This document shows positions 1-64,000 of a stretch of 64,000 bases of DNA, one piece after another; positions within the stretch are counted from its first letter, which is position 1; the number at the start of each line of letters is the position of its first letter. The position numbers and the translations under genes are program-made. The notes under the pieces were generated by a model. It saw only the letters and a list, made by a program, of their open reading frames with translations. It was not told where the DNA came from and did no database searches. This DNA comes from Liolophura sinensis (lineage: Eukaryota; Mollusca; Polyplacophora; Chitonida; Chitonidae), in NCBI RefSeq assembly GCF_032854445.1, contig NC_088295.1, positions 94,297,805 through 94,361,804 of the forward strand, in the 5' to 3' direction.

Positions 1-29
1 AAACCAGTCCGCAGACAGCATTGCCTCAC

Positions 30-516
30 CTGTTCCGAATCCCGTTATCACGTCCAGTATCCCGTCCTGGTTCACATCAACCAGCCTGATGGCGGACTCA
101 GTGATCAGCTTAGGGATTCCCACTACCCACACATCCTCCGATGAGATCCGATAACAACCCAAAATATTTGCATCTTCTCTCTGTATGGAGGAAAGCTTGT
201 CCCCTGCCTTATTCTTGTGGTTTACAAAATACAATACAGCTGACATCAGGGATCCCATGGCGGCCACGAGAAGTAAAAAGCACAACACAGGCCTGAGCAG
301 ACGACAACAAGGTCGTGACCTGTGACCTTTGGGTTTTGACCTATGTCTGGGATGCATAAGAGGTTTGGTGAGAGAGCCATTGATGTCTATGGTGGGATCG
401 GCTATAAACACATCATCTTCTTCAGAAGAATCATCCTTCCCTACATCAAGGTCACCATTATAGCCATCGGCGTGCTTCAACTTTCCCTTCTTTGTAAAAA
501 TCACGCGTGTATCCAT
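30..516 (-). CDS. First coding exon of a single-pass membrane protein with FG-GAP-like motif (partial)
   Basis: Starting from ATG at 516 the exon encodes about 162 residues and ends at a GTGAGG donor (boundary 30/29) in phase 1. The first 70 residues are hydrophilic, with an acidic stretch (KDDSSEEDDV) and then a basic one (HPRHRSKPKGHRSR). A hydrophobic segment of about 20 residues follows (residues 78-98, CFLLLVAAMGSLMSAVLYFV), with no signal peptide before it, which suggests a type II or signal-anchor protein. After it comes PKLITESAIRLVDVNQDGIL and then DVITGFGTG. The D-x-N-x-D-G-x-x-D pattern is the calcium-loop signature of FG-GAP/VCBS-type propeller repeats. The layout of acidic cytoplasmic head, one helix and FG-GAP ectodomain resembles the FAM234/ITFG family, but that assignment is from memory. 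A pyrimidine-rich acceptor lies at about 564, so the exon probably begins at 563 with a short 5' UTR. The rest of the gene is off the left edge. Confidence 0.72.
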
Positions 517-1189
517 GGCGACACAAGAGGAACTCGACTCTCGACTGTTGAGATTAATGTATTCTGTGAATAATGGAAGAGGAGAATAAAATATGATATA
601 AGGCCGCTAATGAAACCGGCTGTACCATTGACAGAAATATACGTTTAGCACTGTCAGGTGTACAATGTAGAAAGTCAGATGCTACATGTACATGCATATA
701 CAGATGCAAATCCTTATAAAGCAGGACACTTGCAATAATGCTAGATAGAAATACAATTTCTAGCAGGTAATCCATTATTTCTGGCGGCCTTACCTGGAGT
801 AATGAGGTTTTGTTTGTCAAGTATGCCCTTTTCCTTGGTTATCTCATCATGTATGGGTGAGTATTAAATTATACATCTGTCATGTGCCGAGGGTAGCATG
901 GCCAGGCTAGCGGCTAAGCCCTGTTAATCTTGTAACCTCAGCCTCAGCCGCTACATCTCGTGACATGACCCTGCTACAGGTGGGTCACCAGGAGTACCGG
1001 CGTCACATCAGCGACAATCATAGTCTTACCTGAAACAGAATCCATTTGTCACTAATAAATTACCCGTTTTAATGGCGTTTGTGTCTTTAAGCTCTGAAAA
1101 TAACCAGTTATGCAGATTGCTAAAATGGGTTATCATTGCCTCCTTAAGACAGACACTCTAGAATACAATTTACTTCTTACTGATCCTTT

Positions 1190-2372
1190 ATGGAGGGAAG
1201 ATAAAAACACAAGAGACATGCTCGTCTATGTACTGACACCATGGCTGTTCCCTTCCTGTATGGAGGGAAGACACAAGAGACATGCTCGTCTATGTACTGA
1301 CACCATGGCTGTTCCCTTCCTGTATGGAGGGAAGACACAAGAGACATGCTCGTCTATGTACTGACACCATGGCTGTTCCCTTCCTGTATGGAGGGAAGAC
1401 ACAAGAGACATGCTCGTCTATGTACTGACACCATGGCTGTTCCCTTCCTGTATGGAGGGAAGACACAAGAGACATGCTCGTCTATGTACTGACACCATGG
1501 CTGTTCTCTTCCTGTATGGAGGGAAGACACAAGAGACATGCTCGTCTATGTATTGACACCATGGCTGTTCTCTTCCGTCTCCCTACGGTCAACATGGCTG
1601 TTCTCTTCCTGTATGGAGGGAAGACACACGAGACATGCTCGCCTCTTTACTGACACCATGGCTGTTCCCTTCCTGTATGGAAGGAAGACACAAGAGACAT
1701 GCTCGTCTATGTATTGACACCATGGCTGTTCCCTTCCTGTATGGAGGAAAGACAGAAGAGACATGCTCGCCTCCGTACTGTCACCATGGCTGTTCCCTTC
1801 CTGTATGGAGGGAAGACACAAGAGACATGCTCGTCTCTGTACTGACACCATGGCTGTTCGATTCCTCTGTCGAGGAAAGACACAATAGGCTCGCCTCCGT
1901 ACTATCACCATGGCTGTTCCCTCCGTCTGTTGAGGAAAGACACAAGAGACATGCTCGTCTCTATATGTTCACCATGGCTGTTCCCTTCCTGTATGGAGGG
2001 AAGACACAGGAGACATGTTCGTCTCTGTACTGATACCTTGGCTGTTCCCTTCCTGTATGGAGGGAAGACACAAGAGACATGTTCGTCTCTGTACTAACAC
2101 CTTGGCTGTTCCCTTCCTGTATGGAGGAAAGACAGAAGAGACATGTTCGTCTATGTACTGATACCTTGGCTGCTCCCTTCCTGTATGGAGGGAAGACAGA
2201 AGATGTTCGTCTCTGTACTATCACCATGGCTGTTCCCTACCTGTTTGGAGGGAAGACAGAAGAGACATGCTCGTCTCTGTACTGACACCATGGAGGGAAG
2301 ACAGAAGAGACATGCTCATCTATGTACTGTCACCATGGCTGTTTCCTTCCTGTATGGAGGGAAGACACACGA
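1190..2372. repeat. 64-bp minisatellite, about 18 copies
   Basis: The unit starts 'gtatggagggaagacacaag' and is 64 bp long. The first copies (1250-1560) are nearly identical and later ones differ by substitutions and short deletions. Long open frames appear on both strands only because the units are so alike. It lies just upstream of the possible 5' exons of the left-hand gene. Confidence 0.93.
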
Positions 2373-2934
2373 GACAGCCGGGAGACGATTAACCACTGGG
2401 AAACCCACATAATCAACATCGCCTGTTATTTAACTGCCTCCAGCAAGTGAAAAAAGACCCCGTCAAATGCCGGCTCGCAAGTTTGAAGATTTCGTCTGTT
2501 TCCCCTGAATGATCTCTGGGTACGTTAATCTCGGAACAGACTGAAAATGACTCCATGGGGAATCAGCACCCCCTTTGTCTCCCTGTCAGCTATAGCCAAC
2601 CACCTCCAACAACAGACGTAACGGACACGCACTCATTTAAAACCTGCCCATGAATTATAACTTCCGTGTTAAAATATTTATCAAGCACAGAACAGCCCAT
2701 AAATCACTGGGCAATCTCACCGGTGTCGACGTATCTCTCCCTCCACAGCAAACCACCTGAGCTTAACAGCTTTTCCTGCTAGGTCCCTGACGTAATTAAA
2801 ACCCATGCTTATACCGTCCTTTGGCGTAAATGGCGTTAGTGACGTTCTGATGTTATATAAACGTTACAAGGCCTGACACACAACCCTTAAAACAAGTTTT
2901 TCTTAACACAAAAAGTTTGCCCCGTTCTACATGG

Positions 2935-5092
2935 CAACAGGCCACTACACCTCATCAGCAAAAACACAATTCGCTCCGCCCATTCTACATGGCCACAGCC
3001 CAGGACACCACAAGAGTAATAACACAAAGCGCTCCGCCCATTTTACATGGCCACAGCCCAGTTCACCACAAGAGTAATAACACAAAACGCTCCGCCCATT
3101 CTACATGGCAAGAGCCCAGGACACCACAAGAGTAATAACACAAAGCGCTCCGCCCATTTTACATGGCCACAGCCCAGTTCACCACAAGAGTAATAACACA
3201 AACCGCTCCGCCCAATCTACATGGCAACAGGCCAGGACACCACAACAGTAATAACACAAAGCGCTCCGCCCATTTTACATGGCCACAGCCCAGTTCACCA
3301 CAAGAGTAATAACACAAACCGCTCCGCCCATTCCACATGGCAACAGCCCAGTATACCACAAAAGTAATAAGACAAATCGCTCCGCCCATTTTACATGACC
3401 ACAGCCCAGTATACCACAGAAGTAATAACACAATCCGCTCCGCCCATTCTATATGGCCACAGCCCAGTTCGCCACAAGAGTAATAACACAAACTGCTCCG
3501 CCCATTCTACATGGCCACAGCCCAGTATACCACACAAGTAATAACACAAACTGCTCCGCCCATTCTATATAGCCACATCCCAGGACACCACACAAGTAAT
3601 AACACAATCCGCTCCGCGCATTCTACGTGCCACAGCCCAGTTCGCCACAGAAGTGATAACACAAACTGCTCCGCCCATTCTACATGGCAACAGCCCAGTA
3701 TACCACACAAGTAATAACACAATCCGCTCCGCGCATTCTACGTGCCACAGCCCAGTTCGCCACAGAAGTGATAACACAAACTGCTCCGCCCATTCCACAT
3801 GGCAACAGCCCAGTATACCACAGAAGTAATAACACAATCCGCTCCGCCCATTTTACATGAGCACAGCCCAGTTCGCCACAAGAGTAATAACACAAACTGC
3901 TCCGCCCATTCCACATGGCAACAGCCCAGTATACCACAAGAGTAATAACACAAACTGCCCCGCCCATTCTACATGGCCACAGACCAGTACACCACAAGAG
4001 TAATAACACACTCCGCTCCGCCCATTCTACATGGCAAGAGCCCAGTACACCACAAGAGTAATAACACAAACTGTCCCGCCCATTCTGCATGGCAACAGTC
4101 CAGTATACCACAAGAGTAATAACACAAACTGCTCCGCCCATTCTACATGGTCACAGCCCAGTATACCACAAGAGTAATAACACAATCCTCTCCGCCCATT
4201 CTACATGGCCACAGTAATAACACAAACTGCTCCGCCTATTTTATATGGCAAGAGCCCAGTACACCACAAGGGTAATAACACAAACTGCTCCGCCCATTCT
4301 ACATGGCCACAGACCAGTACACCACAAGAATAATAACACAAACTGCTCCGCCCATTTTACATGTCCACAGCCCATTTTACCACAAGAGTAATAAGACAAA
4401 CTGCCCCACCCATTCTACATGGCCACAGACCAGTACACCACAAGAGTAATAACACAAGCTGCTTTGCCTATTTTATATGGCAACAGCCCAGTACACCACA
4501 AGAGTAATAACACAAAGCGCTCCGCCCATTCTACATGGCAAGAGCCCACTACACCACAAGAGTAATAACACAAACTGCCCCGCCCATTCTACATGGCCAC
4601 AGACCAGTACACCACAAGAGTAACAACACAAATCGCTCCGCCCATTTTACATGTCCACAGCCCAGTTCACCACAAGAGTAATAACACAAACCGCTCCGCC
4701 CATTCTACATGGCCACAGCCCATTTCACCACAAGAGTAATAACACAAACCCCTCCGCCCATTCTACATGGCCACAGCCCATTTCACCACAAGAGTAATAA
4801 CACAAACCCCTCCGCCCATTCTACATGGCCACAGCCCATTTCACCACAAGAGTAATAACACAAACCCCTCCGCCCATTCTACATGGCCACAGCTCAGTAC
4901 ACCACAAGAGTAATAACACAAACCCCTCCGCCCATTCTACATGGCCACAGCCCATTTCACCACAAGAGTAATAACACAAACCCCTCCGCCCATTCTACAT
5001 GGCCACAGCCCATTTCACCACAAGAGTAATAACACAAACCGCTCCGCCCATTCTACATGTCCACAGACCAGTATACCACAGGCTATTTTCTC
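2935..5092. repeat. 58-bp minisatellite, about 37 copies
   Basis: The unit contains 'gagtaataacacaaactgct' followed by 'ccgcccattctacatggcca'. Near-identical runs alternate with diverged ones. Units around 4700-5040 share a 'cccctccgcccat' variant and must be recent local duplications. The array lies in non-coding sequence upstream of the left-hand gene's coding exon. Confidence 0.93.
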
Positions 5093-5699
5093 CATTATGG
5101 TTCAATATTAACATATGGCCACAATCCCAACTATTCTTCGTCGTACGTCCACCATCCTATTTGTCACAAATCGGTTTCTGCACTATTCTTAACATGGCTA
5201 TTACCAGCTATTCTTCACAGGTCAGCTTCTCCATCGATCCTAATATGGCCACTATCGTCCTCAAACTGTGGCCGTCACTCTTATATAACTGTGTCTCCAT
5301 TCTATTTGTCTCCGTCCTTTTCAACACGGATATCTCCTTATTCACACATTATTTTCCCCAACATACTATTCTTCGCCAAGGATACTTTCGACTAAAGACT
5401 TACAAATTTCACAGAAACAGCAAGAAGCTTACAAGATCACTTACCGTAACACTGGGAATTGTTTTAGCTGCAGCTATCAAACTAACCACGTGTCACATAG
5501 GCGATACCATTGATGGTGACATTTTCCAGCTATTTGACAGCGGCTTAATGTCACCAGCGTCCGCCACGAGACGGGTCTCTATGATTAAACCGGTGGCCTG
5601 AGGTAACACATGACCTCACGTAGACAAACTACAGGCAGGGACAGGGAGACGAAACAACCCAGAGAGCTAACATACACTGTACATGTGTACATCGCTAAT

Positions 5700-8100
5700 G
5701 AGGCAATTAATGCCTGAAACACTCAGTTATGACTAGATGGTGTGTGGGGATAGCACACTGTCAGGTTGCTGTAATGCGCACAATTTTCCACTCTTTGCAC
5801 ATCCTCATCACGGCAAGGTACAGGGGAGGGGCAGATACAACGGCTTCACGATGTGGTACATGGCGGGAGCGCTAATTGCTCGCTTGGTCATGTCTTAATT
5901 ACCAAGGGACATATTACGTTATATCAGACAGTAAGGGTAACCATAGCCGTGGAGAGGTGGGCGAGATGGGGTGGGAGGTTGGGTGGAAGCAGACGTCATA
6001 TGAAGATGACATTCCATTCTATTAAAGTAAATAGAGACAAGTAGGCAATGATATGCATCACATATCTAAGAGAATAATATCACAGATAAGAAACACATGC
6101 ATGACACTCACAGCTAGAAAGGAAGCTTAAAAAAACTGACTATCAAAGACTGTTAACAAGCGCATCACACAGCCAAGGGAACTCTTCTTTCGCTAACTGA
6201 CAACAAATGTATCACAGGTTTACGAGATTTTGTATTACGGGGTCAGAATAGTTGATTTGCAAAAACAAATGTACCACAAGCTTGCAAACCCAATTTGTAT
6301 CAGATTTGCCAAAAACATGTGCATCATATACTTGCAAAAACAAACCCACAGCAATTCGCATATCACACACTGAAAACACTGAATATCACCATTTTTGTTG
6401 CAGTTTTCAGCTAACCGTCCATAGACTCTGTATCTGTGTGCCATACCCTGGAGAAATGCTAAACTGCACAGTCGACTGAAAAGCTACACATGGAAAATCG
6501 CTGGAGGTCAGACTTATGTACAGACATAGCCAGTAAAGAGGAGGATGCATTTCCCCTCTCCACTTAACAGGGAGAGCCTATATACTGCTGGGATATCTGT
6601 ACCAGTTAGATGAGCTGAACACACCGGAATGTCCTCCTCCCAGGATGACCAGAAAACATAAAAATGCCAGAAAACAATACAACACAAGAAAGATTAACTT
6701 GATAAGTTTTGCAATCACTTTTCCTGAATATTCAGAGAGGAGATAAAATCGTAGAAAATGACAAATATAGAGTGTATTTTCAAATTACGAGACATAATTC
6801 CCATTCGCGTTATGCCGCGTACTTCATTTATAAATATCCCATAAAGAAACTGTATCCATTGTTTACATTTTTTGCACAACCGTTAGATAATGCATTTAAT
6901 TACAGGCCTCTACCGAGGCAATCGCCAAGCTAAGACAATGGAAACATTTAGGCAAATTGATTATTAGCTCTGTCTTCTTCCATTTGACTGCTTTTATCAC
7001 AGTATCTGCCATATGTAAACTCCAATCCAGCTAGAAACACGAAATCACTCAAGCGACGACGCCGTCATAAAGATGTGTCGTGCTGCTCGAGGTGACAGTG
7101 GTAGTCAGTCACTAAGCAGGGAACAAATGCCTGCTACAAAACCTAAGGAATAAGGCAGGGACTTTCCAGTGTCTGTGTCAACCACCTCAAGTCTCTCTTT
7201 TCCGTCCCGGCGGTAATCGATGTAATCAAGAAACAGGAAATAAAGGCGTTGAATAGTTGAAGAGACATAAGAGTATCTAAACTAAAACAGTCAACCTTAT
7301 AGCTTTCCCTTCAGCCGACAGAAATATAACGGTATCAAAACTTAAACATTTTATTTCCATGAACTTTTCACTAACCTACTTGCCCTTGGGAGTTTAGTTA
7401 TCCAAAGCTTTGATGTTAGGATGATTTGATGAGTGTCTATAAAATATACGTTGAGCGTGTAACAGAACTCTTGAGGGCGGGCAACTGCTCTCCTAGGATC
7501 CGGAGTTGGTTCCTGTTTGGTGGACAGGCCTAATTATCGTGATCACACAGGATTTCATTAGGCTTCTAAAACAGCCATTTTAAAATGCATTTTTGTTCAT
7601 GGAAAACAAAGGTCCAAAAATATCTTTGTCAAGGCCAAGAATCGAGTGGCCCCAGAGCAAAAACGTGCACAAAACATCAACCAAAAGACAACCAAAGGTC
7701 AATTTCTCTGATATGTTACACGAAAACAATGTTTGAAACATGCACTAGATTAAAGACTAATTAAACATTACCCTGGAGACTTGCACGAACCGAGTCTGAA
7801 ATAGACTGGGTTATAAAAGCGTGTAACACCGATTACTGAGAGATCGACTTGACACTGCCGGGATGATGAATAGGCAGACGTCAATAAGGAAAGCGATGAC
7901 ATTTTCATTTCACATTGCCTGACACTACTCCAGGATTTACGTTTCCATAAAAGCGATATATTTAAATGTAAAAACCTTCTTTTGACGTGTCAATGAGATC
8001 AGCGAATTCTACCCACCTCACTTTGGGTAAAAGGAATCCTTGGGCGCTGGTACACTATGTCTATATGGGAGAGGTCAGTTTATGAAATGTCTATAAAACA
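5700..8100. other. Unique non-coding stretch
   Basis: I see no exon with supporting splice sites, no repeat array and no RNA gene here. Base composition is AT-rich and open frames are short and unsupported. It could be intron or intergenic sequence of the left-hand gene and may include its promoter. Confidence 0.5.
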
Positions 8101-8104
8101 TTAG

Positions 8105-8560
8105 GTAAATTTCATTATATCATATCTACAAGTGAGCGTTTCTACTACATGTAACTACAAGTAAGCGTTTTTATTACCTACATGTAACTGCAGGTAAATG
8201 TTTCTACTACTTACAGGTAACTACAGGTGAATGTTTCTACCACCTACATGTAACTGCAGGTGAGCGTGTCTGCTAACTACATGTAGCTATAGGTAAGTGT
8301 TTCTACTAACTAAAGGTGAGAGTTTCTACTACCCACAGGCAAGCGTTTCTCCTATTTACATGGACCCACAGGTAAGCGTTTCTACTATCTAAATGTACAG
8401 GTAAGTGTTTCTGCTACCTACATGTACTACAGGTAAGCGTTTTTACTACCTACAAGTAACTACAGGTAAGTGTTTCTGCTACCTACATGTACTATAGGTA
8501 AGTGTTTCTACTATCTATATGTAACTACACGTAAGCGTTTCTACTACCTACAATTAACTA
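8105..8560. repeat. Degenerate 30-40 bp array carrying donor-like motifs on the plus strand
   Basis: About 13 units alternate 'ctacatgtaactacaggtaa' with 'gcgtttctacta'. Nearly every unit contains ACAG followed by GTAAGC or GTAAGT, a good splice donor if read on the plus strand. No plus-strand exon is evident next to it. Unit length varies. Confidence 0.75.
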
Positions 8561-8771
8561 CAGACAGACATGAACATGTCAGGTAGAGTGTTTAGTGCAA
8601 GATGTGGGGAGGGGGGCGGGAGGGAGACATGAACATGGCAGGTAGAGTGTCAGTGCAAGATGGGGGGGGGGGGGGGGCGGAAGGGAGGCATGAACATAAC
8701 AGGTAGAGTGTCATGAGGGAAAGGTCAGGGCTCCTCAAAGTCGTGCCCTAACACTCCCTTCCCCTTACCTT

Positions 8772-9145
8772 CTAGGGCCCCTGAACCGGATAGCACAGCT
8801 GGTAGAGCGTCCGCTTCGGGCACGGTAGACTCAGGATCAATCCTGGGTCGAGTCACACCTAAGACTTTAAAAGAGGAAGTTGTAACTTCCTCGCTTGGTG
8901 CTCAGCGTGAAGGGGATGGTGCAACGACTGGTCGATCTGTATCAGTATAATGGTTCGGGCTGGGCAGCTTACTTGCCTCCGGTATGTCGTCTCAGTGAAG
9001 CAGCACTAGATAAAAGAGGTGGAAATTCTTCCCGCAACAAGGAGGCACAGTACATACACCCCTAAGGATTCCTTCGCCGTCATATGACTGAAAAATTGTT
9101 GAGTATGACGTTAAACCCCAAGCACTCACTGATTCACTCCAGTGC
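8772..9145 (+). mobile_element. tRNA-headed SINE, family B, near full length
   Basis: The head at 8780-8855 has an A-box-like 'gcacagctggtagagcg' and a B-box-like 'gggtcgagtc', as in tRNA-derived SINEs. The body includes 'aagaggaagttgtaacttcc' and 'ggttcgggctgggcagctta', and it ends near 'gagtatgacgttaaacccca' with 'cactcactg' repeats. A second copy lies inverted at 59520-59870. Confidence 0.85.
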
Positions 9146-9149
9146 CCTT

Positions 9150-10700
9150 GTCTCAGGTTACAACAGCACCGCGAATGCAATTGAGTGAACGCAAACCGTA
9201 ACCCCTAATTAATCCTCGTGTGAGGTAACACTCGCTGCCTCTCCAACTATACGGGCCGTTCACAAGTGTTTTACGGCCGGAAATCCGAGATTAAGCCGAC
9301 ATTCGATCAGTCTCTCCATGTCAGAAGGACTTTGGCTATGTTTACACGTCTTGCATTCCAGCATATATCAAGAGCCTATGTGTAGGTCTATAGAGGCTTA
9401 CCCTACTGGTTCTAACAGTCCACCTTGGCTTTACACCGTGTACGTATATTCATATATTTATGGTAGCAATGCTCTATGTTTTTCCATGCAATGTATGCAC
9501 TAAATAAAGGTAGATAATTGGACTGCGGAGAGGCATGGGTGCACTCGCCCATCTGGATCTCTTGAGCTGTTTCTTGTTAATATTGCGTTACCCGGTGAGT
9601 GATAACAGCTAGTGCAGAGTGTAGAGCCCTTCTGTACCAGTCATCCCCAATCCCGGTCGTAACTACATGCTCGCGGCCACATATCCATGTTGATCCGGCC
9701 AACTTGTCAGGCGGTATCACGTCCATCGCTGTCCAGAGGCCATTCTGAGCAGATCTACATACTGGCCATTGTTGTCGGTAGAGGATTGACATATGGCGGG
9801 CTGGATCAATCAATATCAGTTTGCCTGACAGCTTCGCAATGCCTCTCTCCGATAGCATAAACCATCTACCATAGGGAACAGTACATGCTTCATCCTTAAC
9901 AACAACATAACCCAACCAATTAGACAGGAACCAGCCAATCCGCTAGGAAACAAAGCTAGTATGTGATGAGGAGGCTATCAACCTATATACACTCACCCAA
10001 TTTCCGTAAGCCTTTCCCCAAACAGGAATCGCAGGGGGCTAGGAAGAGCGTGACAGCTGTGGACGTCTTGATGCGTGACAGTCCACGATATCGGGCTGAT
10101 CATCTGCGGATGTTCACGGGCATCTGTCGGCTTAGTGAGTTTGCTGGCTTTGTCACACGATAACAGTCGGCCCAAATGCTGAAATGCTGGCCCCGTTTAC
10201 ATCCACCAAGATATTGGCATAATGAGATGTTAATTAGGCTTCCCGGGTGACCGGCAATAGGTATCGATCGCTGGAGTATCGGGGTGTGTGGGAGGCGGGC
10301 AGGCGAGCAGCACCGACTGACAGGCCCTCTCCAACAAAAGCCAGGTTTGCCTTCGCGCGATAGGAAGCTAGCACTCAGCACTACGAAGCTGTATGATATG
10401 TACTGTACGTCCTCCATCACATGTGCTTCTGCCGGAACTGTAATATGCTTAATGCATAGACAAGCCAGACTCCTCGGGCAATTTACGATGATCACTGGCC
10501 AAACACTTATACCACATTCCCATCCCCTTACGCAGCGTTGCAAAATATTCACACTTCCTTGCCTTTGTATTTGACTTCATACATTTGTTTGACCTTTATT
10601 TCTGTCCTTACTCCTTGCGCATTCACCTATTTATTTTATCCTCCCAACTAACACTATTCTCAAAACTCACAACCTCCAAGATTGTTGAACTCTCTTCAAT
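9150..10700. other. Unique sequence, no supported gene
   Basis: This stretch has several open frames of 60 to 150 codons on both strands. The best looking is 9577-9915 on the minus strand (112 codons, with GLWTAMDVIPPDKLAGSTW). None matches a family I recognise, and none has clear splice partners or a conserved motif. It may contain the 3' flank or regulatory sequence between the two genes. Confidence 0.4.
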
Positions 10701-10701
10701 C

Positions 10702-11043
10702 ACTGTTTATATATGCTTGCTGTTGAATATTCTCGTGTGCACTTCTTGAGCGCACTGTTTATATATGCTTGCTGTTGAATATTCTCGTGTGCACTTCTTG
10801 AGCGTACTGTTTATGTATGCTTGCTGTTGAATATTCTCGTGTGCACTTCTTGAGCGCACTGTTTATATATGCTTGCTGTTGAATATTCTCGTGTGCACTT
10901 CTTGAGCGCACTCTTTATATATGCTTGCTGTTGAATATTCTCGTGTGCACTTCTTGAGCGCACTGTTTATATATGCTTGCTGTTGAATATTCTCGTGTGC
11001 ACTTCTTGAGCGCACTGTTTATATATGCTTGCTATCGAATATT
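10702..11043. repeat. 52-bp tandem repeat, 6.6 copies
   Basis: The unit begins 'actgtttatatatgcttgct' and copies are almost identical, so the expansion looks recent. It is in the intergenic interval between the two genes. Confidence 0.95.
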
Positions 11044-11179
11044 CAGGTTTGGACACAGATAAACACGACTGGAAGTATATTCCAAGGCTTCATTCTTCTT
11101 CAGCTATTCGCTTAGCCTTGTCACTGTTTATGTACACGCTGTTTATTTAATTGATTTTTAAAAAATGACTGAGGAAGAT

Positions 11180-13005
11180 TTCACTAAGGTCAGGTGTATG
11201 GGAAGATTTCACATAGGCCAGGTGTATGAAAGGATTCCACTTAGGTCAGGTATATGGGAGGATTCCACTTAGGCCAGCTATGTGGTAAGATTCCACTTAG
11301 GTCAGGTATATGGCAAGATTCCACTTAGTCCGGGTATATAGAAGGATTCCACTTAGGTCAGGTATATGGGAGGATTCCACTTAGGTCAGGTATATGGTAA
11401 GATTCAACTTAGGTCAGGTATATGGCAAGATTCCACTTAGTCCGAGTATATGGAAGGATTCCACTCAGGTCAGTAGGCCTATATGGCAAGATTCCACTTA
11501 GGTCAGGTATATGGCAAGATTCCACTTAGTCCGAGTATATGGAAGGATTCCACTTAGATCAGGTATATGGGAGGATTCCACTTAGGTCAGGTATATGGCA
11601 AGATTCCACTTAGTCCGGGTATATGGAAGGATTCCACTTACGTCAGGTATATGGCAGCATTCCACTTAGGTCAGGTAATATGGCAAGATTCTACTTAGTC
11701 CAGGTATATGGCAGCATTCCACTTAGGTCAGGTATATGGGAGGATTCCACTTAGGTCAGGTATATGGCAAGATTCCACTTAGTCCGAGTATATGGAAGGA
11801 TTCCACTCAGGTCAGGTATATGGCAAGATTCTACTTAGGTCAGGTATATGGCAAGATTCCACTTAGTCCGAGTATATGGAAGGATTCCACTCAGGTCAGG
11901 TATATGGTAAGATTCAACTTAGGTCAGGTATATGGACAAGATTCCACTTAGTCCAAGTATATGGAAGGATTCCACAAAAGGGTCAGGTATATGGTAAGAT
12001 TCAACTTAGGTCAGGTAATATGGCAAGATTCCACTTAGTCAGGTATATGGCAGCATTCCACTTAGGTCAGGATATGGGAGGATTCCACTTAGGTCAGGTA
12101 TATGGCAAGAATTCCACTTAGTCCGAGTATATGGAAGGATTCCACTCAGGTCAGGTATATGGGAGGATTCCACTTAGGTCAGGTATATGGCAAGATTCCA
12201 CTTAGTCCGGTATATGGAAGGATTCCACTTAGGTCAGGTATATGGCAACATCCCACTTAGGTCAAGTATATGGCAGCATTCCACTTAGGTCGAGTATATG
12301 GCAAGATTCCACTTAGGTCAGGTATATGGGATGATTCCACTTAGCCCGGGTATATGGGAGGATTCCACTTAGTCCAGGTATATGGCAAGATTCCACTTAG
12401 TCCAGGTATATGGCAGCATTCCACTTAGGTCAGGTATACTAAGTCGAGGTATATGAGAGGATTCCACTTAGGTCAGGTATATGGCAAGATTCCACTTAGT
12501 CCAGGTATATGGAAGGATTCCACTTAGAATCAGGTATATAGCAGCATTCCACTTAGGTCAGGTATATGGCAGCATTCCACTTAGGTCAGGTATATGGCAA
12601 GATTCCACTTAGGTCAGGTATATGGGATGATTCCACTTAGTCCGGGTATATGGGAATATTCCACTTAGTCCAGGTATATGGCAAGATTCCACTTAGGTCA
12701 GGTATACTTAGTCGAGGTATATGACAGGATTCCACTTAGGTCAGGTATATGGCAAGATTCCACTTAGTCCAGGTATATGGCAGGATTCCACTTAGTCCAG
12801 GTATATGGGAGGATTTGACTTAGGTCAGGTATATGGGAGGATTCGACATAGTCCAGGTGTATGGGAGGATTCGACTTAGTCCTGGTATATGGGAGGATTC
12901 GACTTAGGTCAGGTATACGGGAGGATTCGACTTAGGTCAGGTATATGGGAGGATTCGACTTAGTCCAGGTGTATGGGAGGATTCCACTTAGTCCAGGTAT
13001 ATGAG
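11180..13005. repeat. 28-bp minisatellite, about 65 copies
   Basis: The unit is of the type 'ggtcaggtatatggcaagat' plus 'tccactta'. Two or three subtypes (gtca and tccg/tcca forms) are interspersed, and they form a loose higher-order pattern of two to four units. It lies about 400 bp beyond the poly(A) signal of the EGF gene. Confidence 0.93.
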
Positions 13006-13063
13006 AAGGTAGTTGACCGGTAGATTTTACAGCGAACTTCTATTTTTTTTTGGAAGGCCTGTT

Positions 13064-13150
13064 GATCGATTGGTCTAGACGGTTACATGTATTGTTGGCG
13101 AATTTTGGTGCCTGACTCTGAGGGACGCTGGTTCGAAACCAACAGTATCA
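13064..13150 (+). mobile_element. Possible tRNA-derived SINE head fragment
   Basis: The sequence has an A-box-like 'gattggtctagacggtta' and, about 60 bp later, a B-box-like 'ctggttcgaaacc'. I do not see a full cloverleaf, so this is more likely a SINE fragment than a functional tRNA gene. Confidence 0.35.
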
Positions 13151-13422
13151 GCCAATTTTCAGCACTAGAATCTGTTGCTATATTCAGAAATTGTAATTCC
13201 TATTAACGATAATACTGTTAGTCGTGATGCTGATTAAGAGATTTATGAACAACAGTGTGTAAGTTTTCCTCTGTTCTTCTAGACTATTTAGTTCGTTACA
13301 TTTTGCTGAATTCAGAGAGGAGAATATCTATGCTGTGGATCAGACGGAGGTGTCAGAACTTTGATTCACAATGACAAAGACAACAACAAATTCAAACAAC
13401 AACAAAACTACACAAGACACAC

Positions 13423-13428
13423 TTTATT
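13423..13428 (-). terminator. Poly(A) signal of the EGF/Ig/FN3 gene
   Basis: AATAAA on the minus strand, about 150 bp after the stop codon at 13580. It is followed by a GT-rich stretch ('gtgtgtcttgtgtagttttg') typical of a downstream cleavage element. This places the 3' end of the large gene near 13.4 kb. Confidence 0.75.
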
Positions 13429-13579
13429 AAAAGAATTCCATGAACACATTACACGTCTTTTTATAAGTTGGTAGGACACCTAGTTAAAGGGTATTTACGT
13501 AGACGTATTTGTAATTTCTCAGTTCAAAATAAGAGTCAGGTTCATGTGAGATACTGTGCTGGGCAGCGGCCTGTGGGGT

Positions 13580-13825
13580 TCAGTCGGACTGATAGATGTG
13601 ACGCTGGCCTCTGTCACACTTGCGCTTATGATCAAAAGCTGGGTGTTGTATGCTGTTCCAGGATATCCGGGATCCCACCAAGTCAGCTGTAGATGCAGAC
13701 GGACTAGGGTTAACCATTCGAGACTTTCTTTGCTTGGATCGCCAGAAGATGAAGATGGTAACTATCAAACCCGCAAGCAATCCCACTGCTGTGAAGACTC
13801 CGGCATACAAGGCCGTTCTGTTCGT
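13580..13825 (-). CDS. Exon e35: transmembrane helix, cytoplasmic tail and stop
   Basis: After the acceptor at 13826/13825 the frame reads [19 protein letters not shown] and LIVTIFIFW, a clear membrane helix, followed by the basic stop-transfer RSKQRKSR. The tail has about 50 residues, is rich in serine ([18 protein letters not shown]), and ends at a TGA at 13580-13582. A TGA lies in frame just upstream of the acceptor, so the exon cannot extend further. The acceptor gives phase 0, while e34 ends in phase 1, so an unseen small exon probably lies between them. I see no kinase, ITAM or other catalytic motif in the tail. Confidence 0.75.
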   Translation of the reverse strand, partial: TNRTALYAGVFTAVGLLAGLIVTIFIFWRSKQRKSRMVNPSPSASTADLVGSRISWNSIQHPAFDHKRKCDRGQRHIYQSD

Positions 13826-16800
13826 CTGCAATACAACCAAAACCGTCAAGTTCCGTCAGTTCAGATCTACACCATTATAACCAAATAGTTAAAATTCTTT
13901 AAGATACATCTAATTCTGTGAAGTTAAAAGACATAAAAATTCACTACCTCAGAGGGGGAACACTTGCACAACGTATAAGGGCATACAAGTGTATAACGGC
14001 ATACCTGTGTATAACGGGCATACCTGTGTATAAGGCATACCACAGTATAACGGCATACGTGTGTATAACGGCATACCGGAGTATAACGGCATACCAGTGT
14101 ATAACGGCATACCTGTGTATAACGGCATATCAGTGTATAACAGCATACCAGAGCATAAGGGCATACTTGTGTTGTATAACGGCATACAGTGTATGGCATA
14201 CCAGTGTATAACGGTATACCAGTGTATAAACGGCATACCTGTGTATGACGGCATATCTGTGTAAGACGGAATACCTGTGTATAACGACATACCTGTATAT
14301 AACGGCATACCTGTGTATAACGGCATACCAGTGTGTAACGGTATACCAGTGTATGACGGCATACCTGTGTATACGGCATAACAGTGTATAAATGGCATAC
14401 CGGTGTATAAGGGCATACCTATGTATAACGGTATACCAGAATATAAGGGCATACCTGTGTATAACGGCATACTTGTGTATAACGGCATACCTGTGTATAA
14501 CGGTATACCTGTGTATGACGCATATCTGTGTATAACGGTATACCTGTGTATAACGGCATACCTGTGGATAACGGCATACCAGTGTGTAACGTATACCAGT
14601 GTATGACGGCATACCAGTGTATAACGGTATACCTGTGTATAAGGGCATACCAGTGTAAGACGGAATACCAGTGTATAACGGTATACCAGTGTATAACGGT
14701 ATACCAGTGTATAACGGTATACCTGTGTATAACGGTATACCTGTCTATAACGGTATACCAGTGTATAACGGCATACCAGAATATAAGGGCATACCTGTGT
14801 ATAACGGCATAACTGTGTATAAGGCATACCTGTGTATAACGGCATACCTGTGTATAACGGCATACCAGAGTATAAGGGCATACCTGTGTACAACGGCATA
14901 TCAGTGTATAACGGCATACCAGTGTATGATGGCATATTTGTGTATAAAAGGCAAACCTGTGTATAATCGCATACCAGTGTATGGCGGCATACCAGTGTCC
15001 TTCACAGTAGCTTTGAGTGTTCTCTTGTCCAGCTCACACATTGGTTGTTATAGTTTGTTAAAATGTACGGGTCTAAGTGCTGGACCAGTTAAATTGTATC
15101 ACATGACGTAATCCATCCAATAATAATTTGTGTGTGGATTTTCCTCGTCTCCGAGGCATTTCGGACGTATTGTTGGCTCTCAGATAACTGGGTCACCAAG
15201 ATTAGCTTAGCCTACCTGATCGTGGCGTCTCTGTTGTAAGGCTGGCAGGCTCCCCTTTGTGCTGTCTTGAGAAGGCGCTAATACTGACTTCATAATGCCC
15301 AGACGTCACATCAAACGGCAGTGAGTAGCGCAGCTCTGTCGTGGTGACGTTGACGATCACAGTCATCGCCAGTCTCACATCCATGACTAACACGTGGTAG
15401 CCTTGAAAGCAACAGAGAACGAGAAACTACAACAGCACAACACGTGTATTACCGCAAGGACGCTTTTATGTCACTCTGTCCTTTATATCTGTACCGGCGG
15501 TTAAATGGGGGTAGCACAAAGTCTATCAAGAAAACAAGCCATGGTTAAAACCAAGGTTTACTGGCAACTTTTCTAAATTACATTTGCTTGAGCTTGAATG
15601 TTTTGACATCATGATAAATGTTGATACCTACGGGGGTTCCCTCTGTGCGTACTCTGGAGGATGATATAGCTTCATGTCACACCTTTACATTTATTTTATT
15701 TATTGATTGGACTTTTACCCCAAACTCTAGAATGTTTCACTTGTATGACGGCGGACAGCATTAGGGTGGCAGGAAATCGGGCAGATCCCTGGAGAAACCC
15801 ATGACCATCCAAGGCTTGGTGGCAGACCTTCCCATGTACGACCGGAGAGGAAGCCAGCATGAGCTGAATTTGCATTGGTGAGAGGCTCTTGCATTGCATC
15901 ATTGTGCTACACTACCACGCTAACCACCTCGGCCACCTTTAAACGCCATATAAAAACACAACATCATTGAGAGTACACCAGAACACCACTGTGATTGTTG
16001 GCAAAGGTTAACGGGTAACTTGACAGCCGTTCTGAAAGCTGCTCTGTAGTCGATTCCCCTTAGGAAAGCCACAGGAAAGCCATATGTATATATAAAATGA
16101 TCAGGCTATTCCAGAATGCAAGGTTGGTTATTGTGTAACATTAGACATCAACGTTACTGTTGATACATGTGGCACAGAGAGTTACCTACCCTTGACGAAT
16201 GACATCCCGTTGACGGGAGGATTCCAGCTTATGTGGTCCACTGCCAAAGTGAGGTTGGCGGGTTGTCCTATGGGGTAGGGGATGCCAGCTCCATTGGACT
16301 GCCCAGGAATTCCGTTCTCCGTGAGAACTGGAAATAACAAGGCTTCGATGTGGATGGCAGTGAAAGAAAAAAACTGTATTCAATAAAATAATTCAATAAC
16401 TTATTCAGAACCAAAACGTCAATCCTACAAAACCAGGCATTCCACTAAATAGAGGAAAATGAACAAACACAAAACAAAATGAGGATAAAGAGAAATATTA
16501 TGTTAGATGTATCATGTAATCACAAGAAATGCCCAGTAACAACATACAAACGAAAAGCCTTTGCTTACCACAAATGAAGTCGCCAGCTTTTTTCTGTCCC
16601 TCGGGGCAGACGGGTTGACTTCTGATCACATCATAGTAGGCTGAGTTGAAGTAGTAGTACATGTGATTGGCCTCGAAGAGGAAGACGCTGCCCCGGACCG
16701 CCTGGAACACAGTGAGGAACTGCTGCAGCTTGTCCAGCTCTTCCCGGTACCGTATCTCACACCTCTGTCGCTCACAGAATCCTCCACGCTGGCAACTGAT

Positions 16801-19800
16801 CGAACGAACGGAGAACTCTCCCAGCCACCTGTCCTCAAATACGGACACATTGTACAGGAAAAACGTGTTTGACTTGTCGTGGAACACGGCGCTGAGCGCT
16901 CGAGAAAACTCCTCCTGCATAGTTCCTGTTGCTTGGTGCTTGGCCATCTGCTCATTTTGGAAGACCTTCGGACCAGAAATATAACTGAACCGATAACGGA
17001 CAGTCGGGCAAATGGGCTGAGCCTTCCACACCGCTAAGAACATCTCATCAGAGACAAGGCTGCCATGGTTGTTACTGACTTCACATCGGTAGATTCCCGA
17101 CGCTTTGTTGGAGATATTCTTTAGTACGAGTTCTTCACCAGGTTCCGGATCACTACCAGAGTTAGTCTTCCACACAGTCTCACGGGGCGGCGTGCCTACG
17201 CTGCCACAATCCACACGCACCGTGTCCCCCTCTACTGCCTGGTACTTCAGCGGTAGGCTGGAGGTGAAGGCCAGGGTATGGCGTACCACAAGCTGGATAG
17301 GAGAGCTGGTATGGAAGCCACTGTAGCTGTGAACCGTACAGGTGTAGGACCCTGTATCAGCCAAACTGACGTTAGACAGGGTCAGGATGAGGTCCCTCTC
17401 TATAGCTACAGGTCTGCTAGAATCTCTTAGCCAATCAACAGAGGATACGAGATCAACCCGTACAGGGCAGGAGAGGTCGACACTAGCACCACGTTCGACA
17501 ACAACAACATCATCAATGGCCTCTGTGGAAAAGATAGCAGGACAAAACAACTGCTGTTTCTTCAAAGTCAGGATCTGATTTTGCAATCGTTCCACTGCTT
17601 CATGCAGTTTGGTCGGTGAATAAGAATTTGATGTTAGAATTGCAGAAAAGCCTTTAGATATGGACCATGTGGTCTGCAGTGCTTGTGTGGTGGCTTGGGG
17701 GTCTGCTGCTCTCGTAAGTTCTGTCAAGTGAAATAGACTCCGTTTTACACAGTCTGAGAAACCAGAACAAAGCGTAAAATTGAACTGGGTTTTAATTCTC
17801 GCATCCATCATGGTTTGCCACAATGTCACGAAAGGCACGTCTTGAACAAACTCGATGGATGACGTAGTTTTCTCTTTGGCAAAAGTATACAGTTGTTTAA
17901 TTTTCTTCACAACCTTGTCCTGCTGAGGATTTATACTCTTGAGGATTCTGCGTATTTCAGGCTTTGCTAGATCATATACAAACCAGGCTGCCGTGTCATT
18001 TATCAACGACATCCGAAGAGGCAAAGAGTTTGGAAACGAGGCCAGCTTCTTAGTGAGGACGTTCGCTTGACTTAATGATGACGTGACCTGTTTCAGCACA
18101 CCGACACTTGTATCAAGAAAGCTCAGCACGTCCTCAGCTTGTCTGCAATCATTCTCCCACTTACTCTCTTCAACATCAACATGAATTGTAGGTGTCTTGG
18201 TGAAAAGATGTTCTTTGATACTTTGATATAAGTACTTGTCTGTGGCAGAATATGACTTTACATTAGTCAGGCTATTTTGGACTGTATTCAGCATATCAGA
18301 AACCAAACCTTGCGCCACATCCCAGACACCGCTCTGTGCCTTGCCAAGGTTCAGAGCAAAAGTCATAAATCGTTGACCAACCAAAAAGGGGTTTATAATA
18401 CAATGCACATCAATTTTGTGGAAGTTATCCTCTCTAGTTGTGGTCTCAAACCCACAGTCCGTTACCTTAATCACAGCCCTAAGACCATTTCGCTTAATGA
18501 GATCCTGAAGGTAGAGTAGGTGAATGTTTTCCTCTCTAATCACCTTCAAGTGCCTTTCCAGATTATCTATGTCTTTTGTACATTCATCTAAGTGATAAGT
18601 CAATAATTTTTTTTTGATTTGTGCTCTTTCCTTTTGAAACTTGTTCTCTTCGTCCACCATCTGCTGCACACTTGCATCCTCAATCAAACCTTGCAGCCTG
18701 CCAATCAGCACCGTCTCTTCAGAGCCATTCCTCCTGCTCAAGGCTGACTTCAATACGCCAAAGCACGCCACATTGTGGAGGACACAAGTCAAGTTGATTG
18801 CCTGATGAGCGCAATCAGTCCAGAACAGACATGGGTAGTTTAATTCCTCTTCACAGACCTCTATCTGACTGCCACCCAGGCACGCGGAGGAACATGGGGA
18901 ACAGTTACATACTGTCCTGTAGTCGGAGATCTTGTCCAGGTAGTGGAGGAGATCCTGGACGCTGACTTCTGCTGGCAGTGTGAACACCATCGACGACGAG
19001 AAACGCTCCACATCAGACAACTCCTGCTCAGCTCGTTCAAATTTGTTCAGAATTTCCTGGTGAGCAGCCCTGGCTCTTTTCAGATTGTACTTCGCCACCT
19101 GGAGTCTGGTAGACAAGCTCTGTGTCAAGTCTTTAACAGTCTGACGCACCGCATGCTCAAGCTGCCCATCAAACGAATCCTCTTCAAATGAGACAAATTT
19201 GCCAGTGAGGGGAACCGACCAGGAAGAATCAGGAGACTGTTGCTCTGTCAGCGCAAACCCAGATAAAGACACAGGGAAACTGTCCCACAACAGACCTGTA
19301 GTCTCCAAGGAAAGACCATTATGGTTTATGATCAGTTTTGTACCAGGGAATTTCCCCAAAGACAGTAAACACACTTCTAGTTCTATGACAAACTCACTGG
19401 TGTCTGAGAAGATCATTCTGACAGAGGAAACATCTTGTATCTTCAATCTGTCCCAAATACTCTCCAGCCATGGACTGGAGTGCTCTGCCTGACCAGAGGA
19501 TAAAATAACACCAACGATGAGGGCGGCGGGTGGATCCTCTAGACCGTGGAGCACATCAGTCTTTTTACAAGTATCCATCAGTCCAGCTACATTGTGCCAG
19601 AACTCTCCATGAATTCTCAACACTCTCCCAAGAACAGTGATTTCAAAAGTAGATTTAATGGCCAACTCTGAGACTTTGCCAAAATCAGAACTACTATGAT
19701 GGACCACTTTACTAACAAACTCTGCTGAGACTTGTGTCAGTGACGTTACATTTCCTTCTAAGTAAGACATCTCATATGATTGAAATGTCAGAAGAAACTG

Positions 19801-22800
19801 CCGTTTTAATCGTTGTGTTAGTGTCCGAGCCATGGACACTCGATTTGCCACTTCTCCAGACAGAGTTAGGAAGTCCAGGAGTTCGGAACTGGTGTTCTGA
19901 AGGTACACAGCTTTCGCTTTTGCTCTAATGCTAGACACAGCTTCCTCCAGATCAGATAACAGAGACTGACGGCCAAGATCGTCAGGGTTCAGGTAAGGCA
20001 TCAACTCAGATTTCAGACACTGCAACGTTTTCTCACAAACTTGGATGATGACAAGTAAACTTTCCAAAACCGGTGGATAATCCTTCGCTGACAGTGTATT
20101 GTTATCCCTCTGTAATCTGCCAGTGAAGTACGCAGGATTTGTGTTGGAGAAGGTCAAGTTACCAACAGCTGCTGTTTTGTCCAGCAAAGTGCCATCGGCC
20201 GAAACTTTCAGAAAGACTCCCTCTGGGTTAGACTCTGCACCACATGTATGCCTCGTAGCTCCTAGGGAAGAGAAGATTGAAAAGACTCCAAGCTTTGTAT
20301 CACGCTGATTACACATAATATACATGCGTTAGGTATGTACATCATGCACGAAACTGTCAGAACTATCTGTTACACAGTTCTAAAAGTTAAAAATGTTTTA
20401 AAAGTTTACAACCTTTAATAGTAATTGCAGCAAAATATTGGCATTAACATTTAACAAGTATTATTAGCAGCGATTTTACAATCATTTACGATGGTAAAAA
20501 TGGTCACGTTCAGAGGATATTCACGTACTATGTATTTATGTACCTCTTATTCCTGTTGATAGCACTGATGCCACCTTCCCTGGAGAAGTCATCTGTAGTT
20601 TATGTTGTGTACCCAGCAATGTCATGTTCAACACCATCCTTAAATTGTCTTCCAGGAAAACTAAAGTATCAAAATAATAGCCAAGAACTTGTGCTAAAAC
20701 CTAAAACAAAAAGAACAATAAGATATTGGCAAAGCAAAACAATTCACTTAGAAATAGTATGGATAAAATGCATAAAGAATATATCTTATATATTTAGAAC
20801 ATATTTCAAGACCTTTCTTAATACATGTAAAAACAACTACAACACCTGAGTAAGATCACTCTCCGTACGGCACAGCTGTACAAAACACACAGCCACAACA
20901 CAAGAGAAAGATCATTGGCAACAAGGTACACCTGCACAAAACACACAGCTACAACACGTGGGAAAGGTCACTGGCAACAAGGTACACTTGTACAAACACA
21001 CACAGCTACAACACCTGAGGAAGATCAATGGCAACAAGGTACACCTGCACAAAACACACAGCTACAACACCTGAGGAAGATCAATGGCAACAAGGTACAC
21101 CTGCACAAAACACACAGCTACAACACGTGGGAAAGGTCACTGGCAACAAGGTACACTTGTACAAACACACACAGCTACAACACCTGAGGAAGATCAATGG
21201 CAACAAGGTACACCTGCACAAAACACACAGCTACAACACCTGAGGAAGATCAATGGCAATAAGGTACACCTGCACAAAACACACAGCTACAATATGTGGG
21301 AAAGGTCACTGGCAACAAGGCACACGTGCACAACACAAACATCTACAACACCTGAGGAAGATCACTGGCTGCCAGGTACACCTGGGCAGAAGAGCTCAGA
21401 GACAGCCTGGATTCCACATCTCCTAATGTCACATCCATGGACAGCCACACAGAAGGGTCTGGTGAAACACTGTCAACACAAAAGTACATACAGTGATGGA
21501 GATCTGTGTAGAATATCCAGACGTATAATTCATTACACCATGCAAAGTCTACAATTAAAATGATACATTTATACACATTAATGCCACATACAGTCATGTT
21601 ACTGTAAGCATCAACCTACAGATGTCATACAATTAATTACTGAACCTTAAAAATTACTGTCTTAATCACGGATGTCCATTTAAAGGGAAATTAGTATCCA
21701 GGGTCGGAGCTAGTTTGTGTTTTGTAGGCCACAATGTTACACATGGCACATGATGAAGGCTAGTGTTTCCTCTACCTGAGGTTGAACATTCTTGCTCCGT
21801 CCCAGAGTGGTGCTTGGGCGCTCCAGGTTTGAGGTAGAGAGCCTGTGAGGGACAAGGCCAGACCCCTCAGACTGACGTCCAGCCCAGTGCCGTGTTTGAA
21901 CGCTCGCATGATCTGCAGCTGTTTCAGGGAAGCACGTGTCTGCTTCGGGAAGGTGATGGCAAACAGGTCATGTCTTTCCCCTGGTTCGTTGAGCAGGATA
22001 CAGTACTCCTGGGTGTGAGTTGTACGAGGAAGGTCCACTACCTGTCCGTAAAGCCAGAGCCGTGGGGGATCAGTGAAGCGCAGGACGTAGTACAGCCCTT
22101 TCTCTCTCACAGGTAACCCAGCGCATGCTACAATCTGCTGAGTCAGGTAACCTGGGATCAGCATCGGGTGAAACATGCCCAGAAAGGACAAAGCACCCTC
22201 TGCTGGTGACACAGATATCCAGGGAGGTAATCTGGAGGCGACAGAGAGGAGTAAGCTGTTGTACAGACTCCGCTTTTCCTCCAGGATGTTCAGATCGTCA
22301 GGTTGAAGGTCTAGCGCTGCACACCTTGGGTGGGTTGTCTCCCCTGTTTCCCAGCCAAGGAAGGGCTTCCTGAAAGAGCTGAGAGGGCCGAGGACAAGCT
22401 GCTGTGCCTCCTTCACCACCTCCAGGCCCCTGAGGAACAGCGGGATAGTTGGGTGATCCCTGTACTGGAGTACAACCACCCCCTGGCTGAAGAAAACTCG
22501 CTCCATCCCCCTAACCTGGTACCATGGGGATGTAGACAGGAAGCTGAGGTGATGCTGAGGCACGCCGTTCTCTCTCGATACAACCTGTGTCATGTCCAGT
22601 CTGTAACAGCCCAGCGGAAGTTGGTGGTCATACAGTCGCTGCCGCACAAAGATGTCCCCGGCGTAGACGGTGCTGAGGACAGGCTGTGGGAAGTGGTCAG
22701 CATCTGGTCCAGCCAGAGAAAAGGTGAGGGGATAGATGCCAGATGTGTCGGTCCTGATCAACAGGTACTCCTTTGTCATAGGTGCCTTTAGTGTGACATT

Positions 22801-25800
22801 CTCAGGTGTGATTATCAGGTGTTCCATTACCTGGCTGAGCACAGTCACAGACTGGCTGGGCCGGGCTATGACTGGCACCTTTCCCGCAGATGAGGACACA
22901 CGTACAGGTATGTGGGAGGGGATATCCACAGCAGGGTCCGAACATGTGGGACCTCTAAAGCCAGTGCCCTCACAATCACAGGTGTAGTCTGGGAAAAGAG
23001 TCTTGCAGTACCCTCCATTCTCACAAGGGCATGACGCTGAAATACATTAGTTTGATACTGAACTGACTGATGGAAGACTTATTCAGAAGGTGACAGGAAC
23101 AGATGGGACTCTTTAATAAATCAGGGCTGGTTGTATTACATTACGCAAACTTTATTTTATCCAAAACAAACGCCCATAAGATTTCTGGTAGTCATGCAGC
23201 TGCCAAAAGTTTCAGCTTTACAAAGTTTGATAAATACCTTGAACACGTTGTAACGCCAAGCTGGTAGGAAGTCATAGCTTCATCATGACAGCTCACTTAC
23301 CTACACAATGCAGGCCGTCATCATGCAGGTACCTGCCCTCAGGACAAGCACACACATCACCTTTGTCCTCACACACTGACCAACAGTTGAGGTCTGACCC
23401 CTTATCAACACACCCTACCGACACAATACACACATTTCAACCAATGACAGGAATTTGTTAACGGGCTAAAGAAATCATAAGCCTCTAAAGGATTCTGTCG
23501 CCTGCTTTCTGTTTATTATTACATACATGTGAACATCACCTGACTAAATTTATTTGTTTATTTATTTGATCGGTGTTTTATGCCGTACTCAAGAATATTT
23601 CACTTATACGACAGCGGCCAGCATTATGGTGGGAGGAAACCGGGCAGAGCCCGGGGGAAACCTACGACCATCCGCAGGTTGCTGACAGACCACCTGACTA
23701 AAATTCACATACATGATAGACAAATTATCTGTTCAAGTTAATGGATACCTTATTTGTGAACATTTTTGGCAAAATTATAAACAACTGAAGACTTAATTCA
23801 TGCCATAAGATCCCCTTAATTCCACGCAGTTCAGTATTTAGTTGTTTCAATACTTACACTGACAAGATCTCATGCTCTCTAGAAGTTCAATACTTATACT
23901 GACAAGATCATATGTTCTCTAGAAGTTCGATACTTATATTGACAAGATCTCATGCTCTCTAGAAGTTCAATACTTATATTGACAAGATCTCATGCTCTCT
24001 AGAAGTTCGATACTTATGCTGACAAGATCTCATGCTCTCTAGAAGTTCAATACTTATACTGACAAGATCATATGTTCTCTAGAAGTTCGATACTTATACT
24101 GACAAGATCTCATGCTCTGTAGAAGTTCAATACTTATACTGACAAGATCTCATGCTCTCTAGAAGTTCAATACTTATACTGACAAGATCTCATGTTCTCT
24201 AGAAGTTCAATACTTACACTGACAAGATCTCATGTTCTCTAGAAGTTCAATACTTATACTGACAAGATCTCATGCTCTCTAGAAGTTCAATACTTATGCT
24301 GACAAGATCTCATGCTCTGTAGAAGTTCAATACTTATACTGACAAGATCTCATGTTCTCTAGAAGTTCAATACTTATACTGACAAGATCCCATGTTCTCT
24401 AGAAGTTCGATAATTATACTGACAAGAACTCATGTTCTCTAGAAGTTCGATACTTGTACTGATAAGATCTCATGTTCTCCAGCAGTTAAATACTCACACT
24501 GACAAGATCTCAAGTCCTCCAGCAGTTCAAACCTGTTCATACATTTACAGTAGTAGGAGCTGATGGTGTTTACACAGATCTGAGCACAGTTACCATTGTT
24601 CACAGTACACTCATCAAAGTCTGCAATTAAACAGTTATGTGAGATAATATTAACACTTGACAAGTTATCTAATTACATCCCATTATAGCTTTCAGAAATA
24701 CCTTAATGTAGGCGCTAGATGGATTGCGGAAAAGTAAACCGTACCAGTTGTGGGTGGTGACACGAGATGATCAGCGCTTAAACAAGAAAATTCTGTTTCA
24801 CGATTTTCAAGCCTTGGCCAATCCACACCCTGTCACAAATTCTGGACGATAATATAGTTACACTACCACTTTCTGACCTTCACAGAATCCCTCAGTGCTA
24901 CGACTGAAGCCTAGCAGACATTCACAGGACAACCCGGTGATAGAGTTTACACAACGCAGTGAGGCAGGACATCCGCCATTGTTAAACACACATGGGTCTT
25001 CCTCTGAAACAGAGATAAATGCAGCATAACGGCTTGAAAAATGTGACGCAGGTATAGCCACATAGAAACTCAAGATTTATTTATTTGATTGGTGTTTTAC
25101 GCCGTTCACAAAAATATTTCATTGATACGACGACGGCTGGCCAGTATTGTGGTGGGAGGAAGCCGGGCAGAGCTTGGGGGAAACCCACGACGATCCGCAG
25201 TTTGCTGGAAGACAACCAAAAGCTCACCAATAGCTCACTCCCAGCCAGCTTCTGGCATGCCACTGTTCAGTGCCGAGAGACCACTGGTGTGGCCTGTGGC
25301 CATTCACATTTGTGGCCAGTTTCTGTGGAGAACTCTTTCCAGTGAACCACAACCATACTTGAGACACAGTACAAACAAACCACTGGCACGCTAGTGACCT
25401 GGCACAAAGTTACTTGTTTTCTGCATTTGTATAGTTACAATCTAAGGTTATCCAATCTTGCAACAGGTCAGCCCACCTCGTCCACCTCCAAACACACTAC
25501 AGGGACGTACTTATGCAAGATCTGCCATCTGTAGCCAGGTTGTACTCCTCGTCGCAGCTGCACAGGAACGAGCCCTCTGTGTTGTTACAGTGTTGATGAC
25601 AGGGGTAGGGCCAGCGACCACACTCGTCAATATCTGAAAATAACCACAGCAAAGAATACTTCTGTTTGCATTAAGACCGAAAAAAGAATACAACCACTGC
25701 TATGATGGCGTCTTCCTGGCAAACAAAGGACATGAACGCACTATCTCTGCTACTTTCCCCCAAACTGCATGTAACTGGACATTTTCTGTCAAATAATTAA

Positions 25801-28800
25801 AACATGTGTACATTAATAGTATCCCATAATGTCCCTATAGATTGCCTTTTATACTGCAATGAACACCTACATGTACCCTCATGATGTACCACAGATTGCC
25901 TACATACTGGCATGAACCACATGTACCCTCATGATGTACCACAGATTGTCTACATACTGGCATGAACCACATGTACCTTCGTAATGTACCACAGATTGCC
26001 TACATACTAGCATGAACTACCTGTACCGTCACGATGTACCACAGATTGCCTACAGACTGGCATGAACTACATGTTCCCTCCAGATGTACCACACATTACC
26101 TACATATTGGCATGAACCACATGTACCCTCACGATGTACCACAGATTGCCTACATACTGGCATGAACTACATGTACCCTCACGATGTACCACAGATTGCC
26201 TACGTACTGGCATGAACTGCATGTTCCCACATGATGTACCACTCATTGCCTACATACTGGCATGAACTACCTGTACCTTCACAATGTACCACAGATTGCC
26301 TACATACTGGCATGAACTACATCTTCCCTCATGATGTACCACAGATTGCCTACAGACTGGCATGAACCACATGTACCTTCACAAGGTACCACAGATTGCT
26401 TACATACTAGCATGAACTACATGTACCTTCACAATGTACCACAAATTGCCTACATACTGGCATGAACTACATATACCTTCACAATGTACCACAGATTGCC
26501 TACATACTGGCATGAACTACCTGTACCTTCACAAGGTACCACAGATTGCCTACATACTGGCATGAACTACCTGTACCTTCACAATGTACCACAGATTGCC
26601 TACATACTGGCATGAACCACATGTACCGTCACGGTGTATCAGAGATTGCCTACATACTGGCATAAACTACATGTACCTTCACAATGTACCACAGATTGCC
26701 TACAGACTGGCATGAACTACATGTACCTTCACAATGTACCACAGATTGCCTACATACTGGCATGAACTACCTGTACCTTCACAAGGTACCACAGATTGCC
26801 TACATACTGGCATGAACCACATGTACCCTCACGATGTATCAGAGATTGCCTACATACTGGCATGAACTACATGTACCCTTACAATGTACCACAGATTGCC
26901 TACATACTGGCATGAACTACATGTACCTTCACAATGTACCACAGATTGCCTACATACTGGCATGAACCACATGTACCCTCACGATGTATCAGAGATTGCC
27001 TACATACTGGCATGAACTACATGTACCCTTACAATGTACCACAGATTGCCTACATACTGGCATGAACTACATGTACCCTTACAATGTACCACAGATTGCC
27101 TACAAACTGGCATGAATTACATGTTCCCTCATGATGTACAAGGGATTGCCTACAAATTTGCATAAAGGCCTATATGTAACCTCATGATGTACCACAGATT
27201 GCCTACATACTGGCATGAACTACATGTTCCCTCATGATGTACCACAGATTGCCTACATACTGGTATAAACATCTACATGTACCCTCATGATGTACCACAG
27301 ATTGCTTACATACTGGCATGAACTACATGTTCCCTCATGATGTACCACAGATTGCCTATATACTGGTATAAACATCTACATGTAGACTCAGGATGTACAA
27401 CAGATTGCCTACATACTGGTATAAACATCTACATGTAGCCTCATGATGTACAACAGATTGCTTACATACTCGTACAAAGGCCTACATGTACCCTTATGAT
27501 GTACCACAGATTGCCCACATACTGGAATAAACATCTACATGGAGCCACATGATGTACCACAGATTGCCCACATGGTATAAACATTTGCATGTCGCGTCAT
27601 GAAGTACCACAGATTGCAAACATACTGATATAAATGCCTACATGTACCCTCATGATGAACCACAGATTGTCCTTACACTGGCATGAACACCTACGTGCAC
27701 TCTCATGGTGTACCGCAGATTGCCTACCAACTGCTATACATCTCACGATGTACCAGAGGTTGCATGAAGTCAATGTACCTACTGGTTATGATGTACAGTA
27801 GATTACCGTACTGGTATATGAACACTTACCTGTGCAGGACCTGTCATCGTCCCCCAGAACGTAGCCCCTGAAGCAGTGACAGGTGAAGGAGCCCTCTGTG
27901 TTCTCACACCGGTGAGAACATTCACCCCTCCCCACTGAACACTCATCAATGTCTGTCAATCAAAATGTAAACTTCAGGTTCTAGTACAAAAATATGTGAT
28001 ATGTTTAAAACTTGAAAAAATTATATGTAGAAATTACAAAGATACAACTTCAGGGAGGCACTCTATCTAACCTGAAAATATTGTTGGATTATTAAGTGTG
28101 TGTTATGAGCAAACAAGGTGCAGGTTTACCTGTGCAGAGGGGCAGCTCAAAACCTACAGAGCAATGACACTGGTCAGGGGAGGAGCAGATTCCGTGTGGC
28201 CCACAGTTGCCCGGTGGGAAGTCGTAACACACAGCTGCAGAAAAGCAGGTGTAGCTCAGGTAAGAGTTACAGGTACATATATTATGTGCTATGTCACATC
28301 TAAAGTACAAGACACAAGAACTCCCAAAACAATTATTAAAAGATAAACAAATGTACAATTCCTCTTACGAATGGCTTGTCAGTAAATCAATGAAAATGGT
28401 TTTGGGGACATTCTTGCCAAGCAGTTTAAATAGTATTAAACTTGGCCATATTTTCACTTTTAAGTTGAGAAGGATTCTGTCTCTAAACAGACATTCCTCT
28501 CTAAACAGACAGGTGCATATAACATGTAAACTGTACTGACAGCTTATGATCTAAACAGACAGGTGCATATAACATGTAAACTGTACTGACAGCTTATGAT
28601 CTAAACAGACAGGTGCATATCACATGTAAACTGTACTGACAGCTTATGATCTAAACAGACAGGAGCATATAACATGTAAACTGTACTGACAGCTTATGAT
28701 CTAAACAGACAGGAGCATATAACATGTAAACTGTACTGACAGCTTATGATCTAAACAGACAGGTGCATATCACATGTAAACTGTACTGACAGCTTATGAT

Positions 28801-31800
28801 CTAAACAGATAGGTGCATATGACATGTAAACTGTACTGACAGCTTATGATCTAAACAGACAGGAGCATATAACATGTAAACTGTACTGACAGCTTATGAT
28901 CTAAACAGACAGGTGCATATCACATGTAAACTGTACTGACAGCTTATGATCTAAACAGATAGGTGCATATGACATGTAAACTGTACTGACAGCTTATGAT
29001 CTAAACAGATAGGTGCATATGACATGTAACCTGTACTGACAGCTTATGATCTAAACAGACAGGTGCATATGACATGTAAACTGTACTGACAGCTTATGAT
29101 CTACACACCATTACCTACCATTCCAGAGACGTGAAGCATTCGATATATTCCCATTGACTTTCTTGTAATGGTTACTTACGCAGACAGAGTCCGCCTGCAC
29201 CAACGCCCCTGCCCTCAAAACAGTCACAGTAGTACGAGCCTGCGGTATTGACACACTTCTCAGGGCACTTCCCGTTATCATTAAGGCATTCGTCATTGTC
29301 TGCCAAAGTAATGACATTACAATCGGGTTAAAAGTTACAATCACGGTAACAGTAACCATACCATACTAACGTTATACAATTATACCACAAGTTTTCACTG
29401 CTAGTTATACACAAGTTACACGTATACACAAGTTACATGTACACACAAGTTATACACAAATTATATATATACGCAAGTTATACACAAGTTATAAACAAAT
29501 TACATGTATACACAAGATATACACAAGTTATGCTATAAGTTCTGGTTATACACTTGACACATAGCCCATGCTGACATGACACACAGCCAATGCTGACATG
29601 ACACACAGCCCATGTTGACATGACACAGCACATGCTGACATGACACACCTCACATGTTGACATGACACATAGCCCATGCTGACGTCACACACAGCACATG
29701 TTGATGTCACACAGCACATGTTGACATGACACAGCACATGTTGACATGACACGTTATATGTTGACATGACACACAGCACAAGTTGACGTCACACACAGCC
29801 CATGTTGACATGACATACAGCCCTTGTTGACATGACACACACCTCATGCTGACATGACACAAACCCCTGCTGACATGACACACAGCCCATCTTGATATGA
29901 CCCACAGCCCATGTTGATATGACACACAACTCATGTTGATATAACACACAGCACATGTTGCCATGACACACAACATATGCTGAGATGACCCGTGACACAT
30001 ACTGATGTCACACACAGCAAATGCTGACAAGACATACAGCTCATTCTGATATGACACACAGCTCATGCTGATATGACACACAGCTCATGTTTACATGACA
30101 CATGTTGACATGTCACACACAGCATATACTGACATGACACGCAGCTCATGTTGAAATGACACACAGCATATGATGACATGGCAAATAGCACATGTTGACA
30201 TGACACATGGCTCATGTTTACATGACACATGGTACATGTTGACATGACACACAGCACATGTTGACATGACACACAGCATATGCTGACATAACATACAGCC
30301 CAAGCTGACAGGACACACAGCCCATGCTGACATGACATACTGTGGACATGACACATGACACATGCTGACATGACACACAGCATATGCTGACACCACACAC
30401 AGCCCATGCTGACATGACATACTGTGGACATGGCACATGTTGACATGACACACAACATATGCTGACACCACACACAGCCCATGCTGACATGACATACTGT
30501 GGACATGACACATGGCACTTGTTGACATGACACACAGCATACGCTGACATGACACATGGCATATGTTGGCATCACACACAGCACATATTGACATGGTACA
30601 CATTGAGACACTTACCTCTACAGTCATTGGTATGTTCTCCGGGTGTGTAGCCCACAAAACAGCCACACTCAAATGACCCCGGTTTGTTTGTACATTTCTG
30701 CACACATCCGCCATTCTCATCTTCACATTCATCAGTGTCTGTAAAAAAACAGCGAGTGAATAAGTCAGATGAACTATTCCAGTCGGTCGCTTCAGCTTTC
30801 TATTCACGTGGATACACATCAGTTTCATCTGAACGAACACAACCAGAATAAAGGTGCTCTGGCAGCTAGGTGTTACTAGGTACATGTAGGCCTACATAGC
30901 AATGTTCATCAATATTGTCCAACTTATGATGTGTCAGATGTGCAGACCGTACTTGTCCTTCATGCAGCACAAATACATTTTCATACATAATCCGAAAAGC
31001 ACATGGCTAATTACTGAAGACAAGGGAGATAACTGCTTACCTATACAGGTGCTCTTGTCTCCAGCCAGACTGTAGCCATCACTACAGCTACACATAAATG
31101 ACCCCTCTGTGTTTTCACAAAACTGATCACACCCACCGTTGTCACGGCTGCACTCATCGTCATCTGCAAACAGAGTAGGCAGTCACAGTGTGCAGACAGA
31201 AATACACAGAAATAATCACACAAATCTCACCGAACAGGGGCCTTCGTAAATCAGCAATCAATTAGATAATAAATCTCAGCGAACAGATAGATGAGAAGGC
31301 AAACTAACCAGCAGCTCAAATCAACATTCCATAGATCCAGCTAGTCGCCGACAGACTGCTGTACAAGTCTTATCATTATGATGAATATCTCTTACAGTAT
31401 TTAATAACACCCTCTGTATTCACCAACTCTTGAGTTTTTAGCTTCAAGTTTCTCAGTTTGAGAGTTATATGATGTTGTGAGACATATTTCTAAAGTTAAC
31501 CATGTCTATAGGTGTATTTGACTGACCGTGACACTTGGGTCGGCTGTACCCTAGGAGACAGTCACACAGGTAGGGTTCCACGCAGGTGCCTCCGTTAGCG
31601 CAGGTCCCCACTGGGAAGTCATAACACAAGGCTGTAACACCAGACGAACAGGCATCACCCACAACCAACGTTTATCTACATGTATATATGTATTATTTAT
31701 TTCTTTGATGTGTTATAATCAATAAGTCTTCACTTCAATAAATGCACGACAACTGTGGTTACGGGTACATGTCCACGTACACTTAAGCTGTAGGGGTCTA

Positions 31801-34800
31801 CAAGGGTCTGGGAATATTTTAGTACACATGTACATGTACACTTAAGCTGTAGGAGTCTACAAGGGCCTGCGAAGATTTCAGTACACATGTACAAGTACAC
31901 TTAAGCTGTAGGAGTCTACAAGGTCTGTGAAGATTTCAATACACATGAACACGTACACTTAAGCTGTAGGAGTTTACAAGATCCTGTGAAGATTTCAGTA
32001 CACATGTACACGTACACTTAAGCTGTAGGAGTTTACAAGGGCCTGTGAAGATTTCAATACACATGTACACGTGCACTTAAGCTGTAGCAGTCTACAAGGG
32101 CCTGTGAAGATTTCAATACACATGCACATGTGCACTTAACCTGTATGGGTCTACAAGGGTCTGTGAACATTTCAATACACATGTACACGTACACTTAAGC
32201 TGTAGGAGCCTACAAGGGTCTGTGAAGATTTCAATACACATGTACATGTACACTTAAGCTGTAGGAGTCCACAAGGGACTGTGAAGATTTCAGTACACAT
32301 GTACATGTACACTTAAGGTGTAGGAGTCTTCAAGGTACGATGAAGATTTCAATACACATGTACATGTACACTTAAGCTGTAGCAGTCTACAATGGCCTGT
32401 GAAGATTTCAGTACACATGTACACGTACACTTAAGCTGTAGCAGTCTACAATGGCCTGTGAAGGCTTCAATACACATGTACACGTACACTTAAGCTGTAG
32501 GAGCCTACAAGGGTCTGTGAACATTTTAATACACATGTACACGTACACTTAAGCTGTAGAGGTCTACAAGGCCTTGTGAAAATTTCAGTACACATGTACA
32601 CGTACACTTAAGCTGTAGGGGTCTACAAGGGCCTGTGAAGATTTCAGTACACATGTACACGTACACTTAAACTGTAGGAGTCTACAAGGGCCTGTGAGGA
32701 TTTCAGTACACATGTACATGTACATTTAAGCTGTAGGAGTCGACAATGGCCTGTGAAGATTTCAGTATACATGTACACCTAAGCTGTAGGGATCTACAAG
32801 GGCCTGTGAAGATTTCAGTACACATGTACACGTAAACCTAAGCTGTAGGGGTCTACAAGGGCCTGTGAAGATTTCAATATACATGTACATGTACACTTAA
32901 GCTGTAGGAGTCTACAAGGGCCTGTGAAGATTTCAGTACACCTGTATATGTACACTTAAGCTGTAGGGGTCTACAAGAGTCTGTGAAGATTTCAATACAC
33001 ATGTACACGTACACTTAAGCTGTAGGAGTCTACAAGGGCCTGTGAAGATTTCAATACACATGTACACGTACACTTAAGCTGTAGGAGTCTACAAGGGCCT
33101 GCGAAGATTTCAGTATACATGTACATGTAGAATACTTCAGATTATTGTTTCTTCACCCTAGTCACCGTCCTCTCTCTCACAGTTTTTACAACGCAGAGGG
33201 TCGTTCCACAACATTAGGCAGGTGCCTGTCTAAGAGCAGCCGCGTAGGGGGCCTACTTATCGCTGGAGTCACACTGTAGGCCTACTCACCTTCACAAGAC
33301 AAGTTAGCAGCCACCCACTTATAGCCGGGGTCACACTGACAAGTGTACCCTCCATCTTGGTTCTTACAGCCTAAGCACACTGCGGAGTTGGATTCACACT
33401 CATTCACATCTGAAAAAAGGTAGGTTTAGCAGAGGCCAACTATTAAAAAAACAACACACAAAACAAAATTGCATACACGAGTGGGAATGATTTACATGTA
33501 CCAGAATTTTAAACATTGTTAATTTATAGTATGAAGACCACAACATAATAAAGAAGATTCTAAATTTATTAACAAATTGAGCATGTAGGAGAACCACAAA
33601 AGCAAAAGTGGACAGAAGTGAGCACCAGATTCGTTTTTCTTTCTTCGCTATTCGAATATTGAACATAGTGCTAGCATTACATTCGTTGTTTGAATTTCGA
33701 ATAAAACGCTGGCGGCATACAAGTCAGCAAGATATTCGTTTTTCGTTATTCAACTTATTTGATTAGTGTTTTACTCCATGCTCAAGAATGAGGGCGGCCA
33801 TCATTCTAGTGGGAAGAAACCGAACAATGCCGGAAGAAATCTTGAATGTCTTGGCAATACAGCAAACTCGAGTTTATCTGTCCTTTAAATAAGGATATAT
33901 GGTGCTGCCATGGTGTTGAATATTAAAGTGTAAGTGAAGTGCTGATCATACAGAGTTTAGCACGGGATTCACCATCACTGGCCACTTGCATTCTTATCTC
34001 CAGTACCGGGCCGTTCACAGTATCACGTTATCACGTTATCTGAAGGTGAAATAAGAAGCTTACTCCACACTTGTCGTCATTCGTCATTAAATGTAAGAAG
34101 TTTACACAAATATGGTGCTAGCGAGTTTTTTTCAGTTATTCAACACTTCAGTAACATGTTGAGTTGAATATGGTGATAGGGAATTATTCCATAATCAGGT
34201 CTCCAATACTGGCTCAGATATGGTGCCAGCATGCTTTTTGCATCTCAAATAAAATCTTTAAACGCATGTGGTGCAAATACCTTTTTCGTTAATGATGTCT
34301 AATAGGGACGTTTTCCTGAATATAGTGCTGGCAGATTTTTTATTATTCAGGGCTTCAGTAACATGCTGACCCTAACACGTTTTTCGTTATTCAGATTTTC
34401 AGTAACGTGGTCGAATTTCGTTATTCAATAATATGCTGGCAAGAACATGATGCTGGCGTTATTCCTTATTCATATCTCAAATATGGTGGTCGCATGTTTT
34501 TCATCATTCAGCTCGTCAAAGTGGTGCTGGCTGGAATACTGTGCTAACGAGTTTTTCTAAATTCGAATCTAAAAAAAATGTTTACGCACGTAAGAGGCTA
34601 GCATGTTTATTGTTATTCATCTCTTTAACAGCCTTCTTGCCCGAATATGGTACCAGCACATTATTCCTTATTTGAATAATGAAAACTGAATATCGCGCTA
34701 ACTTGTATATTTCCAACTGAATCCCTCACCTGCACAAAGGGGTGGGCTGAATCCCTCATCTGTACAGTTGTGGGCTGATTCCCTCACCTGCACAAAGTGG

Positions 34801-37800
34801 TGGCCTGAATCACTCACCTGTACAGTTGTGGGCTGAGTCCCTTACCTGCACAGAGTGGTAGGCTGAATCCCTTACCTGCACAGAGTGGTGGCCTGAATCC
34901 CTCACCTGCACAGAGTGGTGGGCTAAATCCCTCACCTGTACAGCTGTGGGCTGAATCCCTCACCTGCACTGTGTGATGGGCTGAATCCCTTACCTGCACA
35001 GAGTGGTGGGCTGAATCCCTCACCTGCACTGAGTGGTGGGCCGAATCTCTCACCTGTCCAAAGTGGTGGGCTAAATCACTCATCTGCATTGTGTGGTGGG
35101 CTGAATCCCTCACCTATATAGTTGTGGGCTGAGTCCCTCACCTGCACAGAGTGGTAGGCTGAATAACTTACCTGCACAGAGTGGTGGCCTGAATCCCTCA
35201 CTTGCACAGAGTGGTGGGCTGAATCTTTCAGCTGTACAGGGTGGTGGGCTGAATCCCTTACCTGCACAGAGTGGTGGGCTGTCCCTCACCTGCACAGAGT
35301 GGTGGGCCGAATCTCTCACCTGTCCAAAGTGGTGGGCTAAATCACTCATCTGCGCTGTGTGGTGGGCTGAATCCCTCACCTGTACAGTTGTGGGCTGAGT
35401 CCCTCACCTGCACTGAGTGGTGGGCTGAATCCCTCACCTGCACAGAGTGGTGGGCTGAATCACTCACCTGCACTGAGTGGTGGGCTAAATCCCTCACCTG
35501 TACAGAGTGGTGGGCTGAATCACTCACCTGTACAGAGTGGTGGGCTGAATCACTCACCTGTACAGAGTGGTGGGCTGAATCACTCACCTGAATTGTGTAG
35601 TGGCCTGAATCCCTCACCTGTACAGAGTGGTGGGCTGAATCCCTCACCTGTACAGAATGGTGGGCTGAATCTCTGACCTGCACAGAGTGGTGGGCTGAAT
35701 CACTCACCTGTACAGAGTGGTGGGCTGAATCACTCACCTGAACAGAGTGGTGGGCTGAATCACTCACCTGTACAGAGTGGTGGGCTGAATCCCTCACCTG
35801 TACAGAGTGGTGGCCTGAATCCCTCACTTGCACAGAGTGGTGGGCTGAATCTTTCAGCTGTACAGGGTGGTGGGCTGAATCCCTTACCTGCACAGAGTGG
35901 TGGGCTGAATCACTCACCTGCACAGAGTGGTGGGCTGAATCGCTCACCTGTACAGAATGGTGGCCTGAATCCCTCACTTGCACAGAGTGGTGGGCTGAAT
36001 CACTCACCTGTACAGAGTGGTGGGCTGAATCCCTCACCTGTACAGAGTGGTGGGCTGAATCCCTCACCTGCACAGAGTGGTGGCCTGAATCCCTCACTTG
36101 CACAGAGTGGTGGCCTGAATCCCTCACGTGCACAGAGTGGTGGGCTGAATCACTCACCTGCACTGAGTGGTGGGCCAAATCTCTCACCTGTCCAAAGTGG
36201 TGGGCTAAATCACTCATCTGCACTGTATGGCGGGCTGAATCCCTCACCTGTACAGTTGTGGGCTGAGTCCCTCACCTGCACAGAGTGGTGGGCTGAATCT
36301 CTCACCTGCACTATGTGGTGGCCTGAATCACTCACCTTCACAGAGTGGTGGGCTGAATCCCTCACCTGCACAGAGTGGTGGGCTGAATCACTCACCTTCA
36401 CAGAGTGGTGGGCTGAATCCCTCACGTGCACAGAGTGGTGGGCTGAGTCCCTCACCTGCACAGAGTGGTGGGCTGAATCTCTCACCTGCACTATGTGGTG
36501 GCCTGAATCACTCACCTTCACAGAGTGGTGGGCTGAATCACTCATCTGCACTATGTGGTGGGCCGAATCTCTCACCTTCACAGAGTGGTGGGCTGAATCC
36601 CTCACCTGCACTATGTGGTGGCCTGAATCACTCACCTTCACAGAGTGGTGGGCCAAATCACTCATCTGCACTGTGTGGTGGGCCGAATCTCTCACCTGCA
36701 CTATGTGGTGGCCTGAATCACTCACCTTCACAGAGTGGTGGGCTGAATCTCTCACCTGCACTATGTGGTGGCCTGAATCACTCACCTTCACAGAGTGGTG
36801 GGCCAAATCACTCATCTGCACTGTGTGGTGGGCCGAATCTCTCACCTGTCCAAAGTGGTGGGCTAAATCACTCATCTGCACTATGTGGTGGGCCAAATCT
36901 CTCACTTGTCCAAAGTGGTGGGCTAAATCACTCATCTGCACTGTGTGGTGGGCCGAATTTCTCACCTGTCCAAAGTGGTGGGCTAAATCACTCATCTGCA
37001 CAGAGTGGTGGGCTGAATCCCTCACCTGTACAGTTGTGGGCTGAGTCCCTCACCTGCACTGTGTAGTGGCCTTAATCACTCACCTGTACAGAGTGGTGGG
37101 CTGAATCGCTCACCTGCACAGAGTGGTGGGCTGAATCCCTCACCTGCACTGTGTAGTGGGCTGAATCCCTCACTTGCACAGAGTGGTGGGCTGAGTCCCT
37201 CACCTGCACTGAGTGGTGGGCTGAATCCCTCACCTGCACAGAGTGGTGGGCTGAATCACTCACCTGCACTGAGTGGTGGGCTAAATCCCTCACTTGCACA
37301 GAGTGGTGGGCTGAATCACTCACCTGTACAGAGTGGTGGGCTGAATCACTCACCTGTACAGAGTGGTGGGCTGAATCACTCACCTGCATTGTGTAGTGGC
37401 CTGAATCCCTCACCTGTACAGAGTGGTGGGCTGAATCCCTCACCTGCACTGAGTGGTGGGCTGAATCACTCACCTGTACAGAGTGGTGGGCTGAATCACT
37501 CACCTGTACAGAGTGGTGGGTTGAATCACTCACCTGAACAGAGTGGTGGCCTGAATCCCTCACTTGCACAGAGTGGTGGCCTGAATCCCTCACGTGCACA
37601 GAGTGGTAGGCTGAGTCTCTCATCTGCACAGAGTGGTAGGCTGAATTCCTCACCTGTACAGAGTGGTGGGCTGAATCGCTCACCTGCACTGTGTGGTGGG
37701 CTGAATCACTCACCTGTACAGAGTGGTGGGCTGAATCACTCACCTGAACAGAGTGGTGGGCTGAATCCCTCACCTGCACAGAGTGGTGGGCTGAGTCTCT

Positions 37801-40800
37801 CACCTGCACAGAGTGGTGGGCTGAGTCCCTCACCTGCACAGAGTGGTGGCCTGAATCCCTCACGTGCACAGAGTGGTGGCCTGAATCCCTCACGTGCACA
37901 GAGTGGTAGGCTGAGTCTCTCATCTGCACAGAGTGGTAGGCTGAATTCCTCACCTGTACAGAGTGGTGGGCTGAATCGCTCACCTGCACAGAGTGGTGGG
38001 TTGAATGCCTCACCTGCACTGTGTAGTGGGCTGAATCCCTCACTTGCACAGTGGTGGGCTGAATGTTTCACCTGTACAGAGTGGTGGGCTGAATCGCTCA
38101 CCTGCACAGAGTGGTGGGTTGAATCCCTCACCTGCACTGTGTAGTGGGCTGAGTCCCTCACTTGCACAGAGTGGTAGGCTGAATTCCTCACCTGTACAGA
38201 GTGGTGGGCTGAATCGCTCACTTGCACAGAGTGGTAGGCTGAATTCCTCACTTGCACAGAGTGGTGGGCTGAATCCCTCACCTGTACAGAGTGGTGGGCT
38301 GAATCACTCACCTGTACAGAGTGGTGGGCTGAATCACTCACCTGTACAGAGTGGTGGGCTGAATCCCTCACCTGTACAGAGTGGTGGGCTGAATCACTCA
38401 CCTGTACAGAGTGGTGGGCTGAATCTCTCACCTGCACAGAGTGGTGGCCTGAATCCCTCACTTGCACAGAGTGGTGGGCTGAATCTTTCACCTGTACAGA
38501 GTGGTGGGCTGAATCTCTCACCTGCACAGAGTGGTAGGCTGAGTCCCTCACTTGCACAGAGTGGTGGACTGAGTCCCTCACCTGCACAGAGTGGTGGGCT
38601 GAATCCCTCACCTGTACAGAATGGTGGGCTGAATCTCTGACCTGCACAGAGTGGTGGGCTGAATCTTTCACCTGTACAGAGTGGTGGGCTGAATCACTCA
38701 CCTGTACAGAGTGGTGGGCTGAATCCTTCAGAACACTGGCATGTCCCTGGTCGCACACATGTTCCTCCATTCTGACACTTCCCTGGGGGCTGAGACTGGT
38801 CACACAGAGCTACAATTAGAGTACAACTCCTACATAAGACACATTTCCCTAAGGATTTATCACACATAGTGCTACAAGTACATGTATAAACACACAGGCT
38901 TTAGTAAATCACAACTCCTACATAAATAAACACTAATAATCTTAGTTTTACAGTTAGTTTGTGTGAACAAATCTACACGTTTTCTCAATTCTTCATCTGA
39001 AGCCCAAAGCCTGATAAAACATTTTTCCGAGGTGTAGTGAATTACCTTTCTCTAAGCTTTCTCCCGGCAGACGGCCATAGCCTGGCTTTTGACCAATGCA
39101 AAAGAAGAAGCCAATGCCATTACGACAGCCCAGATCACACACTTGTCCTGCAGCCGTAGCACACTCATCAGTATCTGTAATTAACACATACATCTGTACT
39201 TCACAAGCTTGTCAGTTACTTGCCTAAGGGAGGTAGGTTTAATACTATGTACACTGTGGTTTCTTTCACCTGTAAAACTATAACTCCTGTTACTTGTGTA
39301 AGTGCATGAAAATGAAAGATTATTGAATATCGTGTTAAACTATTTCATATTGTGTGAAATAATTATATAAAGCAAGAAAGATATGTTTCTGATCACAAGA
39401 GTGAAGGTATGGTCAATGATCAGGTTATTTAAAGATGTAAGATTAGGTCCTCTGGTTCCGGAGAGGCATCTGTGCCCCAAAGGGTTAGTGCGCCACCATG
39501 GCGCAATGATCCAGGAGTCTATCACCAGTGCGGTCACAGTGAGTTTCAGTCTAGCTCTTGCTGGCTTTTACATTGGCCGTACGTGGAAAGGTCTGCCGGC
39601 AACCTGCAGATGGTGGTGAGTTTCCCCGGGGCTCTGCCCGTTTTCCTGCCACCATAATGCTGGTCGCCGTCGTATAATTCAAATATTCTTGAGCATTGCG
39701 TAAAACACCAATGAAATAAATATATAAATCAAATCCTCGAGCAGTCAATGCAGATTTTTCATCCCCAGAATCTGTGCTATATTAAAGTACATGTATGCAC
39801 AAAAAGTGGGACCTCAAACAGCAAAAACATTATAGTTACACACCTTCTTACAAAATTCCCTCAGACAACTGTTATTCTCTCTCTTACAAAATCCCCTCAA
39901 ACAACTGTTATTCACTCGCTTACAAAATCCCCTCAGACAACTGTTATTCACTCGCTTACAAAATCCCCTCAGACAACTGTTATTCACCCTTTTACAAAAT
40001 CACATCAGACATCTGTTTTTCACCCTCATACAAAATCACCACAGACAACTGTTATTCACCCTTTTACAAAATTCGACAATTAATATTCATTCTCTTACAA
40101 AATCACCTCCAAACAATTCTTATTCACTCTTTCACAAAATCACCTGTGACAATTGTTATTACAATTGTCATACAAAATCACCTCAAAAAAACTGTTATTC
40201 TTCCTCTTACAAAATCCACTCCACCAATTGCTGTTCACTCTCTTACAAAATCACCTCAAACAATTGTTCTTCATCTTCTCACAAAAACACCACCGACAAA
40301 TGTTATTCACCCTTCTACAAAATCACCTCCAACAAACTTGTTATTCATCCTCTTAAAAAATCACCTCAGCAATTGTTATTCAATCTCTTAGGAAATCACC
40401 TCCTACAAACGCTATTCATCCTCTTGCAAAATCCCCTCAGAAAGCTGTTATTCACCTTTTAGAAATTCACCACCAACAATTGTTATTCGCCTCTTGGCAA
40501 AATGACCTCAGACAACTATTATCATCCTTTTTACAAAATAACCTTGACAAATGTTATTCACCTGTTATAAAATCACCTCCAACAAATGTTATTCACCTCT
40601 AATAAAATCACTGCCAACAACTGTTATTCATCCTCTTACAAAAACACCTCCGACAATTGCTCTTCACCCTTTCACAACATCACATCCGACAATTGCTCTT
40701 CACCCTTTCACAAAATGATCTGCGACAAATGTTCTACATCCTAGAAAATTCCCTCAGGCACCTGTTTTTCACCCTCTTACCACAATGCCATTTGCCAACT

Positions 40801-43800
40801 GGCTAATTACCTATAAACCTGATGACAACCTCACCTGCACAGTCTGGTTCCTGGAATCCCTCAGGACAGACACACACACCAGGGGCTTCACACGTACCCT
40901 CGTTCTGACAGCTGCCTGGCTTGTGACCATCACACACAGCTACAAAAAATGAAAGATCAGAACGAAATCTTAGCAGACCTGAAGATACACAATGGCTGTA
41001 CATGTACAAGGTCAGAATGCAATCTCAGTAGACCTGGAGTTACACAATGAATGTACATGTACAAAATCTAGATAAAATCAAAGTAGACCTGGAAAGTCAC
41101 AATGGATGTACATGTACAAGATCAGGATAAAATCTCTGTAGATCTGGAGGTACACAATGGCTGTACATGTACAAGATCAGGATGAAACCTCATCAGACCT
41201 GGTGATAAACTATAGACGTACATGTACAAGATCAGGAAAAATTCTCATCAGATCTGAAGATACACAATGGCTGTTCATGTACAAGATCAAGATAAAATCT
41301 CTGTAGCCATGGAGATACACAATGGATGTGCATGTACAAAATCAGGATGAAATCTCAGTAGACCTGGAGATACGCAATGGATGTACATGTACAAGGTGGA
41401 GATGAAATCTCAGTAGACCTGGAGATACACAATGGCTTGTACATGTACAAGGTGAAGATGAAATCTCAGTAGAACCTGGAGATACACAATGGATGTACAT
41501 GTACAAAATCAGGATGAAATCTCAGTAGACCTGGAGATACGCAATGGATGTACATGTACAAGGTGAAGATGAAATCTCAGTAGACCTGGAGATACACAAT
41601 GGCTGTACATGTACAAGGTGGAGATGAAATCTCAGTAGACCTGGAGATACACAATGGCTGTACATGTACAAGGTGAAGATGAAATCTCAGTAAACCTGAA
41701 GATACACAATGGCTGTACATGTACAAGATCAAGATAAAGTCAAAATAGGCCTGAAGATACACAATGGCTGTACATCTACTAGATCAAGATAAAATCTCTG
41801 TAGCCCTAGAGATACACAATGGCTGTACATGTACAAGATAAGAATAAAATCTCAGTAGACCTTGAGATACACAATGGATGACCATGTACAAGATCAGGAT
41901 AAAATCTCAGTAGATCTGGAGATACACGATGGCAGTATATGTCCAAGATCAAAAAGAAATCTCAGTAGACCTGGAGATACACAATAGCTGTAAATGTACA
42001 AGGTCAGAATGAAATCTCGGTAGACCTGGAGTTACACAATGGCTGTACATGTCCAAGATCAAAATGAAATCTCTTTAGACCTGGAGATACACAATGGCTG
42101 TACATGTACAAGAACAAAATGAAATCTCTTTTAGACATGGAGATACACAATGGCTGTACATGTACAAGGTCTGAATGAAATCTCTTTTAGACCTGGAGAT
42201 ACACAATGGATGTACATGAACAATATCAAGATAAAATTAAAGTAGACCTCTACATTCACAATGGATGTACATGTACAAGATCGGATTAAAATCTCTGTAG
42301 ACCTGGAGATAAACAATAGCTGTACATGTACAAGATCAGGATAAAATCTCATCAGATCTGGAGATACACAATGGATGTACATGTACAAGATCAGGATGAA
42401 ATCTCATCAAATCTGGAGACACCCAATAAATATACATGTACAAGATCAAGATAAAATCTTATCGAATCTGAAGATACACAATGGCTGTACATGTACAATG
42501 TCAGGATGAAATCTCTGCAGCCCTGGAGATACACAATGGCTGTACATGTACAATGTCAGGATGAAATCTCTGCAGCCCTGGAGATACACAATGGCTGTAC
42601 ATGTACAAGATCAAAATGAAATCTCAATAGACTTGGAGAAACACAATGGCTGTACATGTACAAGATCAGGATTAAATCTCAGTAGCCCTGGATATACACA
42701 ATGGATGAACATGTACTAGATGAAGATAAAATCTCTGTACACCTGGAGATACACGATTCATATTTATACACACTTAATTCTATTATTGGCTAAAATATCA
42801 CACTGGTGAAAGAGAATTGAGCAGAACGGCAAACCCCAAAAGTTGACTGGGCTTACATATGACGTAAGCTTTAAGATACATGTGGCAAAGATCTGTTCGT
42901 TACAGAGATATATTTAATAATAGCATGCAATGTGTTATGATGGAAAAGAGCACAAATCCAACCTATCTGCAGACTTCATACGTGTAGTTGGGAGAGGTGG
43001 GAATTACAACAGGCAATCTGTCATGGTGGAAGAAAGCACAAATCCAACCTATCTGCAGACTTCATACGTGTAGTTGGGAGAGGTGGGAATTACAACAGGC
43101 AATCTGTCATGGTGGAAGAAAGCACAAATCCAACCTATCCACGGACGTCATACATGTAGTTGGTGGAGGGGAGAGGTACAACAGACAATATGTCATGGTG
43201 GAAGAAAGCACAAATCCAACCTATCCACAGACGTCATACATGTAGTTGGGGATGTACAACAGACAGTGTGTCATGGTGGAAGAAAGCACAAATCAAACTT
43301 ATCTGTATACTTCATAAATGTAGTTGGAGGAGGTACAACAGGCAATGTGTCATGATGGAAGAAAGCATAAATCCAACTTGTCTGCAGGCCTCATACATGT
43401 AGTTGGGGGAGGTACAACAGGCAATGTGTCATGATGGAAGAAAGCACAAATCCAACTTGTCTGCAGAACTCATACATGTAGTTGGGGGAGGTACAACAGA
43501 CCATGTGTCATGGTGAAAGAAAGCACAAATCCAACTTATCTGCAGACTTCATACCTGTAGCTGGGGAATGTACAACAGACAGTATGTCAAGGTGGAAGCA
43601 CAAATCAAACTTATCTGCAGACCTCATACACGTAGTTGTGGGATGTACCACAGGCAATGTGTCATGGTGGAAGAAATCACAAATCCATCCTTTCTGTAGA
43701 TTTCATACATGTAGTTGGGGTATGTACAACAGACAGTGTGTCATGGTGGAAGAAAGCACAAATCCAACTTATCTGCAGACCTCATACATGTAGTTGGGAG

Positions 43801-46800
43801 GAGGGGGCCGGGGTACAACAGACAATGTGTCATGGTGGAAGAAAGCACAAATCCAACTTATCTGCAGACTTCATACATGCAGTTGGGGGAGGTACAACCG
43901 ACAGTGTGTCAAGGTGGAAGCACAAATCAAACTTATCTGCAGACCTCATACACGTAGTTGTGGGATGTACCACAGACAATGTGTCATGGTGGAAGAAATC
44001 ACAAATCCATCCTTTCTGTAGACCTCATACATGTAGTTGGGGGATGAACAACAGACAGTGTGTCATGGTGGAAGAAAGCACAAATCCAACTTATCTGCAG
44101 ACCTCATACATGTAGTTGGGAGGAGGGGGGGGGCGGGTACAACAGACAATGTATCAGGGTGGAAGAAAGCACAAATCCAACTTATCTGCAGACCTCATAC
44201 ATGTAGTTGGGGGGGGGGGGGGTAGGGAGGGAGGGGAACAGACAATGTGTTATGGTGGAAGAAAGCACAAATCCACCCTATCTGCAGACCTTATACATGT
44301 AGTTTGGGGGGGGGGGGGCAGACAATGTGTCAAGGTGGAAGAGAACACAAATCCAACCTATCTGCAGACCTCATACATGTAGTTGGAGGAGGTGGGGGGG
44401 ATAGACAATGTGTCATGGTGGAAGAAAGCACAAGTCCAACCTATCTGCTGTATTTTTGGTAGGTACAACAGGCCATGTGGATGAATTGTAAAAACAATGC
44501 ATCTCTCCTACCAGTCAAAGCCATCAGAATAATAAGTACATATAAAGGGTACACCTATGTCAACGACAACAACTGAGCAACAGCAGCTATATATTTCTGT
44601 TGTTGTTAGATGTTCGCAAGAACCGAAAAAGAAGCCATGTACCAGGTTTAAATTCACATCGATCGAACATTTTGAATAGCTGTTCAAGTCGAAAAAAACC
44701 CTCCATAATTTCGTGAAAGAAATTAACAAAAACCCCTGAAAATCGAAGTTAATGTGTTAATTACTTGTCATGGTAAAGCCAGGTACCGCGTTTCAAAAAC
44801 ATGTGCCTTTTTGAAAATGTAAAGTGATTCTGGAAGGACAGATAAATGAGGTGTGAACCGTCATCTTGGGTGCCAGAAGGAGAGGATAAATGAGGTGTGA
44901 ACCGTCATCTTGGGTGCCAGAAGGAGAGGATAAATGAGGTGTGAACCGTCATCTTGGGTGCCAGAAGGAGAGGATAAATGAGGTGTGAACCGTCATCTTG
45001 GGTGCCAGAAGGAGAGGATAAATGCTAGCTAATCAAATAATGATTCTTGCCAAGCAGATAAATGAGGTGTAAACTATCACCTTGGGTGCCAGCAGGAGAT
45101 GTGTAAACTGTCACTGTGTGTGCCAGTAGGAGAGGTGTAAACTATCACCTTGGGTGCCAGTTGGAGAGTGTTAACTGTCACATTGGGTGCCATCAGGAGA
45201 GGTGTAAACTGTCACATTGGGCGCCATCAGGAGAGGTGTAAAATGTCACACTGGGTGCCAGTAGGAGAGGATAAATGCCAGCTAATCAAATAATAATCCT
45301 GACAGACAGATAAATGAGATGTAAACTGGCACCTTGGGTGCCAGTAGGAGAGGATAAATGAGGTCTCACGTTGGGTGCCAGCAGTAGAGATAAAGACTAG
45401 CTAATCAAATAATTCCACCACTAACAAAACAATAAATCCATATACAAAGGAGACATACAGCGTTACCTGTGTCATTCCAATGAATCATGTGCTAAGTGCT
45501 TTATGTAATAAAACCAACCACATCTCTTGCCAGATAAGAGAAGGAGGTGTAGGCTTACGTTGACAGGTGTGTTGTGTGACATCCCAGCTGTAGCCCCTCT
45601 CACAGCTACACCTGTACTGACCAATCAGGTTAACACACTTTCCTGTACACTGATCATTCGCCACGCACTCATCCACATCTACAACAAGAACAACACACCT
45701 GCAGCAATTTCAACTGGACTGGGCATGGAGCAATGTCAACTGGACTGGGCATGGAGCAATGTCAACTGGACTGGGCATGGAGCAATGTCAACTGGACTGG
45801 GCATGCAGCATTGAAAAATAAGTTACAGAAAAACCTCAAAGGATAAACTCAGCTAAAAACAAAACCAATGACAATCATTTGAATGACTTTCAAATTTAAA
45901 TTCCAATCAATACATTACGAATAACATATTATTATTATTAAATATTTTCAGGATACTACATGTAAATAAGGAAGTTTGCCTGTAACTTGTCTGAAGCTTC
46001 CTTAATCCATAAACTTTTCAATTAAAAAATAGGTATTTTATTTTACACGCTGCTACAAATGTGCAATACCTGTACAGGCAAGCGTTTATTGAGATACAGC
46101 GTGTATGAAATACTGAATGTATATTCTGTTCATACAGTCTACACTGTTACCATTCCTTACCCACACACTCCCCTCCTCGGTCCTCAAAGCCCTCAGGGCA
46201 GTCACATGTGTTAGGAGCGTAGCAGAACCCCCCATTAGAGCAGGCACCTGGCATCTGACCCTGGCAGAGGGCTACCCACAGAAAGAACACAATAGTTAAA
46301 CATAATCAGTCCAGTCTGCTTAAACTTCCAACGAGATGTGGAAACTGTGGAAACTGACTTACAAGAAATGTTGAAGTGATTATATTTTATTTTTTGCAAC
46401 AGAACAAACGACAAGAAGACATTCATAGAACACTGGTAGCTCTCCTAATACGTTAAAATATTGACATCTAAACCAAAATAAAGCAGAATGACATTGTCAT
46501 ACACGTCAGATATTATTCTCGAATAATATTATTTGTGTGAAATTATTTGTGTGAAATACAGAGCTTTGAGTATAACGATAATGAAATGTGTCTTCAGCTT
46601 GACCACGTAGCTGAAGGCATGAAAAGCATTATTACACTGTGTACCTGAATCGGGGTATCTCTGAACACAAAATTAATGATCAGACTGTCATTATTGGATG
46701 TAGGATGTGGATGTTTAGATGACATTAAAGTTATACACAGTTTCAGGGAAATTAGTACAACACTTAAGCAAAAGTTGCATGGACAAAATCTGTGTACATG

Positions 46801-49800
46801 AATATTCATTACTGCACCAAGTACCTGTAGTAGTTATGAAAATAATTACCTGACTGTAATTAAAGGTATGCATAAACACGTTTAGATGACAGGGAATATG
46901 TATTCTAAGTTTTATGGAAATAGGTTACGTGCTTTAGGAAGCGTTGCATGGAAAAGCGCAATTAGCCAAAGTCAATGTGGGTAATTATGAAAATAATTAG
47001 CCTATTGCTATCAAGCTTAAAGGGGAAGAGCACATTTATACAACATATAACTATTAAAATGAAAGAGATATACAAACCGCGTGTAATTCTATTTATTTTT
47101 TGTGTGTGAGAAAGAAATACCGTCTTAAACATCATCATTTTCTACAAAATCCGCCGCTTCGAGGCACATTGAAAGTCTGGCCATGTTTTACGCTTGTCCA
47201 ATGAAAGCCTCCTTTCCTCCTCATGAATATTTATTATGACGTCCTACCATATGATCTCCAGTCTCAGTTAGATACACCCTTAATCGTAATAATGGCGGAT
47301 TTTAAGATCTGTGACAGCAAACTCTCCCAAAAGGGAGTGTTTGGGATGTAACAGAGGGTTACATCATACCTACATGCGTGATGGTAGGATGCCGAACTGT
47401 GTCTGGAATGTCATGCCGTGAAAAGCTACGGGGGAAAGTTAAGCACAATAACGTCTGTAATCTATTAAAATGGCAGCCAGAAATAGACTCTTAAGCCTTC
47501 CATGTTTAACCATTAAATACTCAAATAACAAGCACTGCTGGCAGAAAAATGAGATATTTTATTTAACCTTATTAAACTATGTATAACTCCTTTATTTAAG
47601 GTAAAGGTTGTATTTATGTGTTCTTTTCTTTTACGCATGCACAATTTCAAATGATAGGCAAGATATAATTTAAGTTCATCAACATCAGCGACGTAGTATG
47701 GGGGGAGATGCAAGGACAAAATCGAAGTTACAGACCGGGGGATTCCAGTATACCCCCCTTCCCCTTCCCCCAACATCATTGTGAGGGGGATACAGAAATT
47801 TAAAAAAAACATAATTTCTAAAAGCGTTACTTTCAATTCATGTATGAGTGCCCGATGTACAGGTTTCTTTAAAAAAACTTAACCTTCTATCCAAGTATGT
47901 ACATTTATACATCATTCCTTAGATTAGAGACCGTACCTGGGAAGGTCAGCCAGCAACATCCGGATGGTCGTGGGTTTCTCCCCGGTCTCTGTCCGGCCTC
48001 CTCCCACAATGATACTGGCCGCCACCATATAAGTGAAATATTCTTGAGTATGACGTAAAACACCAATCATATAAATAAATTAAAAAACAATTATATTAGA
48101 GAGCGGAAAAAGCTTAACCATCACTCCATGTATAACAGCCCAATGCATTGGAGCTAATTCAAAAAAGCTTAACCTTCGATCCATGTATGAGAGCCCATTA
48201 TATAGCAGCCAAACTAAGAAGCTTAACCTTCCACCTAAGTATGTACATTCACACAATACCTTAGATTAGGGAGCTAACAAGAAGCTTAACCTTCAATCCA
48301 TGATAGTCCATTATATAGCAGCTAAACTAAGAAGCCTAACCTTCCACCCAAGTATGTACATTCACACAATACCTTAGATTAGGGAGCTAACAAGAAGCTT
48401 AACCTTCAATCTATGATAGCCCATTATATAGCAGCCAAACTAAGAAGCTTAACCTTCCACCCAAGTATGTACATTCACACAATACCTTAGATTAGGGAGC
48501 TAACAAGAAGCTTAACCTTCAATCTATGATAGCCCATTATATAGCAGCTAAGAAACAAAGCTTTTACTGGACACCAACACAGACACCGCCACTGCATCTT
48601 TTCTCCCCTCTCACAATACCTCTCCTTACTTCATACAGACGAGCTTTATTTCTTCATTAAATCTTTCAAAGCTTTCGAGTTCCTGAGATGATCAGATAAC
48701 TTATGCCAGCGCCTTACGTCTTTCCTTATCCTGTCCAGGGAGGCGTCCGTATCCAGCACGTTCTGACAGGCAGTAGTACGATCCCTTCATATTGACACAG
48801 CCTAGAGCACAGCCATGCGTGTCCGTCTTACACTCGTCGACGTCTGCAAACAACAGCAGCAGAAGACATCAACTGTTACAGATGTGCCACACTTACACAT
48901 GTCACACATATACACGTACCTCGCAGGTTACATCATATCAGGTAACTTTACGCCTGTCGCACATATACATGTACTCTGCAGATAACATCATATTAGGTAA
49001 CTTTACACCTGTCACACATATATATGTACTCTGCAGGTAACATCATATCAGGTAACTTTACACCTGTCACACAGATACATGTACCCTACAGGTAACATCA
49101 TACCAGGTAACTTTACACTTGCCACACATATACAGGTAACATCATATCGGGTAACTTTACGCTTGTCACACATATATTTCTTTATTTATTTCATTGGTGT
49201 TTTACGCCGTACTCAAGAATATTTCACTTATACGACGGCGGCCAGCATTATGGTGAGTGGAAACCGGGCAGAGCTCGGGGGAAACTCACGACCATCCGCA
49301 GGTTGTTACACATATACGTGTACCCTGCAGGTAACATCATACCAGGTAGCGTCATATCAGGTAACTTTACACTTGTCACACATATACATGTACCCTGCAG
49401 GTAACATCATATCAGGTAATTTACACAGTTCACATTCATGTAGACAGGACTCACCTGAGCACTGGGACAGTTAATAAACAGGTAGGCACGATTCACCTGA
49501 GCACTAGGACAGCTCACAACCATGTAGACACAACTCACCTGAGCACTAGGACACTTCACAACCAGGTAGATAGGACTCACCTGAGCACTTGGGCAGTTCA
49601 TAACCATGTAGATATGACTCACCTGAGCACTTGGGCAGTTCATAACCATGTAGATAGGACTCACCTGAGCACTTGGGCAGTTCATAACCATGTAGACAGA
49701 ACTCACCTGAGCACTTGGGCAGTTCATAACCATGTAGATAGGACTCACCTGAGCACTAGGACACTTCACAACCAGGTAGATAGGACTCACCTGAGCACTT

Positions 49801-52800
49801 GGGCAGTTCATAACCATGTAGATATGACTCACCTGAGCACTTGGGCAGTTCATGACCATGTAGATAGGGCTCACCTGAGCACTTGGGCAGTTCATAACCA
49901 TGTAGATATGACTCACCTGAGCACTTGGGCAGTTCATAACCATGTAGATAGGACTCACCTGAGCACTTGGGCAGTTCATAACCATGTAGATAGGACTCAC
50001 CTGAGCACTTGGGCAGTTCAAAACCTTGTAGACAGAACTCAAATGAGCACTTGGGCAGTTCATAACCAGGTAGACAGGACTCACCTGAGCACTTGGACAG
50101 TTCATAACCAGGTAGATAGGACTCACCTGAGCACTAGGGCAGTTCATAACCATGTAGACAGGACTCACCTGAGCACTTGGACAGTTCATAACCATGTAGA
50201 TATGACTCACCTGAGCACTTGGACAGTTCATAACCATGTAGATAGGACTTACCTGAGCACTAGGCCAGTTCATAACCATGTAGACAGGACTCACCTGAGC
50301 ACTTGGGCAGTTCATAACCATGTAGATAGGACACACCTGAGCACGGGCAGTTCATAACCATGTAGACAGAACTCACCTGAGCACTTGGGTAGTTCATAAC
50401 CATGTAGATAGGACTCACCTGAGCACTTGGTCAGTTCATAACCATGTAGATAGGACTCACCTGAGCACTTGGGCAGTTCATAACCACGCAGACAAGAACA
50501 GGTATTTGGCTGTGTACACTTTCCTCCATTCAAGCATCGCCCCGCCTTCATTCCAAAACACATCGCTGAAAGGATAGTAAATAAACATTGCCTCGTTAAA
50601 ACATAGGGCCTACAATGACAACTTACCTATATTCATACACTTACCCCCATATCCCCCCCCCCCCCGCCAATGTCTCCGACGATCACTGCCTGACACTGAA
50701 CAAAGTACTCATGCTGTTAGTTTTGTGAACAAGTAAATACTCTGGCACCTCTGTAACAAACTACTCAATGGGACAGCACTGTAATAAAGTACTCGCACTC
50801 ATGGTCCTGTAACCAAGCTCTGGTGCTCACAGCTCTGTAACAAAGTACTCACGCTGACAGGTCTACAACAAGGTGACAGGTCTACAACTCATAGTAACAA
50901 AGTACTCATGCCGACAAATCTGTAACAAAATACTCATAATTGCGGCTCTGTAACAAAATACCCACCCTGACAGATCTGCAAAAAAGTAATGCTGATAGCT
51001 CTACAATAAAGTACTCATGATGACAGCTCTACAACAAAGAACTCACATTGACAGCTCTGTAACAAAGAACTCACACTGACAGCTCTGTAACAAAGAACTC
51101 ACGAAGAAAGCTCTGTAACAAAGAACTCACGAAGACAGTTCTGTTACAAAGTACTGACGCAGACAGCTCTGTAACAAAGTAATCATGCTGATAGCTATAT
51201 AACAAAGTGCTCACACTGACAGCTCTGTAGCAAAGTACTTGTGCTGACAGGTCTATAACAAAGAACTCACACTGACAGCTCTGTAATAGGTACATAGACT
51301 GACAGCTCTGAAACAAAGTACTCATACTGACAGCTCTAACAAAGTACTTACTCTGACAGGTCTGTAACAATATACTAACACTGACAGCTCTGTAACAAAG
51401 GGCATGTACATGTACTCATGCTGACAGGTTTATAACAGAGTACTCACGTTGACAGCTGTGTAAATCCACATTCCAGCCATGGTCGTGTTCACAGGCACAG
51501 TAGTGAGAGCCGTTGATGTTTTGACAATCTCCAGCACAGCCACCATTGTCTACAGCACACTCGTCTATATCTGAAACACAAACCCCACCACTGTCTACAG
51601 CACACTCGTCTATATCTGAAACACAAACCTCTAATGTCCACAGCACACTCATTCACATCTGAAACACAAACCCCCAATGTCCACTGCACCCACATTCACA
51701 TTTGAAACACAAACCTCCGATGTCAATAGCACACTCATTCACATCTGAATCACAAACCCCCAATGTCTACAGCACATTCATTCACATCTGAAACACAAAC
51801 CTACAATGTTAACAGCACACTCATTCAAATCTGAAACACAAGCCTCCAATGTCCACAGCACGCTCACTCACATCTGAAACGCATACCCCCAATGTCTACA
51901 GCACACTCATTCACATCTGAATCACAAACCCCCAATGTCCACAGCACACACATTCGCATCTGAAACACAAACCCCAAATGTAAACAGCACACTCGTTCTC
52001 ATCTGACACACAAACCCCAAATGTAAACAGTACACTCTAAATCACAGCCCCCCCCCCTCCAATGTCAACAGCACACTCAGTCACATCTGATACACAAACC
52101 CCCAATGTCCACAGCACACTCATTCACATCTGAAACACTAACCCCCAATGTCCACAGCACACTCAGTCACATCTGAAACACAAACCCCCAATGTCCACAG
52201 CACACTCATTCACATCTGAAACACAAACCGCCAATGTCTACAGCACACTCATTCACATCTGAAACACAAACCCCAATGTCCACATCACACTGGTCACCTG
52301 CGCTGGGTATCATGTGTACCTGTAGGTACATCGATTAGACCAGCTGGTCTACTGTGTTGGGGATCATGTGTACCTGTAGGTACATCGATTAGTCCAGCTG
52401 GTCTACTGTACTGGGGATCATGTGTACCTGTAGGTACATCGATTAGTCCAGCTGGTCTACTGTACTGGGGATCATGTGTACCTGTAGGTACATATACATC
52501 GATTAGTCCAGCTGGTCTACTGTACTGGGGATCATGTGTACCTGTAGGTACATATACATCGATTAGTCCAGCTGATCTACTGTACTGGGGATCATGTGTA
52601 CCTGTAGGTACATCGATCAGTTCAACTGGTCTACTGTGCTGGGGATCATGTATACGTATACTGGGGATCAAGTGTACGTGTCGCCGTGTAACAAACAGCC
52701 TCAATACACAAGCCTATCACCCTCAACACTTAGAGATTGGCAAATATTTGACAAACAAATTTCACATTTAGCAAAACTTTAGCTGTGTTATAAATTATTC

Positions 52801-55800
52801 CCTGAACAACATCATGAGCATGCTTGTCAATAAGAAGTCGGTCAAGTATTAACTCACCTTCACATCCCGGACTGGAGTACCCATCTAAGCAGGAACAAGC
52901 CCCCGGGGCAGTACAGTCACCCTGATTGGGGCAGGTTCCTGGCCTTTCCCCAAAACACAGCGCTGAAAACCACACGGCTGCCATTTGTACCCATGTCATT
53001 CACATTATCATTCACAGGTACATGTGTTTCTCTCTGGACATTGTAAGAATTGTACCAGAGTACTGATTCATTACATCGCATTCTCAAAGTGTTGGATTTA
53101 TTTGATTTGGTCGACGGCGGCCAGCATTATGGTGGCAGGAAACCGGGCAGGGTCCGGGGAGAAAACCACGAAAACCAGTTGCTGGTTGCTGGCAGACCTT
53201 CCCACGTACGGCTGGAGAGGAAGCCAGCATAAGCTGGAATCACATCGACGGCATGGAAGAGTAGCTCCTGTGCCACTGCGACGCGCTGACGTGCTAACGA
53301 TCTCGGCCACGGAGGCCGTTTCCAAGTGTTTGAAAACAATTCATGTTTAAATACTTTATAATGAAGGGCCCAGTCCCTATCACTAAAGCGTTGAGGCCGC
53401 ATGTGCGTGTGATGTCTAACTACAGAGACCAGTCTTAAATCACCAATAAAGTGTAGGGAAAATATGACATCAAGTTCTTCCTGCAGATCGGGAAATATGT
53501 AGTAGACCACGCAGAGGAAACAAACACCCACTTGTTACAGAAATGGAGAAGGGTTCTCCAAGGAACACATCTGTCATGTCTATAGTGGTCAATGTATGTT
53601 TGGTATTGTTTACCTTATCAGCAATGCAATCACAGGGAGAAAAGCATGCCTTTCGAATATAGTGGAAATAAATGGTTTCTTGCCACGATAAATATTTATT
53701 AGCATAAATAACAACCATATGTAGGTGTTTTGAGTGTGGAACTGACAGTGGCGACATCCCCAATATACATGCTATTCACACTAATACCCTACTAATTGCG
53801 CGACATCCCGTGGCTCAGTCGGTTAGCATGTTAGCTCAGCGTAATGACCCAGGAGTCTCTCACCAATGCGGTCGCTGTGAGTTCAAGTCCATATCATGCT
53901 GGCTTCCTCTCCGGCTGTACGTGAGAAGGTCTGCCAACAACCTGCGGATGGTCGTGGGTTTCTCCCGGGCTCTGCCCAGTTTCCTCCCACCATAATGCTG
54001 ACAGCCGTCGTACAAGTGAAATATTCTTGAGTACGGCGTAAAACACCAATCAAATAAATAAAAACTTATAATTGCACGACATCCCCAATATACATGCTAT
54101 TCACACTAATACCCTACTAATTGCGCGACATCCCCAATATACATGTTATTCACACTAATACTCTACTAATTGCGCGACATCCCCAACATACATGCTATGC
54201 ACAATTATACCCTACTAATCGCGCAACATCCACAATATACATGCTACTCAACTAATACCCTACTAATTGCGCGACACCCCCAATATACATGCTATTCACA
54301 CTAATACCCTACTAATTGCGCGACATCCCCAATATACATGTTATTCACACTAATACTCTACTAATTGCGCGACATCCCCAACATACATGCTATGCACAAT
54401 TATACCCTACTAATCGCGCAACATCCCCAATATACATGCTACTCAACTAATACCCTACTAATTGCGCGACACCCCCAATATACATGCTATTCACACTAAT
54501 ACCCTACTAATCGCGCAACATCCCCAATATACATGCTATTCACACTATTACCCTACTAATTGCGCGACATCCCCAATATAAATGCTACTCAACTAATACC
54601 CTACTAATTGCGCGACACCCCCAATATACATGCTATTCACACTAATACCCTACTAATTGCGCGACACCCCCAATATACATGCTATTCACACTATTTCCCT
54701 ACCAATCGCGCGACATCCCCAATATACATGTTATTCATACTAATACCCTACTAACTGCGCGACATTTCCAATATACATGCTATTCAACTAATACTCTATT
54801 AATCACGCGACATTTCCAATATACATGCTATTCACACTAATACCCTAATTATTGCCCGACATCCCCAATATACATGCTATTCAACTAATACCCTACTAAT
54901 TGCGCAACACCCCCCAATATGCATGCTATTCACACTAATACCCTACTAATTGTGCGACATCCCCAATATACATGCTATTCACACCAATACCCTACTAATT
55001 GTGCGACATCCCCAATTTACATGCTATTCACACCAATACCCTACCAATCGCGCGACATCCCCAATATACATGCTATTCACACTAATACCCTACCAATCGC
55101 GCGACATCCCCAATATACATGCTATTCACACTGATACACTACCAATCGCGTGATATTTCCAGTATACATGCTATTCAACTAATACTTTATTAATCGCGCG
55201 GCATCCCCAATATACATGCTATTCAACTAATACCCTACTAATTGTGCGACATCCCCACTATACATGCTATTCACACTAATACCCTACCAATCGCGCGACA
55301 TCCCCAATATACATGCTATTCACACTGATACACTACCAATCGCGTGATATTTCCAGTATACATGCTATTCAACTAATACTTTATTAATCGCGCGGCATCC
55401 CCAATATACATGCTATTCAACTAATACACTACTAATTCCGCGACATCCCCAATATACATGTTATTCACACTAATACCCTACTAATTGCGCGACATCCCCA
55501 ACATACATGCTATTCACAATTATACCCTACTAATCGCACGACATTTCCAATATACATGCTATTCAACTGATACCCTACTAATTGCGCGACATTTCCAATA
55601 TACATGCTATTCACACTAATACCCTACTAATTGCGCAACACCCTCAATATACATGCTTCTTCAACTAATACCCTACTAATTGCGCGACACCCCCAATATA
55701 CATGCTATTCACACTAATATCCTACTAATCGCGCGACATTTCCAATATACATGCTATTCAACTAACACCCTACTTATTGCGCGACACCCCCAATATACAT

Positions 55801-58800
55801 GCTATTCACATCAATACCCTACTATTCGCGCGACATTCCCAATATACATGCTATTCAACTAGCACCCTACTTATTGCGCGACACCCCCAATATACATGCT
55901 ATTTACACTAATACCCTACTAATCGCGCGACATTCCCAATACACACCAATACCCTAATAATCATTTATTATGAAGTCCTTCAGTGTCACAAGTAGCTTAT
56001 CCATGTAATCATTCAAACAGACAGTATACTTACGTTTACACTCCGTGTCTGTGAGTGACTTGCCAAAGCCGTCTTTCTCACACATGCAGTAATAGGAGCC
56101 AGGTAAGTTGACACATTCCAAGTTACAGCCACCATTGTCAGTACCACACTCATCAATGTCTGCAGGAGAAACATACAGCCTGTTATGTGGGCCTACATAC
56201 CTTCACCGTGCAGTATTAAATCTGTCTATGTAGTTCTAGAGTGTTTTGTTTTACATAATATATCTTATCTTTACTTATACCTATTTACCCTTACACTCTG
56301 TCATCAACTTTACACTCAATCTCCTCGAGTACATTGTCTTTTCTTTATACTAAATGAAGTTACAATGATTTTGCACCCAAGAAGGACCTATATGTATAAG
56401 ATGCCTTACCTTTACACAAAATCATGTTTCCCACTTTATTATCATCACAAAGTCTACCATTCATATCACATTAACTACATCCTTTCTTTATAATGAATTG
56501 TCTTTATAATGGTATTTCTCACCACTGAACCATCTACATATATATTAAGATGCTTTACCTTTACAATCATCCGCCGAATCATAGCCTTCCATGCAAAGAC
56601 ATACGCCAGGTGAGACGCAGGAACCTCCGTTAGGACAGACTCCAGGTGCATGATACTGACACACGGCTACAAGCAGAACAGACATCTCAGAGACAGATAT
56701 CTACTGTCAGATACTGACACACGGCTACAAGTAGAACACACAGCTGAGAGATAGATATCTACAGTCCGAAAATTACAAAGGGTTACAAGCAGAACAGACA
56801 GGTGAGAGACAGACATCTCCTGTCAGATACTGACACACGGCTACAAGTAGAACAGACAACTGAATCTGACAGATGTCTACAGGCAGACACTGACACACGA
56901 CTGCAAGCAGAGCAGACAGCTGAGAGACAGATATCTACAGTCAGATACTGACACACGACTACAAGCAGAACAGACAGCTGAGAGACAGATATCTACAGTC
57001 CGAAAATTACAAAGGGTTACAAGCAGAACAGACAGGTGAGAGACAGACATCTACAGTCAGATACTGACACACGACTACAAGCAGAACAGACAGCTGAGAG
57101 ACAGATATCTACAGTCCGAAAATTACAAAGGGTTACAAGCAGAACAGACAGCTGAGAGACAGACATCTACAGTCAGATACTGACACACGACTACAAGCAG
57201 AACAGACAGCTGAGAGACAGATATCTACAGTCCGAAAATTACAAAGGGTTACAAGCAGAACAGACAGGTGAGAGACAGACATCTACAGTCAGATACTGAC
57301 ACACGGCTACAAGCAGAACAGACAGCTGAGAGACAGATATCTACAGTCCGAAAATTACAAAGGGTTTCTAGCAGAACAGACAGGTGAGAGACAGATATCT
57401 ACAGTCAGATACTGACACACGACTACAAGCAGAACAGACAGATGAGAGACAGATATCTACAGACAGATACTGACACACGACTGCAAGCAGAGCAGACAGC
57501 TGAGAGACAGATATCTACAGTCAGATACTGTCACACCTCTGCAAGCAGAACAGACAGCTGAGAGACAGATATCTACAGTCAGATACTGACACACGGCTAC
57601 AAGCAGAAGAGACAGTTGAGAGAAAGATATCTACAGTCCGAAAATTACAAAGGGTTACAAGCAGAACAGACAGCTGAGAGACAGATATCTACAGTCAGAT
57701 ACTGTCACACCTCTGCAAGTAGAACAGACAGCTGAGAGACAGATATCTACAGACAGATACTGACACACGACTACAAGAACAGACAGCTGAGAGACAGATA
57801 TCTACAGTCCAAAAATTACAAAGGGTTACAAGCAGAACAGACAGCTGAGAGACAGATATCTACAGGCAGACACTGACACACGACTGCAAGCAGAGCAGAC
57901 AGCTGAAAGACAGATATCTACAGACAGATACTGACACACGACTGCAAGCAGAGCAGACAGCTGAGAGACAGATATCTACAGTCAGATACTGTCACACCTC
58001 TGCAAGCAGAACAGACAGCTGAGAGACAGATATCTACAGACAGATACTGACACACGGCTACAAGCAGAAGAGACAGTTGAGAGAAAGATATCTACTGTCA
58101 GATACTGACACACGGCTAAAAGCAGAACACACAGCTGACAACTGAGACTGACAGACATCTACAGTCAGGTGCTGACACAGGGCTACAAGAAGAGCAGGTA
58201 ACTGAGACTGACAGACATCTACAGCCAGATACTGACATAGAGTTACATGTACAAGCAAATCAGACAACTGAGTCTGACAGACATTTACAGTCAGATACAG
58301 ACAAAGGGTTTCAAGCAGAACACACAGCTGAGACTGATAAATACCTACAGTCAGATAATGACACAGGGCTTCAAGCAGAACACATAACTGAGACTGATAA
58401 ATACCTACAGTCAGATAATGACGCAGGGTTTCAAGCAGAACACATGACTGAGACTGACAGATACCTACAGTAAGATACTGACACAGGGTTACAAGCAGAA
58501 ACAGACAACTAAGACTCACAGACATCTAGTCAGATACTGACACAGGGCTACAAGAAGAACAGACAACTTAGACTTACAGACATCTGTAAAGAAACGTGTT
58601 TATTTATTTGTTTCTCTGTAGTCTCAGTTTGTTTCACGTATATGTAAATGAGACAAGCCTTCAATCAGAACAGGGGCGGACAACTATAAAGCTTAATCTG
58701 ATCTCTACAAAAGGGCGTGTCCATTTCACGGGAAACAAAGTCCCACGTCTGCTTTCTTCAGGTTGACGTGAACAGCGATCGGCGTTACGTTTGGTTGGCG

Positions 58801-61800
58801 CACGTCGAGGCATGGAATTAGCCATGACCCCGCATTCCCCTCCCATTTGTTGATTGTTTTTGTCGTGGTGTAATTGCAACGGTGTTTTGAGTAAATGGGG
58901 TTCTCATTTGATGCATTTCGGTCTACTGTTTCCGATCTTTACCGAAACACTTCTCGGAGATCACGAGCCTGGGTGAAAGTCCAGGAAGTAATGCCTCTCG
59001 CCTGTTACACATCTACAGTCAGACACCAAGTTTTAAAAGTTTTGTATACATGTAGCAGTCTTTAGCACACCGGATTTGGTAATGAATACTTCATTAAAGT
59101 GAATAGCAGCTGTCAATTAGGGTTCCTAGAAAAAACGACCACACGCAAATTTGGAAAATCATTTAGCGAAACATTAGCTCTCAGCTAACATCAGCAAATG
59201 CTTTTTATTTGTAAGCCTATATGACTATCCGCAAGTGGGTTTTATTATTAACGATAAAGGCCCCAAATCTGTGACTGTGTCAGTTTGACTTGAACAAGCC
59301 AGAGGCAATATATATACTTACGTTGACATGACTCTGTGTTGTCGCTCCAGGCGTAGCCCTGTTCACAGCCACACATATAAGAGCCCATCAAATTACTGCA
59401 CACCCCCTCCAAGCATACAGATTCGTCTGCGGAACACTCGTCAATATCTGTAAAGACAGGTAATGGTAGAAGTCACACACATCATCAGCACACATGATAC
59501 AGGACGGTGTATGTCCTGTGTAGTGAGTGAGTGATTGGGGTTTAACGTCGTACTCAACAATTTTTCAGTCATATGACGACGAAGGAATCATTAGGGTGCA
59601 TGTACGTGTAATGTGCCTCCTTGTTGCAGGTCTTTTATTTAGTGCTGCTTCACTGAGACGACTTACCGAAGGCAAGTAAGCTGCCCCGCCCGAGCCATTA
59701 TACTGATACGGGTCAACCAGTCGTTGCACTATCCCATTCATGCTGAACCCCAAGCGATGAAGTTACAACTTCCTCTTTTAAAGTCTTAGGTGTGACTCGA
59801 TCAAGGATTGATCCTGGATCTACCGGTCCCGAAGCGGACGCTCTACCAACTGTGCTATCCGGGCCGGTTGTCCTGTGTACATCTACACCGCTAGATATCT
59901 ATCCAGTAACACATAAGACTGACCATCATTATTAAAGAGACACTTTCTTTTTTTTTGGAAAAAACATCAATAAAACAAACATTTTGCTAACTGTTTTACT
60001 TTGTTCATCCTTCTTATTTCTCCTTGTCTTCCTTTGTCAGAGGCCTTCAGGAAAGAAGAGCTGCATCATTGACTGAAAAGATGTTTGAAGTTCTAGTTTT
60101 ACCTGTACATTGGGGTTCCTGGTAGCCTGGTGCACAGCTACACCTGTTAGGTGACTTACACGTGCCTCCGTTAGGGCACACACCGGCCACCTCTCCATAG
60201 CACACAGCTGTAACACAGAGCAGTCATATGCATAGATGTACAGGTACACTAATTGTACGATGATGTTTTCACAGGTACACTAATTGATAGATCATGCCTT
60301 TACAGGTACACTAATTGTACGATCATGCCTTTACAGGTACACTAATTGTACGGTCATTCTTTTACAGGAACACAAATCGAACGATCATGCCTTAACAGGT
60401 ACACTAATTGTATGATCATGCCTTTACAGGTACACTAATTGAGAAATCATGCCTTTACGGGTACATCAATTGTATGATCATGCCTTTACAGGTACACTAA
60501 TTGTACGATCATGCCTTTACAGGTACACTAATTGTACGATCATGCCTTTACAGATACACAAATCGTACGATCATTCTTTTACAGGTACACTAATTGTACG
60601 AGCATGCCTTTACAGGTACACTAATTGTACGACTATGTCTTTACAGGTACCCTTATTGTACGATCATGCCTTTACAGGTAAATTAATGGTATGATCATGT
60701 CTTTACAGGTGCACTAATTGTATGATCATGCCTTTACATGTACACTAATTGTACGATCATGCCTTTACAGGTATACTAATTGTACGATCATGCTTTTACA
60801 GGTACACTAATTGTGCGATCATGTCTTTACAGGTACACTAATTGTACGATCATGCCTTTACAGGTACACTAATTGTACGATTATGTCTTTACAGGTACAC
60901 TAATTGTATGATTATGTCTTTACAGGTACACTAATTGTACGAGCATGCCTTTACAGGTAAAGTAATTGTACGATGATGCTTTTACAGCTAAACTAATTGT
61001 ACGATGATGCTTTTACAGCTGAACTAATTGTACGATGATGCTTTTACAAGTACACTCATTGTACGATCATGCCTTTACAGGTACACTAATTGTACGATCA
61101 TGCCTTTACAGGTACACTAATTGTATGATTATGTCTTTACAGGTACACTAATTGTACGAGCATGCCTTTACAGGTAAAGTAATTGTACGATGATGCTTTT
61201 ACAGCTGAACTAATTGTACGATCATGCTTTTACAGCTGAACTAATTGTACGATGATGCTTTTACAAGTACACTAATTGTACGATCATGCTTTCACAGCTG
61301 AACTAATTGTACGATGATGCTTTTACAAGTAAACTAAGATGCTGATTAAGGAACTCACGTAAACAAGCCATGGTTTCTGCATCCCAAGAGAAGCCTTCAT
61401 GACAGTCACAGGAGTAGCTTCCCTCGATGTTATGACATTCTAATTCACAGGCAGAGCTGTCTGCAGAACACTCATCAATATCTGGTCAACAAACATTGAA
61501 AAGATCTACAGGAACATTCAATCATATAAAACAGAACATATTCATAAGGAATACAAAATATCCATATAGAAAACATATCCATAAAGAATACAAGATATCG
61601 ATAGGGAATAGAAAGATATCCATATGGATTAGAAGATATTCACACATAATACAAGAAATCCATACAGAATAGAAAGATATCCATACAGAATAGACAGATA
61701 TCCATACCGAATAGAAAGATATCCGTACAGAATAGAAAGATCTCCACATAGAACACAAGATATTCATATAATACACAGGATATAAATACAGAATACAAGG

Positions 61801-63864
61801 TTTCCATACAGAATAGAAAGATGTATACATAGAATAGAAGGTATCCATACAATATACAAGATATTCATATAAAATGTAAATATCCATACAGAATACAAGA
61901 TGTCCATACAGAATACAAGATATCCATATAGAACACAAGATATCAAAATAAAATAAATAAAATACAATTTATCCACATAGATGTTCTACAGGAAGAACAC
62001 GGAAACAATGTGTACAGTCAGTGTTCCTTGACAGACTGCTGGCAATAGTAGAACTCAAAAGAGGATACTTTTTGCACTAATCTAACCATTCCCAGCACAA
62101 GTTAGAAATGTCCTCAACACGAGTAGGAAGTATTCTCAATGCGAGTAACAAACATCCTCAACATGAGTGTACAAACGAGAGAGGTTGTTTCTAGGCACAA
62201 GTCACACAGCTAATATTTAGTTAAGTAATATTTAAATCCTTCATGAATTTCAAGATATACAATGTCAGCAATATACAACTGTTCAAACGTCCAGGTAAAT
62301 ACTAATAGATCTAATCTTGATAATATATATCAACCAACATAGCTTGCGTGACAAACACTGATTGTATAATGTGACCCGCTTTATCTGAGGTCTGCTTTGA
62401 ACCCTCACCTGAGGTCTGTTTTGAACCTTCACCTGAGGTCTGCTTTGAATCCTCACCTGAGCAATCCGGAATCTTGAAACCTGCACTGCACTGACACACT
62501 CCTGGACGTAAACATGACCCTCCGTTAGGGCACTGCCCATGGGGCAGGTCAAAACAGGAGGCTACAATAAAAGACTTTGGCGATTAAACGCAATATGAAA
62601 GCATTTTTCATTAACTTAGCTTTTTCCCCACATTATCCCACCACAGCGGTTAAATGTATAAAAATATAAATACGCTACTAAATATTCCCCAGACACAATT
62701 TCACCCATGTACATGGACACCTATAACACTGGAATTCCCCACATACAATTTCACCCATGTACACGGACACCTATAACACTGGATTTCCCCACATACAATT
62801 TCACCCATGTACACGGACACCTATAACACTGGATTTCCCCACATACAATTTCACCCATGTACACGGACACCTATAACACCGGATTTCCCCACATACAATT
62901 TTACCCATGTACACGGACATCTATAACACTGGATTTCCCCACATACAATTTCACCCATGTACACGGACACCTATAACACCGGATTTCCCCACATACAATT
63001 TCACCCATGTACACGGACACCTATAACACTGGATTTCCCCACATACAATTTCACCCATGTACACGGACACCTATAACCTATTATCAGATTCGTACTTACT
63101 TATATGATGCATCTTTAAAGAAGAATGAGAAAATCTTCATATTTTGGTCTAACTATAGGGCAAGTAAGTTAACAATAGTTAGCCAAATACAACACAAGTT
63201 ATGTGATAACATTTTGGTCTAACTACAAGAAGACCATAGTTTGGTCTAATTACAAGACAAGTCATGTGACCAAGTTTTGCTCTAACTATAAGACAAGGTA
63301 TGTGACCACATGTTGGTCCAACTACGAGACGAGTTGTGTGACCATAGTTTGGTCTAACTACAAGACAAGCCAGGTGACCAAGCTTTGCTCTAACTATAAG
63401 ACAAGGTATGTGACCACGTTTTGCTCTGATTACGAGACAAATATCTGACCATATTTTGGCAGAGACAGCTGATGACAAACTTACGTTTACACTGGAAATC
63501 CATGGCATCCCACATGTAACCTTGCCGGCAGTCACAGAAGTAAGAGCCATCCGTGTTGTGGCATCCCAGTTCACAGATATCGGGTTTTGTGCACTCGTTA
63601 TAATCTGAATGGAAAAAATCGAAACAGATTTGATACCGGCATACCAAAAGATTGTGGCATCAAGTGCTTCCAGTCCTTTTTTTTTCGCATAACTTAGCAT
63701 CTTTCAATTCATGCAGGTTTTCATCAACATAAAAATTTTGCAAGAGCGGTCAGACTTACCATCACATATGGGTGGAACATAACCATGTTTGCATTGGCAA
63801 GACTCAGGTGAAATACAAGTCCCATCATTCGGGCAGTTCCCAGGGGGCAACATGAAACAAAGGG
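13580..63864 (-). CDS. Gene model: large EGF-repeat/Ig/FN3 cell-surface protein, 35 exons seen, 5' end off the window
   Basis: Joined exons e1 to e35 give about 9.05 kb of coding sequence. EGF exons begin and end in phase 1, so they can be duplicated or skipped without shifting the frame. Domain order: 28 EGF modules, a further EGF with a long unknown domain, linkers, a 1,231-residue region with two Ig domains, FN3, one transmembrane helix, and a tail of about 50 residues. The part seen carries many N-glycosylation sequons and paired cysteines, as expected for an ectodomain. The calcium-binding EGF chain suggests a rod-like adhesion or receptor protein, but I do not recognise an orthologue. 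The signal peptide and N-terminus lie beyond 64000. One junction (e34 to e35) does not match in phase, so at least one small exon is probably missing from this model. Confidence 0.8.
13985..15000. repeat. 18-bp minisatellite, about 56 copies, in the e34-e35 intron
   Basis: The unit is 'gtataacggcataccagt' with c/t and a/t variants. Read on the coding (minus) strand many units contain CAG or CTG followed by GTATGC, which resembles a splice donor. Because 18 is a multiple of three, repeating frames such as YTGMPL run for hundreds of codons. They are not genes. Confidence 0.93.
15216..15401 (-). CDS. Exon e34: second half of an FN3 domain
   Basis: Phase 1 to phase 1, 186 bp. It follows e33 to give [15 protein letters not shown] and [20 protein letters not shown], then [17 protein letters not shown]. 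The G-Y-x-V, Y-x-L and Y-x-V-x-x-x-A pattern is the C to G strand half of a fibronectin type III fold. One NVT sequon is visible. It ends TETPRS-G at a GTAGGC donor. Confidence 0.82.
15689..15940 (-). mobile_element. tRNA-headed SINE, family A, near full length
   Basis: On the minus strand the head reads 'ggtggccgaggtggttagcg', an A-box-like tRNA start. The family body ('gcagggatctgcccgat' region, then 'catacaagtgaaacattct') follows and it ends in an AT-rich tail. It sits in the intron between e33 and e34 and is diverged from the family consensus. Confidence 0.8.
16190..16327 (-). CDS. Exon e33: first half of an FN3 domain
   Basis: Phase 1 to 1, 138 bp. After e32 it reads [15 protein letters not shown], then [20 protein letters not shown] and VNGMSFVKG. 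The W-N-P-P-x-N-G sequence is the B-C strand hallmark of FN3 domains, completed by e34. An NLT sequon is present. The acceptor is preceded by 'ttgttatttccag' and the donor is GTAGGT. Confidence 0.82.
16569..20261 (-). CDS. Exon e32: giant 3.7-kb exon with unknown region and two Ig domains
   Basis: One open frame of 1,231 codons, phase 1 at both ends (acceptor 'cttctcttccctag', donor GTAAGC). Roughly residues 1-900 match no family I recognise. They are mostly helical with a cysteine cluster near residue 455 ([13 protein letters not shown]) and a charged, coiled-coil-like stretch near 540-580 ([23 protein letters not shown]). Two Ig domains follow. The first, about residues 914-990, has VDLSCPVRV, a central W and DTGSYTCTV. 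The second, about 990-1075, has VRVDCG, VWKTN and [11 protein letters not shown]. The last 155 residues hold a further cysteine-paired region ([13 protein letters not shown]). At least eleven N-x-S/T sequons support an extracellular location. An exon this long beside 105-130 bp exons suggests a retrocopied or independently acquired segment. Confidence 0.85.
17030..17520 (-). other. Two tandem Ig domains inside e32
   Basis: Each domain shows the B-strand cysteine, the C-strand tryptophan and the F-strand Y-x-C (SYTC and IYRC), as in I-set or C2-set folds. They lie directly before the linker to the FN3 domain, giving the Ig-Ig-FN3-TM order common in adhesion receptors. Confidence 0.85.
20544..20700 (-). 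CDS. Exon e31: linker exon
   Basis: Phase 0 to phase 1, 157 bp. A very good acceptor ('attgttctttttgttttag') is followed by [20 protein letters not shown] and [20 protein letters not shown], ending STGIR-G at a GTACAT donor. The phases fit e30 and e32 exactly. No domain is recognised. It may be an amphipathic continuation of the helical region at the start of e32. Confidence 0.68.
20880..21352. repeat. 56-bp array made from the end and donor of e30, about 8 copies
   Basis: The minus-strand unit contains 'caggtgtaccttgttgccat' and 'tgatcttcctcaggtgttgt'. The exon end reads 'caggtgtacctggcagccag' and then 'tgatcttcctcag', followed by the donor GTGTTG. The array starts at the junction itself, so it arose by tandem duplication of the exon-intron border. 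Confidence 0.85.
21352..21469 (-). CDS. Exon e30: linker exon
   Basis: Phase 2 to 0, 118 bp. It reads [20 protein letters not shown] and [20 protein letters not shown], joining e29 (phase 2) and e31 (phase 0). The donor is weak (CAG then GTGTTG). An alternative donor (CAG then GTGTAC) lies 30 bp earlier at 21382, also in phase 0, so skipping ten residues is possible. The exon end is repeated about eight times in the following intron. Confidence 0.68.
21776..23036 (-). CDS. Exon e29: EGF module plus unrecognised domain of about 390 residues
   Basis: Phase 1 to 2, 1,261 bp. It begins [18 protein letters not shown] and [14 protein letters not shown], a complete six-cysteine EGF. About 390 residues follow that I cannot assign: [32 protein letters not shown], and others. 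The pattern is beta-rich, with few cysteines ([28 protein letters not shown]). The donor is CTCAG then GTAGAG. It links the EGF chain to the Ig-containing part and might be a membrane-distal globular head or a ligand-binding module. That is only a guess from position. Confidence 0.82.
23301..23414 (-). CDS. Exon e28: EGF-like module
   Basis: Phase 1 to 1, 114 bp. It reads [19 protein letters not shown] then [19 protein letters not shown], with six cysteines. It lacks the D-x-D-E-C start, so it is probably not calcium-binding at the N-terminal site. The spacing C-x8-C-x3-C is that of the cbEGF relatives in LDL-receptor type proteins. Acceptor ends 'gtcggtag', donor GTAAGT. Confidence 0.82.
   Translation of the reverse strand, partial: GVLIRGQTSTVGQCVRTKVMCVLVLRAGTCMMTACIV
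23548..23692 (-). mobile_element. SINE family A, 5'-truncated
   Basis: The tail ('tttatttatttgatcggtgt') and body ('actcaagaatatttcactta', 'aggaaaccgggcagagcccg') are present, while the tRNA-like head is missing. It lies in the e27-e28 intron. Confidence 0.85.
23860..24497. repeat. 40-bp array made from the end and donor of e27, about 16 copies
   Basis: The exon end on the minus strand is 'gaactgctggaggacttgag' then 'atcttgtcagt', followed by donor GTGAGT. The units read 'gaacttctagagaacatgag' then 'atcttgtcagtataagtatt'. The array begins at the donor. The donor GT is intact only in the first copy; later copies have lost it (GTGAGT became ATAAGT). Confidence 0.9.
24498..24620 (-). CDS. Exon e27: calcium-binding EGF
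   Basis: Phase 1 to 1, 123 bp. [16 protein letters not shown] then [11 protein letters not shown], with six cysteines and the C-x-N-x4-Y-x-C site for Asn hydroxylation. It ends [11 protein letters not shown] at TGTCAGT then GTGAGT. Its last 30 bases and donor are the source of the 40-bp array that follows. Confidence 0.85.
24878..25003 (-). CDS. Exon e26: EGF-like module
   Basis: Phase 1 to 1, 126 bp. [18 protein letters not shown] then [15 protein letters not shown] and STEGFCEG, with six cysteines. The acidic E-E-D-P-C start resembles cbEGF linkers of the LRP type, but the hydroxylation consensus is absent. The donor is the less common GTCAGA. Confidence 0.8.
25074..25230 (-). mobile_element. 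SINE family A, partial
   Basis: Tail 'atttatttgattggtgtttt' and body 'ggaagccgggcagagcttgg' are present. The sequence after 25230 diverges from the family and I cannot follow the head. It lies in the e25-e26 intron. Confidence 0.8.
25511..25633 (-). CDS. Exon e25: calcium-binding EGF
   Basis: Phase 1 to 1, 123 bp. [16 protein letters not shown] then [15 protein letters not shown], six cysteines, Asn-hydroxylation consensus and an overlapping NNT glycosylation sequon. The donor is A then GTACGT, without the usual AG before GT. Confidence 0.82.
   Translation of the reverse strand: MLTSVVAGPTPVINTVTTQRARSCAAATRSTTWLQMADLA
25850..27825. repeat. 50-bp minisatellite, about 39 copies
   Basis: The unit contains 'catgaactacatgtaccttc' and 'accacagattgcctacatac'. 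It fills the intron between e24 and e25, starting only a few bases after the e24 donor, but contains no exon sequence. Diverged units lie at the e24 side and more uniform ones in the middle. Confidence 0.93.
27830..27952 (-). CDS. Exon e24: calcium-binding EGF
   Basis: Phase 1 to 1, 123 bp. [16 protein letters not shown] then [18 protein letters not shown], six cysteines and the C-x-N-x4-F-x-C hydroxylation site. Donor GTAAGT. Confidence 0.85.
28130..28234 (-). CDS. Exon e23: EGF module of the 35-residue class
   Basis: Phase 1 to 1, 105 bp. [17 protein letters not shown] then [17 protein letters not shown]. Six cysteines in the P-G-x-C-x-x-x-G-x-C pattern shared with e1, e3, e5 and others. 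Good acceptor ('cttttctgcag') and donor GTAAAC. Confidence 0.85.
28545..29105. repeat. 50-bp minisatellite, about 11 copies
   Basis: The unit is 'ctaaacagacaggtgcatat' then 'aacatgtaaactgtactgac'. Copies are nearly identical. It lies in the e22-e23 intron and contains no exon sequence. Confidence 0.95.
29180..29299 (-). CDS. Exon e22: calcium-binding EGF
   Basis: Phase 1 to 1, 120 bp. [16 protein letters not shown] then [16 protein letters not shown], six cysteines and the C-x-N-x4-Y-x-C site. The last loop is short and glycine-rich (GVGAGGLC). With e20 and e21 it forms a run of three cbEGFs that breaks the alternation seen in e1-e20. Confidence 0.85.
29390..29545. repeat. Short 'acacaagttat' tandem repeats
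   Basis: About ten degenerate units of 10 to 20 bp ('tacacaagttacatgtatac'). They adjoin the 21-bp array in the e21-e22 intron. Confidence 0.7.
29555..30600. repeat. 21-bp minisatellite, about 50 copies
   Basis: The unit is 'catgttgacatgacacacag' plus c. It runs from seven bases after the e21 donor into the intron, without exon sequence. Since 21 is a multiple of three, long spurious frames with repeats such as CHVSMCCVS appear on the minus strand. Confidence 0.93.
30616..30738 (-). CDS. Exon e21: calcium-binding EGF
   Basis: Phase 1 to 1, 123 bp. [16 protein letters not shown] then [18 protein letters not shown], six cysteines, C-x-N-x4-F-x-C. Donor GTAAGT. Confidence 0.85.
31041..31163 (-). 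CDS. Exon e20: calcium-binding EGF
   Basis: Phase 1 to 1, 123 bp. [16 protein letters not shown] then [19 protein letters not shown], six cysteines, C-x-N-x4-F-x-C. It is the last member of the alternating EGF/cbEGF series. Confidence 0.85.
31527..31631 (-). CDS. Exon e19: EGF module of the 35-residue class
   Basis: Phase 1 to 1, 105 bp. [17 protein letters not shown] then [19 protein letters not shown], six cysteines. Very like e23 (A-x-C-Y-D-F-P start). The donor is GTCAGT rather than GTRAGT. Confidence 0.83.
31745..33130. repeat. 59-bp minisatellite, about 23 copies
   Basis: The unit contains 'tacacttaagctgtaggagt' and 'cctgtgaagatttcagtaca'. It lies in the e18-e19 intron and has no exon sequence. 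Confidence 0.93.
33290..33409 (-). CDS. Exon e18: calcium-binding EGF
   Basis: Phase 1 to 1, 120 bp. [18 protein letters not shown] then [19 protein letters not shown], six cysteines, with an unusually short C2-C3 gap (C-L-G-C), and C-x-N-x4-Y-x-C intact. NLS near the end is a sequon. Just past the donor, 33247-33285 holds a worn copy of part of the exon end. Confidence 0.83.
33430..34715. other. Degenerate AT-rich intron sequence with loose repeats
   Basis: Irregular repeats around 'tttttcgttattca', 'ttcagtaacatg' and 'atggtgctagc' recur at 50-110 bp spacing from 33700 to 34710. They look like an old, decayed tandem array. A worn SINE family A remnant lies at 33755-33845. No exon is seen. 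Confidence 0.55.
33755..33845 (-). mobile_element. Worn SINE family A fragment
   Basis: 'ttatttgattagtgttttac' and 'ctcaagaatgagggcggcca' match the family A tail and body with many changes. Confidence 0.6.
34720..38701. repeat. 30-bp array made from the end and donor of e17, about 130 copies
   Basis: The minus-strand unit is 'gattcagcccaccactctgt' then 'gcaggtgagg'. The end of e17 is 'gattcagcccaccactctgt' then 'acag', followed by donor GTGAGT, so each unit carries 20-odd bases of exon plus the splice donor. Most units keep CAG then GTGAGT or GTGAGG. Subtypes recur in blocks: a 27-bp unit with 'acagttgtgggct' next to a 'tgtccaaagtgg' unit occurs near 35060, 35330, 36200 and 36990, so there is higher-order structure. 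Confidence 0.95.
38702..38809 (-). CDS. Exon e17: EGF module whose end seeded the 30-bp array
   Basis: Phase 1 to 1, 108 bp. [18 protein letters not shown] then [19 protein letters not shown], six cysteines. The donor (ACAG then GTGAGT) is the first of about 130 similar donors. In the exon's frame the first intronic unit gives G-E-stop (GGT GAG TGA), so use of any later donor would end translation early. Confidence 0.87.
39046..39174 (-). CDS. Exon e16: cbEGF-like module missing two cysteines
   Basis: Phase 1 to 1, 129 bp. [17 protein letters not shown] then [20 protein letters not shown], ending GESLEKG. Only four of the six EGF cysteines are present; C5 and C6 are missing. The tail GYGRLPG is shared with e12, which lacks the same two cysteines. 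Donor GTAATT. Either a variant fold or one in which the last disulfide is lost. Confidence 0.78.
39478..39730 (+). mobile_element. SINE family A, near full length
   Basis: Head region with 'aagggttagtgcgccaccat' and 'gtgcggtcacagtgagtttc', body 'ggtctgccggcaacctgcag', end 'cgtaaaacaccaatgaaata' with an AT tail. Opposite in strand to the gene, in the e15-e16 intron. Confidence 0.82.
39850..40790. repeat. 33-36 bp degenerate minisatellite, about 27 copies
   Basis: The unit contains 'cttacaaaatcacctcagac' and 'aactgttattcaccc'. It starts about 45 bp after the e15 donor and holds no obvious exon sequence. Confidence 0.88.
40835..40939 (-). CDS. Exon e15: EGF module of the 35-residue class
   Basis: Phase 1 to 1, 105 bp. 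[17 protein letters not shown] then [19 protein letters not shown], six cysteines. Acceptor 'ttcattttttgtag', donor GTGAGG. Confidence 0.86.
40975..42765. repeat. 55-bp minisatellite, about 33 copies
   Basis: The unit contains 'gacctggagatacacaatgg' and 'ctgtacatgtacaaggtcag'. It begins about 35 bp upstream of the e15 acceptor. On the coding strand each unit has 'gtgtatctccag', an acceptor-like end, but no exon sequence. Confidence 0.92.
42945..44465. repeat. 79-bp minisatellite with G-runs, about 19 copies
   Basis: The unit contains 'catggtggaagaaagcacaa' and 'ctcatacatgtagttggggg'. Runs of G at the unit junctions grow to 10-18 bases in the copies near 44110-44320, so the array has developed poly(G) tracts. 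Confidence 0.93.
44845..45400. repeat. 44-bp and related tandem repeats, about 13 copies
   Basis: Four near-identical 44-bp copies ('aggtgtgaaccgtcatcttg' then 'ggtgccagaaggagaggata') are followed by shorter 30-40 bp relatives ('ggtgtaaactgtcac'). They lie in the e14-e15 intron. Confidence 0.88.
45559..45678 (-). CDS. Exon e14: calcium-binding EGF
   Basis: Phase 1 to 1, 120 bp. [15 protein letters not shown] then [18 protein letters not shown], six cysteines, C-x-N-x4-Y-x-C. Donor GTAAGC. Confidence 0.86.
45705..45806. repeat. 26-bp tandem repeat, 4 copies
   Basis: The unit is 'aactggactgggcatggagc' plus 'aatgtc'. It lies 25 bp upstream of the e14 acceptor and contains no exon sequence. Confidence 0.9.
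46161..46271 (-). CDS. Exon e13: EGF module of the 35-residue class
   Basis: Phase 1 to 1, 111 bp. [17 protein letters not shown] then [19 protein letters not shown] and VG, six cysteines, with two extra residues in the last loop. Acceptor ends 'tttctgtgggtag', donor GTAAGG. Confidence 0.85.
46300..47930. other. Intron sequence without features
   Basis: AT-rich, no tandem array, no exon with splice support. The minus-strand frame at 47513-47836 has no recognisable motif. This is one of the few long repeat-free intron stretches of the gene. Confidence 0.5.
47930..48088 (+). mobile_element. SINE family A, 5'-truncated
   Basis: Body 'atggtcgtgggtttctcccc' and end 'ttgagtatgacgtaaaacac' with an AT tail. 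The tRNA-like head is absent. Opposite strand to the gene. Confidence 0.82.
48105..48550. repeat. Compound 60-120 bp tandem repeat, about 5 copies
   Basis: Units join 'agaagcttaaccttcaatc' with 'cccattatatagcagc' and 'cacacaataccttagattag'. The last two full copies (48290-48540) are almost identical. Confidence 0.85.
48718..48843 (-). CDS. Exon e12: cbEGF-like module missing two cysteines
   Basis: Phase 1 to 1, 126 bp. [16 protein letters not shown] then [20 protein letters not shown] and GQDKER. The calcium-binding start and C-x-N-x4-Y-x-C are kept, but only four cysteines remain. C5 and C6 are lost, as in e16, and both share GYGRLPG. Donor GTAAGG. Confidence 0.78.
48885..49435. repeat. About 55-bp tandem repeat interrupted by a SINE
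   Basis: The unit contains 'cagataacatcatatcaggt' and 'aactttacacctgtcacaca'. The array is split by a SINE at 49176-49305 and resumes after it, so the insertion is younger than the array. Confidence 0.88.
49176..49305 (-). mobile_element. SINE family A, 5'-truncated, inserted in a tandem array
   Basis: Tail 'tttatttatttcattggtgt' and body 'cgacggcggccagcattatg' are well preserved. The flanking sequence on both sides is the 55-bp array. Confidence 0.87.
49440..50460. repeat. 42-bp array made from the end and donor of e11, about 24 copies
   Basis: The minus-strand unit is 'ggttatgaactgcccaagtg' then 'ctcag' and then 'gtgagtcctatctacat'. The end of e11 is exactly 'ggttatgaactgcccaagtg' then 'ctcag' with donor GTGAGT. 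Nearly all units keep CAG then GTGAGT. In the exon frame the first units read [14 protein letters not shown] without a stop. Confidence 0.95.
50461..50565 (-). CDS. Exon e11: EGF module whose end seeded the 42-bp array
   Basis: Phase 1 to 1, 105 bp. [17 protein letters not shown] then [19 protein letters not shown], six cysteines. Donor CTCAG then GTGAGT. Equivalent in-frame donors follow at 50419 and 50377. Use of these would add one or two 14-residue blocks, each with an extra cysteine, to the end of this EGF. Confidence 0.87.
50690..51447. repeat. 28-bp array made from the end and donor of e10, about 27 copies
   Basis: The minus-strand unit is 'acagagctgtcagtgtgagt' then 'actttgtt'. The e10 end is 'acacagctgtcaac' followed by donor GTGAGTACTCTGTT. 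The match covers about 14 bases of exon and the donor region. The array starts at the junction. A C-run (50648-50666) lies at its far end. Confidence 0.88.
51448..51570 (-). CDS. Exon e10: calcium-binding EGF with arrays on both sides
   Basis: Phase 1 to 1, 123 bp. [16 protein letters not shown] then [18 protein letters not shown], six cysteines. The hydroxylation site has H instead of Y/F ([10 protein letters not shown]). Its start seeded the 43-bp array upstream and its end the 28-bp array downstream. Confidence 0.87.
51571..52290. repeat. 43-bp array made from the acceptor and start of e10, about 17 copies
   Basis: The minus-strand unit is 'gggtttgtgtttcag' then 'atgtgaatgagtgtgctgta' and 'gacattgg'. 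The true exon begins after 'ggggtttgtgtttcag' with 'atatagacgagtgtgctgta' and 'gacaatgg'. Each unit thus carries an acceptor and about 28 bases of exon coding D-V-N-E-C-A-V-D. Confidence 0.93.
52300..52690. repeat. 54-60 bp tandem repeat, about 7 copies
   Basis: The unit contains 'gatcatgtgtacctgtaggt' and 'cgattagtccagctggtcta'. It adjoins the acceptor-derived array but shows no exon sequence. Confidence 0.92.
52858..52962 (-). CDS. Exon e9: EGF module of the 35-residue class
   Basis: Phase 1 to 1, 105 bp. [17 protein letters not shown] then [19 protein letters not shown], six cysteines. Donor GTGAGT. Confidence 0.86.
53092..53320 (-). mobile_element. SINE family A with tRNA-like head
   Basis: On the minus strand the head reads 'ccgtggccgagatcgttagc' and the body includes 'gctggcttcctctccagccg'. 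The 3' end is shortened ('gaccaaatcaaataaat') and lacks the usual 'acttgagtacggcg' stretch. Confidence 0.82.
53749..55950. repeat. 49-bp minisatellite, about 39 copies, split by a SINE
   Basis: The unit is 'actaataccctactaattgc' then 'gcgacatccccaatatacat' and 'gctattcac'. One and a half units lie at 53749-53805, then a full SINE, then the rest from 54064. Blocks of several units are repeated (53749 onward resembles 54280 onward), so there is higher-order duplication. Confidence 0.93.
53806..54062 (+). mobile_element. SINE family A, full length
   Basis: The most complete copy in the window. A-box-like 'tggctcagtcggttagcat', B-box-like 'gtgagttcaagtcc', body 'cctgcggatggtcgtgggtt', and end 'gagtacggcgtaaaacacca' with 'aaataaataaaa' tail. 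The sequences at either end ('aattgcgcgacatccc' and 'aattgcacgacatccc') look like a 16-bp target duplication, though array units themselves could explain them. Confidence 0.92.
56034..56159 (-). CDS. Exon e8: calcium-binding EGF
   Basis: Phase 1 to 1, 126 bp. [16 protein letters not shown] then [18 protein letters not shown], six cysteines, C-x-N-x4-Y-x-C. Acceptor 'tttctcctgcag', donor GTAAGT. Confidence 0.87.
56559..56666 (-). CDS. Exon e7: EGF module whose start seeded an acceptor array
   Basis: Phase 1 to 1, 108 bp. [17 protein letters not shown] then [18 protein letters not shown] and KG, six cysteines. The acceptor ('ctgttctgcttgtag') and the first 14 exon bases (CCGTGTGTCAGTAT) recur many times upstream. 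Confidence 0.86.
56667..58580. repeat. About 58-bp array made from the acceptor and start of e7, about 30 copies
   Basis: One minus-strand unit type is 'tgttctgcttgtag' then 'tcgtgtgtcagtatctgact', which repeats the acceptor and start of e7. A second type replaces the exon part with 'ccctttgtaattttcggact'. The two types are mixed. Units beyond 58100 are more diverged. Confidence 0.9.
58590..59310. other. Intron sequence without features
   Basis: Unique, mixed composition sequence with a short GC-rich part at 58660-58860. The minus-strand frame 58661-58879 has no splice support or recognisable motif. Confidence 0.45.
59322..59447 (-). CDS. Exon e6: calcium-binding EGF
   Basis: Phase 1 to 1, 126 bp. 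[17 protein letters not shown] then [18 protein letters not shown], six cysteines, C-x-N-x4-Y-x-C. Starts almost identically to e4 (DIDECSAD). Donor GTAAGT. Confidence 0.87.
59520..59870 (-). mobile_element. SINE family B, near full length
   Basis: On the minus strand the head reads 'ccggcccggatagcacagtt' with 'ggtagagcgtccgcttcggg', then 'gaggaagttgtaacttcatc'. It ends 'gagtacgacgttaaacccca' with 'cactcactcac'. Same family as 8772-9145. It lies in the e5-e6 intron. Confidence 0.88.
60103..60207 (-). CDS. Exon e5: EGF module of the 35-residue class
   Basis: Phase 1 to 1, 105 bp. [17 protein letters not shown] then [19 protein letters not shown], six cysteines. Donor GTAAAA. Confidence 0.87.
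60240..61345. repeat. 31-bp minisatellite, about 35 copies
   Basis: The unit is 'acaggtacactaattgtacg' then 'atcatgccttt'. It fills nearly the whole e4-e5 intron but contains no exon sequence. On the plus strand each unit has 'ctttacag', which is acceptor-like but on the wrong strand for this gene. Confidence 0.94.
61359..61481 (-). CDS. Exon e4: calcium-binding EGF
   Basis: Phase 1 to 1, 123 bp. [16 protein letters not shown] then [18 protein letters not shown], six cysteines, C-x-N-x4-Y-x-C. Very like e2 and e6. Donor GTGAGT. Confidence 0.87.
61500..61975. repeat. Degenerate 15-31 bp AT-rich repeat
   Basis: Units such as 'tccatacagaatagaaagat' and 'tccatatagaacacaagata' vary in length. 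The array lies just upstream of the e4 acceptor and has no exon sequence. Confidence 0.8.
62385..62457. repeat. 24-bp repeat made around the e3 donor, 3 copies
   Basis: On the minus strand the donor is followed by three units of 'gtgaggattcaaagcagacc' plus 'tcag'. Two units end in a new donor (boundaries 62433 and 62409), while the third ends in CAG then ATAAAG. All are in frame with e3 and read [16 protein letters not shown]. Confidence 0.9.
62457..62561 (-). CDS. Exon e3: EGF module with three alternative donors
   Basis: Phase 1 to 1, 105 bp. [17 protein letters not shown] then [19 protein letters not shown], six cysteines. Donor CTCAG then GTGAGG. Two further in-frame donors 24 and 48 bases on would add 8 or 16 residues of polar linker. 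Confidence 0.87.
62690..63078. repeat. 50-bp minisatellite, about 8 copies
   Basis: The unit is 'acacctataacactggattt' then 'ccccacatacaatttcaccc'. Copies are nearly identical. e2-e3 intron, no exon sequence. Confidence 0.95.
63130..63450. repeat. About 27-bp degenerate minisatellite, about 12 copies
   Basis: Units join 'ggtctaactacaagacaag' with 'catgtgaccaagttttg'. e2-e3 intron, starting about 30 bp after the e2 donor, no exon sequence. Confidence 0.85.
63485..63604 (-). CDS. Exon e2: calcium-binding EGF
   Basis: Phase 1 to 1, 120 bp. [15 protein letters not shown] then [18 protein letters not shown], six cysteines, D-x-N-E-C start and C-x-N-x4-Y-x-C site. Acceptor 'ttttttccattcag', donor GTAAGT. 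Confidence 0.87.
63760..63864 (-). CDS. Exon e1: EGF module of the 35-residue class (first exon in the window)
   Basis: Phase 1 to 1, 105 bp. [17 protein letters not shown] then [19 protein letters not shown], six cysteines. Acceptor 'ctatcacattttcag', donor GTAAGT. It starts in phase 1, so earlier exons must lie beyond 64000. Confidence 0.87.
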
Positions 63865-64000
63865 CTGAAAATGTGATAGGCAGGTGCGCTATAAAACACA
63901 TCAATCATCATACAATGTCCTGTCAATGTCTTTTCAACATGAAGAGATATATGTTTAAAAAAGTTCAGCTTATAAAATCCATCAAATGTAGTTTTCAGAA

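Follow-up and report, generated by a model that had tools for sequence, protein, structure and literature searches.

Minisatellites at exon–intron borders in an EGF-repeat gene and in other genes of the chiton Liolophura sinensis

Tandem repeats that run across exon–intron borders have been described in amphioxus Adh3, where they were named "mirages", and in the globins BflGb6 and BflGb9 (PMC3087553). Their units measure 10–72 bp in Adh3 and 150–160 bp in the globins, and the accessible part of that report describes regular splicing together with an unstable repeat length. Further amphioxus genes with mirages are PGBD5, which carries imperfect ones, and TnC (PMC3902484, accessible part). The available part of PMC2812944 describes variable minisatellites that lie at exon–intron boundaries of human segmentally duplicated genes and are reported to create new introns and splicing patterns; human introns derived from tandem arrays are, going by the portion available, the subject of a published work. 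A model by Rogers from 1989 explains intron gain through tandem duplication of AG/GT-bearing segments (as cited in the accessible part of PMC3087553). An earlier note on the DNA analysed here knew of no described gene with repeatedly amplified borders; the amphioxus and human cases are such precedents. For molluscs, a limited literature search covering titles and abstract starts gave no border minisatellites that we recognised among the matches listed, and the accessible part of a chiton genome comparison (PMC12005716) does not mention tandem repeats or minisatellites.

We analysed a stretch of 64,000 nucleotides from the chiton Liolophura sinensis, referred to as the window. The assembly (GCA_032854445.1) was published as Liolophura japonica (PMC11068029, accessible part) and the name was later corrected to L. 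sinensis (PMC12441733). The order of the mitochondrial genes is an arrangement typical of molluscs and speaks against amphioxus as the source of the DNA. An EGF HMM scan combined with splice sites gave a gene model of 31 exons, the 5' end of which may lie beyond the window. Exons e1–e28 each hold one EGF-like unit, and all 28 have a length divisible by 3 and the symmetric phase 1-1. The exon numbers of the earlier note fit this model, and the interval given there ends at 62561, the position at which e3 begins. The gene and its last three exons are placed as follows:

16498–63864, minus strand: EGF-repeat gene, 31 exons
23036–21776, minus strand: exon e29
21469–21352, minus strand: exon e30, with a weak donor (PWM score 0.7) and an uncertain 3' end
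20261–16498, minus strand: exon e31, a 3.8-kb long terminal exon with Ig-like domains

A strong donor site was looked for at e30 and not found (PWM score 0.7); the exon may have another 3' end, or a small exon may have been missed before e31. The open reading frame holding e31 matches Pfam Ig_3 with E = 4.3e-16. Relatives of e31 with 20–29% identity occupy some 20 further locations on contigs C1, C2, C3 and C10, several of them clustered on C10 (27 matches including e31 itself, some of them fragments). Judging by this similarity they are apparently an expanded gene family.

The introns of the gene consist largely of tandem repeats. TRF detected 30 intronic arrays, which make up 24,563 bp (63%) of the 38,969 bp contained in the 30 introns; after collapsing the arrays the introns are short, 15.6 kb in all. 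The hexamer ACATGT lies within arrays in 138 of 166 occurrences, while arrays account for half of the bases, and it occurs in 16 of 37 array clusters; such a concentration could result if a few units had been amplified. Three open reading frames on the plus strand (25058–25345, 49001–49474 and 52967–53350) have a similar peptide stretch in common and probably represent, judging by that similarity, a dispersed repeat inserted in introns. Outside the modelled gene, several frames of an 18-bp array at 13973–14998 are free of stops over up to 350 aa, and the array might be taken for a coding repeat.

Seven of the 30 arrays enter an exon by at least 15 nt, with a reach of 15–33 nt. An eighth array, at the donor of e10, ends by TRF 47 nt short of the border, and on inspection copies spaced by about 28 nt start from the border itself. 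The eight arrays are listed below, with the depth into the exon as given by TRF:

62385–62475, minus strand: array at the donor of e3 (62457–62561), 19 nt deep, unit 24 bp, about 3.8 copies, GT in 2 of 3 copies
56652–58572, minus strand: array at the acceptor of e7 (56559–56666), 15 nt deep, unit 58 bp, about 33 copies, AG in 21 of 32
51543–52291, minus strand: array at the acceptor of e10 (51448–51570), 28 nt deep, unit 43 bp, about 17 copies, AG in 14 of 15
50699–51447, minus strand: array at the donor of e10, unit 28 bp, 50699–51400 by TRF and the rest by inspection, GT in 12 of 25
49426–50486, minus strand: array at the donor of e11 (50461–50565), 26 nt deep, unit 42 bp, about 25 copies, GT in 23 of 24
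34717–38730, minus strand: array at the donor of e17 (38702–38809), 29 nt deep, unit 30 bp, about 134 copies over 4 kb, GT in 119 of 133
23846–24530, minus strand: array at the donor of e27 (24498–24620), 33 nt deep, unit 40 bp, about 17 copies, site mostly lost with AT in 13 of 16
20833–21384, minus strand: array at the 3' end of e30 (21352–21469), 33 nt deep, unit 56 bp, about 10 copies, GT in 7 of 8, exact donor uncertain

Six of these arrays are located at donors and two at acceptors, and their units are 24–58 bp long. The observation that arrays begin at the borders of e3, e7, e10, e11, e17, e27 and e30 thus holds, in seven cases by TRF and for the e10 donor by inspection. Since the eight arrays have eight different units they are of separate origin, and here the earlier note, which had counted at least eight independent events, was right.

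Tandem repeats are a known problem for genome assembly, and arrays of this kind could in principle be repeats that were collapsed or falsely expanded. The coverage of only 14x in PacBio HiFi reads (PMC11068029, accessible part) would fit such an artefact. We nevertheless consider it highly improbable, because the HiFi reads, with a mean of 8.3 kb, exceed every array of the gene (the longest measuring 4 kb). Moreover, the copies are diverged, with a mean identity to the exon copy of 70–93% in the five arrays measured, and border arrays occur eight times in this gene and 14 times in other genes. Exact copy numbers may be wrong. Elsewhere in the assembly, sequence G000:C99 (108,685 bp) contains COX1 seven times head-to-tail at a distance of about 15.5 kb and is probably a concatemer of the mitochondrial genome that arose during assembly.

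We then compared the last or first 40 exon nucleotides at all 60 borders with the exon's own intron, using the 29 other introns as control. Six border arrays show strong matches in comparison to the control maximum: e7 acceptor (15.0 vs 10.0), e10 acceptor (28.5 vs 10.5), e11 donor (30.0 vs 10.0), e17 donor (26.5 vs 10.0), e27 donor (23.0 vs 12.0) and e30 donor (23.0 vs 10.5). The remaining two are weak. The e10 donor is marginal (12.5 vs 11.5), and the e3 donor scores below its control (8.0 vs 10.0), exact sharing being confined to CTCAG beside the border. The claim that each unit holds 12–30 bases of the exon is roughly correct, e3 excepted. The donor of e20, absent from the original set, lies just above its controls (10.5 vs 10.0).

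Apart from their exon content the border arrays could not be told apart statistically from the other arrays of the gene. Medians for the border arrays (n = 8) and for other arrays with a score of at least 100 (n = 19) are 85 and 85% match, 41 and 49 bp unit length, 21 and 12 copies, and 726 and 422 bp array length; with these small numbers none of the differences is significant (Mann-Whitney p = 0.87, 0.65, 0.55 and 0.36, respectively). Nor did we find a general polarity, with copies near the exon being more exon-like, in the five arrays measured: Spearman coefficients are −0.51 for e7 (p = 0.003) and −0.18 for e17 (p = 0.04), while the e10 acceptor, e11 and e27 are not significant.

The copies provide many potential splice sites beside the genuine one, and the earlier note had suggested that selection favours such redundancy. 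Selection might keep the arrays because their copies serve as splice sites in reserve or offer alternative exon ends. Intact GT or AG dinucleotides are indeed common in the copies (e17 119/133, e11 23/24, e10 acceptor 14/15), and by predicted translation the protein would be lengthened in frame by the first copy at e3 (24-bp unit) and by that at e11 (42-bp unit). The new splicing patterns reported for boundary minisatellites of human duplicated genes (PMC2812944, accessible part) point in the same direction. Column conservation in the eight arrays, however, gives no sign of constraint. Ranked among the other columns of the unit, the splice dinucleotide stands at 0.41 for e3, 0.34 for the e7 acceptor, 0.63 for the e10 acceptor, 0.12 for the e10 donor, 0.62 for e11, 0.68 for e17, 0.18 for e27 and 0.35 for e30, i.e. 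without excess over neighbouring columns. The exonic half of the unit decays like the intronic half, with conservation values of 0.88 and 0.85 for the e7 acceptor, 0.915 and 0.927 for the e10 acceptor, 0.811 and 0.82 for the e10 donor, 0.929 and 0.931 for e11, 0.893 and 0.912 for e17, 0.941 and 0.944 for e27, and 0.906 and 0.897 for e30; the exception is the e3 array with its three copies (0.97 and 0.75). Units lacking the site were amplified as well (AT in 13 of 16 copies at e27, AA for AG in 11 of 32 at e7). Because the dinucleotides show no visible constraint, both halves decay about equally and site-less units are amplified, the copies behave as non-coding filler and not as maintained spare sites. 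In addition, the unit length is divisible by 3 in only 3 of 8 arrays of the window and 3 of 14 arrays of the genome sample described below, and the first copy of e17, the largest array, contains an in-frame stop. Selection for spare sites is thus very unlikely.

To relate the placement of the arrays to chance, every array was collapsed to one unit and placed at random within its own intron. With at least 15 exon nucleotides, 7 arrays were observed and 2.75 expected (P(≥7) = 0.014); with at least 5 exon nucleotides 4.06 are expected, giving P(≥7) = 0.094 and P(≥8) = 0.036. The comparison with random placement proposed in the earlier note thus shows an excess at the borders that is clearer at the stricter threshold than at the looser one. 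For at least 15 exon nucleotides the excess in this gene is modest, about 2–2.5 fold over random: borders form a large share of the possible sites because the introns are short once collapsed.

We next asked how frequent such arrays are in other genes of the genome, a check that the earlier note had also called for. The sample comprised 43 loci (278 kb) with many closely spaced exon matches to CCT chaperonins, myosin heads or kinesins; they were chosen by this density before any arrays were inspected. Profile matches used were 46 of 50 for PF00118, 57 of 81 for PF00063 and 74 of 132 for PF00225; the PF00118 matches left out are three at C5 and C6:7942446 and one outside its locus. The PF00133 family, with 24 matches, was judged too sparse and was not used. 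Borders are predicted sites, called near HMM edges by a PWM trained on the EGF-repeat gene, and 83 borders (19 + 23 + 41) without an acceptable splice site were excluded. An array had to enter the exon by at least 9 nt. Thresholds were derived from the CCT and myosin data after inspection and fixed before the kinesin regions were retrieved; a rule limiting the exonic part to one unit plus 12 nt was added together with the kinesin count. Through this rule an apparent border array in L006, reaching 257 nt into a match with an internal stop, was dropped as a wrong exon edge.

Border arrays were found at 14 of 271 resolved borders (5%), namely 4 of 73 in CCT, 7 of 91 in myosin and 3 of 107 in kinesin genes, and in 11 of the 43 loci. 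They are thus not special to the EGF-repeat gene, and unrelated CCT, myosin and kinesin genes contain the same structures. Units are 27–140 bp long, and 4 of the 14 arrays have only about 2–3 copies. Most of the copies are easily recognised: in L006 the end of a CCT exon is present in five near-identical copies, and in L027 the start of a myosin exon has two further copies. Least convincing among the 14 are L041 (site score 3.7, copies 0.52–0.79 identical), L043 (0.56–0.88), L019 (9 nt) and a second donor in L006 with one clear copy lacking GT. A kinesin array in L031, at −7 nt, falls below the threshold and was not counted. TRF arrays occupy 13–16% of the sampled gene regions (L003–L045). In the published repeat table "Other (simple repeat, microsatellite, RNA)" accounts for 0.08% and unclassified repeats for 14.04% (PMC11068029, accessible part); the unclassified class may largely consist of minisatellites.

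Under uniform placement, using the shortest period and the pooled array density, 0.70 border arrays are expected for CCT, 1.22 for myosin and 1.19 for kinesin, 3.1 in all, and 14 observed arrays correspond to a Poisson P = 5e-6. The expectation rises to 4.4 with the best-scoring period and to 5.5 if array density is taken locus by locus (P = 0.0017), so that the excess in the pooled sample is 2.5–4.5 fold depending on the null used. Array starts in the adjacent intron, counted in 60-nt bins out to 300 nt, number 6, 6, 2, 3 and 5 where 5.5 are expected. As these bins are at background, the border stands out. Such numbers could be read as border-targeted birth, with exon–intron junctions of this genome acting as hot spots where tandem duplications arise. 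Conceivable causes include breaks linked to transcription, R-loops, pausing of the polymerase and the shift in base composition where an exon ends. The roughly 2.5-fold excess in the window for at least 15 exon nucleotides, the pooled sample and the background level of the adjacent bins all argue for it. Against it, the kinesin set, for which the thresholds had been set beforehand, is not significant alone (3 vs 1.19 expected, P = 0.12). The CCT and myosin thresholds were chosen after those data had been inspected. Later insertions within the collapsed introns lower the expectation; if they made up as much as 28%, the published repeat content, which may itself include arrays (PMC11068029, accessible part), the excess would drop to about 1.8–3.2 fold by our arithmetic. 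There is no significant preference for donors or acceptors (9 vs 5 in the sample, Fisher p = 0.42; p = 0.13 with the window included). Of the targeted mechanism that the earlier note had put forward, the excess of about 2–4.5 fold, depending on sample and null, stands, and the one replicate with thresholds set beforehand is not significant by itself; as the origin of the arrays we regard it as rather unlikely.

We consider it likely that the arrays are mirage minisatellites, in which a tract straddling the border was duplicated and the array grew on the intron side, close to neutrality. Some tens of bases lying across a border by chance would duplicate in tandem, and the array would then expand on the intron side via slippage or unequal exchange, as known minisatellites and the amphioxus reports suggest. 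In introns so rich in arrays, duplications would begin at many points. Those crossing a border would be tolerated because the exon itself and one full splice site stay intact, those deeper in the exon would be purged by selection, and the exon's own site would, by analogy with the same systems, still be spliced correctly. We favour this neutral account because the border arrays do not differ significantly from other arrays, their copies show no visible constraint and unrelated genes are affected too. The intact splice sites kept in many copies speak against it. Random placement alone yields 2.75–4.06 border arrays in the EGF-repeat gene, and plain neutrality does not account for the border excess (7 vs 2.75 in the window; 14 vs 3.1, 4.4 or 5.5 in the sample). 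What remains may be due to targeted birth, to border arrays persisting for longer or to introns growing after array birth.

A broader proposal would be that borders are hot spots of minisatellite birth in chitons, with about one border in 20 carrying an array of decoy splice sites, and that together with amphioxus this indicates a recurrent border-linked process in animals. We put this forward tentatively, as a possibility with the odds against it; if true, border-linked duplication would provide material from which introns could slide or be gained. Models in which tandem duplication leads to intron gain find a concrete substrate in these arrays, and an exon flanked by up to about 134 decoy splice sites is a natural test of spliceosome site choice. 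Gene annotation can be misled by them, as array copies may read as open, exon-like sequence.

Taken together, the border arrays are a real feature of several gene families and add a case to a known kind, with a moderate border excess that is unexplained. Within the EGF-repeat gene they show no significant difference from ordinary intronic minisatellites in the divergence, length and number of their units or in array length, and they are set apart by a unit that contains exon sequence and a splice site. With the Rogers model, as cited in the accessible text, they have in common that tandem duplication places extra splice sites next to an exon; in contrast to it they sit inside existing introns, and no new intron or exon is seen. 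Human boundary minisatellites likewise lie at exon–intron borders, with units of about 30 bp, but according to the available part of the report these are mainly exon repeats partly spliced out as new introns (PMC2812944), whereas the chiton arrays occupy existing introns, in genes that were not selected for recent duplication. The resemblance to the amphioxus mirages, as far as their accessible descriptions go, is the closest. In both, the unit spans the exon–intron border (in the chiton in 7 of 30 arrays, six of them strong, and at 14 of 271 borders elsewhere), donors as well as acceptors are hit (6 + 2 in the window, 9 + 5 in the sample), and unit lengths are in range (24–58 bp in the window and 27–140 bp in the sample, some falling between the reported ranges). 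AG or GT is retained in many amphioxus copies and likewise in many but not all chiton copies, being mostly lost at e27. Undisturbed splicing and somatic instability are reported for amphioxus; in the chiton gene, e1–e28 keep a consistent phase. The chiton differs in not being a cephalochordate, in having eight such arrays in one gene with up to about 134 copies, and in having been sampled across gene families. Border-spanning minisatellites are thereby now known from a mollusc, far from amphioxus, together with a frequency for one genome of 14 in 271 sampled borders.
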